From Bacteroidia bacterium (GTDB lineage: Bacteria; Bacteroidota; Bacteroidia; Bacteroidales; VadinHA17), in assembly GCA_026391475.1 (NCBI GenBank), contig JAPLED010000059.1, forward strand, positions 1-53,537: DNA of 53,537 bases. The letters run 5' to 3'. This document shows positions 1-53,537 of the stretch, piece by piece (the stretch's first letter is position 1; every line of letters begins with the position of its first letter). A model generated the notes under the pieces. It was given only the letters and a program-made list of their open reading frames with translations. It made no database searches and was not told the origin of the DNA. Position numbers and translations under genes: made by a program.

Positions 1-936
1 GTTCTCAAGGAGGGGGAATTAAGCAAATGCAATAACCGTAAGGTTCATAATTCCAAATTATATACCCTGGCATTTGGCAACCCATGTACGGTTAATGTTG
101 ATCCTGTTGAAAAGAAGCCACTTTATCATTTTCTTCCCGGATCAAATGCATATTCAATTGCAACGGCCGGATGTAATCTGGTATGTCTAAATTGCCAGAA
201 CTGGACTATATCACAGACAAGTCCCGACAAAACAAGAAATTATGATCTGATGCCTGAAAGAGTAGTCGAAGAATGTATTACAAACAGATGCAGTTCAATA
301 GCATATACATATTCCGAACCGGTAACATTTTATGAGTATGTTTATGAGACTGCCATGCTTGCAAAAAAAGCCGGCATAAAAAATGTTGTAAAATCTAATG
401 GTTATATAAATGCAGAACCTCTGAAAAAACTCTGCAATGTTATTGATGCTGCCAATATTGATCTCAAAGCGTTCACCGAGAGCACGTACCTGAAACTTAC
501 CGGAGGAAAATTACAACCCGTGCTCGATACTCTTAAAGTATATAAAGAAATGGGTGTATGGCTTGAAATTACCAACCTTGTTGTTCCCACCTGGACCGAT
601 AACCTGGATGAAATCAGAAGTATGTGCAGGTGGTTAAGCGATAACGGTTTTAAAAATACACCGATACACTTCAGCAGGTTCTACCCAATGCATAAACTTG
701 AACAATTGCCTCCGACTCCGGTAGAGATCCTTAATAATGCTGCGGGTATTGCAACTGGAGAAGGTTTAAAATATGTTTATACCGGTAATGTTCCCGGAGA
801 TGAAATATCAGATACGAAATGTCCATCATGCAATTCAACTCTGGTAGTGAGACAGGGCTACCGGATTGTATCAAACACTATTACAGGAGGGAAATGCAAT
901 AAATGCGGATACAAAGTTGATGGTGTTTGGAACTGA
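1..936 (+). CDS. amrS: AmmeMemoRadiSam-type radical SAM enzyme (5'-truncated by window edge)
   Basis: Frame 1 is open from base 1, so the listed ORF start at 250 is internal. Upstream translation gives DPVEKKPLYHFLPGS...ATAGCNLVCLNCQNWTISQ with the CxxxCxxC radical SAM motif; a C-terminal CPSC...CNKCGY pair is also present. Confidence 0.85.
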   Translation, partial: VLKEGELSKCNNRKVHNSKLYTLAFGNPCTVNVDPVEKKPLYHFLPGSNAYSIATAGCNLVCLNCQNWTISQTSPDKTRNYDLMPERVVEECITNRCSSIAYTYSEPVTFYEYVYETAMLAKKAGIKNVVKSNGYINAEPLKKLCNVIDAANIDLKAFTESTYLKLTGGKLQPVLDTLKVYKEMGVWLEITNLVVPTWTDNLDEIRSMCRWLSDNGFKNTPIHFSRFYPMHKLEQLPPTPVEILNNAAGIATGEGLKYVYTGNVPGDEISDTKCPSCNSTLVVRQGYRIVSNTITGGKCNKCGYKVDGVWN

Positions 937-985
937 ATTATGTAATTTCTATCTATTCTTAATGTAATAACCGGTTAAACAGTAA

Positions 986-2995
<2,010 letters not shown>

Positions 2996-3041
2996 AAAGT
3001 GCACACAGCTGATTTTAACAAAAAACTATTAGGTTTGTAAT

Positions 3042-3617
3042 ATGGAATTATTTAAAAATATCAGGCTAAAAATCGGAAATGCTATCCTCACAAAAAAGAT
3101 GGCAAGAACAAAGAGAAATGTTTATTATTCAAGTTTCAGTATGGTAAAAAGCATCGGAATAGTCTGGGATGCTTCAAATCCTAATGAATTCTCATGTTTA
3201 GCAAGGTTTTGTCAAAAAATGTATGAGAGGAATATTGAAGTTAAAATACTTGGCTATTTCAATGGGAAGAAACTGCCCGATCAATATACTTCAAACATAT
3301 TTTTGACATGTATCAGTAAGAAAGAGATAAACTTTTTTTACCTTCCTGTCTCTTCTGAAGCTAATTCTTTTATTAACAATCGTTTTGATATCCTTGTTGA
3401 TATCAATTTCAGAAAACTGTTTCCACTTAAATATATATTATCATTATCCAATGCAGCATTTAAGGTAGGATTATTTGAACATAAAACTATTGACAGTCCG
3501 TTCGATCTGATGATGGAAATAAAAAAACCGGTTGAAGTTGAGAATTACCTGATTCAGGTTATTGAATACCTTGAGATGATAAATTCAGGGACAGTTAAAA
3601 CAGTTAATAATAATTAA
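3042..3617 (+). CDS. Conserved Bacteroidetes hypothetical protein (DUF6913-like)
   Basis: 191 aa ORF closely spaced between ligA and dapA. The family name is from recall of this gene context, not a search. Confidence 0.6.
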   Translation: MELFKNIRLKIGNAILTKKMARTKRNVYYSSFSMVKSIGIVWDASNPNEFSCLARFCQKMYERNIEVKILGYFNGKKLPDQYTSNIFLTCISKKEINFFYLPVSSEANSFINNRFDILVDINFRKLFPLKYILSLSNAAFKVGLFEHKTIDSPFDLMMEIKKPVEVENYLIQVIEYLEMINSGTVKTVNNN

Positions 3618-3621
3618 GCAG

Positions 3622-4506
3622 ATGAAAAAATTCAAAGGGACAGGAGTTGCCATTGTTACACCTTTCAAAAATGACTCAAGTATTGATTTTGCCGCATTAG
3701 GGCGGGTAATAAATCATATAATACATGGAGGAGTAAACTATATTGTTGCAATGGGAACTACCGGGGAGTCAGTTACCCTGACAAAAGATGAGAAGAAAGC
3801 CCTTGTCTCATATGTAGTTGAAGCAATTGATAACAGGGTTCCTCTGGTTGTTGGTATTGGTGGAAATAATACTCAGGATGTAATAAACTGCGTAAGGCAT
3901 GCGAATCTTACAGGAGTGGATGGGATTTTATCTGTTGCTCCATATTATAATAAACCAAGCCAGAGAGGACTCTTTCAGCATTTTAAGGCTATTGCCACAT
4001 GCAGTCCTATTCCTGTAATCCTCTATAATGTTCCGGGCAGGACTTGCAGCAATATCTCTTCAGAGACCTGCCTTGAGCTTGCACATGAATGTGATAACAT
4101 AGTTGCTGTTAAAGAAGCATCCGGCGATATAAGTCAGATTATGAGGATAATGAAAGGGAAGCCAGAAAATTTTAGTGTGATATCCGGTGATGATATGATG
4201 ACTATCCCCGTAATTGCCGCGGGAGGATCAGGTGTCATATCTGTTCTTGCCAATGCATTCCCTGCTCAGTGCAGTGAGATGGTAGTACATTCTCTTAAGA
4301 ATAATTTTAAATCTGCCCGCGAAATACAGTTCCGTCTTCTTGAGATAGTAGAACTGCTTTTTATTGAAGGTAATCCTTCAGGTGTAAAAGCAATGCTGAA
4401 TATTATGAATATATGCCAGAATAACCTCAGGCTTCCACTCGTCCCTGTCAGCAAAACGATTTATACAAGGATCCAGAAAGCTATAGACGAGGTAAATAAA
4501 AGCTGA
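3622..4506 (+). CDS. dapA: 4-hydroxy-tetrahydrodipicolinate synthase
   Basis: 294 aa; GTGVAIVTPF, MGTTGES, APYYNKPSQ, LYNVPGRT and AVKEASGD motifs. Confidence 0.97.
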   Translation: MKKFKGTGVAIVTPFKNDSSIDFAALGRVINHIIHGGVNYIVAMGTTGESVTLTKDEKKALVSYVVEAIDNRVPLVVGIGGNNTQDVINCVRHANLTGVDGILSVAPYYNKPSQRGLFQHFKAIATCSPIPVILYNVPGRTCSNISSETCLELAHECDNIVAVKEASGDISQIMRIMKGKPENFSVISGDDMMTIPVIAAGGSGVISVLANAFPAQCSEMVVHSLKNNFKSAREIQFRLLEIVELLFIEGNPSGVKAMLNIMNICQNNLRLPLVPVSKTIYTRIQKAIDEVNKS

Positions 4507-7500
4507 TCAGGCATTAGCACTTGCACCCTCGTTTCCCCCCTGTTGCAGGCCATGGCACTGTTTGTATTTCTTTCCGCTTCCGCATGGGCAAGGATCATTT
4601 CTTCCCACCTTTTTATCAACTCTTACAGGTTCGGTCTTCTGGTTTCTTTCCTGGCCGCCGCCACCAGTACTACTGTATTGAGAGAAATCACTTTTTGATG
4701 TTCTTAAATTGCTCATGTCAACCTGGCGTTTTCGCTGAGCCTCTTTAACCTGTTCCGGATCCTGTGTCGGAATATGACCTTTCATAAGTGTACTCACAAC
4801 ATCCTTGTTCACCTTAGTGATCATTGTTTTGAATAGCTCGAAGGATTCAAACTTGTAAATAAGCAAAGGATCTTTCTGTTCGTAAGTAGCATTCTGAACT
4901 GATTGTTTAAGCTCGTCCATCTCCCTCAGATGTTCTTTCCATGCATCATCAATTGTTGCCAGAACAACCGTTTTTTCATATGCTTTCGCCAGTTCTCTGC
5001 CTTCCGATTCTGCGGTAGCCTTGAGGTTAGTGACAACCTGAAAAACCCTCACTCCATCTGAAATAGGCACAACAACATTTTCATAAACGTGAGCCATTCT
5101 GTCATATACATCTTTTAAAACAGGATAGGCTTGCGAGGATATTGTTTCAACTTTTCTTTTATATGTATCCAGTACCTTAGAATAGACTTTATCTGTTACC
5201 GAATCAGATAAAGCTTTTTTAAATTCCGGGGCAGGAACCGGGGAATCCATTGAAAATGAACGAATGAGCTCAAAATCAAATCCCTCAAAATCTCCATCTC
5301 CATGATACACATCAACGAGGTTTTCAGTAACATCGAACATCATATTCGCAATGTCAACACTTAATCTTTCACCAAGAAGTGCATGTCGTCTTTTTTTGTA
5401 AATGACCTCTCTCTGTGAGTTCATCACATCATCATATTCAAGAAGCCTCTTTCTTATTCCAAAGTTATTCTCTTCGACTTTTTTCTGTGCCCGTTCGATA
5501 GATTTGGTGATCATCGAATGCTGAATCATCTCGCCATCTTTCAGTCCCAGTTTGTCCATTATTCCGGCAATTCTTTCGGAACCAAACAGTCTCATAAGTT
5601 CATCCTCAAGTGATACAAAGAACTGGGAAGAACCCGGGTCTCCCTGTCTGCCAGCACGGCCACGCAACTGGCGGTCAACCCTTCTGGACTCATGTCTTTC
5701 AGTACCGACTATAGCAAGTCCTCCTGCCTGCCTGACTTCCTCGGTAAGCTTTATATCAGTACCACGCCCTGCCATATTTGTCGCAATTGTGATAGTGCCT
5801 GTTTTCCCGGCTTCAGCGACAATTTCAGCTTCCCTCTGATGGAGCTTGGCATTCAGAACGTTATGTTTAAGACCCTTCATCTTGAGCATCCTGCTCAACA
5901 ATTCCGAAATCTCGACTGAAGTTGTTCCTACAAGAACTGGTCGCCCGACCCGGTTCATTTCAGCAATCTCTTCTATTACGGCATTATATTTTTCTCTTTT
6001 TGTTTTATAAACCAGATCTTCTCTATCGAATCTTACAACAGGTCTGTTTGTTGGAATAACAACCACATCGAGTTTATAGATATTCCATAGTTCACCAGCC
6101 TCCGTCTCTGCAGTACCTGTCATACCGGCAAGCTTATGGTACATCCTGAAATAATTCTGCAGGGTTATTGTGGCATAGGTTTGTGTTGCGGCCTCAACCT
6201 TCACATTTTCTTTTGCTTCAATTGCCTGGTGAAGTCCGTCGGAATATCTGCGGCCTTCCAGAACACGACCGGTTTGTTCATCGACTATTTTTACCTTATT
6301 GTCCATAACAATGTACTCAGTGTCACGGTCAAAAAGGGTCCAGGCTTTAAGTAATTGAGTCATAGTATGAACCCTCTCCGACTTAACTGAATAATCTTGG
6401 AGAAGCTCATCTTTTATTTTAAGCTTTTCGCGATCGGACAAATCCGATTTTTCGATATCGGCAATCTTTGAACCCACATCAGGCAGAATGAAAAAGCTTG
6501 CATCTTCAACAGAGTCAGAAATAAGATCAAGACCATTTTCAGTCAGCTCAATTGAGTTGGCTTTTTCGTCAATAATAAAATAGAGTGCATCGGTGGCTTT
6601 GGGCATCTCCTTGCTATTATTCTGCATATAGAAGTTCTCTGTCTTAAGAAGCTGGGACTTATTACCTTCTTCACTGAGGAACTTGATAAGTGCATTATTC
6701 TTTGGAAGACCCTTATATGCTCTCAGAAGCAGCAGACCACCTTCGTCATTTTTATTATCTGCGATAAGCTTTTTTGCATCAGCAAGTATCTGAGTTACAA
6801 GTTTTTTCTGTGCGCTTACAAGTTTATCAACCTTTGGTTTCAGCTCATCGAATTGTTGTGTATCGCTTTTAGCTGTTGGTCCGGAAATAATAAGCGGTGT
6901 GCGGGCATCATCTATAAGAACTGAGTCAACCTCGTCAACAATGGCATAGTGGTGTTTGCGCTGGACAAGGTCTTCGGGATTAATTGCCATATTATCCCTG
7001 AGGTAATCAAAGCCAAATTCGTTGTTAGTACCAAAAGTTATATCAGCGTTATATGCTTTGCGTCTGTCGGGTGAATTGGGTTGGTGCTTATCAATACAAT
7101 CAACGGTAAGACCATGGAATTCATAAATTGGTCCCATCCATTCAGAGTCGCGTTTTGAGAGATAATCATTTACAGTGACTATATGCACTCCTCTTCCGGC
7201 AAGAGCATTAAGGAAGACAGGAAGAGTAGCCACTACCGTTTTTCCTTCACCTGTACCCATCTCAGCAATTTTCCCTTTATGAAGAGCAACACCTCCTATC
7301 AGCTGGACATCATAATGAACCATATCCCAGGTAATCTCATTACCTCCGGCAATCCATCGGTTACTCCAAAGTGCCTTATTGCCGTTAATAGTTATGCTTT
7401 CCCTTGTGGCAGCCAGATCTCTGTCATATTGTCGTGCCGTAACTTCGAGTACGCTATTCTCCTTGAATCTTTTTGCAGTCTCTTTTATTATTGCGAAAGC

Positions 7501-7833
7501 CCTTGGGACAATCTGATTAAGTACTACTTCAAGCTTCTCATTGATCTGCTTTTCTATTTTATCTATATCGTTGTAAATCTCCTCTTTCCGATAAACATCT
7601 TCCTCTTTTTCGGATTTTTCTCTAAGTGATTTAATCTCATTTTCATCTCCTTCAATACTTCCAAGTATCTCCTTTCTGATTTCTTCTGTAAGGTCTCTTA
7701 AACTGTCATTTGACAAATCTTTTAATTTTTCAAATTCCAGATGTATCATTTCGATATAAGGATTAATTTCCTTTATATCCCTCTCATATTTATTTCCCAG
7801 AAATAGACCTAATACATTATTTATAATGCTCAT
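4507..7833 (-). CDS. secA: Preprotein translocase subunit SecA
   Basis: 1108 aa; MGTGEGKT Walker [32 protein letters not shown], and C-terminal [18 protein letters not shown] zinc motif. Confidence 0.98.
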
Positions 7834-7919
7834 TTTTAGGTGTTTTACAATTTTTAAAAATATCTAGTAAAATTAACTTTATTTTACAATAAAGAATTCC
7901 AAAATTTCAATTTATACAA

Positions 7920-7944
7920 AAACCCCGCCATTGTTGCGGGGTTT
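7920..7944 (-). terminator. Intrinsic terminator hairpin of the 7951-10431 gene (possibly bidirectional)
   Basis: Stem aaaccccgc (7920-7928) / gcggggttt (7936-7944) with a 7-nt loop and flanking A/T tracts, just after the stop codon. Confidence 0.8.
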
Positions 7945-7950
7945 GAATTA

Positions 7951-10431
7951 TTATTTTATAAGACTATACTTAATTGTCTTTATTCCGTCATCACTATATA
8001 ATACGATAATGTAAATGCCGGTAGGGTAACCTGAGATATCAACCAGAGTTTCAGAACCTCCTGAAGTGTGATCATTTTTTATACAGATGCCTGCCGAATT
8101 GAAGATTTTGTAAAGCAATGGCTTACTAATTTCAAAACCTGCCCGGTCAGAACTGATTTTAATCAGGCCGTTACCCGGATTTGGATAGACCTTAACCGGT
8201 TCGTAACTAATTTTCTCAACCGCATCAACAAGAGAGTTAATTTTCAGATCTTCTATTACCCATCCCCATCCGTTTGCATACGGATCGGAGTATAACCTGA
8301 ATCTCAACAATAATGTATCTCCTGCGGAAATTTTGTCAGACGGACGGTAAAAAATAGTATGTTTAAGAAGCATTGATTCTGTTCCGGTAGAAGTTGAGTT
8401 TTGTCCAACAATAGAATTGTTATAAGTTGATTCCCATGATGATACTAACCTGCTATCATAACCATCAGCCAGACTGAACCATGTTTTGCCAAAGTTTTTT
8501 GAGCCTTCTACAATAACATAATCATAAAAATCAGGTGATCCAAATAGTGATCCGGCTTCTCCTGGTTCAACCAGGACAATCTCATTGAAATTGATTAACA
8601 AGCCTGACTCATTAAATTTCAGTGGATGCCTTAGCAATGCTGTGTAATCAATACTTTTATTGTTATCCTCCGGACTTTCATATGGATGTTTTGTATGAAG
8701 GCCATACTTACTGAAGCCTGCCGGCTTAGAAATGTCAAACCCTATATTAAAAAAGTCGTTAGCAGCACCTGAAAAATCTGTCGAATAACTTTGGAGAGTT
8801 GATCCGATATCCTCAATATGAATAACAAAATACCCTGATTTAGGCAAAATAGCGGTATTTGGGACCAGAGCCTTGTCAATGGCAAATATCCTGTACAATA
8901 TTGAATCTCCTCCATTTAACAATAAAGATTTGGCACTAAAAACAGTACTATAACTATCAGAAATTCCAGCTTTTAAGCCGATAAATTTCGAAGGACCGGT
9001 ATTCACTTTATATTCAACATAAACTGTATCTATCCCTATATTATCAATTGCTGTTACTTTAAAACTTATAGAATCGATTGTTTCAAGGTAATAATCTATC
9101 GGGATATGGGTAATTACCGGTTTCACAGTATCAGCTCCAATATAAATCTGATAACGCAACATTTTATATAATGAGGGAGATCTGTAAAGCCTCAAAAAGC
9201 AATCCTCAACAAAGAAATAATACTGAAGTTCTGTATTATAAGAAGGTATACTAACAGTAGTGGTAAAAGAATCATCCGAATTCGGAGAAGTCAGAAAGAG
9301 TGTGTTGCTGGAAAGAAAATTGTCAAACGAGAATACCACTCCAACTTTATTGCGGTTATATAAAGTATCTGATTTTATTGTGATCGAAAGCACGACTTTT
9401 GTCTGGTGATCTTCAGTGTCAGTCAGGGGTTTATGAATTATCCTTGTATTGATCCAGCCAAGATCTCCAAGGATCGAAAAAGTATATTTTCCAGGGTTAT
9501 GAATAGCTTCTCCAAGATCAATAAACGGAGTCATCAGTGAATTTTCCGGAAGAGGTGCATCTTCATCGAGGTGCGAGATACTTGAGCCGGCATCCCAGGT
9601 AGAAGGTGCCCATAATTTGGCTCTTGTTCCTGAATAATTATTCAATACAGAATACTTTTTCAAAAGCGGACCATTGAAATAAAGCTGACCTCCAATAAGC
9701 TGACTTCGAAGAGCAGTTGAATAATTAAGAAATTTTAATGTATCGGTCAATCTCTTTTCTGTAAAGTTTTCAATAAATGTATCGTAGATCATAGGGATTG
9801 AAGTTAATCCGTACCAACCCAAAGTTCCATCTGTATCCATGCTGTCAAAAAAACCTAGTCCATGACAGATCTCATGCAACACAACTGTAACCAGATCATA
9901 CTTTTGAATCGGGGTATTTCCGTCAATACCCAGGTACCAGTTTATTGAGCTGTTGATAGTCAGTTCAATGTCCCCCTGCAGAGAATCATTAAGGCTTTCG
10001 CCGGCAATCTTTTCTGCCAAGGCAACAGGGTAAATAGCATTTGGGTTCAAGGCATCTATTCCCCACCCTACGGCATAACCAGTTATTGTCGATTGACCAA
10101 GGACTCCGGCAGTTGAAATCTTTTCCCAACTGGCTAAAATAGTAATCTTTGCATCAGCCGGAAGCATGGTCTCCAGAATGGATGCTGCATACTCCATCGC
10201 GATTTTTGCCTGACTGGAAAAGCCAGTATAATAGATTGTTACCGACCCCCCACTTTTTGAACCGGATTTCTTATAAAACTCATCCGGGGGCGGAATATAT
10301 ATCCTGTTTACTTTATTCCCGGCATAACAAACTCCTGTTACAGATGAATTCGATATCAGATCCTGTGCCTTCAAAGGAAGAACCGAAGTAATGAAAAGAA
10401 GACCAGTAAAGAGAAAGAAGAGTCTTTTCAT
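7951..10431 (-). CDS. Secreted zinc-metalloprotease-like protein with T9SS type A sorting domain
   Basis: 826 aa; signal peptide MKRLFFLFTGLLFITSVLPLKA, HEICHGLGFFD metal site, C-terminal VKVYPNPGNGLIKI...GIYIIVLYSDDGIKTIKYSLIK T9SS domain. Confidence 0.85.
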   Translation of the reverse strand: MKRLFFLFTGLLFITSVLPLKAQDLISNSSVTGVCYAGNKVNRIYIPPPDEFYKKSGSKSGGSVTIYYTGFSSQAKIAMEYAASILETMLPADAKITILASWEKISTAGVLGQSTITGYAVGWGIDALNPNAIYPVALAEKIAGESLNDSLQGDIELTINSSINWYLGIDGNTPIQKYDLVTVVLHEICHGLGFFDSMDTDGTLGWYGLTSIPMIYDTFIENFTEKRLTDTLKFLNYSTALRSQLIGGQLYFNGPLLKKYSVLNNYSGTRAKLWAPSTWDAGSSISHLDEDAPLPENSLMTPFIDLGEAIHNPGKYTFSILGDLGWINTRIIHKPLTDTEDHQTKVVLSITIKSDTLYNRNKVGVVFSFDNFLSSNTLFLTSPNSDDSFTTTVSIPSYNTELQYYFFVEDCFLRLYRSPSLYKMLRYQIYIGADTVKPVITHIPIDYYLETIDSISFKVTAIDNIGIDTVYVEYKVNTGPSKFIGLKAGISDSYSTVFSAKSLLLNGGDSILYRIFAIDKALVPNTAILPKSGYFVIHIEDIGSTLQSYSTDFSGAANDFFNIGFDISKPAGFSKYGLHTKHPYESPEDNNKSIDYTALLRHPLKFNESGLLINFNEIVLVEPGEAGSLFGSPDFYDYVIVEGSKNFGKTWFSLADGYDSRLVSSWESTYNNSIVGQNSTSTGTESMLLKHTIFYRPSDKISAGDTLLLRFRLYSDPYANGWGWVIEDLKINSLVDAVEKISYEPVKVYPNPGNGLIKISSDRAGFEISKPLLYKIFNSAGICIKNDHTSGGSETLVDISGYPTGIYIIVLYSDDGIKTIKYSLIK

Positions 10432-10940
10432 GGATTAGACTGAACATTGGCTGCCGGAGTCCTCAAACTAAGAATATCCCTGTCGAACTGATACATATTA
10501 TTCTTTCCGACAAGGCGAACCTTGTCAATTATCGTTCTTACAGAAGCCTCTTCTTCAACCTGTTCAAACACAAACCATTGCAAGAAATTATGTGTATTAT
10601 AATCCTTCTCTTCAAGAGTAAGGGCAACGATTTCGTTAATACTTGAGGTTATAAATTCCTCGTGCTTCAATACCTCCTTGAACACATCCCCGACATTTTT
10701 AAATTCAGCGACGGGTTTTTTCAAAGCCGGCATTACAGCTTTACCACCTCTTTCATTAATATATTTAATAAATTTCAGCATATGAAGCCTCTCTTCATCT
10801 GCCTGGGTATAAAGCCATGCAGCCACTCCGCTAAAACCGTTTGTTTCAGCCCATGATGCCATTGCAAGATACAGGTTTGAAGAATAACCTTCTCTTTCTA
10901 CCTGTCTGTTACAGATATCTTCTATTTTTTTCTTTAACAT
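10428..10940 (-). CDS. Ferritin
   Basis: 170 aa; YLAMASWAETNGFSGVAAWLYTQADEERLHMLKFIKYINERGG and EQVEEEASVRTIIDK ferritin-fold motifs. Stop overlaps the next start (ATGA). Confidence 0.93.
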   Translation of the reverse strand: MLKKKIEDICNRQVEREGYSSNLYLAMASWAETNGFSGVAAWLYTQADEERLHMLKFIKYINERGGKAVMPALKKPVAEFKNVGDVFKEVLKHEEFITSSINEIVALTLEEKDYNTHNFLQWFVFEQVEEEASVRTIIDKVRLVGKNNMYQFDRDILSLRTPAANVQSNP

Positions 10941-11027
10941 AATAGTATTTATTTAAAAGTTTTAATAATAACATTTATTTCAGGTGTCTTGTTCAATTTT
11001 TAATAATTTAAATCTTTTAAAAAAGAT

Positions 11028-12773
11028 TTAAGTAATATCAAGATTAAAGGTTTTTTTCATCTCTTTCAGAACCGGGTATTTGGTAAACAGGTAATTATAT
11101 TTCTGTTCATCTGTATACAAAATATCATTTGACTCCGACAGGTCAACAGTTGTCTCGATATCGATTTCTGACAGAATAAATCTATTTTCCAGGAAAGTTA
11201 TAAGTTTTTGTTTATAATTCTGTATGAATGTATCTTTTTGAGCAGCATTGTTAAGATGGATTTTAATTGTTTGATCGTTTTCCACTTCAGGCTTGATGGA
11301 TTTAAACATGCTGATTATTCTTGCTCCTTCTCCTTTAAGCTGATCCATAAAATCATGCCAGGCAGCTTCGAAGGCATCGGCTGTGAATTCAGACTTAGGT
11401 TCATTTTTAGTTTCAGCAATTGTCGGATCAGTTTTTTCAGAAGGCTTTTCATATGGTATGCTATCTTCAGAAATGATCTCTCTTATCGAAAATGTCTTTG
11501 AAGGCTTTTCAGTAACAGGATCGTGTTTCCTTGAGGTCATTTCCGGTCTTCCTACCTTATTTTCAGCGATTTGAATTTCTTGTCTTATAATTTCTGATTT
11601 AGAAGGAAGAGGCATATCTTCTTCCTGATTATTTACCTGATTGGGTTCAGGCTTTTTTTTCCCAGATGTTTCCAACGGTTCACCCATCAGCCGGCATAAT
11701 CTTATAAGTGAGAGCTCTACATGCAATCTCGGGTTCTTGCTGTTTTTATATGTAAGATCGCAATTAGTACCAATCTCCAATGCTCTGAATAAAAAATCTA
11801 CAGGACATTTTTCTGTTTGTTGCAGATATCTTTGTTTAACTGCAGGTGTCGCTTCGAGAAGACGTAAAGTTGATTCGTCTTTGCTAACGAGCAGATCGCG
11901 CAGGTAGCTGTTAAGTCCCGATATAAAATTATGACCGTCAAATCCTTTTTCAAGGATCTCATTAAAAGTCAATAATACAGAAGAGACATCACCTATCATA
12001 GCTCCATCAATGCTCTTAAAATAATACTCATAATCGAGTACATTAAGGTTCTCAATGACATCCTTGTAAGTGATTGTTTTACCACTAAGACTTACAATCT
12101 GGTCGAAAATTGATAAAGCATCACGCAATGCCCCATCAGCTTTCTGACCGATAATGTGAAGAGCTTCCTCCCCGGCACTGATCCCTTCATTTTTAGCTAC
12201 ATACATCAAACGCCCAACAATATCTTCAATTTTGATCCTGTTGAAATCAAAGATCTGGCATCGTGAGAGAATAGTTGGAATTATCTTGTGTTTTTCAGTG
12301 GTGGCTAAAATAAAAATTGCATGGGAAGGGGGCTCTTCAAGTGTCTTCAGGAAGGCATTGAACGCTGATGAAGAGAGCATGTGAACTTCATCAATTATAT
12401 AGATACTGTATTTTCCGATCTGAGGTGGAATTCTTACCTGGTCATTAAGACTTCTGATATCCTCTACCTTATTATTAGAGGCTGCATCAAGCTCATGTAT
12501 ATTAAACGATCTCAATGAATTGAATGATAAACAGGATTCACACTTATCACATGCTTCTGAATTATCACCCAGGTTGCTGCAGTTAATATTTTTGGCAAAG
12601 ATCCTTGCACATGTTGTTTTTCCTACACCACGGGGACCACAAAAAAGATAAGCCTGCGCAAGATGTTTGTTCTTAATGGCACTTTTCAGCGTATTTGTAA
12701 TTGAATCCTGTCCAATAACCATGTCAAAACTGGCAGGACGGTATTTTCTTGCTGAAACAATGAAGTTTTCCAT
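11028..12773 (-). CDS. dnaX: DNA polymerase III subunit gamma/tau
   Basis: 581 aa; YRPASFDMVIGQ, FCGPRGVGKTTCARIFAK, four-Cys zinc module, DEVHMLSSSAFNAFLKTLEEPP. Confidence 0.97.
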   Translation of the reverse strand: MENFIVSARKYRPASFDMVIGQDSITNTLKSAIKNKHLAQAYLFCGPRGVGKTTCARIFAKNINCSNLGDNSEACDKCESCLSFNSLRSFNIHELDAASNNKVEDIRSLNDQVRIPPQIGKYSIYIIDEVHMLSSSAFNAFLKTLEEPPSHAIFILATTEKHKIIPTILSRCQIFDFNRIKIEDIVGRLMYVAKNEGISAGEEALHIIGQKADGALRDALSIFDQIVSLSGKTITYKDVIENLNVLDYEYYFKSIDGAMIGDVSSVLLTFNEILEKGFDGHNFISGLNSYLRDLLVSKDESTLRLLEATPAVKQRYLQQTEKCPVDFLFRALEIGTNCDLTYKNSKNPRLHVELSLIRLCRLMGEPLETSGKKKPEPNQVNNQEEDMPLPSKSEIIRQEIQIAENKVGRPEMTSRKHDPVTEKPSKTFSIREIISEDSIPYEKPSEKTDPTIAETKNEPKSEFTADAFEAAWHDFMDQLKGEGARIISMFKSIKPEVENDQTIKIHLNNAAQKDTFIQNYKQKLITFLENRFILSEIDIETTVDLSESNDILYTDEQKYNYLFTKYPVLKEMKKTFNLDIT

Positions 12774-12925
12774 AAATTACTGACTCTCGTTTCTTTGAAA
12801 ATTGTTGAAATACAAATATAATCAAAAAGCCTTCCTGATAAAACAGGAGAGAAAAATTAACAGTCTTTTGTCCACAACAAATAATATGGTCAGAATATTA
12901 AGTCGAAATCTTTCACTAATTAATT

Positions 12926-12955
12926 TTTGAATAAAGTAAAATAGTTGTACTTTTG
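12926..12955 (+). promoter_or_regulatory. Bacteroidetes-type promoter of rpsF operon
   Basis: -33 TTTG (12926-12929), 18-bp spacer, -7 TACTTTTG (12948-12955) matching TAnnTTTG; rpsF starts at 12994. Confidence 0.65.
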
Positions 12956-12993
12956 CGAGCCAAAATCATTAAACTAATAAACAATTAATTACT

Positions 12994-13347
12994 ATGTTGA
13001 ATCAGTACGAAACCGTTTTCATTGCAACTCCCGTTTTATCTGAGAACCAGATGAAGGAAGCGGTACAAAAATTCAAGAAGGTCATTACCGATAATAGCGG
13101 TGAGATCGTTCATGAAGAGAACTGGGGTCTAAAGAAACTGGCCTATCCCATCCAGAAGAAGTCGACAGGCTTCTACTATTTGGTTGAGTTTAAAGGCACA
13201 GGTGATCTTATCGAAAAACTTGAAATCCAATATCGTAGAGATGAAAGGATCATCAGGTTTTTAACTTTCAGGATGGAAAAATTTGCCGTCGAATATGCAG
13301 AGAAGAAGCGAAAACAAAAAGAATCAGGAAAATCGAAGGAGGAATAA
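12994..13347 (+). CDS. rpsF: 30S ribosomal protein bS6
   Basis: 117 aa; [13 protein letters not shown]...[23 protein letters not shown]. Confidence 0.97.
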
Positions 13348-13350
13348 GAT

Positions 13351-13620
13351 ATGGCACAGAACGAATCAGAAATCAGATATTTGACTCCGCCAACGGTTGA
13401 GATCAAGAAAAAGAAATACTGCAGGTTTAAGAAAAACAGGATCCGTTATATTGATTATAAGGACCCGGAATTTCTAAAAAAGTTTCTGAATGACCAGGGT
13501 AAAATTCTGCCACGCAGAATTACAGGTACTTCACTTAAATATCAAAGGAAAGTGGCAAAAGCCGTTAAAAGAGCCCGACACATTGCTCTTCTTCCTTATG
13601 TTACTGACCTTTTAAAATAA
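13351..13620 (+). CDS. rpsR: 30S ribosomal protein bS18
   Basis: 89 aa; [60 protein letters not shown]. Confidence 0.98.
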
Positions 13621-13632
13621 GGAGGATTAAAT

Positions 13633-14079
13633 ATGGAAATTATATTAATACAGGACGTCAACAAGCTTGGGCAGAAGGACGATATCGTAAATGTTAAAAA
13701 CGGGTACGGAAGAAATTTTCTGATTCCACTGGGCTTTGCCATTGCTGCATCATCTTCAGCAAAAAAGATGCATACTGAAAATCTCAGGCAGAGAGCTCAT
13801 AAAGAAGAGAAGATTAAGATAGCAGCCCAGGCAATAGCAGGCAAACTTGCTGATGTAAAAATTATCGTAGGTGCAAAAACCAGTACATCAGGGAAAATTT
13901 TCGGTTCAGTTAACACTATCCAGATAGCTGAGGCACTGAAGGAAAAAGGGTTTGATATTGACCGTAAAAACATTACCCTCCCTGAAGATCAGATCAAGGA
14001 AGTCGGTAATTACAAAGCTTTTATCAAACTTCACAGGGATGTAAGAGTTGAAGTTGATTTTGAGATCAAAGGAGAATAA
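13633..14079 (+). CDS. rplI: 50S ribosomal protein bL9
   Basis: 148 aa; MEIILIQDVNKLGQKDDIVNVKNGYGRNFLIPLGFA. Confidence 0.98.
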   Translation: MEIILIQDVNKLGQKDDIVNVKNGYGRNFLIPLGFAIAASSSAKKMHTENLRQRAHKEEKIKIAAQAIAGKLADVKIIVGAKTSTSGKIFGSVNTIQIAEALKEKGFDIDRKNITLPEDQIKEVGNYKAFIKLHRDVRVEVDFEIKGE

Positions 14080-14100
14080 GATATCCTTAAACAGAAAGAG

Positions 14101-14130
14101 AATAGGGACGTGCAATTGCGTGTCCCTATT
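14101..14130. terminator. Bidirectional terminator between convergent rplI and ridA
   Basis: Near-perfect 30-bp inverted repeat: aatagggac (14101-14109) / gtccctatt (14122-14130) around a gcaattgc core. Confidence 0.75.
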
Positions 14131-14131
14131 T

Positions 14132-14509
14132 CTATTTCATAGCAATTGTTTCTATTTCTATTAAAGCACCCAGAGGCAACTCCTTAGCAGCAAATGCAGA
14201 TCTTGCCGGTTGTTTTTCAGGGTAATATCTGGCATAGACTTCATTCATAGCTTTGAAGTTAGATATATCGCTTAGGATACATGTTGATTTAACAACATCA
14301 CTAAAAGAATAACCTGCTACGTCAAGTATAGCGGAAATACTTCTAAAGACCCGTTCAGTCTGTACTGTAATATCTCCTTCAACTAACTTTCCTGTTTCAG
14401 GATTAATAGGAATCTGACCGGAAACGTAAAGTGTATTCCTCATTTCAACGGCCTGACTATAAGGTCCAATTGCGGCAGGAGCTTTTGATGTGCTGAAAAT
14501 TTTCTTCAT
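14132..14509 (-). CDS. ridA: RidA family protein
   Basis: 125 aa; APAAIGPYSQAVE, YVSGQIPINPETG, ARSAFAAKELPLGALIEIE. Confidence 0.95.
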   Translation of the reverse strand: MKKIFSTSKAPAAIGPYSQAVEMRNTLYVSGQIPINPETGKLVEGDITVQTERVFRSISAILDVAGYSFSDVVKSTCILSDISNFKAMNEVYARYYPEKQPARSAFAAKELPLGALIEIETIAMK

Positions 14510-14526
14510 GATGTCATATATTAGTT

Positions 14527-17199
14527 TTAGTATGTGTCATGGAAATCTTTTCTTCTTTCGTATTTCAGATCGCCAAGCACTGAAGCTTTAACTCTTATGG
14601 TAAAGTTCCACATTTGCATAGAACCGTTAGGTACCCAGTTTAAGTTCATCTCCCAGCAATGAAGGTCACGTGTAATTCCTATTTGTGTCATTGTAATTTT
14701 CTTGCTTGTGAAATCGTATCCGCTTGTGAAAGTGACCGACATCTTCTTAGTAATTGCAACACTGCCATTATTTAAAGAAAGCGCTTGAGTTATAGTCGAT
14801 TTTAAACCCGACTTGTAATAGTTGAAGATGTAACTTATATTAAGCGTCCATGGAACATTAAAAACCGGATAGCCGTATTCGTCGTGGAGCACTGCACCTG
14901 TATTCTGCTGTGCAAGATCATTTGGACCAGCCATTCCGTTATTTCCCGCGGCCCCCTGAGTTAATGCGTTCTGAGGAGGGGTATTTGTTTTTTTCTTATC
15001 CTTGTTTCTCTTCAGAAAATCGCTAAGACTAAAATCGAGACTTGTTGTAAAATTATTAAGCCTCATTAATTTCTTATTCTGAGTATATGCAAAGGTTTTA
15101 ATAGTTCTTCCTGTGCTATCTTGGCCATAAAGTGAAAAACTGCTGTTAGCAGAAATACCTATGTTCTCAAGGATTGTTGTCCTTATCTGCATGGAAACCG
15201 GCGCCCATTTCATTGAATCAGCAAAAACATTATATGAGGTATTTATGCTAAAATTATCGATAATCTTAACCTTCTTTGCCTTTCCGGTGGTGTCATCCCG
15301 GGCAAACACTTTGGCCTCCACAATATTAACCAGGCTTAATGAAATATTTCCGCTTTTCTGTGATAAGGAAGGTGTGCCAAAAATATTCCCTTCGTAAATG
15401 GAATATTCACTAAAAATTTTTTTCGTAGAATCGATCTGTACCTTTCTGTACATCCTGGAACTGAGCCCTGGGAGAGCAGGAACAAAACTAAAGCTTACCG
15501 AAGGCTTGATCACATGACGGATTGCCTGAAGTCTTGAATTTGGATTTGTAAAAGAAAATTTACCGAATAACTGAGGGTTAAAACTTGCACTGATTGATGG
15601 GTTTAATGCTTGTCCATAAAAAACACCCCTGATTGTATCGTTGACAACTGATGGTATTCTTTGATTATTATCAGGATTGACATAATCAGGTTTCCAATTT
15701 TTTATGATCTTTTGAGTATACATGACCCCTGAATAGGTTATAGACGGGGAGATCGAAAAATTTTTGAAAGGACGGATCTGAAAACTTAAGGGAATATCAT
15801 GCTTGAAACCATTTTTCATATTTTTCCAGACTGCAGATGTAAACAGGAGACTGTCATATGTATTTATTTGATTATCAAGTGATGCAGAATATGAAAGTTG
15901 AAGTTCCTGGTACCATTTTGTTGGTCCTGAACTATTTTTACCCCTGAACAGATAAATCCTTCCTGCATTAAAACTGACCTTGGGGAGATTAAGACTTACA
16001 GTTTTATTTTTGACATTCTGACTATGGTTCGCACTTACCGACAGATTGAAGGGGGTTCCATCCCATGATTTGGAATAACTTACGCTTGATTGGCGTTGGG
16101 TTGTTACATGTTCGGTAACAGTATAACTGTTGTTACGATCGTACCCGCTGGAACTCATATTCACACTGGCAGAGAATCTGGAGCCCGGTGCAGCTTTAGC
16201 ATCCTGAGTATAATCCCACCCTACCCTGTAGTTCTTGGATTCATTGTAATCAGGCAATCCTTTGTGTCCCATCTTATTATCAGCGTAACTAAAAGAAAAA
16301 TTTCCACTATATTTATACAGTCTTTTATAGTTGGTTTGTGCTGTAGCCATCCAGGTACCATTTGAGTATAGGTTTCCTTTCAGGGACAGATCAAAATAAT
16401 CGCTTAATGCAAAATAATAACCCCCTTCAGTAAGAGAATAACCCCGTGCCCGTTCTTCGCCAATACGGGGGATCAGTAATCCCGATGCAACTCTTTTGGT
16501 CTGGATAGGAAAAAAGCCGAAAGGAATAAAAAGTGGTAATGGTATTCCCTCGAGTACCAGGTTACCCGGGCCGGAAATAATCTTTTTGCCTGGGAATACT
16601 TTTGCACGGCGTAAATCGATATAAAAGTGAGGAGTATCGGCATCACATGTCGAAATTTTGCTTTGCGCAATGTTCGATGTTCCATCTTCAAGAAGTTTGG
16701 TGAAAGAAGTGTTGAGGAGGAGTCCACCTTCTTGTTTTGTGATAATGTTTTTAGCAAAACCATTATGCGTTTTAAAATTATATGTAAGCGTATCAGCTTC
16801 ATATTCCTGTGTTCCTTCTTTAAAAACCGGCTTACCTGAAATTTTTCCAGTCGTATCCATTCTTCCAACCGCAAAAACAAGGTTTGTTTTCATATCAAAA
16901 ACAATCGAATCGGCTTTGATTTCGATTTTTTCGTAATTTACTGTAGCTGTATTGACAAGAAACACTTTCTTATTGACTATATCTACTTTTTTATAACCAA
17001 CTGCTGTATAGGTAACCTTCGAGTTAATGGCATTGGGCGAGAAGTGGCGTAAGTTTTTCAGAGTGGTATCAGTTATCACAGAATCCTGTTGAATAATTAA
17101 TGTGTCCATAACATTTTTGCCTTCCTGAGAGAACAATGAAATAGATTGGACCATTACGAGGAACACTACAAGTAACCGCTTTTCTTTAAAAAAATACAA
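14527..17199 (-). CDS. lptD: Putative LPS-assembly protein LptD / OstA-like outer membrane protein
   Basis: 890 aa; N-terminal signal, OstA-like segment (GNLVLEGIPLPLFIPFGFFPIQTKRVASGLLIP) and a long beta-rich C-terminal region. Confidence 0.8.
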   Translation of the reverse strand: MYFFKEKRLLVVFLVMVQSISLFSQEGKNVMDTLIIQQDSVITDTTLKNLRHFSPNAINSKVTYTAVGYKKVDIVNKKVFLVNTATVNYEKIEIKADSIVFDMKTNLVFAVGRMDTTGKISGKPVFKEGTQEYEADTLTYNFKTHNGFAKNIITKQEGGLLLNTSFTKLLEDGTSNIAQSKISTCDADTPHFYIDLRRAKVFPGKKIISGPGNLVLEGIPLPLFIPFGFFPIQTKRVASGLLIPRIGEERARGYSLTEGGYYFALSDYFDLSLKGNLYSNGTWMATAQTNYKRLYKYSGNFSFSYADNKMGHKGLPDYNESKNYRVGWDYTQDAKAAPGSRFSASVNMSSSGYDRNNSYTVTEHVTTQRQSSVSYSKSWDGTPFNLSVSANHSQNVKNKTVSLNLPKVSFNAGRIYLFRGKNSSGPTKWYQELQLSYSASLDNQINTYDSLLFTSAVWKNMKNGFKHDIPLSFQIRPFKNFSISPSITYSGVMYTQKIIKNWKPDYVNPDNNQRIPSVVNDTIRGVFYGQALNPSISASFNPQLFGKFSFTNPNSRLQAIRHVIKPSVSFSFVPALPGLSSRMYRKVQIDSTKKIFSEYSIYEGNIFGTPSLSQKSGNISLSLVNIVEAKVFARDDTTGKAKKVKIIDNFSINTSYNVFADSMKWAPVSMQIRTTILENIGISANSSFSLYGQDSTGRTIKTFAYTQNKKLMRLNNFTTSLDFSLSDFLKRNKDKKKTNTPPQNALTQGAAGNNGMAGPNDLAQQNTGAVLHDEYGYPVFNVPWTLNISYIFNYYKSGLKSTITQALSLNNGSVAITKKMSVTFTSGYDFTSKKITMTQIGITRDLHCWEMNLNWVPNGSMQMWNFTIRVKASVLGDLKYERRKDFHDTY

Positions 17200-17277
17200 C
17201 TTAAATACTATTTTTGTATAGTTTTTGTGTGATACCGGGATGCAAGCGCAAAACTAATTAAAAAACATGAACTAAAA

Positions 17278-18435
17278 ATGAGTACAGGAATTAAAAACGG
17301 CAAACTTCATACCAATAATATATATGTAGTAAAATTGATTTTTCTCTTTATTGCATTCATTATTGTTTCAGGTTCAGCATCAGCTTTGAAGAATGATAAG
17401 GGCTGGGTAATTGTGATTGATGCAGGACATGGAGGAAAAGATCCCGGGGCTGTGGGATCCTTCAGCTATGAAAAGAATATCACATTAGCAATTGCTCTTA
17501 GAACGGGCGAATATATTGAACAGAATATCAAGAATGTAACTGTAATCTATACAAGGAAAAATGATACATTCGTTGAACTAAGGGACCGTGCCAATATTGC
17601 CAATAAGAATAATGCCGATCTTTTCATTTCAATACATGCCAACTGGGCAAAATCAAAAAATATCCAGGGAACCGAGACCTTTATAATGGGATTGGCAAAA
17701 AATGATCAGAATCTTGAAGTTGCAAAGAAAGAGAATGAGGTGATACTTCTGGAAAATGACTTCTCCACTAAATATGAAGGATTTGATCCAAAATCGCCGG
17801 AATCATATATCATATTTACTCTGATACAAAATATTTTTCAGGAACAGAGCACAGGTCTGGCATCAAAAATTCAAACCCAATACAAAGAGAATATATATAG
17901 AGCAGACAGAGGAGTCAAACAGGCCGGGTTCTGGGTATTGTTCATGACAACCATGCCCAGTGTTCTTACAGAAACTGGTTTTATTACTAATCCTTCTGAG
18001 GAAAAGTATCTTAACTCAAAACAGGGTCAGGATTATCTTGCTTCTGCCCTTTTCAAGGCCTGCAGAGACTATATCAATGAGATTGACAGTAAGAGTGGCA
18101 TGTCTCCGGTAAAGAACCAGAATCCCGAACCGGAACCTGACATTTCCACACCGGTAATTTCACCGGCAGGAGAAATAGTATTTATGGTTCAGATCGTCAC
18201 CTTTTCGTCAAAAAAAGAAGTTAAACCCGGAAATTTCAATGGGTTGACAGATGTTGTTGAATTAGATACACGGGATCGCTTCAGATACGCTACCGGCAGC
18301 TTTACTGATTATTCCGATGCTGTCAGGTATTTGAAAAAGATAGAAGCTGTATATCCTGATGCCTTCGTAATAGCAGTTAAAGACAACAAAATATTACCTT
18401 TGCAACAGGCTATGGAGCAAAAAAATAAAAAATAA
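17278..18435 (+). CDS. N-acetylmuramoyl-L-alanine amidase (Amidase_3)
   Basis: 385 aa; IDAGHGGKDPGAVG, FISIHANWA, PSVLTETGFITNPSEE. Confidence 0.95.
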   Translation: MSTGIKNGKLHTNNIYVVKLIFLFIAFIIVSGSASALKNDKGWVIVIDAGHGGKDPGAVGSFSYEKNITLAIALRTGEYIEQNIKNVTVIYTRKNDTFVELRDRANIANKNNADLFISIHANWAKSKNIQGTETFIMGLAKNDQNLEVAKKENEVILLENDFSTKYEGFDPKSPESYIIFTLIQNIFQEQSTGLASKIQTQYKENIYRADRGVKQAGFWVLFMTTMPSVLTETGFITNPSEEKYLNSKQGQDYLASALFKACRDYINEIDSKSGMSPVKNQNPEPEPDISTPVISPAGEIVFMVQIVTFSSKKEVKPGNFNGLTDVVELDTRDRFRYATGSFTDYSDAVRYLKKIEAVYPDAFVIAVKDNKILPLQQAMEQKNKK

Positions 18436-18448
18436 AATAAAATATTAA

Positions 18449-19402
18449 ATGAAAAAGATCTCAAACGAAGTCAAGGTTGGCGCTGTTGCATTATTGACAA
18501 TATTGGTTTTTATCTGGCTATACAATTTTCTTAAGGGAAAAGATTTTTTTACCAATTCGGCTTATTATTATACCGTTTATGATAAGATAGGCGGACTGGC
18601 AGAATCGAGCCCGGTTGAAATCAACGGATATAAAGTAGGTGTTGTTCAATCGATTGATTTTATAGATGCTGAAAGCGGCAGATTATTAGTTGTATTTTCA
18701 GTAAGCAAGGATTTTAAGCTCCCAAAGAATACAATTGCAGAAATTGTTCCAATATCTCTTCTGGGAGGAATGAAGGTTCAATTTGTTTATGGTAATGGTC
18801 CTGGAACATATTCTGATGGCGATACAATCCCCGGTTGGCTTGCAGAATCACTTACGGATAAAGTAGAAACGGAACTGTTACCTGTTAAGGATAAGATCAT
18901 AAATCTTATTATTGTCCTCGATTCTGTCATCAGTTCGGTAAATGAAGTAATGGATGCTGATTTTAAGAAGGATCTTGGCGGAACTCTTGCCAACCTTAAC
19001 AGTACCACAGAGAGCCTTGACAAGATAATCGGATCAAAAGAACAGGAACTTAAAGCCACACTTGATAATATCAATAAATTCAGCAAGATGCTTTCGGATA
19101 ATTCGGAAAAGATGAGCAGTACATTCAGCAATCTTGAATCAATTACCGATACCCTTGCAGCAGCTGACATCTATGCTTCTGTATCGAACCTTAAAGCAAG
19201 TCTTGAAAAAGCTGCCCTTTTGATAGACAATATGAATAATGGTAAAGGAACTGCGGGTCAATTCCTGACAAATGACACGCTTTATACAAATCTGACCAGT
19301 AGTCTGGAGAGTTTAAATGTACTTTTACAGGATATGAAGGCAAATCCAAAAAGATATATCCATTTTTCAATCTTCGGTAAAAAAAGTGCACATTCCAATT
19401 AG
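18449..19402 (+). CDS. MlaD family protein
   Basis: 317 aa; N-terminal TM followed by YYTVYDKIGGLAESSPVEINGYKVGVVQSI (MCE/MlaD domain). Confidence 0.9.
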   Translation: MKKISNEVKVGAVALLTILVFIWLYNFLKGKDFFTNSAYYYTVYDKIGGLAESSPVEINGYKVGVVQSIDFIDAESGRLLVVFSVSKDFKLPKNTIAEIVPISLLGGMKVQFVYGNGPGTYSDGDTIPGWLAESLTDKVETELLPVKDKIINLIIVLDSVISSVNEVMDADFKKDLGGTLANLNSTTESLDKIIGSKEQELKATLDNINKFSKMLSDNSEKMSSTFSNLESITDTLAAADIYASVSNLKASLEKAALLIDNMNNGKGTAGQFLTNDTLYTNLTSSLESLNVLLQDMKANPKRYIHFSIFGKKSAHSN

Positions 19403-19738
19403 TATTTTTCTAAAATTCAGATTATCTTGATCTTAAAAAAAAATATGAACCTATGACAAAATAGTCATCATTATAGTGAGATTATGTTGAATTTTGAGTA
19501 AGGACTCATAATGAGTTGTGTTACACCAACAAACCAATACTTATAATCATATATATTTGATATTCAATATTTTAATTAAAATAAAAAAAATCATTTTCAT
19601 AAGTTGCTGATGATTAAAAACATATACTTTTTTCGAGAAAATCAAGCAAAAATAATTTTTTTTATTAGTTTTTTTTTACAAATATTGCTACCTTAATCAG
19701 CTTGATTCTAACCAAGAGATTTTAAAAAACCAACCTAA

Positions 19739-21169
19739 ATGAATAAGTCACATAATGACGTTTGGAATAACTGTCTTCAGATAATAAGGGATATTATTCC
19801 ATCCATCAGTTTCAAGACATGGTTTGAACCGATCATTCCATTAAAACTTGAAAATAATGTTCTTACCATCCAGGTGCCAAGTCCGTTTTTTTATGAGTAT
19901 CTTGAAGAGCAGTATATAGATATTCTAAGGAAGACTCTCAGGCGAGAGATCGGAACTGATGCGAAGCTTGAATATAACGTCGTTATGGAGAACACTAATT
20001 ATTCCGATGGCAAACCATATACAGTAAGATATCCTTCAAGAAATAAAACAGACCTTAATAACAGACCGGTTCAGGTTCCTTTCGATGTTACGCAACCATC
20101 AATAAAAAATCCATTCGTTATTCCAGGTATTAAAAAAGTTCATTTTGATCCAAAACTGAATCCTGATTACAATTTTAGCAATTACGTGGAGGGGGAATGC
20201 AATAGACTGGCAAGGTCAGCAGGAATTGCTGTTGGCAACAATCCCGGGGGAACAGCTTTTAATCCGTTGATGATCTATGGTGATTCCGGACTTGGAAAAA
20301 CTCATCTTGCACAGGCAATCGGAATACTCGTTAAAGAGAAGCACCCTGACAAGATCGTCCTGTATGTCAATGCGAATAAGTTTCAGACTCAATTTGTAGA
20401 ATCAATAAGAAATAATAACAAAAACGATTTCCTCCATTTCTACCAGATGATTGATGTCCTAATCCTGGATGATGTACACGAGTTTGCCGGAAAGGAAAAA
20501 ACACAGGATACATTCTTCCATATCTTCAACCATCTCCATCAATCAGGAAAACAGTTGATTCTGACATGCGACAGACCTCCTGTCGAACTTCAGGGAATGG
20601 AACAGAGACTTCTTTCAAGGTTCAAATGGGGACTACAGGCTGATCTTCAAAGACCTGATTATGAGACCCGGCTGGCTGTTCTAAAGAAGAAGGCATATAA
20701 CGACGGTATCGAATTACCGGAAGAAATATTCGAATTTCTGGCTGTAAATATCTCCAATAATATAAGGGAGCTTGAAGCTATTTTGATATCTCTTTATGCC
20801 CAATCTACACTAAACAGAAAAGAGATAACACTCGACCTGGCCAGATTGATGGTTGAAAAACTTATTAGTACGGCAAGACGTGAAATAACAATTGAATATA
20901 TCCAGAAGATAGTATGCGATTATTATAAGATTCCTATTGATTTTATTCAGGGAAAGACCAGAAAGAGAGAGATTGTTCAGGCGAGACAAGTATCGATGTA
21001 TTTTTCAAAAAGCCTTACAAAAGCATCTCTGGCCAGTATAGGGTCACATATCGGTGGCAAAGATCATGCAACAGTTTTGCATGCCTGTAAGACCGTTAAT
21101 AACCTTATAGACACTGATAAACATTTCAGAAACCAGATAAATGAAATTGAGAAGAAACTCAAAGTATAA
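19739..21169 (+). CDS. dnaA: Chromosomal replication initiator protein DnaA
   Basis: 476 aa; MIYGDSGLGKTHLAQAIG Walker A, LILDDVHEF Walker B, GGKDHATVLHACKTV DnaA-box-binding signature. Confidence 0.98.
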   Translation: MNKSHNDVWNNCLQIIRDIIPSISFKTWFEPIIPLKLENNVLTIQVPSPFFYEYLEEQYIDILRKTLRREIGTDAKLEYNVVMENTNYSDGKPYTVRYPSRNKTDLNNRPVQVPFDVTQPSIKNPFVIPGIKKVHFDPKLNPDYNFSNYVEGECNRLARSAGIAVGNNPGGTAFNPLMIYGDSGLGKTHLAQAIGILVKEKHPDKIVLYVNANKFQTQFVESIRNNNKNDFLHFYQMIDVLILDDVHEFAGKEKTQDTFFHIFNHLHQSGKQLILTCDRPPVELQGMEQRLLSRFKWGLQADLQRPDYETRLAVLKKKAYNDGIELPEEIFEFLAVNISNNIRELEAILISLYAQSTLNRKEITLDLARLMVEKLISTARREITIEYIQKIVCDYYKIPIDFIQGKTRKREIVQARQVSMYFSKSLTKASLASIGSHIGGKDHATVLHACKTVNNLIDTDKHFRNQINEIEKKLKV

Positions 21170-21171
21170 AA

Positions 21172-22335
21172 ATGGATACGAAAAACTTTACTGAAAAGTT
21201 TTATGAAAAATACGGGAACAGGAACGAGAAACCTGTTCTTTTTTTCTCACCCGGCAGGGTTAATCTGATTGGAGAGCATACTGATTATAACGGCGGATTT
21301 GTTTTTCCGTGCGCTTTAAACTATGGAACTTATCTTCTAATCCGTAAAATTGAGGGTAACATTCTAAAATTCAGCACAATTAACTTCAACGACGATGTAG
21401 AAACCGAACTAAAAGGGTTATTCGTTAATACAAGTAAAAAATGGATAAACTATCCTCTTGGAGTAATAAACGAGTTTCTGAAGAAGGGAATAAAAATATC
21501 GGGGCTTGAGTTTCTTTATTACGGTGATGTACCAAACGGAGCAGGTCTCTCCTCTTCAGCTTCAATTGAAATGGTTACTGCAGTTGCCCTGAATGAATTT
21601 TATAACGCCGGCTTTGGTACTCTTGAACTTGTTAAGATGAGCCAGAAAGCTGAAAACGAATTTGTAGGGATGAATTGCGGAATAATGGATCAGTTTGCTG
21701 TCGGGTTTGGTAAAAAAGATCATGCAATTTTTCTGAATTGCGATACATTATCTTTTGAAAATGTTCCGATCATACTAAATGATTGTTCTCTTATAATTAC
21801 AAATACCAACAAAAGAAGAGGACTAACCGATTCAAAGTATAATGAACGGCGTGGCGAATGCGATAAAGCTGTTGAGTTACTTCAGGCATATAAGCCTATC
21901 CGCAATTTAAGTGAACTCAATACTGGTGAAATCCATCTTCTGGAAAAATATATTAAAGATCCTGCAGTCAGAAAAAGAGCAAAGCATGTTATCAGTGAGA
22001 ACGGAAGAGTTGTTGAAGCTGTGAAAGTACTGAAAGGCAATAACATAATCCGTTTCGGTGAACTTATGAATCTTTCTCACGACTCACTTAAAGATGATTA
22101 TGAAGTGACCGGTATTGAGCTCGACACATTAGTTTATGAAGGAAGGAAACTTCCCGGAGTCATTGGTACACGGATGACCGGAGCAGGTTTTGGAGGATGT
22201 ACTGTAAGTATCGTTAAGAAAGCAGACTCTGCAAAATTCATGTCAGAACTTGCCGCTGTTTACCAGAAGAAAACCGGGCTGGTGCCGGATTTTTATCAAC
22301 CTGAGATCGGGGACGGTGCTGAAAGGATAGGATAA
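21172..22335 (+). CDS. galK: Galactokinase
   Basis: 387 aa; PGRVNLIGEHTDYNGGFVFPCAL, PNGAGLSSSASIE, GARMTGAGFGGCTVSIV-like (GTRMTGAGFGGCTVSIV). Confidence 0.96.
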   Translation: MDTKNFTEKFYEKYGNRNEKPVLFFSPGRVNLIGEHTDYNGGFVFPCALNYGTYLLIRKIEGNILKFSTINFNDDVETELKGLFVNTSKKWINYPLGVINEFLKKGIKISGLEFLYYGDVPNGAGLSSSASIEMVTAVALNEFYNAGFGTLELVKMSQKAENEFVGMNCGIMDQFAVGFGKKDHAIFLNCDTLSFENVPIILNDCSLIITNTNKRRGLTDSKYNERRGECDKAVELLQAYKPIRNLSELNTGEIHLLEKYIKDPAVRKRAKHVISENGRVVEAVKVLKGNNIIRFGELMNLSHDSLKDDYEVTGIELDTLVYEGRKLPGVIGTRMTGAGFGGCTVSIVKKADSAKFMSELAAVYQKKTGLVPDFYQPEIGDGAERIG

Positions 22336-22350
22336 TTAACCCACCCCTAC

Positions 22351-22366
22351 CCCCTCCCAGGAGGGG
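22351..22366. repeat. C/G-rich hairpin between convergent genes
   Basis: cccctc (22351-22356) ccag gagggg (22361-22366), followed by attttag; similar in style to the palindromes at 32964-33044. Confidence 0.55.
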
Positions 22367-22389
22367 ATTTTAGTTGAGTAACTTTTGTC

Positions 22390-22417
22390 TTTTTACTTTT
22401 TACTTTTTACTTTTTAC
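22390..22417. repeat. Heptad tandem array (TTTTTAC)x4 overlapping CDS stop
   Basis: Four perfect 7-bp units. The stop codon of the minus-strand CDS (22400-22402, tta) lies inside the array. Confidence 0.9.
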
Positions 22418-25210
22418 TATAAAATTCTTACTGTCAATATCCTTAACACATCTAAATCCGACAGTTGCACTCCTGTCGAATCCGGGTGAGACCATAAGTA
22501 ATATTTGTGTTTTGTCGAGCGACTGAGGTCCTCCCTGAATGTACCACCAGCTGGATTCAGGTTTGTAATAACTTCCACCTCTGATTACAATAAAATAATT
22601 TGTGCCATTAGAATACATATCATTGGTCATCTGCCAGACATTACCTATCATGTCAATTGCTCCATAAGGACTTTGCCCTTTTGAGAATACATCAACCGGA
22701 GTTGGCCTGTCGAAAGAATTGTTGCAGTAAGTCCCATGAAATTCATCACCCCATGGCCATTTGCGCTTATCCAATCCCTGGGCGGCAAGCTGCCATTCAG
22801 CCTGGGTAGGAAGTCGCTTTTCTGCCCATTTTGTATAAGCCATTATATCTTCATAGCTTACATAAACCATAGGGTATTTATCCTGACCCTGTCTGAATAT
22901 TCCCGATTGCCAATGCCTTAAATATCTGGTAGTATCTGTAGGCCTGTATCCTGAATTAATCAGGAATTTATAATACTGTGCATTGGTAACAGGATATTTA
23001 TCGATCAGGAAACTGTCAATTTTAATGGTATTGCCGTTCACCTCCGGATAAGGTATAAAATCCTCGCTGGTTGTGACATTAAATGAAAAGAGAGCACCTG
23101 GTATCAGAACCATCTCAGAAGGAATATTTGAAGATTTCTTAGTAGGTATTACCTTGCTGATGACCCATGGTTTTCCGCCTTTCAGAATTAAAACATTCTC
23201 GTCTTTTAATCTCTTATTTTCAATAAGTTGCAAAACAATCTTGCCTTCATAGTAACCAAAAATGTCTTTTACTCTTATTGTTGTGTCATTTAATATTCTG
23301 AATTCTTTATGCAGAGTCTGATATGAAGGGTTTCCTTTCCATATAACTAATCTTCCATTTCCTGTGCGGTTTATTTTTATTGAATCGCCAATCAATCCTG
23401 ATTTGATTAAATCCGGCAATTCAGCTATACAATCGACTGATCCTTCCCTGCGTGTTCCTGAAAATGATGACTGCCAGCCAACGGCATTTGCTGTGATAAA
23501 AGATGTTCCTTTCTCAATAACGGGCGATAGGTTTTCGTGGTTCCATAACGAGACGTAGTGTTTTCCTTCACTATTATCAACTTTAAAAAGTTTTCCATTG
23601 ATTCCATCTGGTCTCATGTTTAGAACTGAATAAACGGTTTTATCACCTGATTTCCAACGGTTCACGAAAACGCTATCAAGTGTTGTTTGAATCATCGGGG
23701 TCCAGTCGTTATCTAGGAATGCATCATTATTTTGCCTCAGTATGAATGTAGTAAGAGCGAGGTAATCAAGATCATCCCTGTAGTTTTCATCTCTGCCTCC
23801 GGGACGGAACATATTCAACTCGGTTCCATAGCCGTTAAAGAATGCAATTGCGATTTCGCGGTGAATAAGATTCTCTCCCACATCGCAAACCCTGAAAATA
23901 GAAAAATCGGGTTTAATTAACTTATTAAGATTCAGTTCCGGGCTATAATAAATGGCATTATGAACGCGTCCTGAAATGATTCCCGGCATATCTTTGGGTA
24001 TTGCCATCCCCTCGGAGTACATAACTACTCCTTTTCTTACGCTATCGGCAGCAGCCTGCAGTTCAAAACTTGAACTGCCCCTGGTATCAAGTACAACTCC
24101 GTCAGCTTCAGTTTCAGCAATTAGTTGCGCCATCCCTTTATAATGATCTTCTTTCCTTGTACTGTTATCCCATGGATTATAGGCTATGAAGAACCTGGTA
24201 TTCGACTGTCGCGACATTCTTGCGAAGTTCCGGAGTTGTTCAGTTCCTCCGGGAAGGTCTCTGTATAAATCCCATTGGTTGCGCTGGTCAAGGCCGAGTC
24301 GTGGCCATGTTGGCCAAATTCCAAATACATCAATATTTCCGAAAAGCTCTATTCCCTTTTTTATAACTTCAGCATAATTATATTTTCCGGTAAGCCTGTC
24401 ATAGAATTCTCTGTCCCATGCCATCTGAAGAATGATCAGGTAACTCTCTTTTATCCATGCCAGATCCTCTCTTTCAAACAGGGAGTTGTCAAAGTTTTCA
24501 AGGTCATACAAATACCTGTCTCTGAACATCATACGAAGTCCATTTTGCCATTCCCCTTTGAAAACATCAGCATATACAGAATAAATGACTTTTGCTTTTG
24601 GTGGTAATGCTGTTTCGTACCTTTGCCTCTGCCCTCCTTCAATCTTAAGGCGACGCGCAATAGCGCATACCGAGAACTCCTTTCCGGCAATAAAAGAGGA
24701 ATACCCCAGCTCCCATGCATTATCGGGAAGAATAACTCTAACCGGTCGAAAACCCGGACGGAATAACCATGCACGGGCAAGATCCCAGGGACCTCTTCCA
24801 GTTATATACACCGAACTATTATCTTCACCAAACGGGACCACATTACTTATTGAAACAGTATCGTTACCTGTATTTTCGAAAACAATTTCACCTTTCCATC
24901 CTGAAGCAGAAGATCCTGATATTGTAGTATTTACTTTGAGATAATTTTCATATATCTGTGAGTATTTGTTGATGGCCTTTATCGCATCAACATCACCTGA
25001 ATTGTAAGATTTTTCATTTAGAAGAAAGCTAAACAGAGGTTTGCATTTGGGCAGGATAATAACACTGCTATCGGATAGAACAACATTATCAGTATTCAAA
25101 CCCGATTTATTAGCAATCACAACATCATGAAGCACCTGTGAATAGCCTGAATATGAATACAATAACAAAACCAAAATAAAGAGACCGATTGTCTTTCCTT
25201 TAATATTCAT
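22400..25210 (-). CDS. Glycoside-hydrolase-like (TIM-barrel-like) protein with C-terminal FGE-sulfatase/SUMF1 domain
   Basis: 936 aa; signal peptide. Middle region contains FIAYNPWDNSTRKEDHYKGMAQLIAETEADGVVLDTRGSS. C-terminal IDKYPVTNAQYYKFL...RLPTQAEWQLAAQG...YGAIDMIGNVWQMTND...VIRGGSY...VGFRCVKD is FGE-sulfatase-like. Confidence 0.8.
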   Translation of the reverse strand: MNIKGKTIGLFILVLLLYSYSGYSQVLHDVVIANKSGLNTDNVVLSDSSVIILPKCKPLFSFLLNEKSYNSGDVDAIKAINKYSQIYENYLKVNTTISGSSASGWKGEIVFENTGNDTVSISNVVPFGEDNSSVYITGRGPWDLARAWLFRPGFRPVRVILPDNAWELGYSSFIAGKEFSVCAIARRLKIEGGQRQRYETALPPKAKVIYSVYADVFKGEWQNGLRMMFRDRYLYDLENFDNSLFEREDLAWIKESYLIILQMAWDREFYDRLTGKYNYAEVIKKGIELFGNIDVFGIWPTWPRLGLDQRNQWDLYRDLPGGTEQLRNFARMSRQSNTRFFIAYNPWDNSTRKEDHYKGMAQLIAETEADGVVLDTRGSSSFELQAAADSVRKGVVMYSEGMAIPKDMPGIISGRVHNAIYYSPELNLNKLIKPDFSIFRVCDVGENLIHREIAIAFFNGYGTELNMFRPGGRDENYRDDLDYLALTTFILRQNNDAFLDNDWTPMIQTTLDSVFVNRWKSGDKTVYSVLNMRPDGINGKLFKVDNSEGKHYVSLWNHENLSPVIEKGTSFITANAVGWQSSFSGTRREGSVDCIAELPDLIKSGLIGDSIKINRTGNGRLVIWKGNPSYQTLHKEFRILNDTTIRVKDIFGYYEGKIVLQLIENKRLKDENVLILKGGKPWVISKVIPTKKSSNIPSEMVLIPGALFSFNVTTSEDFIPYPEVNGNTIKIDSFLIDKYPVTNAQYYKFLINSGYRPTDTTRYLRHWQSGIFRQGQDKYPMVYVSYEDIMAYTKWAEKRLPTQAEWQLAAQGLDKRKWPWGDEFHGTYCNNSFDRPTPVDVFSKGQSPYGAIDMIGNVWQMTNDMYSNGTNYFIVIRGGSYYKPESSWWYIQGGPQSLDKTQILLMVSPGFDRSATVGFRCVKDIDSKNFIVKSKK

Positions 25211-25258
25211 TGATGAAATTAATGTTCCTCGTGTCAGAGTTATAAATTTCTTATCTTT

Positions 25259-26026
25259 TCATTCATTACACAAAAAACTCAACCCGTCGTAGGCAAGCAT
25301 AATTTCCGGAGGCAGCTCTTTTGAAACTTCAGCATGATAGCCCATCTGGTGGCTTATATGAGTAATAAATGCCTTTTTAGGTGAAATCTCTCTTATAAAA
25401 TCGACAGCTTCTCTTAAGCTAAAGTGAGAAATGTGTTTTTCTTTTCTGAGGGCATTAATAACCAAGTACTTAACACCAAACAACTTCTCTTTACTCTCTT
25501 CCGGTATATAATTTGCATCAGTTATATATGCAAAATTTCCAACTCTGAAACCGTAAACAGGGAGACGGTAATGGAACACTCGGACAGGAATTATCTGTAT
25601 ACCTTTAATATTGAAACTGTGTTCAGGAATGGAATTAAGTCTCATTTTGGGAATTCCGGGATATTGGTATTCAGAAAACACATAGGAATATTCTTTCTTA
25701 ATCGCCTTCTGAACTCTATCCTCTGCAAAAATATCGATGGCATCCTGACTTTTGTAATTGAAAGCTCTGACATCATCCATACCTGAAATATGATCCTTAT
25801 GTTCATGTGTCAGAATAATTGAATCGAGTTTGGTCACATGTTCCCTGAGCATCTGCTGACGGAAGTCCGGACCAGCGTCAAAAAGTAAGGTAGTCTCGTC
25901 TGTCTCAAGGAGAAGAGAAGGTCTTAGTCTCTTGTCATGCTGATCGGCAGAAAGGCAGATATTGCAATCACAGGCTATTACCGGCACGCCCTGTGATGTG
26001 CCTGTACCAAGAAAAGTTATTTTCAC
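25259..26026 (-). CDS. MBL-fold metallo-hydrolase (PhnP/lipoate-metabolism-like)
   Basis: 255 aa; FLGTGTSQGVPVIACDCNIC, ILTHEHKDHISGMDDVR, ITHISHQMGYH. Confidence 0.9.
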   Translation of the reverse strand: MKITFLGTGTSQGVPVIACDCNICLSADQHDKRLRPSLLLETDETTLLFDAGPDFRQQMLREHVTKLDSIILTHEHKDHISGMDDVRAFNYKSQDAIDIFAEDRVQKAIKKEYSYVFSEYQYPGIPKMRLNSIPEHSFNIKGIQIIPVRVFHYRLPVYGFRVGNFAYITDANYIPEESKEKLFGVKYLVINALRKEKHISHFSLREAVDFIREISPKKAFITHISHQMGYHAEVSKELPPEIMLAYDGLSFLCNE

Positions 26027-26148
26027 AATAAAAATATTTCATGACAAACCTATATTAAAAATCAATAAAAGGCAACAGATGAGGTTATTTTTGTTATTAT
26101 AGTCAGGAGTTGTTTATTTGTTATATTTGAGTTAATAAACTTGATAAC

Positions 26149-26847
26149 ATGACCGGCAGGATTTATCTCATACCTGTGACTTTAGGAGGAGATGATTTTT
26201 TAAAAGTTATCCCCGAAAAAGTAATCAGTCTGACCAGGCACCTGCGATTCTTCATTGTTGAAGATATCCGGAGTGCCAGGAGGTTTTTAAGACTCATTGA
26301 CAAAGAGTTTCCAATTAATGATACGGTATTCTTTGAATTAAATGAACATACCGGGGAAACCGATATAGCACATTATCTTGAACCAGTGCTGAAGGGATCA
26401 GATATCGGGATCATGAGTGAGGCCGGCTTGCCTGGTATTGCAGATCCGGGTGCCCGGATAATCGCCCTTGCGCATAAGAAAAAGATCACAGTAATTCCAC
26501 TATCAGGACCATCTTCAATTCTTCTGGCTCTTATCTCTTCCGGACTTAACGGACAGAGTTTTACGTTCAACGGGTATCTTCCGGTTAAACCTGCGGAACG
26601 ATCAGCAAAACTCAGGGACCTGGAAAAGAATGCTGGTTGTGGGTATGCACAAATCTTTATGGAGACACCCTACCGGAACCAGAAGATGCTGGAATCAATA
26701 ATTGAAACGTGTCATAATGATACAAAGCTTTGCATAGCAGCCGATATTACTCTGCCAACAGAATCGATAAGGACAATGAGAATATCAGAATGGAAAAAAG
26801 ATTTACCATTCTTAAATGACAAGCTTGTGGTTTTTGTAATGCAGTAA
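26149..26847 (+). CDS. rsmI: SAM-dependent methyltransferase (RsmI/tetrapyrrole methylase family)
   Basis: 232 aa; GRIYLIPVTLGG, FFIVEDIRSARRFLR, GIMSEAGLPGIADPGARIIALAHKK, PLSGPSSILLALISSGLNGQSFTFNGYLPV. Confidence 0.8.
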   Translation: MTGRIYLIPVTLGGDDFLKVIPEKVISLTRHLRFFIVEDIRSARRFLRLIDKEFPINDTVFFELNEHTGETDIAHYLEPVLKGSDIGIMSEAGLPGIADPGARIIALAHKKKITVIPLSGPSSILLALISSGLNGQSFTFNGYLPVKPAERSAKLRDLEKNAGCGYAQIFMETPYRNQKMLESIIETCHNDTKLCIAADITLPTESIRTMRISEWKKDLPFLNDKLVVFVMQ

Positions 26848-26849
26848 AT

Positions 26850-27395
26850 CTATTTTACTGGTCCGGGTTTTACACGAACAAGTTCAACATCATATAACAG
26901 AGGAGTATAACCATCTATAATATAATAACCAGACGGCCCATACGCAAGTTTCGATGGTATAAGTAACATAGCTTTACCGCCTTCTCTCATTAAAGTTATT
27001 CCTTCATCAAATCCGGAAATGAGCCATCCCTCATCAACAGGGAAGGCAAGTGTATCGGTTTTTCCGACGTTGGTATCAAAAACAGTTCCGTCAAGGAACT
27101 TTCCTGTATATTTTACGTAGGCAGTATCGTGTTTAACAGGTATACGCCCTGATCCTGCTACTATCTCCAGATAATACAAGCCGCTGGGCTTCAAAACAAA
27201 ATTCAGGTCACTATTACTGTTAAGGTACTCTTGAATCTTTGCACTTTCTTCTTTTTCATATTTTTTGGCAGGATCGCAGGATACAAGCGATACCATTAAA
27301 ACTACTGTTATAAAGAGAAGAATTGTTTGAATATTCCTTTTTATCATTGTTTTAAGTTTTGGATAATATGAATTAAAAATTACTGCAAAAATCAT
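26850..27395 (-). CDS. FKBP-type peptidyl-prolyl cis-trans isomerase lipoprotein
   Basis: 181 aa; SLVSCDPAKKYEKEE lipobox, AYVKYTGKFLDGTVFDTN, LMREGGKAMLLIPSKLAYG. Confidence 0.9.
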   Translation of the reverse strand: MIFAVIFNSYYPKLKTMIKRNIQTILLFITVVLMVSLVSCDPAKKYEKEESAKIQEYLNSNSDLNFVLKPSGLYYLEIVAGSGRIPVKHDTAYVKYTGKFLDGTVFDTNVGKTDTLAFPVDEGWLISGFDEGITLMREGGKAMLLIPSKLAYGPSGYYIIDGYTPLLYDVELVRVKPGPVK

Positions 27396-27403
27396 TCCAG
27401 GAA

Positions 27404-27922
27404 TTATTTGCGCTGCAAGATATTAACATTATAGACAATTATGGCTCTTGAAGGTATCATTTTTCCGTCCCCGATCAATCCATATCCTAAAAAAGGCGGC
27501 ATGATGAATATCGCTTCAGCTCCGGGTTTCAGGATCCGAAGACCTTCATTCAGACCAGGTTCCATTTCACTTCTTCCCAAAATAACTTCTTTGGGGCCAA
27601 GTTTTTTTGATGAATAGCATTTGGTGCCATCAAGAAGAGAGCACTCATAATCAAAAATTACTTTATCACTGTCAGTATAAGTATCTCCTGCACCTTCTTT
27701 TATTATCTGATACCAGAGGCCTGTAGGAGATTCGGTCATTTTAAGGTTTTTTCGTTCAATGTAGTTCTGGATTCTTTCTCTGTCTTTCTGCACAAAATAT
27801 CTGTTCAGATCAACCATTTCATTCTTTCCAGGCCTGGTATTTGTAATTCTTTTCTCAGAATTATTTTTGCATGTACAGAATGCAAACAAGAAGATTATAA
27901 ATACTATACATCTTAATGCCAT
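27404..27922 (-). CDS. gldI: GldI-like FKBP-type PPIase lipoprotein
   Basis: The ORF track starts at 28015, but an internal ATG at 27922 gives the lipoprotein signal MALRCIVFIIFLFAFCTCKNN and removes the overlap with the upstream gene. FKBP motifs VIFDYECSLLDGTKCYSS, ILKPGAEAIFIMPPFLGYG. Confidence 0.75.
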   Translation of the reverse strand: MALRCIVFIIFLFAFCTCKNNSEKRITNTRPGKNEMVDLNRYFVQKDRERIQNYIERKNLKMTESPTGLWYQIIKEGAGDTYTDSDKVIFDYECSLLDGTKCYSSKKLGPKEVILGRSEMEPGLNEGLRILKPGAEAIFIMPPFLGYGLIGDGKMIPSRAIIVYNVNILQRK

Positions 27923-27926
27923 ATGA

Positions 27927-28952
27927 TTACATCTTATCTTCAAATCTCCAGACATTCTCTTTAAGAACTTTAAGAAAAAAGTCAATGGTATTGTCCAGAG
28001 TATCGGTGTATTCACCTCCGGAAGCGTTCAAATGCCCTCCCCCGGAAAAATATTGAACAGCAAATTCATTTGAGGGGAATTGGCCCTTTGACCGGAAAGA
28101 AAGTTTTATAAAACCATCCTTTTCAATAAACAGAGCAGAGAAATTTATCCCTTTGATTGATAAGGGCATATTAACAAATCCTTCAGTATCGCCCTTAACA
28201 TGATTATATTCTTTCAGATCATCTTTTGAGAGAAAGATATAAGCGGTTTTATATTCAGGAATTACAACCATTCTCTTATTGAGAGCAAAGCCCAGCAGTC
28301 TGATACGGTCGGAAGAAAAATTATTATAGATCAGGTTGAGTATTTTTCCCTTTTCAATACCTGAATCGAGAAGATCTGCAACAATCCTGAATGTTCTGGA
28401 AGAATAAGATCCATGCTCAAAGTTTCCCGTGTCTGTAATTATACCCACATAGAGAGCTTCGGCATAAGGCCTGCTGATAAATTGTGCCCCGTTCATTTCA
28501 CACACAAGTTCATGAACGATTTCTGACGTCGAGCATTTTGATGGTTCGGAAATAATCAGATCGGCAAAACTTCCCGGGCTAAGGTGGTGATCAATAACAA
28601 CCTTCCTTGCATTTGATGCAATAACTAAATCTTCTGCTTCTCCCAGCCTGTTGGATTGATTAAAATCGAGCATCACAATAAGATCAGCTTCAACTATCAG
28701 CTTTCTGCATTTTTTCCTGTCTTTTATAAAGATATTTATCAGATCGGCTCCATCCATCCATTTCAGAAACTCCTGAAGATAGTTTGGTGCCATCAGACCA
28801 ACATTTTTTCCCCTGGCTTTAAGATAATGATATAGAGCTAATTGTGATCCTATTGCATCACCATCAGGATTGATATGGCAGATAAGCAATATATTCTCTG
28901 ATGATAAAAAAAGTTTCGATAATTCTTTTGTATATTTGGATAAATCTATCAC
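27927..28952 (-). CDS. nrnA: DHH/DHHA1 family phosphoesterase (NrnA-like bifunctional oligoribonuclease/PAP phosphatase)
   Basis: 341 aa; CHINPDGDAIGSQLALYHYL, VIDHHLSPG, GIITDTGNFEHGS, FSGGGHLNASGG. Confidence 0.92.
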   Translation of the reverse strand: MIDLSKYTKELSKLFLSSENILLICHINPDGDAIGSQLALYHYLKARGKNVGLMAPNYLQEFLKWMDGADLINIFIKDRKKCRKLIVEADLIVMLDFNQSNRLGEAEDLVIASNARKVVIDHHLSPGSFADLIISEPSKCSTSEIVHELVCEMNGAQFISRPYAEALYVGIITDTGNFEHGSYSSRTFRIVADLLDSGIEKGKILNLIYNNFSSDRIRLLGFALNKRMVVIPEYKTAYIFLSKDDLKEYNHVKGDTEGFVNMPLSIKGINFSALFIEKDGFIKLSFRSKGQFPSNEFAVQYFSGGGHLNASGGEYTDTLDNTIDFFLKVLKENVWRFEDKM

Positions 28953-29038
28953 TTTTGCTTCTGTTTTTTTTAAGTGGTTAAAGATAAAAAATATTCCCGA
29001 AGACCAATTCTATTATTAAATATCAAAAACAGCTTCTT

Positions 29039-29461
29039 ATGTACAATGATTTTACTTTTTCGATTATTAAGCCAGACGCTGTCAGGACAGGAAAAACAGG
29101 ACCAATTCTTGCCATGATCAACGAAGGGGGATTTGAAATAGCAGCTATGCGGATGGTTAAAATGACCCTTCCACAGGCTGAATCATTTTATTCCGTCCAT
29201 AAAGACAAACCATTCTTTGATGACCTTATAGAGTTTATAACATCCGGCCCTGTTGTAGTGATGATATTAAGGCACGAAAATGCTATTGATCAATTCAGAA
29301 AGCTGATTGGAGCAACAGATCCTAACAAGGCAGAACCTGGTACAATCAGAAAGACATTTGCAGTATCGGTTCAGATGAATGCAGTTCATGGATCGGACAG
29401 TGTTGAAAATGCTATTAAAGAAGCTGACTTTTTCTTTTCGGGGACAGAGAGGTTCTGCTAA
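29039..29461 (+). CDS. ndk: Nucleoside-diphosphate kinase
   Basis: 140 aa; FSIIKPDAVRTGKTGPILAMI, NAVHGSDSVENAIKEADFFF. Confidence 0.97.
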   Translation: MYNDFTFSIIKPDAVRTGKTGPILAMINEGGFEIAAMRMVKMTLPQAESFYSVHKDKPFFDDLIEFITSGPVVVMILRHENAIDQFRKLIGATDPNKAEPGTIRKTFAVSVQMNAVHGSDSVENAIKEADFFFSGTERFC

Positions 29462-29512
29462 ACATTCTATCATGTTTTATGTTATAAGATTTGTAGAACT
29501 TTAAAACAATAT

Positions 29513-31261
29513 ATGGATTCAAACTTTTTCAAAGACTTTTCCGATAAGAAAGAACTGGAAAAGTACTCATCGGCCTTCACCCTTTCGGATATGGAAATCT
29601 TTATATTCCCCGATCTGTTCTATCCGCTTATTTTTGCAGACATAATGTCTCCTCAATTATGGATATGGAGGGACGATCCATGGTTTAAGGATATAGAAAA
29701 GAAGAGCTTCACAAACAAAGCCAACAGGATAAAACAGTATATTATTCAGAACTATGTTTTCAATCTTGATCTCTCAACCTGGGGACTTACCTCGAAAAGC
29801 GCTGAAATTGCAAGGTTCAGTGATTTTTTCGACATGGAGATGCTTAAACAGTCAAATGCACTTTTCGGGTATGAAGGAGACAAATACTATTTCGATATTG
29901 ATATAAGGAAACATTTTGGTCTCGATAAATTTGATTCTGACATAATTCCTTACTGGAAGACTGAAACAATTGAGGCTATGACAGCCTTCAGGTATAAAGA
30001 TAATTTCACATCAGGAGCTGGAGAATGTGTTTCACTATCAGCCCTTTATGCAGCCGCAATGTTTGTTGTTGGAAGAGTGCCTCTTGAGAAAATTTTTCTG
30101 ATTGCCACCCCGCTTCATTCGCAGAATTTCATAATTGAAAAAGACGGATTAATAACCAATAACCGCAGAATTGTCACAAAGAATATGTGGTATAATGGAA
30201 CTTCACTGTCTGAAAAAGCCAGAAGGGCTATGGAGAACGAGAAGGTAACTATAGTTTCGCATATTTCAGGTTATATTCATACTCTGTACAATGAAGCAAC
30301 AATTGACAGGGAAGCATATGACCTGTTTTCAGTTAAGCTTAAGGAGTTTCTTGTAACAGATTTAACCAAACTCATCTTCATCAATTTTCTTCGTTTTAAA
30401 TCCAAATATAAGGCTCTGTTCCAGTATCGCTGTGAGTGTTCTGGTAAGCAGAGGTACATTTCTCTTGAAAAATTGTTTGAATATGAACACACCAGTAAGT
30501 TCAATGTATCGGCTGAGACACGTGCTTCTTTGGTAAAAGAAATTGAAGGAGATGAATTTCATCTTAGTCCCATACAGGGAAAAATAATGCTTAATGATGT
30601 TGAGGAGATTCTGGAGACTCATTCCGGAAAGAGTCTGAAAGAAATTGAAAATGAATTTACTAAAATTATCGGGATAGTTTCTGAAGAGATTATTCATGAA
30701 ATGTTCACGGAACTGAAAGATTTTATTTTCATTGATCCTGAAATACCTGATTTTAATAAGAGTTTTATCAGCACCGATAAGCTAAACATAATGGCTGAAG
30801 AGAGCCGCGAAAAGATCATTAATACAGTTGCCAGACATTCCGGCAAGTCAGAACTGGCACTTCTGTCACTCTATGTATACAGGCAGATGGATAAAATTGA
30901 CTGGCTTCCATTCATTAAAGCTGCAATTGAGCGAAACCCTGTTTGCTTCACGGATCTGAACGGAAAGAGCACATCAGAAGTTTATAATATCCTTAAAAAC
31001 ATGTCTGACGATTCAATTTATGACGGGAAGAGGCTGGCATTACCCGATGAGGTGTGGAATTTCAGGCGCGGGGATGGAATTGAAAAAGCTCTTTTACTTG
31101 CTGACTTTCTTCATCATAAGGATAGTTCATCATCAGTTTCAATCGAGATAGAAAATAAAAAAGTCACCTTATCGTTGAACGGGGGTGATTTTCATTTCAC
31201 CTCACATAAAAGTTTCAGAAAATCGATTCATATAACCGGAACGGATTATACAATTATCTGA
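29513..31261 (+). CDS. Hypothetical protein with transglutaminase-like segments
   Basis: 582 aa; FTSGAGECVSLSALYAAAMFVVGRVPLEKIFLIATPLHSQNFIIEKDG has a Cys...His arrangement as in transglutaminase-like folds. A second WNFRRGDGIEKALLLADFLHHKD segment lacks the Cys. Confidence 0.5.
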   Translation: MDSNFFKDFSDKKELEKYSSAFTLSDMEIFIFPDLFYPLIFADIMSPQLWIWRDDPWFKDIEKKSFTNKANRIKQYIIQNYVFNLDLSTWGLTSKSAEIARFSDFFDMEMLKQSNALFGYEGDKYYFDIDIRKHFGLDKFDSDIIPYWKTETIEAMTAFRYKDNFTSGAGECVSLSALYAAAMFVVGRVPLEKIFLIATPLHSQNFIIEKDGLITNNRRIVTKNMWYNGTSLSEKARRAMENEKVTIVSHISGYIHTLYNEATIDREAYDLFSVKLKEFLVTDLTKLIFINFLRFKSKYKALFQYRCECSGKQRYISLEKLFEYEHTSKFNVSAETRASLVKEIEGDEFHLSPIQGKIMLNDVEEILETHSGKSLKEIENEFTKIIGIVSEEIIHEMFTELKDFIFIDPEIPDFNKSFISTDKLNIMAEESREKIINTVARHSGKSELALLSLYVYRQMDKIDWLPFIKAAIERNPVCFTDLNGKSTSEVYNILKNMSDDSIYDGKRLALPDEVWNFRRGDGIEKALLLADFLHHKDSSSSVSIEIENKKVTLSLNGGDFHFTSHKSFRKSIHITGTDYTII

Positions 31262-31269
31262 TTGTAAGA

Positions 31270-31297
31270 GCTCGTAGCTCATAGCTCGTAGCTCGTA
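31270..31297. repeat. Heptad tandem array (GCTCGTA/GCTCATA)x4
   Basis: gctcgta gctcata gctcgta gctcgta. Confidence 0.9.
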
Positions 31298-31300
31298 GAA

Positions 31301-31353
31301 AGACATCAAGACATCAAGACAGCAAGACAACAAGACAGTAAGACAATTAGACA
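31301..31353. repeat. Octad tandem array AGACAnnn x6.6
   Basis: agacatca agacatca agacagca agacaaca agacagta agacaatt agaca; ends 4 bp before a CDS stop codon. Confidence 0.9.
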
Positions 31354-31357
31354 CCTG

Positions 31358-31648
31358 TTAACGCAAAACAATATCTTTGATCACTTCAGTGCCGGCTTTC
31401 TCGTTAAGTTTTTCTTTGAGTTCTTCCCTGAGCATGAGCAATTCATTTCTGACAACGGATGAATTCAGATGGACAAATAGAACATGATCTTTAATATAGA
31501 TTTTTGATGTACGGGAACTAATTGCCTTTCCGACAGTTTCTTCCCAGGAGTTAATGACTCCGACCTCGCTGAGTTTTCCATCGAGATTCATCTCCTTTAT
31601 GTAATCCTTAATCGCCTCGGCAAGTGATATTGTTTTACTTCGTCTCAT
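31358..31648 (-). CDS. DUF721 domain protein (DciA-like)
   Basis: 96 aa; SEVGVINSWEETVGKAISSRTSKIYIKDHVLFVHLNSSVVRNEL; overlaps recF start. Confidence 0.85.
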   Translation of the reverse strand: MRRSKTISLAEAIKDYIKEMNLDGKLSEVGVINSWEETVGKAISSRTSKIYIKDHVLFVHLNSSVVRNELLMLREELKEKLNEKAGTEVIKDIVLR

Positions 31649-32772
31649 TTTGTTGTTGTTCCATTCTGAGTAACTTCTTCCACGCCGTTTCCGGCAATTG
31701 TGAAAAGTTTATAATCAGTTTTGTGTAAAGATAAAATGTCCTGCAACCGGTTCTGGTGAGTATCAGTAATGAAGATTTGCCCAAACCGGTGATTTCCGAC
31801 AAGCCTGATTATTTGTTCAACACGTTCAGCATCAAACTTATCGAAGATGTCATCAAGCAATAAAATCGGAGAAAAGCCTGCTTTTCTTTTAATGTAATCG
31901 AATTTTGCCAATTTGAGAGCAACCAGATATGATTTCTGTTGTCCCTGAGAGCCAAGTGATTTCACTGAAAAATCATCCATCTCCAGGAGCAGATCATCTT
32001 TATGAATTCCAACAGTTGTGTATTCCAAAAATCTGTCTTTAGTTACAGAATTCAGAAGTGCTTCCTGAAAGTTGCCTTCAGAAAGATGGGAACGGTATTT
32101 AAGTTTCACCAATTCCTTACCTGAAGAGATCAGGGAATAGTATTCCTGAAAAACCGGGATAAGCTCATTAACAAGGATATCTCTTTCTCTGAAAACATAA
32201 CTTCCATATTTAACGAGTTGGGCATCCCATATAGAAAGCACATCGCTATCGAATCTGCCCGATAATCTGAAATCTTTCAGCAGCCTGTTTCTTTGCTGAA
32301 GCGCTTTGTTGTACCTGAGCACAGAATCAAGATATTCAGCATCATACTGGCTGATTATTTTATTAAGGAACCTCCGTCGGTCTTCACTTCCTTCTGAAAT
32401 CAGGGCGCTATCGGCAGGAGATATCATAACCACAGGGTACCTCCCGACATGGTCAGAAAGTTTTTGATACTCCTTCCCGTTTCTTTTTAATAATTTCTGT
32501 TTTTGTTTCTGAAACGCGCAGTAAATCTGATCTTCTTCCCCATCCCTGACAAATGTTCCCTGGATAATAAAATAGTCTTCACCATGCCTTATACTTATAC
32601 TGTCGATATTATTAAAGAAACTCTTGGTAAGTGACAGATAGTGAATTGCATCAAGAATATTTGTTTTCCCGACACCGTTATTACCGACGAAGCAGTTTAT
32701 TTTTGGTGAAAACTCAAGCTCATTCAGCTCATAGTTTTTAAAATTTGTCAGGGAAAGCTTTTTTAAGTACAT
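31645..32772 (-). CDS. recF: DNA replication/repair protein RecF
   Basis: 375 aa; LTNFKNYELNELEFSPKINCFVGNNGVGKTNILDAIHYLSLTKSF, LGSQGQQKSYLVALKLAKF, LLLDDIFDKFD. Confidence 0.97.
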   Translation of the reverse strand: MYLKKLSLTNFKNYELNELEFSPKINCFVGNNGVGKTNILDAIHYLSLTKSFFNNIDSISIRHGEDYFIIQGTFVRDGEEDQIYCAFQKQKQKLLKRNGKEYQKLSDHVGRYPVVMISPADSALISEGSEDRRRFLNKIISQYDAEYLDSVLRYNKALQQRNRLLKDFRLSGRFDSDVLSIWDAQLVKYGSYVFRERDILVNELIPVFQEYYSLISSGKELVKLKYRSHLSEGNFQEALLNSVTKDRFLEYTTVGIHKDDLLLEMDDFSVKSLGSQGQQKSYLVALKLAKFDYIKRKAGFSPILLLDDIFDKFDAERVEQIIRLVGNHRFGQIFITDTHQNRLQDILSLHKTDYKLFTIAGNGVEEVTQNGTTTK

Positions 32773-32863
32773 CTGAATTGAAAATAGGGAAAAATTCCGA
32801 TGACAAAGTTAAAAAGAAACAGAAGATTTTTATTTTTATTTTACAACCGGAAACAATCAGGTA

Positions 32864-33054
32864 GGGAGATGCTGCATAGCCCAGAGGGGTTTCACTCCCA
32901 TTACGAAAAGCATCTTAGGAAGATCCCACGAGAGTGCAGTTCTTTGACATTCACCCCCTTATATTCCCCCCAAGGGGGGAAATATTTCTGCAAATAAATG
33001 TAATTCAACTAAATAGAACAGAATTTTCTCCCCTTTTGGGGAGATGCCGCATAG
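32864..33054. repeat. Degenerate C/G-rich palindromic repeat family, two related copies
   Basis: gggagatgctgcatag (32864-32879) and gggagatgccgcatag (33039-33054) match 15/16. Hairpins ttcccccc(32964-32971)/ggggggaa(32974-32981) and tctcccc(33027-33033)/ggggaga(33038-33044). Confidence 0.65.
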
Positions 33055-33128
33055 GGCAAAATTGATCAGAATATTGGTTATATAGAAACACTTGCATCAT
33101 CATTTATCGAAAATCTGCATTTGTAATT

Positions 33129-33197
33129 AACGCTTACACCTAGTACTTCATGCTGTGCAATGCGTGTCACATGAAGTCCTGTTTATTAGCGGGCGTT
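33129..33197. repeat. attC-like imperfect palindrome downstream of the EEP gene
   Basis: Outer arms aacgc/gcgtt (33129-33133, 33193-33197); inner arms agtacttcatg (33142-33152) / catgaagtcct (33170-33180), 10/11 complementary; 17-nt central loop. Confidence 0.6.
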
Positions 33198-33975
33198 CTT
33201 ATTTTCCGGTCAAAAAGCAAAGTCAATTATTAGTGGTGAATGGTCGCTATGTTCTATCCAATTTTCATAAGTCCCGATTCCTATATTTTGAACTTTGTCA
33301 ATGATGTCAGCTGATGCAAAACAGTAATCAATGTGGTATGACTTATTTTGTTTACGTTGAAGAAAAAAAGTAGGATGTTTTTCTTTTCCCTGCTCAAACT
33401 CAAAGTGTCGGTGATAGATGCTGTTAATGTTATTATCGGCTAATTTACGAACAACATCTGAATGGTTTCCAACCCTGTCTTTATAGTCCCAAATTTTGTT
33501 GCTATTGAAGTCACCAATCAAAATTGTAGAGCTACCCAACAAGTCAGCATAGTGATTAATTGCAAGCCAAATTTGTCCAATATACCGAGCTTGATAATTT
33601 TCCTTGTTGTTCATTGCCCAAATTGCAAAAAGTATAAATGTTTGTCCTTGTCCGGTTACACGAAAAGGTAAAATGTATCTGAACTCAGGGTTGAAGGTTG
33701 GTAATAGTTCAAATTTGTAGTCAGAATATGAATAAATACCTATTCCTTTATGAATATTGTCACCATGCCAGTAAAGGTTATTTGGTCGTTTAGTTGCGGA
33801 ATTTAAATCTAATTTGTCGGGATGCTCAGATTCTTGGACTACTAAAATGTCAGGATTGTAGGACAAAATACTGGCTGCCTTTTTTCTAAATGCTCCTTGA
33901 CAGTTCCACGTTATAAGTCTCATCTATTATCAATTATTTGCGGATTTATTGTGTCGCCCATAGAATGCCCGCTAA
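33186..33975. repeat. 14-bp inverted repeat pair flanking the EEP gene
   Basis: ttagcgggcgttct (33186-33199) versus agaatgcccgctaa (33962-33975); 13/14 complementary. Confidence 0.85.
33210..33923 (-). CDS. Endonuclease/exonuclease/phosphatase (EEP) family protein
   Basis: 237 aa; MRLITWNCQGAFRKKA, ILVVQESE, ILIGDFNSNKIWD, HIDYCFASADI, EHSDHSPLIIDF. Confidence 0.9.
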   Translation of the reverse strand: MRLITWNCQGAFRKKAASILSYNPDILVVQESEHPDKLDLNSATKRPNNLYWHGDNIHKGIGIYSYSDYKFELLPTFNPEFRYILPFRVTGQGQTFILFAIWAMNNKENYQARYIGQIWLAINHYADLLGSSTILIGDFNSNKIWDYKDRVGNHSDVVRKLADNNINSIYHRHFEFEQGKEKHPTFFLQRKQNKSYHIDYCFASADIIDKVQNIGIGTYENWIEHSDHSPLIIDFAF

Positions 33976-34017
33976 CATCTCAATAATCGCAACCAGTTAA
34001 GTTTATTTGAGCCTTAG
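33972..34017. repeat. Second attC-like imperfect hairpin with a bulged base
   Basis: ctaa (33972-33975) and ctcaataa (33979-33986) pair with ttatttgag (34003-34011) and ttag (34014-34017); one extrahelical T on the + strand; 16-nt loop. Confidence 0.5.
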
Positions 34018-34116
34018 GTGAAACCCGCACTTACAAAATATGAAGTTTATAAAATTAAGTCAGTAACAGACTTTTTTATTTAAAATGAGTAACAGAAATT
34101 AATAAAGAACAATTAA

Positions 34117-34220
34117 GGGCTAAAGCCCAATCTTTCAGATCGTTGAATAACCCCGGACTTAAGTCCGGGGTTATTGATAATGAGACGTTTGCGGACTTTA
34201 GTCCAAAATCTGTATTTTGG
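34117..34220. repeat. REP-like cluster of palindromes
   Basis: gggctaaagccc (34117-34128); perfect 30-bp palindrome aataaccccggacttaagtccggggttatt (34146-34175); ggactttagtcc (34193-34204); ccaaaat-ctgt-attttgg (34203-34220). Confidence 0.8.
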
Positions 34221-34416
34221 AATTATAAAGAGGGAAATTACAGCTTTAGTGACCGGAAAGATCAGTCCTGAATTAGCAACCTGAATTAAATAATTATACC
34301 GGTGAAAATTGCTCAAATGATCTTATTTTTTCTTTTTTCAATTATTTGTTTCAGAATTATTTGAAAAAAATTACTTTTGCGGTGGTAAATTTGGAAGTTA
34401 AAAAGTAAAGACCGGT

Positions 34417-35103
34417 ATGGCTAAGAATAAAAAGGATGAAAATCCACAGTCCATTTCAAATGTTGAACAAACTCTGACCAAAACAGAACACTTTCTTGAA
34501 GAGAATTATAAGACTTTATTGATAGGATTAGGAGTAATAGTTGCATTGGTAGGAATATTCTGGCTTGGAAAGCTCTATCTTAACAAAAGAAACGATGAGG
34601 CTCAGTCTCAGATTTACCAGGCAGAAAAGTATCTTGAAATGGATTCTCTTAATCTGGCATTAAACGGAGATGGAAACTATCTGGGATTTCTTGATGTAGC
34701 CAAGGATTACAAATTTACAAATACCGGTAATCTTGCACGATACAGTGCAGGGATCTGCTATCTTCATCTTGGTAAGTACCAGGAAGCAATTGATTTTCTG
34801 AACAAATATTCAAAAAAGGATAAAGTTCTCGGGTCATTAGCCATAGGGGCTACCGGTGATGCTTATTTAGAACTGGGTGATGTTGATAAGGGTGTTGCAA
34901 AGTATGTTGAAGCTGCCGATTTTGCTAAAAATTCTTTTAACACACCATTATTTCTGATGAAAGCCGGTGAGATCTATGAATTAAACGGAAAATACTCCGA
35001 AGCATTAAAAGTTTACGAAAGAATTGAGAGTGAGTATCCTTTGAGCACTGAAGGAACAACAATAGAAAAATATATTGCAAGGGTAAAACTTCTTATTAAG
35101 TAG
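34417..35103 (+). CDS. Membrane-anchored tetratricopeptide repeat protein
   Basis: 228 aa; one TM (LIGLGVIVALVGIFWLGKLYL) followed by TPR-like repeats (YSAGICYLHLGKYQEAIDFLNKYS, GDAYLELGDVDKGVAKYVEAADF). Confidence 0.85.
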   Translation: MAKNKKDENPQSISNVEQTLTKTEHFLEENYKTLLIGLGVIVALVGIFWLGKLYLNKRNDEAQSQIYQAEKYLEMDSLNLALNGDGNYLGFLDVAKDYKFTNTGNLARYSAGICYLHLGKYQEAIDFLNKYSKKDKVLGSLAIGATGDAYLELGDVDKGVAKYVEAADFAKNSFNTPLFLMKAGEIYELNGKYSEALKVYERIESEYPLSTEGTTIEKYIARVKLLIK

Positions 35104-35137
35104 TTGATATAAATAAATTACTTGCATTTATAAAACC

Positions 35138-35178
35138 ACGCATCGGACTCATTTCTTTCTGAGACAGATGCGTTTTTT
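35138..35178 (+). terminator. Intrinsic terminator of the TPR gene
   Basis: acgcatc (35138-35144) / gatgcgt (35167-35173) followed by a T run. Confidence 0.65.
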
Positions 35179-35195
35179 ATTTAAAAAATATCACT

Positions 35196-35684
35196 ATGAG
35201 CACTGTTAATCTATCAGTTTACGATCCGGAAAATGTTCCTGATGCCAGCGAAATGCGTTTTGGCATTGTGGTTTCTGATTGGAACAGGGAAGTTACATGG
35301 TCATTACTGGAAGGAGCTGTTAATACCCTTGAAAAACATGGAGCAACTGATGATAATATTATTGTCAGGCATGTTCCCGGCAGTTTTGAACTCACCCTTG
35401 GCGCTCAGTTTCTTGCAGAGTATGATGATCTTGATGCAGTTATATGCCTTGGTTGTGTTATCCAGGGCGAGACACCTCATTTTACATACATATGCCAGGG
35501 AGTAACTCAGGGTATAACTCAACTCAATATGGAGTACAACTTACCTTTTGTTTTTGGAGTTCTCACAACCAATACTCATCAGCAAGCCATTGACAGAGCC
35601 GGAGGAATACATGGAAATAAAGGTAATGAAGCTGCTGTTACAGCAATTAAAATGGCCGCATTGCAGCGTGAAACAGAGAAATAA
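35196..35684 (+). CDS. ribH: 6,7-dimethyl-8-ribityllumazine synthase
   Basis: 162 aa; [58 protein letters not shown]. Confidence 0.97.
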
Positions 35685-35686
35685 GG

Positions 35687-37435
35687 TTATCTGAGCACCC
35701 TCCGCACAAATGCCACCGTAAAGTAGGACATCATAAATACTCCAATAAATCCCTCAAAACCGGAGATTATCCTGCTCAATCCTATTGGGTAGACATCCCC
35801 GTAACCAATTGTAAAGAAGGTAATTGCGCTATGGTAGAATGACTGAAGAAGTGCAGAAAGATTGTCTGGATTATTTACTGACGATACCGTTTTGCCAAGA
35901 CCTGAAAGATCGGTCAGGAAATAGAGTGTTCCAAAGAAGATCCAGAATATAACAACACTAAAAAGAACCCGACCCGGAGAAGTTGCATAAAGTCCGATCT
36001 TGTCAAATACAAGCCATTTAAAGCCATGAGGAATATAGCTTGCTATTTTCGTAATCCCGCCCTTTTCTTTCTGCTCGGTAAGCCATGACTTTGCCTCATA
36101 ACGCTTGAACATTATATATGCTTCGTCTTCATCCTCGTATTTACCGGTTCCGCTGAAATTTTCTTTCAGAATTCTGAACTGTTCGGCTTTTTGTCTTAAA
36201 GTTGTTACTTCCTGGTTAACAATGATCTCATTGCATTTGTTTTGCCTCCAATTGATATATATCTTCCCGGGCAGTCTCATGCCGGACATGTCCAATGTTT
36301 TAATCTCAACAGGAAAATCATAAGGTTCCAGGTCAATAATATCGCGAACAATAGTATCAGAGATATTAAGGAGTTCAGCTTTAGCGAGGCGAAGATCAAA
36401 GTAGTGATCAAGATGACATGATTTAAGTGAGATCGTATGGAACTTTGACTCATAAAAACTAACATCACCATCGCCAAAATCAGTTCTTTCAAAACTTATA
36501 TCTGTATCGCCCATCTCCATGAGATTGAAGTTTTTAGGGCCATACCCCATCTCTGCCTTTTTGAACTGAATCTTACCCGCTTTGCAGGAAGCACCTTCAA
36601 AATTAACTTCCCCGTTCCCAAAGACTGAACGGTTAAAATTTATTCTTCCCGAACCAAAATCAACTGTTCTGAAGTCAACCCGGCTATTACCGAATTCAGT
36701 CCTTTCAAACATTATTTCACAATCTCCAAAAACTGAATAATGAAAATCCACCTTTCCTCCTGCAATCCTGGTAACCTTGAAATTAAAACGACCACTGTTA
36801 AAGCGGGTATTTATAAAAAGTAATTCGCCGCTGTTGAATTCGGTATTTGCAAAACTGACCTCTCCGTTTCCGAACCGGATATCCTGGAAATCCTTAATCC
36901 CATCTTTTACAATGGCATTCTTAAACATGAAATCGCCTTCGCTGAAGACAGACCCGGTAAACTCAACATTCCCGTCTCTGAATAGTGTATTTGAAAAGAT
37001 TATATTCCCTTTACCAAAAACAGACCCGGTAAAAAGAACTTTTCCTTTGGCAAAGTGGCTTCCATCGAAACTGACTTCACCATCTGAAAAGGAAGAGTAT
37101 GTAAAATCGGTACATACTTTAGATTCAAAGAATGCATTTTTTGCAGAAAAACCTTTGATCGGAACCAGTTCTTTCTTATCAATACCATTATGTCTTCTAA
37201 AGGATGCCAGAGAGAATTCCGGGATGTAATAGTTATCAAGAATGAGATCTTTTCCTTCCTTAATCAGGTAATAAACCAGGTTAATATCAACGGCACCAAA
37301 TAATTCAGAGCCAATCTCTTCACCTTTCTCATTATAAAATGTAACTATTGCGGTTCGCGGACAGGTCCTGCCGTCATCAGCAATGAACTTGACGTTTTTA
37401 ACCTCTATCCGGTAGTTTGTATAATCTGTAACCAT
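35687..37435 (-). CDS. Two-TM potassium channel with N-terminal 12-residue-repeat solenoid
   Basis: 582 aa; C-terminal TM-pore-TM with SAITFFTIGYGDVYPIG filter; 18 tandem dodecapeptides, residues 116-331. Confidence 0.85.
   Translation of the reverse strand: MVTDYTNYRIEVKNVKFIADDGRTCPRTAIVTFYNEKGEEIGSELFGAVDINLVYYLIKEGKDLILDNYYIPEFSLASFRRHNGIDKKELVPIKGFSAKNAFFESKVCTDFTYSSFSDGEVSFDGSHFAKGKVLFTGSVFGKGNIIFSNTLFRDGNVEFTGSVFSEGDFMFKNAIVKDGIKDFQDIRFGNGEVSFANTEFNSGELLFINTRFNSGRFNFKVTRIAGGKVDFHYSVFGDCEIMFERTEFGNSRVDFRTVDFGSGRINFNRSVFGNGEVNFEGASCKAGKIQFKKAEMGYGPKNFNLMEMGDTDISFERTDFGDGDVSFYESKFHTISLKSCHLDHYFDLRLAKAELLNISDTIVRDIIDLEPYDFPVEIKTLDMSGMRLPGKIYINWRQNKCNEIIVNQEVTTLRQKAEQFRILKENFSGTGKYEDEDEAYIMFKRYEAKSWLTEQKEKGGITKIASYIPHGFKWLVFDKIGLYATSPGRVLFSVVIFWIFFGTLYFLTDLSGLGKTVSSVNNPDNLSALLQSFYHSAITFFTIGYGDVYPIGLSRIISGFEGFIGVFMMSYFTVAFVRRVLR
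36443..37090 (-). repeat. 18 x 36-bp (12-aa) coding repeat
   Basis: Translated units FSDGEVSFDGSH / FAKGKVLFTGSV / FGKGNIIFSNTL / ... / FGDGDVSFYESK with no indel between units. Confidence 0.9.
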
Positions 37436-37500
37436 TTTTGCCTGTTTTTAAAATAAAGTCAAATTTAAAAAAATATAAACAATCTGATTTTTGCTCACCC

Positions 37501-40398
37501 TTACCTCATACATAATGTTTTATAGGGACAGAAAGAACATTTGCTCCTTATTTCGCTTGTCATTAAAAAGGGTTCATCATTGCTGAAGATTGTATTAATA
37601 ACTCCCTTAAGACCATTCATAAATTCTTCTCTGACTAATCTGTAATCATCAATTACTAACTCACTTTTGCTATCTGTTTTCAGTCGGAGTTTATCTGTAT
37701 GCAAGCCTCCCGTCAATTTCTTTATCATATATACTGAAGGTCGCACAACACTTTCAGGTTTATTTGCCAGATATGCCTCGCAATAAAGCAAGGTTTGAAG
37801 CCATCCGTCAGGATCCTTCTTTCTGTCGTCGGCAAACAGGTCACCGGGTGAATTAATCATCTCAGCGACTGTCCCGGTCTTATAATCAACAATCCTGGTC
37901 ACACCGTTAACGACATCAATCCGGTCAACCTTACCTCCTGTGAGAATTTCAATCTGAGATCCATTTGAATATGCAGACATTATGAAGCTAAAAGAGTCTT
38001 CAAGATTGAGAATGATAAGGGGTGCGAGTGTTTTATCAGTATGGAGTATCCTGATCAGGTATGTCATCAATACATCTCTGACTATCAGTTCGTTTCCACT
38101 AATCAAGCCATCCCTGCCATCTTTGAATTTTTCATTAATTGCTTCATTAATGACTCTCGCAAGAAGCTGCTTGTTTCTGATGATAGAATTGAGCATTTCT
38201 CCGGTAAGAACCTGGCCTATGTAATCCTGGTAGATGCTCTTCATTATTTCATGTAAAATATTTCCAAGCATAGCGGGATCAATATCTGTGGAGACCTTTT
38301 CCGGTTCTTTCAAACGGTTTACATAACGGTAATAGAACTTCATCCTGCAATTCAGCCATGTATTTATGGCTGAAGGAGACAATATCCTGCCTTTGCTCTT
38401 ATCAAGAAACTGAGAGTTTAATTGCAGTATATGTTCTGCTGTTCTTTCAATTTTTTCTCCTATTGAACCGCGTGTTCTTATCTCAAAGTTCAGGTCCATG
38501 AAATCGGGCTTCATTGCCGTTTCATATTTCATCTGAATAAGAAACCTGCTCATCTCTCCACTTCTTAAACCCTCGGAGTTGGAATTATATGTAAAGGTTA
38601 CATTTTCCGCTCTTTGAAGAAGCCTGTAAAAGTGGTAAGCATATATTGACTCCTGGTGGTTGATAGATGGAAGACCGAAGGCTTCCCGCAGACTAAACGG
38701 GATGAATGATGAAGCTGCAGAAACAGCAGGTAAAACACCCTCATTAACTGACAGAATAATCAGATTCTTAAAATCCAGTGCCCGCGTTTCAAGAATACCC
38801 ATGATCTGAATACCAGACAAAGGTTCTCCTGAAAACGGAACAGATTGAATTCTTAACATCTTATCAAGAATTCTTATGTAGGTATCTGCAGTAAAACTGA
38901 CATCAGTACTATTAACAATGGTCTCCAGCCTGTTTATTGACAGAACTACCCTGTAAATAAACTCATTCCTTATATTCCGCTGAACAGGGTTTTTATCGGA
39001 ACCATCCGGGTCTTTTTCATTATTAAGCGCAATAAGAGAAAGGATATCTTTAAAATATTCAGATAGTAAAGCAGGCGTTAGCGGTTTTTTAAAGACCCTT
39101 ACAAGGTTTCCCGATCGGGCAAAACGATCAGAGGGCACCCAGATAAGATTAGTTTTTGTTATTTCATTGATTATCTGATTATCTGACTCGCTCATTAACC
39201 CTGACAATAACATATGTTTAAGGATACTTATCACTTCCCTGAAACTGAAACGGACTACTCCATTCGTGGTAGTTGCAGTTCTCTGAAGATCCATCAGATG
39301 CTTTACGAGGGTATAAACAAGGGTCTGTCTGAGAGGATGACCCATTGTAATATTTATATCACCGATATTTTCCGGAAGGCTGGTCAGAACGGGCATCAAC
39401 AGGTTCTCGTCAGCAAGAACAACTGCTGTATGATGGGCATTACCTGCTGTCAGATCAGGCAATTCTTCAATTAATTGTGAAATAAGTTTTACCTGGGCAA
39501 CATCAGAGGAAGTATCAATAACACGGCGCCGTACATTCGTGACTCCTGCTGAAATCATTGTATCATAACTCCAGTCAGATGGCATATCATTACCGAAGAT
39601 TTTCAGGTTATCCCGTAAGAAAAAACCTGCAGAGTTCAATTTTTCTTCTTTAATGTAGGAATTATCATAGTCCCAGTAAAAGCGGGCTTTGCCTGCTTTT
39701 TTAAACCTGTTCATAACCACTTTCTCACATTCATTCAACGCATTGAATCCAATAAAATGAACCATATCCCAGCGGGTTCCGGATGTAAAATCTTTTTCAG
39801 AGTTTTCAGCCAGTTCCCTGAGTATCATGCCTTCATATGCCAGGTTTTGTTCTTTCAAAGAGCTTCTGAAGCCGGAATACAAATCATTAAGAACCGACCA
39901 GATACTTAAAAATCCGGATTTTTCAATGGTTGGCTTCTCGGGATTAAAATTTACCCAGAACCTTTTAATGATTTCAACCTGCGTTTCGGTCAGACCTCCA
40001 AACTGCTGATCGATAATTTTGATATCCTGAACATTACGAAACAACAATGATGCATCCACAAGATATTTGTCAACATCATCAAAATCATTAAGAAGCATAT
40101 CACCCCAGAAATAAAACTCATCAAAACTTTCGGGTAATTTCTTCAACTTCCGGTAAACTTTATAGAGCTCAAAAAGAAGTATTTCGTTGCCGGCAGTCTG
40201 AAGAGAGGAATATGATCTGAATAGTTCATTAATTGTGAAAATTGATGGTACCCATACCGGTTTTTCAATCCTGGCAGCCAGATATTTAAGGAAATAAAGT
40301 CCGGCCCGCCGGTTTGGAAAAACAAGACAATGACGGTTTAATTGATTACCATATTCAGAATAAAGAGATTTTGCTATGCTTTCGAGGAAATACTCCAT
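37501..40398 (-). CDS. PD-(D/E)XK nuclease family protein (AddB-like)
   Basis: 965 aa; LSPSAINTWLNCRMKFYYRYV, GGKVDRIDVVNGVTRIVDYKTG, CSFCPYKTLC Fe-S cluster cysteines; partner helicase nearby. Confidence 0.9.
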   Translation of the reverse strand: MEYFLESIAKSLYSEYGNQLNRHCLVFPNRRAGLYFLKYLAARIEKPVWVPSIFTINELFRSYSSLQTAGNEILLFELYKVYRKLKKLPESFDEFYFWGDMLLNDFDDVDKYLVDASLLFRNVQDIKIIDQQFGGLTETQVEIIKRFWVNFNPEKPTIEKSGFLSIWSVLNDLYSGFRSSLKEQNLAYEGMILRELAENSEKDFTSGTRWDMVHFIGFNALNECEKVVMNRFKKAGKARFYWDYDNSYIKEEKLNSAGFFLRDNLKIFGNDMPSDWSYDTMISAGVTNVRRRVIDTSSDVAQVKLISQLIEELPDLTAGNAHHTAVVLADENLLMPVLTSLPENIGDINITMGHPLRQTLVYTLVKHLMDLQRTATTTNGVVRFSFREVISILKHMLLSGLMSESDNQIINEITKTNLIWVPSDRFARSGNLVRVFKKPLTPALLSEYFKDILSLIALNNEKDPDGSDKNPVQRNIRNEFIYRVVLSINRLETIVNSTDVSFTADTYIRILDKMLRIQSVPFSGEPLSGIQIMGILETRALDFKNLIILSVNEGVLPAVSAASSFIPFSLREAFGLPSINHQESIYAYHFYRLLQRAENVTFTYNSNSEGLRSGEMSRFLIQMKYETAMKPDFMDLNFEIRTRGSIGEKIERTAEHILQLNSQFLDKSKGRILSPSAINTWLNCRMKFYYRYVNRLKEPEKVSTDIDPAMLGNILHEIMKSIYQDYIGQVLTGEMLNSIIRNKQLLARVINEAINEKFKDGRDGLISGNELIVRDVLMTYLIRILHTDKTLAPLIILNLEDSFSFIMSAYSNGSQIEILTGGKVDRIDVVNGVTRIVDYKTGTVAEMINSPGDLFADDRKKDPDGWLQTLLYCEAYLANKPESVVRPSVYMIKKLTGGLHTDKLRLKTDSKSELVIDDYRLVREEFMNGLKGVINTIFSNDEPFLMTSEIRSKCSFCPYKTLCMR

Positions 40399-40413
40399 AT
40401 CGAATGTTGATTG

Positions 40414-40455
40414 ACGAATTACGAATTACGAATTATTAATTTCTAATTACTAATT
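40414..40455. repeat. Heptad tandem array, six degenerate units
   Basis: acgaatt acgaatt acgaatt attaatt tctaatt actaatt. The stop codon of the CDS at 40443 (cta) lies inside. Confidence 0.85.
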
Positions 40456-41420
40456 TCTACATACTTCTTCCCCTGCCAGGTATCAAGTTCTTCGAGGCGC
40501 TTTTCGATAAGATTAACAATCTGGTCGGTGCGTTTTTTGCCCCATCCCTCCCCTGTCAGAAAGCGTGGAGGTGCTTCACCTGTGAAGCGCTCAACGACAA
40601 ATGCAGGATTTAGTCTTTCCAGAAAACTGATAAAGAAATCGAGATACTCCTCCCATGTAAAGAGTTCAAAATCATCAGGATTATTCTGAAACTCCTTTTC
40701 CATTGTAGTTCCTTTAATTACCTGAAGCTGATGAAATTTCACGGTTGTCAGAGGCAGCCCGGAGATAACAGAAGCCTGGTTAAGCATCTCTTCTCTTGTT
40801 TCTCCGGGCAGTCCGAAAATGAAATGAGCGCCTGTGTTTATTCCAAGTGAAGCAGTTCTTTCTACAGCCCTGACTGCATCTTCAAATGAATGTCCGCGGT
40901 TGATCCTCTCCAGTGTTTTGTTGTAACACGACTCAATTCCATATTCAACAGCAAGATAACATCGCTGAGAAAGATCCTTTAAATATGCGAGTTTTTCTTC
41001 ATCAATACAATCAGGTCTTGTGCCGATAATAAGACCAACCACACCCGGATAACTCAATGCCTCTTCATAGCGCTTTTTTAATGTCTCCAATGGAGCATAT
41101 GTGTTCGAGTATGCCTGAAAATATGCGAGGTAAGAGACAGCCTCACTGTATCTCCATTTGTGAAATTCAATCCCTTCCTTTATCTGTTGAGATACTGATT
41201 TTGATGGGAGACAATATGAAGGATTAAAAGCATCGTTGTTACAATAAGTGCAGCCACCGGATCCTTTTGTTCCATCGCGGTTGGGACATGTAAATCCGGC
41301 ATCAATTGAAACCTTCTGAACCCTTGCGCCATAGATTCTCCTGAAATAATTGGAATAGGCGTTGAATCTGCGTTCATGACCCCATTGGTACACTTTTTTT
41401 TCTATTTGAATTGTTGTCAT
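40443..41420 (-). CDS. TIGR01212 family (YhcC-like) radical SAM protein
   Basis: 325 aa; KVSIDAGFTCPNRDGTKGSGGCTYCNN, SYLAYFQAYSNTYAPLETLK, HFIFGLPGETREEMLNQ, VKFHQLQVIKGT. Confidence 0.92.
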   Translation of the reverse strand: MTTIQIEKKVYQWGHERRFNAYSNYFRRIYGARVQKVSIDAGFTCPNRDGTKGSGGCTYCNNDAFNPSYCLPSKSVSQQIKEGIEFHKWRYSEAVSYLAYFQAYSNTYAPLETLKKRYEEALSYPGVVGLIIGTRPDCIDEEKLAYLKDLSQRCYLAVEYGIESCYNKTLERINRGHSFEDAVRAVERTASLGINTGAHFIFGLPGETREEMLNQASVISGLPLTTVKFHQLQVIKGTTMEKEFQNNPDDFELFTWEEYLDFFISFLERLNPAFVVERFTGEAPPRFLTGEGWGKKRTDQIVNLIEKRLEELDTWQGKKYVEISN

Positions 41421-44400
41421 TTAAGCAGATACAATTTTATTTTTATCAACATACCATATAAAAGCTTCAATATTGCTATATCCCATATCGATAAGTAAGC
41501 GGCGATACTGATCAACCTGTTCAGCATAATGAGGATTTTCCTCCCCGAACTTAAAATCAATAATTATTGTTTTTCCATCTTTAAATATAACCCGGTCGGG
41601 ACGGCGTGTATTACCTGATTGTAACAATATTCCGGCTTCTGTCATTACATTGTTTCCTGACATAAACCAACCTGCAACCTGAGGTGAGCTGATGAGGGAG
41701 TTAACTCTTTTTTCAATGTCGGCCGATTCTTCTTCAGGTAATTTACCTTCAAGAACGAGTTTCCTGACAGCAAATGAAATATCGGAAGGTGTATTAATAC
41801 CTTCAAAAACTTCGTGCATCAGTTTTCCATAGTTGATCTTTTTCCGTAACTCAATCTTATCTGATGAAAAATAATTCTCACCATGAAGTTTCAGTTTTAG
41901 TGATTCCATCTCGCGACTGACGTGATATGTTGAAGAGGTAAGATTCATATTATCAGTTGGTTTCCTTATATTTTCAGGCATTTCCCCATATTCGAACACC
42001 CGTTTTTCGCAGCTGTAAAAACTATTCAGAATATAATTTGACGATCCCGGAACGCTGGTATTCAGCGTAATGGCATTCTTAAGTACCCCCGCAATTGTAC
42101 TATTTGACATTGGATTATCAACCGAAAATCCATAAATGGCATCTTTTGCCCTTGTAAGTGCAACATACAACAGGTTAATATTATCGAGGTAAACCGAATA
42201 TTTTTCTTCCTTGTAATAATCAGCGAAAATTGTTTTGGATAATTCCTTGTTATATTTTACAGGAACAATACCAAGTTCATTAAAAGGAGGGATTATTGGT
42301 TTAACCCATAGAATTGGTGACTTAGAAGATATATGATCGAGATTCCATGAGAGAAAGGGTAAAATAACCACTTTGAATTCGAGTCCTTTCGACTTATGGA
42401 TGGTCAGAATTCTCATAGCATCCTGATTCCCTGGCAATACAACTGATTTCTTTTTACCTGATGCCTCCCACCAGTCGAGGAATGATTGAATATCAGCATT
42501 TTTATTCCCGGTAAAACTCACAATATAATCCTGAAAAGTGTTCAGGTATGCCACATTCCAGGAATATTCTCCAATTCCGAAGAATCTTATGATGCTTTCA
42601 GTAGCTTCAAACAGGGGCATTTGTCTGACTATATCAAGAAAACTTTCGTATCCCTCAGGAAAGTAAACCCTTGATCCTTCGATAAGTTTATCACTGATCA
42701 GTGGCACCTTATCAGCTTCTTCATCTCCTCTTGCCAGCAGAAAGAACCGTAGCATCAGGGCTCTGCTTATCATATCTGCCGGATCATTAACCACAGAGAT
42801 CACTGCGATGATGAAGTTAATTACAGGAGAGTTTGAAAGTAATAAGGAATCGTTTGATACTACATTAAAATTATAGGTATTTTTTTCCCTACACTGACAG
42901 TTATTATTATAGTCAATCAACGTTTTCAGAACCAGTGCCCCCTCCTTTCCTTCCCTCACAATAATACCAATATCCGAAGCATTATAACCATTGTCCTGGA
43001 AAGATTCTATGACACCAGGAAGCCGCTCAAGAACTATCTCCTGCCACTTTCGCTCCTTCTCATTTTCTATAAACTCCAACCTTACATAGCCTCCTGCTTT
43101 TTTACCGGGATCGACCTGTACAGCTTCAGAATAGAGTTTTTCGAAGTTCACCGGAAGTGTATCACTTGCAAGTGCTTCATCAACCTGCCCGGGAATAATT
43201 GAAAAGAGTGTGTTATTAAATCTGATAATATTTGAACGGCTTCTCCAGTTTGTTGTTAATGGCTTACTTATAAACCTGTCGTTATCAACCATTTTGGCGA
43301 GTTCTAAACCAAGTATCTGCCAGTCGCTGTTCCTCCACCGGTAAATTGATTGTTTTACATCACCAACAACAAGGTTATCAAAACCCTCTGCCATGCTGTT
43401 TTCGATCAATGGTCTGAAATTATTCCATTGTATGATTGATGTATCCTGAAACTCATCAATCATGAAATTTTCGTACCTGTTGCCCACCTTTTCGTAAATA
43501 AAAGGAGACTGATCCTCTTTAATAATAAGGTTAAGCAGTTCACCTGCATCGGATAGGAGAAAACTGTTTTCGGAAGTAGTTATAAGATGAACGTTGTGCA
43601 AGACATCTGATAAGATCCCAAGGGCATAAATATTTGAGAGAACAGCCTCTGCACTTTTGTATTCAACTATATTGTCATCATAATAATTAATTGAAACTCT
43701 GAGGGTTTTATCGAGACCACCGTCAATTGCAGCCTGAAGTTGTGGTGTTATGTTTCCTGTCGACCACCGGGGAGGGTCTTTAACTATCTCACGGACGTAA
43801 CTGTTCGGCTCCTTTACTGTTCCTGAAGCAATAGACCTTATGAATCCGGGAACTCCTTGCCCCTTCCGGTAAAACATATCATCGGACAATTCAAATTTTG
43901 AAAATATCTCATCAGCTATCTTCCCATAATCATGCAACTGTTTCTCAAATGAAGAAGATATTGATTTGATCTTTTCAATATATTCAAGAAGAAAATTTTT
44001 GTTTACAAGTTTTAATCGCTCATCAGTAGATAGAATTTTAAATTTTTCTTTAAAAAGCTCTTCTCCAAGCTTAATAATTCCATCTTTCAGATTCCAGCTC
44101 TTCTCATCGTCGATATTCGACATTGCATAAGAAGTCAGCCATGATTTAAGCTGAATGTCATTTGCTGCAGAGGCAATCATTTCATCAACAGCAGAAGAAA
44201 GAATTGTACTATGATCGAGTTCAATATTAAATCCGGAATGAAGTCCTACCTCCCTGACAAAAGCACGAAGTATCTTTTGGAAAAAACTATCAATTGTAGA
44301 GACAGAAAACCTCGAAAAATCGTGAAGGATGGAATTAAGAATATCTTTAGCTTCGTTCCTGATCCACTCTTCCGTTTTTTTTATCTCATTAATTAGTTCC

Positions 44401-44618
44401 TGCAAATATTCTGAAGGCTCTCCTACTGCCAGCTTATTGAGATTTTCAAGAATTCTTGATTTCATCTCAGCCGTGGCTTTATTAGTAAAAGTTACAGCAA
44501 GTATCTTTCTGTAGTTATATCTCGATTTAAACAGGCTGATAAGATAAATACCTGTCAGTTTATAGGTTTTACCCGAACCTGCTGAAGCGCTGTATATGGT
44601 CAAAGTGCCTTGGCTCAT
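41421..44618 (-). CDS. UvrD-family helicase / nuclease (AddA/RecB-like)
   Basis: 1065 aa; YSASAGSGKTYKL Walker A, AVTFTNKATAEMKSRI, MIDEFQDTS, GDVKQSIYRWRN, MRILTIHKSKGLEFKVVILP, VALTRAKDAIY, C-terminal PDRVIFKDGKTIIIDFKFG. Confidence 0.95.
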   Translation of the reverse strand: MSQGTLTIYSASAGSGKTYKLTGIYLISLFKSRYNYRKILAVTFTNKATAEMKSRILENLNKLAVGEPSEYLQELINEIKKTEEWIRNEAKDILNSILHDFSRFSVSTIDSFFQKILRAFVREVGLHSGFNIELDHSTILSSAVDEMIASAANDIQLKSWLTSYAMSNIDDEKSWNLKDGIIKLGEELFKEKFKILSTDERLKLVNKNFLLEYIEKIKSISSSFEKQLHDYGKIADEIFSKFELSDDMFYRKGQGVPGFIRSIASGTVKEPNSYVREIVKDPPRWSTGNITPQLQAAIDGGLDKTLRVSINYYDDNIVEYKSAEAVLSNIYALGILSDVLHNVHLITTSENSFLLSDAGELLNLIIKEDQSPFIYEKVGNRYENFMIDEFQDTSIIQWNNFRPLIENSMAEGFDNLVVGDVKQSIYRWRNSDWQILGLELAKMVDNDRFISKPLTTNWRSRSNIIRFNNTLFSIIPGQVDEALASDTLPVNFEKLYSEAVQVDPGKKAGGYVRLEFIENEKERKWQEIVLERLPGVIESFQDNGYNASDIGIIVREGKEGALVLKTLIDYNNNCQCREKNTYNFNVVSNDSLLLSNSPVINFIIAVISVVNDPADMISRALMLRFFLLARGDEEADKVPLISDKLIEGSRVYFPEGYESFLDIVRQMPLFEATESIIRFFGIGEYSWNVAYLNTFQDYIVSFTGNKNADIQSFLDWWEASGKKKSVVLPGNQDAMRILTIHKSKGLEFKVVILPFLSWNLDHISSKSPILWVKPIIPPFNELGIVPVKYNKELSKTIFADYYKEEKYSVYLDNINLLYVALTRAKDAIYGFSVDNPMSNSTIAGVLKNAITLNTSVPGSSNYILNSFYSCEKRVFEYGEMPENIRKPTDNMNLTSSTYHVSREMESLKLKLHGENYFSSDKIELRKKINYGKLMHEVFEGINTPSDISFAVRKLVLEGKLPEEESADIEKRVNSLISSPQVAGWFMSGNNVMTEAGILLQSGNTRRPDRVIFKDGKTIIIDFKFGEENPHYAEQVDQYRRLLIDMGYSNIEAFIWYVDKNKIVSA

Positions 44619-44644
44619 AATGGGTTAAAGTTAGCATTTTTCCC

Positions 44645-44652
44645 TATCTTTG
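44645..44652 (+). promoter_or_regulatory. Candidate -7 element (TATCTTTG) immediately upstream of mnmA
   Basis: Matches TAnnTTTG; only 4 bp before the GTG start at 44657. No clear -33 element. Confidence 0.4.
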
Positions 44653-44656
44653 CGAA

Positions 44657-45856
44657 GTGAAAAAAAGAGTTGTAATAGGATTGTCGGGTGGTGTGGACTC
44701 GAGTGTTGCAGCATGGGTTCTGAAGGAACAGGGATATGATGTTGCCGGTCTGTTTATGAGAAACTGGCACGATACAACAGGGTTGCTTCAGAGCGACTGT
44801 CATTGGGAAGATGACCTGATGTTTGCGGAGATGGTTGCGAAGAAGCTTAGCATTCCTTTTCACCAGGTTGATCTGAGCGTACCTTACCGTCAGAGAGTCG
44901 TTGACTATATGTTTGCTGAATATGAAAAGGGACGTACTCCCAACCCGGATGTATTGTGCAATAGGGAAATAAAATTTGATTCATTTGCTGAAGAGGCTCG
45001 TATGCTGGGGGGTGATTTCGTGGCTACCGGCCACTACTGCAGAAAGGAAGAGATAAAATCAGGAGACAAAACCGTTTACAGGCTTCTTTCAGGAAAAGAT
45101 AATAACAAGGACCAGAGCTATTTCCTGTGTCAGGTCAGTCAGGAGCAACTTGCTACTGCGCTTTTCCCAATTGGTGATCTGACTAAACCTGAAGTACGCA
45201 AAATAGCTGACAAACTGGGACTTGCAACGGCCCAGCGAAAAGATTCCCAGGGGATCTGTTTTGTCGGAAAGGTGCATCTGCCGACTTTTCTGCAACAGAA
45301 ACTTGAAGCGAAAAAGGGAAATATAATAGAAATAGGAAATAAATTTGTATTTCCTGAAATAGCTGAAGGATTTCCTGATGGTAAAGTGCATGATGGGTTA
45401 TTGTCGTCAATAACTGAATCTTTTAAATATAATCCAACATCCGGAAAGGTTATTGGAATTCATAACGGAGCACATTTCTTTACCATTGGTCAAAGGAAAG
45501 GGATGAATGTGGGAGGGCACAAAGAGGCTCTGTTCGTGATAGGTATTGATGTTGAGAAGAATGTCGTTTATGTCGGTGAAGGTCAATCACATCCCGGACT
45601 GAATCGTAAAGGATTGTTTATAAGGAAAGACGAAACACACTGGATCAGAACAGATATAAAGATGGAAGAAGGGGAAAGTCGTGATTATATGGTCAGGATA
45701 AGATATCGTCAGCCGTTGCAGAAGGCACGGATATACTGCCGGGAGAAAGGAATGTATATTATATTCGATAAGCCACAGCGGGGTATTGCCCCGGGGCAGT
45801 TTGCAGCATGGTATGAAGTGGATGAGGTGATAGGATCGGGAGTGATTAACAGGTAG
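44657..45856 (+). CDS. mnmA: tRNA 2-thiouridine(34) synthase MnmA
   Basis: 399 aa, GTG start; VVIGLSGGVDSSVAAWVLKEQGYDVAGLFMRNW, PNPDVLCNREIKFDSF, KDNNKDQSYFLCQVSQEQL, GICFVGK. Confidence 0.95.
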   Translation: MKKRVVIGLSGGVDSSVAAWVLKEQGYDVAGLFMRNWHDTTGLLQSDCHWEDDLMFAEMVAKKLSIPFHQVDLSVPYRQRVVDYMFAEYEKGRTPNPDVLCNREIKFDSFAEEARMLGGDFVATGHYCRKEEIKSGDKTVYRLLSGKDNNKDQSYFLCQVSQEQLATALFPIGDLTKPEVRKIADKLGLATAQRKDSQGICFVGKVHLPTFLQQKLEAKKGNIIEIGNKFVFPEIAEGFPDGKVHDGLLSSITESFKYNPTSGKVIGIHNGAHFFTIGQRKGMNVGGHKEALFVIGIDVEKNVVYVGEGQSHPGLNRKGLFIRKDETHWIRTDIKMEEGESRDYMVRIRYRQPLQKARIYCREKGMYIIFDKPQRGIAPGQFAAWYEVDEVIGSGVINR

Positions 45857-45872
45857 CCTGATGCCGGTAAAA

Positions 45873-47456
45873 CTATTTGAAAAGCAGGTTTACATTCGGA
45901 TCGGGAATTATCTCAACATTATTCATTGATGGCACCATGATTTTTGTAACTCTCTCTTTAACAATAACATTTACAATTTTCTCTCCTGAAGCATCTTTGA
46001 TCAACAGTTCCAGGTTGAATTCAAACAGGTGCTCCTGTTTCTGCTCGATGTACACATCTATCATTCCCTTTTTCTTTCCGTTCTCGTGCCATATCCTGAG
46101 TTCTGGTTGTCCTGCTGTATAGAGCCATTGTTGAAAGAATTTGCCAAGGTTCCTTCCACTGACCTCCTCCATAACATTCTTAAAATCTTCAGTGAGAGCA
46201 TTGGAATTATAAAAGCGTTCATAATATAATCGCAATCCTTTCATAAAAACCTCGTCTCCAAGATCATGTCTGAGCATATGCAGAACCCACGCTCCCTTTT
46301 GATAAGAATTTACACTTAGCAGATCCATCAGGTTTGTTATTGTAGTATCGATTACTGGTTTTGCATGTTTTTCATAGTATTTTAAAACCTTTGCCCGAGC
46401 TGATGTCATATCGGATTCAAGTCTGTCTTTTCCCTGTAACGATTCAAAATAGAGTGAAGTCATATATGTTGCAAAACCCTCACTCAACCATATATGATGC
46501 CAGTCAGTCTCTGTGATACAGTCACCAAACCATTGATGAGCTATCTCGTGGGCTATAAGTCCTTCTGCCCTGCCCAGGCCTGACACGGAGTTTTCGGAAT
46601 AAAAAATAGTACCCGCATTCTCAAGACCACCATAAATTGTTTTTGACTGAACATTTGCCAGTTTCTTGTAGGGATATTGTCCTATAATCCTGCTGTAATA
46701 TTCCAGCGGTCTGATTGCAACTGAATAATCGGAAAAGCCCTCTTTACGATTTTCAGGATAGACCCACGACCATACAGGTATATTATTTACATTTCCTGCT
46801 AATTGTACTGCAAATTCAGCAGCACCGAAAGTCATCACCTTGATTGCCAGAGGGACCGTTTCACTCCAATGAGTAAGTGTCATATTACCAACCAGATCAG
46901 ACTCCTCCACGAGTGTGCCACTTGCAATCACTTTGTACCTGTCGGGTGCTGTAATGATAAAATCGACGGAAGCCTTATCATAAGGATGATCGATACATGG
47001 GAGATAATTATGAGCTCTGTCTGGCCAGTGGTCGGCAAAAAAGGTACGGTTACCGAATTTGTTTTTCGAAATTATCAACCCATCAGCAGGAATCCCGTTG
47101 TACTCAATGACAAATTCCAGAGTATCATTCTGTTTGACAGGATTATCGAAAAAAACTAATAACCTCTCCTCTTCCTGTTCCCATTTAACATCTTTTGGAC
47201 CTGAGTGTACACTTGTTACACCCATCCCCTTTCCCTCTCTGTTTATTCCTGTCAGATCAAAAGAAATTGAATCAGCTTCATTAATGAATTTTATTTTAAT
47301 TAAAGCTCTTCCTTCAATTCTGTCAGTTGAATCATTAATTGTCAGAGCAAACTCATAATGAAGCACATCGGCATTGAAATTACGCGGGTATCCATCATGG
47401 GCTGAGACAAACGGTAATAAAATGAAAAGAAGATAAAAACAAAATACTTTTCTCAT
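45873..47456 (-). CDS. M1 family metallopeptidase
   Basis: 527 aa; GGLENAGTIFYSE, HEIAHQWFGDCITETDWHHIWLSEGFATY. Confidence 0.96.
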   Translation of the reverse strand: MRKVFCFYLLFILLPFVSAHDGYPRNFNADVLHYEFALTINDSTDRIEGRALIKIKFINEADSISFDLTGINREGKGMGVTSVHSGPKDVKWEQEEERLLVFFDNPVKQNDTLEFVIEYNGIPADGLIISKNKFGNRTFFADHWPDRAHNYLPCIDHPYDKASVDFIITAPDRYKVIASGTLVEESDLVGNMTLTHWSETVPLAIKVMTFGAAEFAVQLAGNVNNIPVWSWVYPENRKEGFSDYSVAIRPLEYYSRIIGQYPYKKLANVQSKTIYGGLENAGTIFYSENSVSGLGRAEGLIAHEIAHQWFGDCITETDWHHIWLSEGFATYMTSLYFESLQGKDRLESDMTSARAKVLKYYEKHAKPVIDTTITNLMDLLSVNSYQKGAWVLHMLRHDLGDEVFMKGLRLYYERFYNSNALTEDFKNVMEEVSGRNLGKFFQQWLYTAGQPELRIWHENGKKKGMIDVYIEQKQEHLFEFNLELLIKDASGEKIVNVIVKERVTKIMVPSMNNVEIIPDPNVNLLFK

Positions 47457-48352
47457 ATGGTGTTGTTTTTCTGTCTGCTCACAACAAAAACGCCTGCAAA
47501 AATAAGTAATGCGGAGATTACCATTACCAGATCAATATGATCCTGCCCCATCATCGAAACGATATACGCTGCAATAATTGGCTGAGTGTAAGTATAGGTG
47601 CTGACAATAGTGGGACTAAGCCGTCTCAGGCCGAAGGAGAGAAGGAGATACCCAAGGTAAGTTGCAAAGACAACAACGAAACCTATTCCCAGCCATGCAT
47701 TTAAAGGTATTGATGACCAATCCATTGTACTCCATTGGTTATAACCTGTCGGGATCGTTGTAAGCATTCCGAAAAAGAAGATCCATTTCATAACTGTTAC
47801 AGGATGATACTTTTCGAGCATCCTCTTAATAATTACTGTATAAAATGCCCAGCTGATAGTATTAACTAAGGTAAAAACATCTCCCAAAAAAGTAGAGCTT
47901 GCCAGGTCTGGAGTTCCATTCTGCAGTATTAACAATAATACCCCGGAAAGACCTATTGCAAGGCCGCTCCCTTTCAGGAATGTTATTCTCTCGTTCAGTA
48001 TCAGTGCAACAAAAACAAATGCGAATATCGGGTTTGTAGATTGAATTATTGATGAGTTAATCGGAGATGTGAGATTCAGTCCTGCCAGAAAAAGTATCTG
48101 ATTTATAACTACACCAAAAAAGGAACATCCGAAAAGAAATAATAAATCTTTCCGGTTGACAGGTTCTTTTGGCATGAAAAGACTTGTGATCCAGAATAGT
48201 CCTGCTGTAAGGACACTCCTGAACGAAACAAGGGCAAGTGGTTTTATATGGTCAGGCATCACAGACTTGGCTATGGAGTAATTTAGTCCATATATAATAT
48301 TGGCTGCCAGAAGTGAAAGGTGTGCCCAGGTTTTTACCCGACTCTTATGCAT
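47453..48352 (-). CDS. DMT/EamA family transporter
   Basis: Multiple TM helices; two EamA halves. Start revised from 48454 to ATG at 48352 (MHKSRVKTWAHLSLLAANIIYGLNYSIAK), which matches a usual EamA N-terminus. Confidence 0.85.
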   Translation of the reverse strand: MHKSRVKTWAHLSLLAANIIYGLNYSIAKSVMPDHIKPLALVSFRSVLTAGLFWITSLFMPKEPVNRKDLLFLFGCSFFGVVINQILFLAGLNLTSPINSSIIQSTNPIFAFVFVALILNERITFLKGSGLAIGLSGVLLLILQNGTPDLASSTFLGDVFTLVNTISWAFYTVIIKRMLEKYHPVTVMKWIFFFGMLTTIPTGYNQWSTMDWSSIPLNAWLGIGFVVVFATYLGYLLLSFGLRRLSPTIVSTYTYTQPIIAAYIVSMMGQDHIDLVMVISALLIFAGVFVVSRQKNNTI

Positions 48353-48485
48353 ACTCAGAATTTGAGTCGCAAAAGTAGTAAAAGCAGGATAACCTGCAAA
48401 TTCAAACCAGAATAATCCACTATAAGGAAACCTGACTATAGAAGACCAATTCATGAATTATGGATATATTTGAAAAAAATCTAAA

Positions 48486-49187
48486 ATGCAAAAGATATCA
48501 GTAATCAGTGGCGGTGCCAGCGGACTGGGATTGGAAATTGCTGAACTCCTGGTTAAATCGGGGAAAAACGTACTTATTCTTGGCCGTACCAATGAGAAAC
48601 TCGCATTAGCTTCAGCCAGGCTTAAGAAATCTGAGAAACACAATTTAGCCGAATCGTTGATCTGCAATATTGGGAAGGAAGAAGACATCAAAAAAGTTGG
48701 TGGGTATCTGACAAAAAATATGCTTTCAGTTGAATATCTTTTCAATAATGCCGGCATGGGTCTCTTCACAAAAGCAGATACATCAACATCGGCTATGATT
48801 GACACTGTTTTTGAGGCCAACCTTAAGGGGATGATCCTACTGACATCTGAAATTCTAAGAATAACTTCCGAAGAAGAAGAACTTACCATAGTTAATATTA
48901 TGTCAACCTCTGCCCTGCTCGGAAGAGCGGAAGAGACAATCTATTGTGCCGCAAAATGGGGAGCCAGAGGTTATACCGAGGCGCTCAGAACTGAACTGAA
49001 AGGGACAAAACGGAATATTATTGCAGTATATCCTGGTGGTATGAGAACAGATTTCTGGAACATTATTGGTCAGAACCGTGATATAAGCAGCTTTATGGAT
49101 CCGGCAGAAGTGGCAACGAAAATTGTAAATGCTGTTATCGTCGCCGAAAAGATGCTTGTTACGGATATTACCATTAACAGAAAGTAA
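48486..49187 (+). CDS. SDR family oxidoreductase
   Basis: 233 aa; SVISGGASGLGLEIAE, YLFNNAGMG, YCAAKWGARGYTEALR, AVYPGGMRTDF. Confidence 0.92.
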   Translation: MQKISVISGGASGLGLEIAELLVKSGKNVLILGRTNEKLALASARLKKSEKHNLAESLICNIGKEEDIKKVGGYLTKNMLSVEYLFNNAGMGLFTKADTSTSAMIDTVFEANLKGMILLTSEILRITSEEEELTIVNIMSTSALLGRAEETIYCAAKWGARGYTEALRTELKGTKRNIIAVYPGGMRTDFWNIIGQNRDISSFMDPAEVATKIVNAVIVAEKMLVTDITINRK

Positions 49188-49217
49188 GGCGACAGGCAGC
49201 AGGCAACAGGCGACAGG
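49188..49217. repeat. Heptad tandem array GGCGACA-type x4
   Basis: ggcgaca ggcagca ggcaaca ggcgaca gg, starting on the first base after the SDR stop codon. Confidence 0.9.
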
Positions 49218-49224
49218 TAAAAAA

Positions 49225-49256
49225 AGACTGCAAGACAATCAGACATTAAGACAACC
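49225..49256. repeat. Octad array AGACAnnn-type x4
   Basis: agactgca agacaatc agacatta agacaacc. It contains the stop codon of nspC (49246-49248) and shares unit and trailing CCTGTT with the array at 31301-31353. Confidence 0.8.
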
Positions 49257-50385
49257 TGTTCTTATAGTCTTCGTAACCAAATTCCCTGATTAATTTGAAT
49301 TTGCCATCAATCGTCCAGATGCCGATAGAAGGATGGTGCACACCGTTAAATGTGGTGGTTTTCACCATCGTATAATGGATCATATCCCGGAAGATCATCC
49401 TGTCACCTGGTTTAAGCTCCCTTTCAAATGACCATTCACCCATAACATCGCCCGATAAACATGAGTTACCTCCTATCTTGTAAGTTGGTTTCCCGGGAAC
49501 CGGGTCAGTTGCACCGGTAATTTTAGGTTTGTAGGGCATTTCAAGGCAATCAGGCATGTGGGCAATAAAAGAGACATCCAGGATAGCTGTTTTAATGCCT
49601 TGATTTTCAACTATATCTTCAACTGTTGAAACTAATTCTCCTGTTTCCCATGCAAAAGCACTTCCCGGTTCAAGTATGACATGAAGACCGGATTTCTCAC
49701 GGAATCTTTTAAGAATTTTTATAAGGTGAACAACATCATAATCTTTTCTGGTCATCAGATGTCCGCCACCCATATTGATCCACTTGAGCTGAGAAAAAAA
49801 CTTTCCGAATTTAACCTCAACAGTCTCCAGGACTTTTTCGAGAGCATAAGAGTCAGATTCAAAAAGAACATGAAAATGAAGCCCTTCGATTCCTTCAGGC
49901 AAACCATCCTTCAGATCATCTGCAATCACACCCAGTCTGGACCCGGGAGAGCATGGATTATATAGCCCGTGACTTACCTCTGAATATTCAGGATTGATTC
50001 TTAATCCGGTTGAAACTTTCTTCGAATATTTTTGCAATTCAGTCGAATATTTTCTGAACTGGTTCAATGAATTAAAAGTGACATGAGAACTGTACTTAAG
50101 AATTGATTGAAACTCACTCTGCTTATATACAGGAGAATATGTATGAGCAGGAGAACCTATCTCATCGGAACACAGACGTGCTTCGTCCACAGAACTTGCA
50201 GCAGCGCCTGAAATATATTCCCTGAGAATTGGAAAAACTCCCCACATGGCAAATCCCTTGAATGCAAGGATTATCTCAGCACCGGATTCTATTGATACCC
50301 GATTGATAAGAGAAAGGTTCTTACGGAATCTTTCTTCATCGATTACGTAACAGGGAGATGGTAATATGTTGTAGTTAATTGGCAA
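49246..50385 (-). CDS. nspC: Carboxynorspermidine decarboxylase
   Basis: 379 aa; SPCYVIDEERFRKNL, LRINPEYSEVSHGLYNPCSPGSRLGV, GLHFHVLFESDSYAL, WINMGGGHLMTRKDYD. Confidence 0.95.
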   Translation of the reverse strand: MPINYNILPSPCYVIDEERFRKNLSLINRVSIESGAEIILAFKGFAMWGVFPILREYISGAAASSVDEARLCSDEIGSPAHTYSPVYKQSEFQSILKYSSHVTFNSLNQFRKYSTELQKYSKKVSTGLRINPEYSEVSHGLYNPCSPGSRLGVIADDLKDGLPEGIEGLHFHVLFESDSYALEKVLETVEVKFGKFFSQLKWINMGGGHLMTRKDYDVVHLIKILKRFREKSGLHVILEPGSAFAWETGELVSTVEDIVENQGIKTAILDVSFIAHMPDCLEMPYKPKITGATDPVPGKPTYKIGGNSCLSGDVMGEWSFERELKPGDRMIFRDMIHYTMVKTTTFNGVHHPSIGIWTIDGKFKLIREFGYEDYKNRLS

Positions 50386-50399
50386 GTATTATAGTATTT

Positions 50400-50471
50400 G
50401 GCGACAGGCGTCAGGCATCAGGGGTATCTCAGGGTAATCACCTGTTGCCCGTAGCCTGTCGCCTGTAGCCC
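50400..50471. repeat. Two heptad arrays in inverted orientation
   Basis: ggcgaca ggcgtca ggcatca (50400-50420) and cctgttg cccgtag cctgtcg cctgtag ccc (50441-50471). Perfect 10-bp inverted repeat ggcgacaggc (50400-50409) / gcctgtcgcc (50454-50463). Confidence 0.85.
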
Positions 50472-50473
50472 TT

Positions 50474-51667
50474 TTATAATTCCAGATCCACATCATGCAG
50501 TTCCACCCACGGCAATCCCAGTCTGTTAAGCTCAGCCATAAACGGATCGGGATCAAAATCTTCCACATTGAAGACACCGGGTTTTTTCCAGATGCCTTTC
50601 AGATACATCATAGCGCCAATTGCAGCAGGTACTCCGGTTGTGTAGCTGACTCCCTGTGTTCCGGTCTCTGCATATGCTGCCTCATGACTGCAATTATTGT
50701 AAACATAATATGTTTTTTCCCTGCCGTTCTTTATTCCTTTAATCCGGCATCCGATGGATGTCTGACCTTTGTAGTTTTCCCCCAGTTCTCCCGGATCGGG
50801 GAGTACGGCTTTCAGGAACCGGATTGGGATTATCTCCCTCCCTTCAAACATGACAGGTTCAATGCTTGCCATTCCAATATTTTGAATTACACGCAGATGG
50901 GTAAGATATTCCTGTCCGAATGTCATCCAGAACCTCGCCCGCTTAAGAGTCGGATAATTCTTTACAAGTGATTCCAGTTCCTCGTGATATATTACATAGG
51001 ATTCCTTTGGGCCAATTCCGGGATAATTCAATGGTTTATGTATTTCATGGGGTTTGGTCATGATCCATTTACCGTTTTCCCAGTATTTGCCTTTTTGCGT
51101 AACCTCCCTGATATTGATTTCGGGATTAAAATTTGTGGCGAATGGTTTGCCATGATCTCCGGCGTTACAATCAACGATATCCAGGTAATGCAATTCATCA
51201 AAATGATGTTTTGCGGCATACGCTGTGTAAATTGAGGTCACCCCGGGGTCGAAGCCGCAACCAAGAATTGCCGTAATCCCAGCCTTCTTATACCTGTCGA
51301 TATATGCCCATTGCCAGCTGTATTCAAATTTAGCCTCTTCAAGCGGTTCATAGTTTGCCGTATCAAGGTATGCAACACCTGTTTCAAGACAGGCATCCAT
51401 AATATGAAGATCCTGGTAAGGCAAAGCAACATTTACTACGATATCAGGCTTAAATGATCTGATCAGTTTAACCAGTTGCGGAACATTATCAGCATCAATC
51501 TGTACTGTTTTTATCTGGTCTTTCCCAATTTTTTCAGCAATTGCATCACACTTGGATTTTGTACGGCTGGCTAACATAATTTCTGTAAAAACCTCCGGCA
51601 GAGAAGCCATTTTATGAACTACAACCGTTCCGACTCCACCAGCACCGATAACTAATACTTTCCCCAT
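50474..51667 (-). CDS. Saccharopine dehydrogenase family protein (carboxynorspermidine synthase-like)
   Basis: 397 aa; MGKVLVIGAGGVGTVVVHKMA, ILGCGFDPGVTSIYTAYAAKH; adjacent to nspC. Confidence 0.92.
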   Translation of the reverse strand: MGKVLVIGAGGVGTVVVHKMASLPEVFTEIMLASRTKSKCDAIAEKIGKDQIKTVQIDADNVPQLVKLIRSFKPDIVVNVALPYQDLHIMDACLETGVAYLDTANYEPLEEAKFEYSWQWAYIDRYKKAGITAILGCGFDPGVTSIYTAYAAKHHFDELHYLDIVDCNAGDHGKPFATNFNPEINIREVTQKGKYWENGKWIMTKPHEIHKPLNYPGIGPKESYVIYHEELESLVKNYPTLKRARFWMTFGQEYLTHLRVIQNIGMASIEPVMFEGREIIPIRFLKAVLPDPGELGENYKGQTSIGCRIKGIKNGREKTYYVYNNCSHEAAYAETGTQGVSYTTGVPAAIGAMMYLKGIWKKPGVFNVEDFDPDPFMAELNRLGLPWVELHDVDLEL

Positions 51668-51903
51668 ATATTCAATAATATTAATAGGTTAGTCAAATAG
51701 CATGCAAATATTCTGATGATATAAAAATATTAAAACCGCATCAGTGTACCATCAACTTAACTGATCCAAATATAAGATATAAAAATGACCAATCAATGAA
51801 CTTTTATCATACAAAATTGTAATGAAAAGCTTCCCTTTTAATTGAAAACAGAACAATACTATTTCTGATTATATTTGTATCCTGAAAATTCCGGAACCTG
51901 AGT

Positions 51904-53349
51904 ATGAAGCTGATCAATCCTTTGTTAATTCTACGGATATTAAGTACCATTCTGCTGATAGAGACAATATCCTATTTTTTCTGTTTGCCTGTTGTATTTA
52001 TTTATAAAGAGTCTCCTTATCCATTTCTCTGGTCGGCTGCCATAACTATATTGATATCAGGAGTATTTTATTTTGTATCGAGAAAAGCTGATACAAAAAA
52101 ATTCAGCAACAGGGATGGATACCTGGCCGTTACCCTATCGTGGGTTGTCTTTTCATTATTAGGAGCTTTACCTTATCTGATAAGTGGTACTATCCCTTCA
52201 TTCATTGATGCATTTTTTGAATCAACTTCAGGCTTTTCCACAACAGGTTCTTCCATCCTGAAGGATGTTGAAATACTGCCCTACTCGATACTCTTCTGGC
52301 GAAGCCTTACCCACTGGATTGGTGGGATCGGGATCATAGTTCTGGTAATAATTATCCTCCCTTCCCTGAGGGTCACCGGTTACCAGTTATTCAGTCTTGA
52401 ATCATCTCTGAAAGAAAAGATTCACCCCAAAACCAAATCAATCGGATTCAGAATTTTGTTTATATACCTTGGACTTACCCTTGCCGAAATAGTATTGCTG
52501 AATATGGGTGAAATGAACCTTTTTGACAGTATTTGCCACTCTTTTGGTACGATTGCTACCGGAGGTTTTTCAACCAAGAATAACAGCTTGATGTTCTATT
52601 CGTCTTACAGTCAATATATTGTTATGATTTTCATGTTCCTGGCGGGTGTAAGCCAGGTTATTTATTACTATCTGATGAAATTTAACTTCAGGAAAATCAG
52701 GCAAAATGAAGAACTATGGTTCTATATTGCTGTTGCCGTAATGGCAGGTGCAATTGCTACAATTATTCTGCTTATTAACTCAACCAGGACATTTGAGGAA
52801 TCATTCCGCGATGGTTTTTTTCAGATTATTTCCATTATGACCTGCACCGGATTTGCCTCAGCCGATTATACCATCTGGCCTTTAACAGCTGTTCTGTTGA
52901 TCTTTCTTATGATGTTTTCAGGCGGAAGTACCGGTTCAACAAGCGGTGGTATTAAGATGGCGAGACATTTAATTGTACTGAAAAATATTAAGAATGCTTT
53001 TCTCAGACTTAATCACCCTAAATCTATTTCATCCTTAAAATTAAATGGGAAAAGCATCGCTGAAAATACCAACATCTCCATACTTTCATTTGTTGTTTTG
53101 TATCTGTTTCTTTTTGTAATTGGAACAATTATAGTAGTTGTAACAGGTGTTGATCCGGTTACCGCATCCAGTTCAGTGGCAACATGCATGGCAGGAATAG
53201 GACCGGGTCTTGGTACTGTTGGTCCAATGAGCAATTTTGCACATATGCCTGAGGCAAGCAAAGTAGTTCTTAGCCTGTTGATGATTATCGGGAGGCTGGA
53301 AATTATTACTGTCTTCACTATTTTTACCAGGACATTCTGGAAACTCTGA
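51904..53349 (+). CDS. trkH: TrkH family potassium uptake protein
   Basis: 481 aa, polytopic; FFESTSGFSTTGSSIL, FGTIATGGFSTKNNS, MTCTGFASADYTIWP, FSGGSTGSTSGGIKMAR. Confidence 0.95.
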   Translation: MKLINPLLILRILSTILLIETISYFFCLPVVFIYKESPYPFLWSAAITILISGVFYFVSRKADTKKFSNRDGYLAVTLSWVVFSLLGALPYLISGTIPSFIDAFFESTSGFSTTGSSILKDVEILPYSILFWRSLTHWIGGIGIIVLVIIILPSLRVTGYQLFSLESSLKEKIHPKTKSIGFRILFIYLGLTLAEIVLLNMGEMNLFDSICHSFGTIATGGFSTKNNSLMFYSSYSQYIVMIFMFLAGVSQVIYYYLMKFNFRKIRQNEELWFYIAVAVMAGAIATIILLINSTRTFEESFRDGFFQIISIMTCTGFASADYTIWPLTAVLLIFLMMFSGGSTGSTSGGIKMARHLIVLKNIKNAFLRLNHPKSISSLKLNGKSIAENTNISILSFVVLYLFLFVIGTIIVVVTGVDPVTASSSVATCMAGIGPGLGTVGPMSNFAHMPEASKVVLSLLMIIGRLEIITVFTIFTRTFWKL

Positions 53350-53360
53350 GCTTTGAGGGG

Positions 53361-53395
53361 ATGCTGGGTACTGGGTACTGGGTACTGGATGCTGG
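53361..53395. repeat. Heptad tandem array x5
   Basis: atgctgg gtactgg gtactgg gtactgg atgctgg, 11 bp after the trkH stop codon. Confidence 0.9.
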
Positions 53396-53468
53396 ATAGT
53401 CAATGCCTAAATAACGTTGACCTTTTTATTACTCAATTTACTTCTTTTATAGTTGATATGATTTACTG

Positions 53469-53510
53469 TTGATAACGGGAGATAACCTGAAGAGTTATCC
53501 TCGTTATCAA
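53469..53510. promoter_or_regulatory. Nested GATAAC/GTTATC hairpin
   Basis: ttgataacg (53469-53477) / cgttatcaa (53502-53510) with inner gataac (53481-53486) / gttatc (53494-53499). Confidence 0.55.
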
Positions 53511-53537
53511 TGGTGTTTTTAAACATAATTGGTGTTA

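Follow-up and report, generated by a model that had tools for sequence, protein, structure and literature searches.

Heptanucleotide tandem arrays of many words gather past stop codons, purine-rich strand in sense, in a Bacteroidales genome

The window, the whole 53,537-nucleotide stretch analyzed here, is contig C128 of a Bacteroidales genome (G000; 2.82 Mb, 133 contigs), and it raises the question of why short tandem arrays of one unit length, but of different words, recur at the ends of its genes. Judged from a single protein, its closest named records belong to uncultured Bacteroidales. Tandem Repeats Finder located every array that an earlier note, made from the letters alone, had named in the window (Table 1). 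The array at 22381 overlaps the stop of its gene and is 0.86 purine in sense. In the convergent gap past 31269, the AGCTCGT array is purine-neutral (0.47) and the neighboring octamer array is purine-rich in the sense of gene 29513-31261, with 4 bp between it and the stop codon of DciA (gene 31358-31648). The TAATTNN array overlaps the stop codon of a gene for a radical SAM protein (40443-41420), and the array's orientation flips internally.

Table 1. Tandem arrays, and one adjoining element, in the window
Feature	Position	Strand	Context or source
Dispersed GC-rich palindrome element (CCCACCCCT..CCTCCCAGGAGGGGATTTTA)	22336..22380	+	Directly adjoins heptamer array
Period-7 array, AAAAGTA type in sense of gene 22400-25210 (minus strand)	about 22381-22418	-	Tandem Repeats Finder
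Period-7 array AGCTCGT	31269..31298	+	7 bp past stop of gene 29513-31261
Period-8 array AAGACANN	31300..31353	+	Same convergent gap as 31269..31298
Period-7 (7/14) array TAATTNN (AATTACG/AATTTCT)	40414 to about 40459-40465	-	Tandem Repeats Finder
Period-7 array AGGCNNC	49187..49217	+	Begins at stop of SDR gene 48486-49187
Period-8 array AAGACNNN	49232..49254	+	After 49187..49217, convergent gap with gene 49246-50385
Hairpin, period-7 50400-50422 and inverted period-7 50441-50470	50400..50470	-	After stop of SacDH gene 50474-51667
Period-7 array GTACTGG	53359..53398	+	Begins about 10-14 bp past stop of TrkH gene 51904-53349

We surveyed 1.478 Mb of G000, taken in stretches, for arrays with an autocorrelation score of at least 12. 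Periods of 4 to 13 bp yielded 1, 1, 5, 81, 13, 13, 3, 3, 5, and 1 arrays, respectively; a dinucleotide Markov shuffle, our chance control for array counts, gave 0-1 at any period, and counts at period 14 are mainly a harmonic of 7. Short tandem arrays number about 55 per million bases in this genome, nearly all with a 7-base unit. The earlier claim that period 7 dominates whatever the word is borne out at this scale, including in the comparison fixed beforehand as the one on which it could fail, that with 5-, 6-, and 9-bp arrays. The excess extends to other genomes: in 0.46 Mb sampled from G147, a sister species (94.7% identity to G000 across 143 kb), 17 arrays have period 7 against no more than 4 at other periods, and 80 named Bacteroidales loci hold 22 against no more than 7. 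Cyanobacterial plasmids (500 kb) hold 27 against no more than 4 for any other period, a rate that is not unbiased, because the records were partly chosen for holding AATTACG, a word of the window.

To relate arrays to genes, we used a purpose-written codon-usage gene caller on 98 arrays of G000 and G147; of these, 89 lie in intergenic DNA and 3 in coding sequence. A stop codon is no more than 5 bp away from 35 arrays, against 15.3 expected (95% 11-20) when each array is placed randomly inside its own intergenic gap, and a start is no more than 20 bp away from 15, against 21.8 expected (95% 16-28). In co-directional gaps, 45 arrays lie closer to the stop of the upstream gene and 10 closer to the start of the downstream gene, and arrays are sparsest where genes diverge (about 0.32 per kb, compared with 0.52 in co-directional and 0.62 in convergent gaps). 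The bias toward stop codons proposed earlier is therefore genome-wide and withstands comparison with random placement, but it does not extend to every array, as 19 of the 89 intergenic ones lie between divergent genes.

In G000, half of the arrays start no more than about ten bases from where a gene stops, and their purine-rich strand reads in the direction of that gene. Counted by gene direction on a draft assembly, with replication strand a possible confound, 42 of 48 arrays situated 20 bp or less from a stop have a purine fraction above one half in the sense of the ending gene (mean 0.68; A 0.45, G 0.23, C 0.15, T 0.16), a test that was suggested by the G000 and G147 data themselves and that includes eight G147 entries, some of them orthologs of G000 entries. 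G000 alone gives 34:6, and loci from other Bacteroidales, treated as an independent set, give 15:2 (p = 0.002, with one array entered for both of its convergent genes). Array-free sequence past stops averages 0.50 purine, arrays between divergent genes are without purine bias (10:9), and co-directional arrays more than 20 bp from a stop stand at 13:9. None of the 48 stop-proximal arrays is capable of forming a G-quadruplex. The purine-sense rule beside stop codons links the repeats with transcription or translation, and it suggests that transcription plays a part.

Stop proximity and the strand rule also count in favor of functional 3'-UTR elements kept by selection, that is, hairpins or purine-rich repeats that stabilize mRNA ends, set 3' ends, or bind an RNA-binding protein of the cold-shock type whose footprint is 7 nt. 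On heptamer repeats, each unit is bound by a single CspB protein (PMC4679880); against such a function, no regulatory role was found for the repeats of Xanthomonas (PMC4692102). The folding and comparative evidence bearing on this alternative is given below.

The earlier note described the units as unrelated words whose sequence is not conserved, which is accurate inside the window only. Genome-wide, words recur in families (AAAAGNN, CAGGCNA, AAGTCNG, TAATTNN, and ACGACNC across loci), and an exact word is common to 123 pairs of arrays, against 16 expected (maximum 42) with letters shuffled inside words, so the units are not unrelated. Some arrays switch word in phase, for example from AGTCGGA to AGTTGAA, and of 119 genomes sampled across the order, 53 contain AATTNNT arrays. 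A conserved core with two free positions per array was considered and rejected (158 variable columns against 154 expected, not significant); the AATTNNT search had hinted at it, a search that is biased by its own pattern. Among plasmids, AATTACG matched 22 records, 21 cyanobacterial and one from Bernardetia, where the match overlaps the lipB stop. GTACTGG had no plasmid matches, AAGTCCG and GCTCGTA matched non-cyanobacterial plasmid records only, and a control reversed word matched only in Acinetobacter and Serratia. Vocabulary in common with cyanobacteria beyond AATTACG is weak: one more exact word is shared (AAGTCAG), and p = 0.18 once the words used for record choice are removed.

Two further explanations address the fixed unit length directly. 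Were each unit a 7-bp target-site duplication from repeated transposon insertion and excision, a fixed length with varying sequence would be accounted for; the recurring vocabulary, the strand rule, and the hairpin pairs described below argue against this, as does the sister-species comparison, in which no element flanked by 7-bp duplications was seen. This explanation was already disfavored, and we consider it very improbable. Units written by a reverse transcriptase on an RNA template, in the fashion of telomerase, would have both a fixed length and recurring words, but the genome's sole RVT_1 match is a degenerate stretch interrupted by three in-frame stops, and no intact reverse transcriptase was found in the genome. 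The templating enzyme suggested earlier is thus without support, and we find the idea scarcely credible.

Copy number, which the earlier note proposed comparing between strains or reads, differs between the sister species by whole units at four sites with flanks 89-98% identical. G147 is shorter by 21 bp (exactly three units) at the array at 49187, longer by 7 bp (one extra unit) at 50400, shorter by 7 bp at L182:18891, and longer by 14 bp at L042 near 11481, all of these differences being unpolarized between gain and loss. At other fixed slots the word itself is replaced: L185:18869 holds CAGGCAA in one sister and GACNCAC in the other (G147), and the slot at 40414 holds TAATTNN in G000 versus TGGTTGTC octamers and CTTTTNN heptamers in G147. 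Outside arrays, the sister comparison, in which recent divergence is small, gave six indels of length 7 and five each of lengths 6 and 9; with no clear 7-bp peak there, a general 7-bp mutational bias is not indicated. At the orthologous 3' end of the SacDH gene, a period-7 array (score at least 9) is present in only 2 of 17 congeners, with differing words. This sporadic occurrence fits neutral turnover and argues against 3'-UTR function. By eye, octamer or degenerate arrays are present at this end in other congeners.

Arrays also tend to pair in opposite orientation. Same-family arrays no more than 90 bp apart are inverted in 25 cases and direct in 8; random array pairs split evenly. The arm nearer the stop is usually the purine-rich one, consistent with a function in the transcript. 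The inverted arrays recorded earlier at 50400-50471 are indeed present, but they make up one hairpin rather than two unrelated arrays: in the sense of SacDH, an arm GGCTACAGGCGACAGG.. is followed by an 18-nt loop and the complementary arm CCTGATGCCTGACGCC, and the region 50395-50476 folds at -38.2 kcal/mol (z = -5.4). Although this strong fold favors functional 3'-UTR elements, the remaining arrays of the window fold no better than shuffles, and we regard such a function as unlikely, if well short of negligible.

The inverted pairs likewise favor an origin as arms or target sites of small dispersed hairpins, similar to MITE or REP elements, that spread by transposition or gene conversion and of which the heptamers would be a part. 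In the ACGACNC family, whose pattern turned up in 3 of 40 congeneric genomes, a loop (AAGGAAGAAA..TTGATTT) is conserved at no fewer than eight loci across G000 and G147. About ten arrays of the CTTTTNN/TACTTCT type adjoin dispersed GC-rich palindromes; the palindrome at 22336 has about 15 weak copies elsewhere in G147 and also adjoins CTTTTNN arrays at other loci. Five Y1 transposase-like genes (RAYT/IS200-type) add to this side. Weighing against it, no conserved loop was found in families other than ACGACNC, no target duplications were seen at gaps between G000 and G147, and flanks with two or more matches elsewhere belong to just 24 of 98 arrays, several being orthologs. We think it improbable that dispersed elements account for the arrays.

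The same evidence bears on the earlier statement that the arrays are neither REP nor CRISPR nor a mobile element. The first two denials stand: arms are heptameric and loops mostly not conserved, in place of the conserved palindrome of about 35 bp of REP/BIME, and units are 7-8 bp, head to tail and without spacers, in place of CRISPR repeats of 23-47 bp with unique spacers. The third is too strong, because at least one family, ACGACNC, consists of dispersed hairpins that keep the same loop, and about ten arrays adjoin dispersed palindromes.

The reading we prefer, to which we would give an even chance, is that these are hypermutable intergenic heptanucleotide repeats produced by 7-nt-step slippage or unequal exchange at transcribed gene ends and filtered by selection. 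Short seeds would become arrays that grow and shrink by whole 7-bp steps via strand slippage or unequal exchange, as copy differences in unit steps suggest, and words would be altered both by point mutations and when an entire array is replaced. Arrays would build up just past stop codons with the purine-rich strand mostly in the transcript, and, judging from where arrays lie, promoters and coding sequence would purge them elsewhere. The purine-sense bias could come from transcription, for example if purine-RNA/pyrimidine-DNA hybrids leave the other strand single and slippage-prone, or alternatively from selection on the transcript. Slippage alone predicts no shared vocabulary, no inverted pairs with conserved loops, and no strand rule, and it leaves the step of 7 unexplained; one proposal for the heptamer preference invokes the contact length of a polymerase (Mrazek 2007, as given in PMC4679880). 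More speculatively, and doubtful as it stands, a general process at translated gene ends may make or keep purine-rich 7-nt-step arrays of any word, oriented with the transcript, across Bacteroidota, Cyanobacteria, and Xanthomonas at the least; some cellular machine (replisome, RNA-DNA hybrid, or RNA-binding protein) would fix the length, and quadruplexes, proposed to explain the known cases, would be incidental.

Among known systems, REP/BIME elements also form hairpins in transcribed 3' regions, but they are longer conserved palindromes with no 7-bp tandem arms, whereas the present hairpins are built of such arms. In their tandem 7-bp excess, mostly intergenic position, and copy variation by unit steps, the arrays belong with the heptanucleotide simple sequence repeats (STRR/LSSR). 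A bacterial preference for 7-bp repeats has been on record since 1990-2007 without explanation: it is known from the STRR and heptanucleotide long simple sequence repeats of cyanobacteria (Mazel 1990; Mrazek 2007, as cited in PMC4679880 and PMC4692102), and a heptanucleotide excess is reported for most repeat-rich prokaryote genomes (Mrazek 2007, as summarized in PMC4679880). The analogy with cyanobacterial repeats drawn in the earlier note is upheld by the dominance of period 7 in both and by the common word AATTACG; unlike those repeats, several families coexist here with a strand rule and turnover between sister species.

In the P6b stem of the Nostoc trnL intron, TDNGATT or NNTGAGT heptamers (PMC4476775, PMC3488679) likewise form a degenerate-heptamer hairpin that changes copy number and switches between two word classes (PMC4476775), and NNTGAGT fits the CGTGAGT arm of the present arrays; P6b is, however, a single locus within a group I intron of a tRNA gene. 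The TAACTGA direct repeats of Beggiatoaceae, Cyanobacteria, and Bacteroidetes (PMC4679880) are heptamer arrays in the same phyla, but of a single word placed mostly just upstream of start codons; TAACTGA is absent among the 43 words found here, and our arrays lie near stops. Closest in placement are the G-rich heptamers GGGAATC of Xanthomonas and GGGGA(C/T)T of Nostoc (Rehm et al. 2015, PMC4692102), a class in which one G-rich heptamer sits near stops on the coding strand, and not at the same genes in sister species (PMC4692102). The stop-proximal, coding-strand placement is shared by the arrays described here; that class has one G-quadruplex-forming word per genome, in contrast to the many word families here, whose 48 stop-proximal arrays include none that is quadruplex-capable. 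The high density and many words of the present lineage therefore make it possible to separate word-specific (G-quadruplex) from length-specific explanations.

In the literature searched, we found no description of such arrays for Bacteroidales. The heptamer excess in bacteria and the stop-proximal sense placement of one G-rich heptamer in Xanthomonas and Nostoc are already published; new here are the many-word Bacteroidales arrays, the direct observation of 7n-bp steps and word replacement between sister species, and a purine-sense rule without quadruplexes, a constraint next to stop codons that is checkable in any repeat-rich genome.

Dispersed GC-rich palindromes are often flanked by heptamer arrays, on one side or both and in direct orientation. 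The palindromes themselves fall into families, CCCACCCCT..AGGAGGGG and GAACTCACCCCC..GAGGGGG. Heptamers of the ACGACNC family form the arms of a dispersed hairpin with a conserved loop, AAGGAAGAAA..TTGATTT; among 40 genomes searched from the genus, 3 contain its pattern.

Three entire genes of the window are missing at the matching positions of G147, the genome of a sister species that is 95% identical, where the replacement sequence is short or absent; no obvious target duplications were seen at these three sites when the window was compared with G147. The gene-poor segments at 32937-33138 and 33970-34210 of the window carry several more short dispersed repeats, which match many G147 contigs.

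Locations of dispersed elements and of genes missing from G147 (L-numbers, sequence stretches from this genome, G147 or relatives, with position)
Feature	Location	G147
ACGACNC-arm hairpin	L009:5970, L029:2220, L046:657, L168:17204, L178:4259, L206:2943, L213:6601, L224:15862	
Dispersed GC-rich palindromes	window 22336-22380; L012:6898, L038:13360, L165:17461, L176:8900, L198:6029	
Sulfatase-modifying-factor domain gene	window 22400-25210	missing
Ion-channel domain gene	window 35687-37435	missing
M1 peptidase gene	window 45873-47456	missing

Downstream (3') of the SacDH stop codon, three stretches from the same genus (L148, L150, and L143 near 2690) contain degenerate arrays or hairpins with a period of 8-9 bp. 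These occupy the site of the window's heptamers and may represent the same phenomenon. Four genomes of the same order (G040, G094, G131 and G034) have 170-265 matches to AATTNNT arrays, by far the densest among the genomes seen, and are well suited to the study of the array mechanism.
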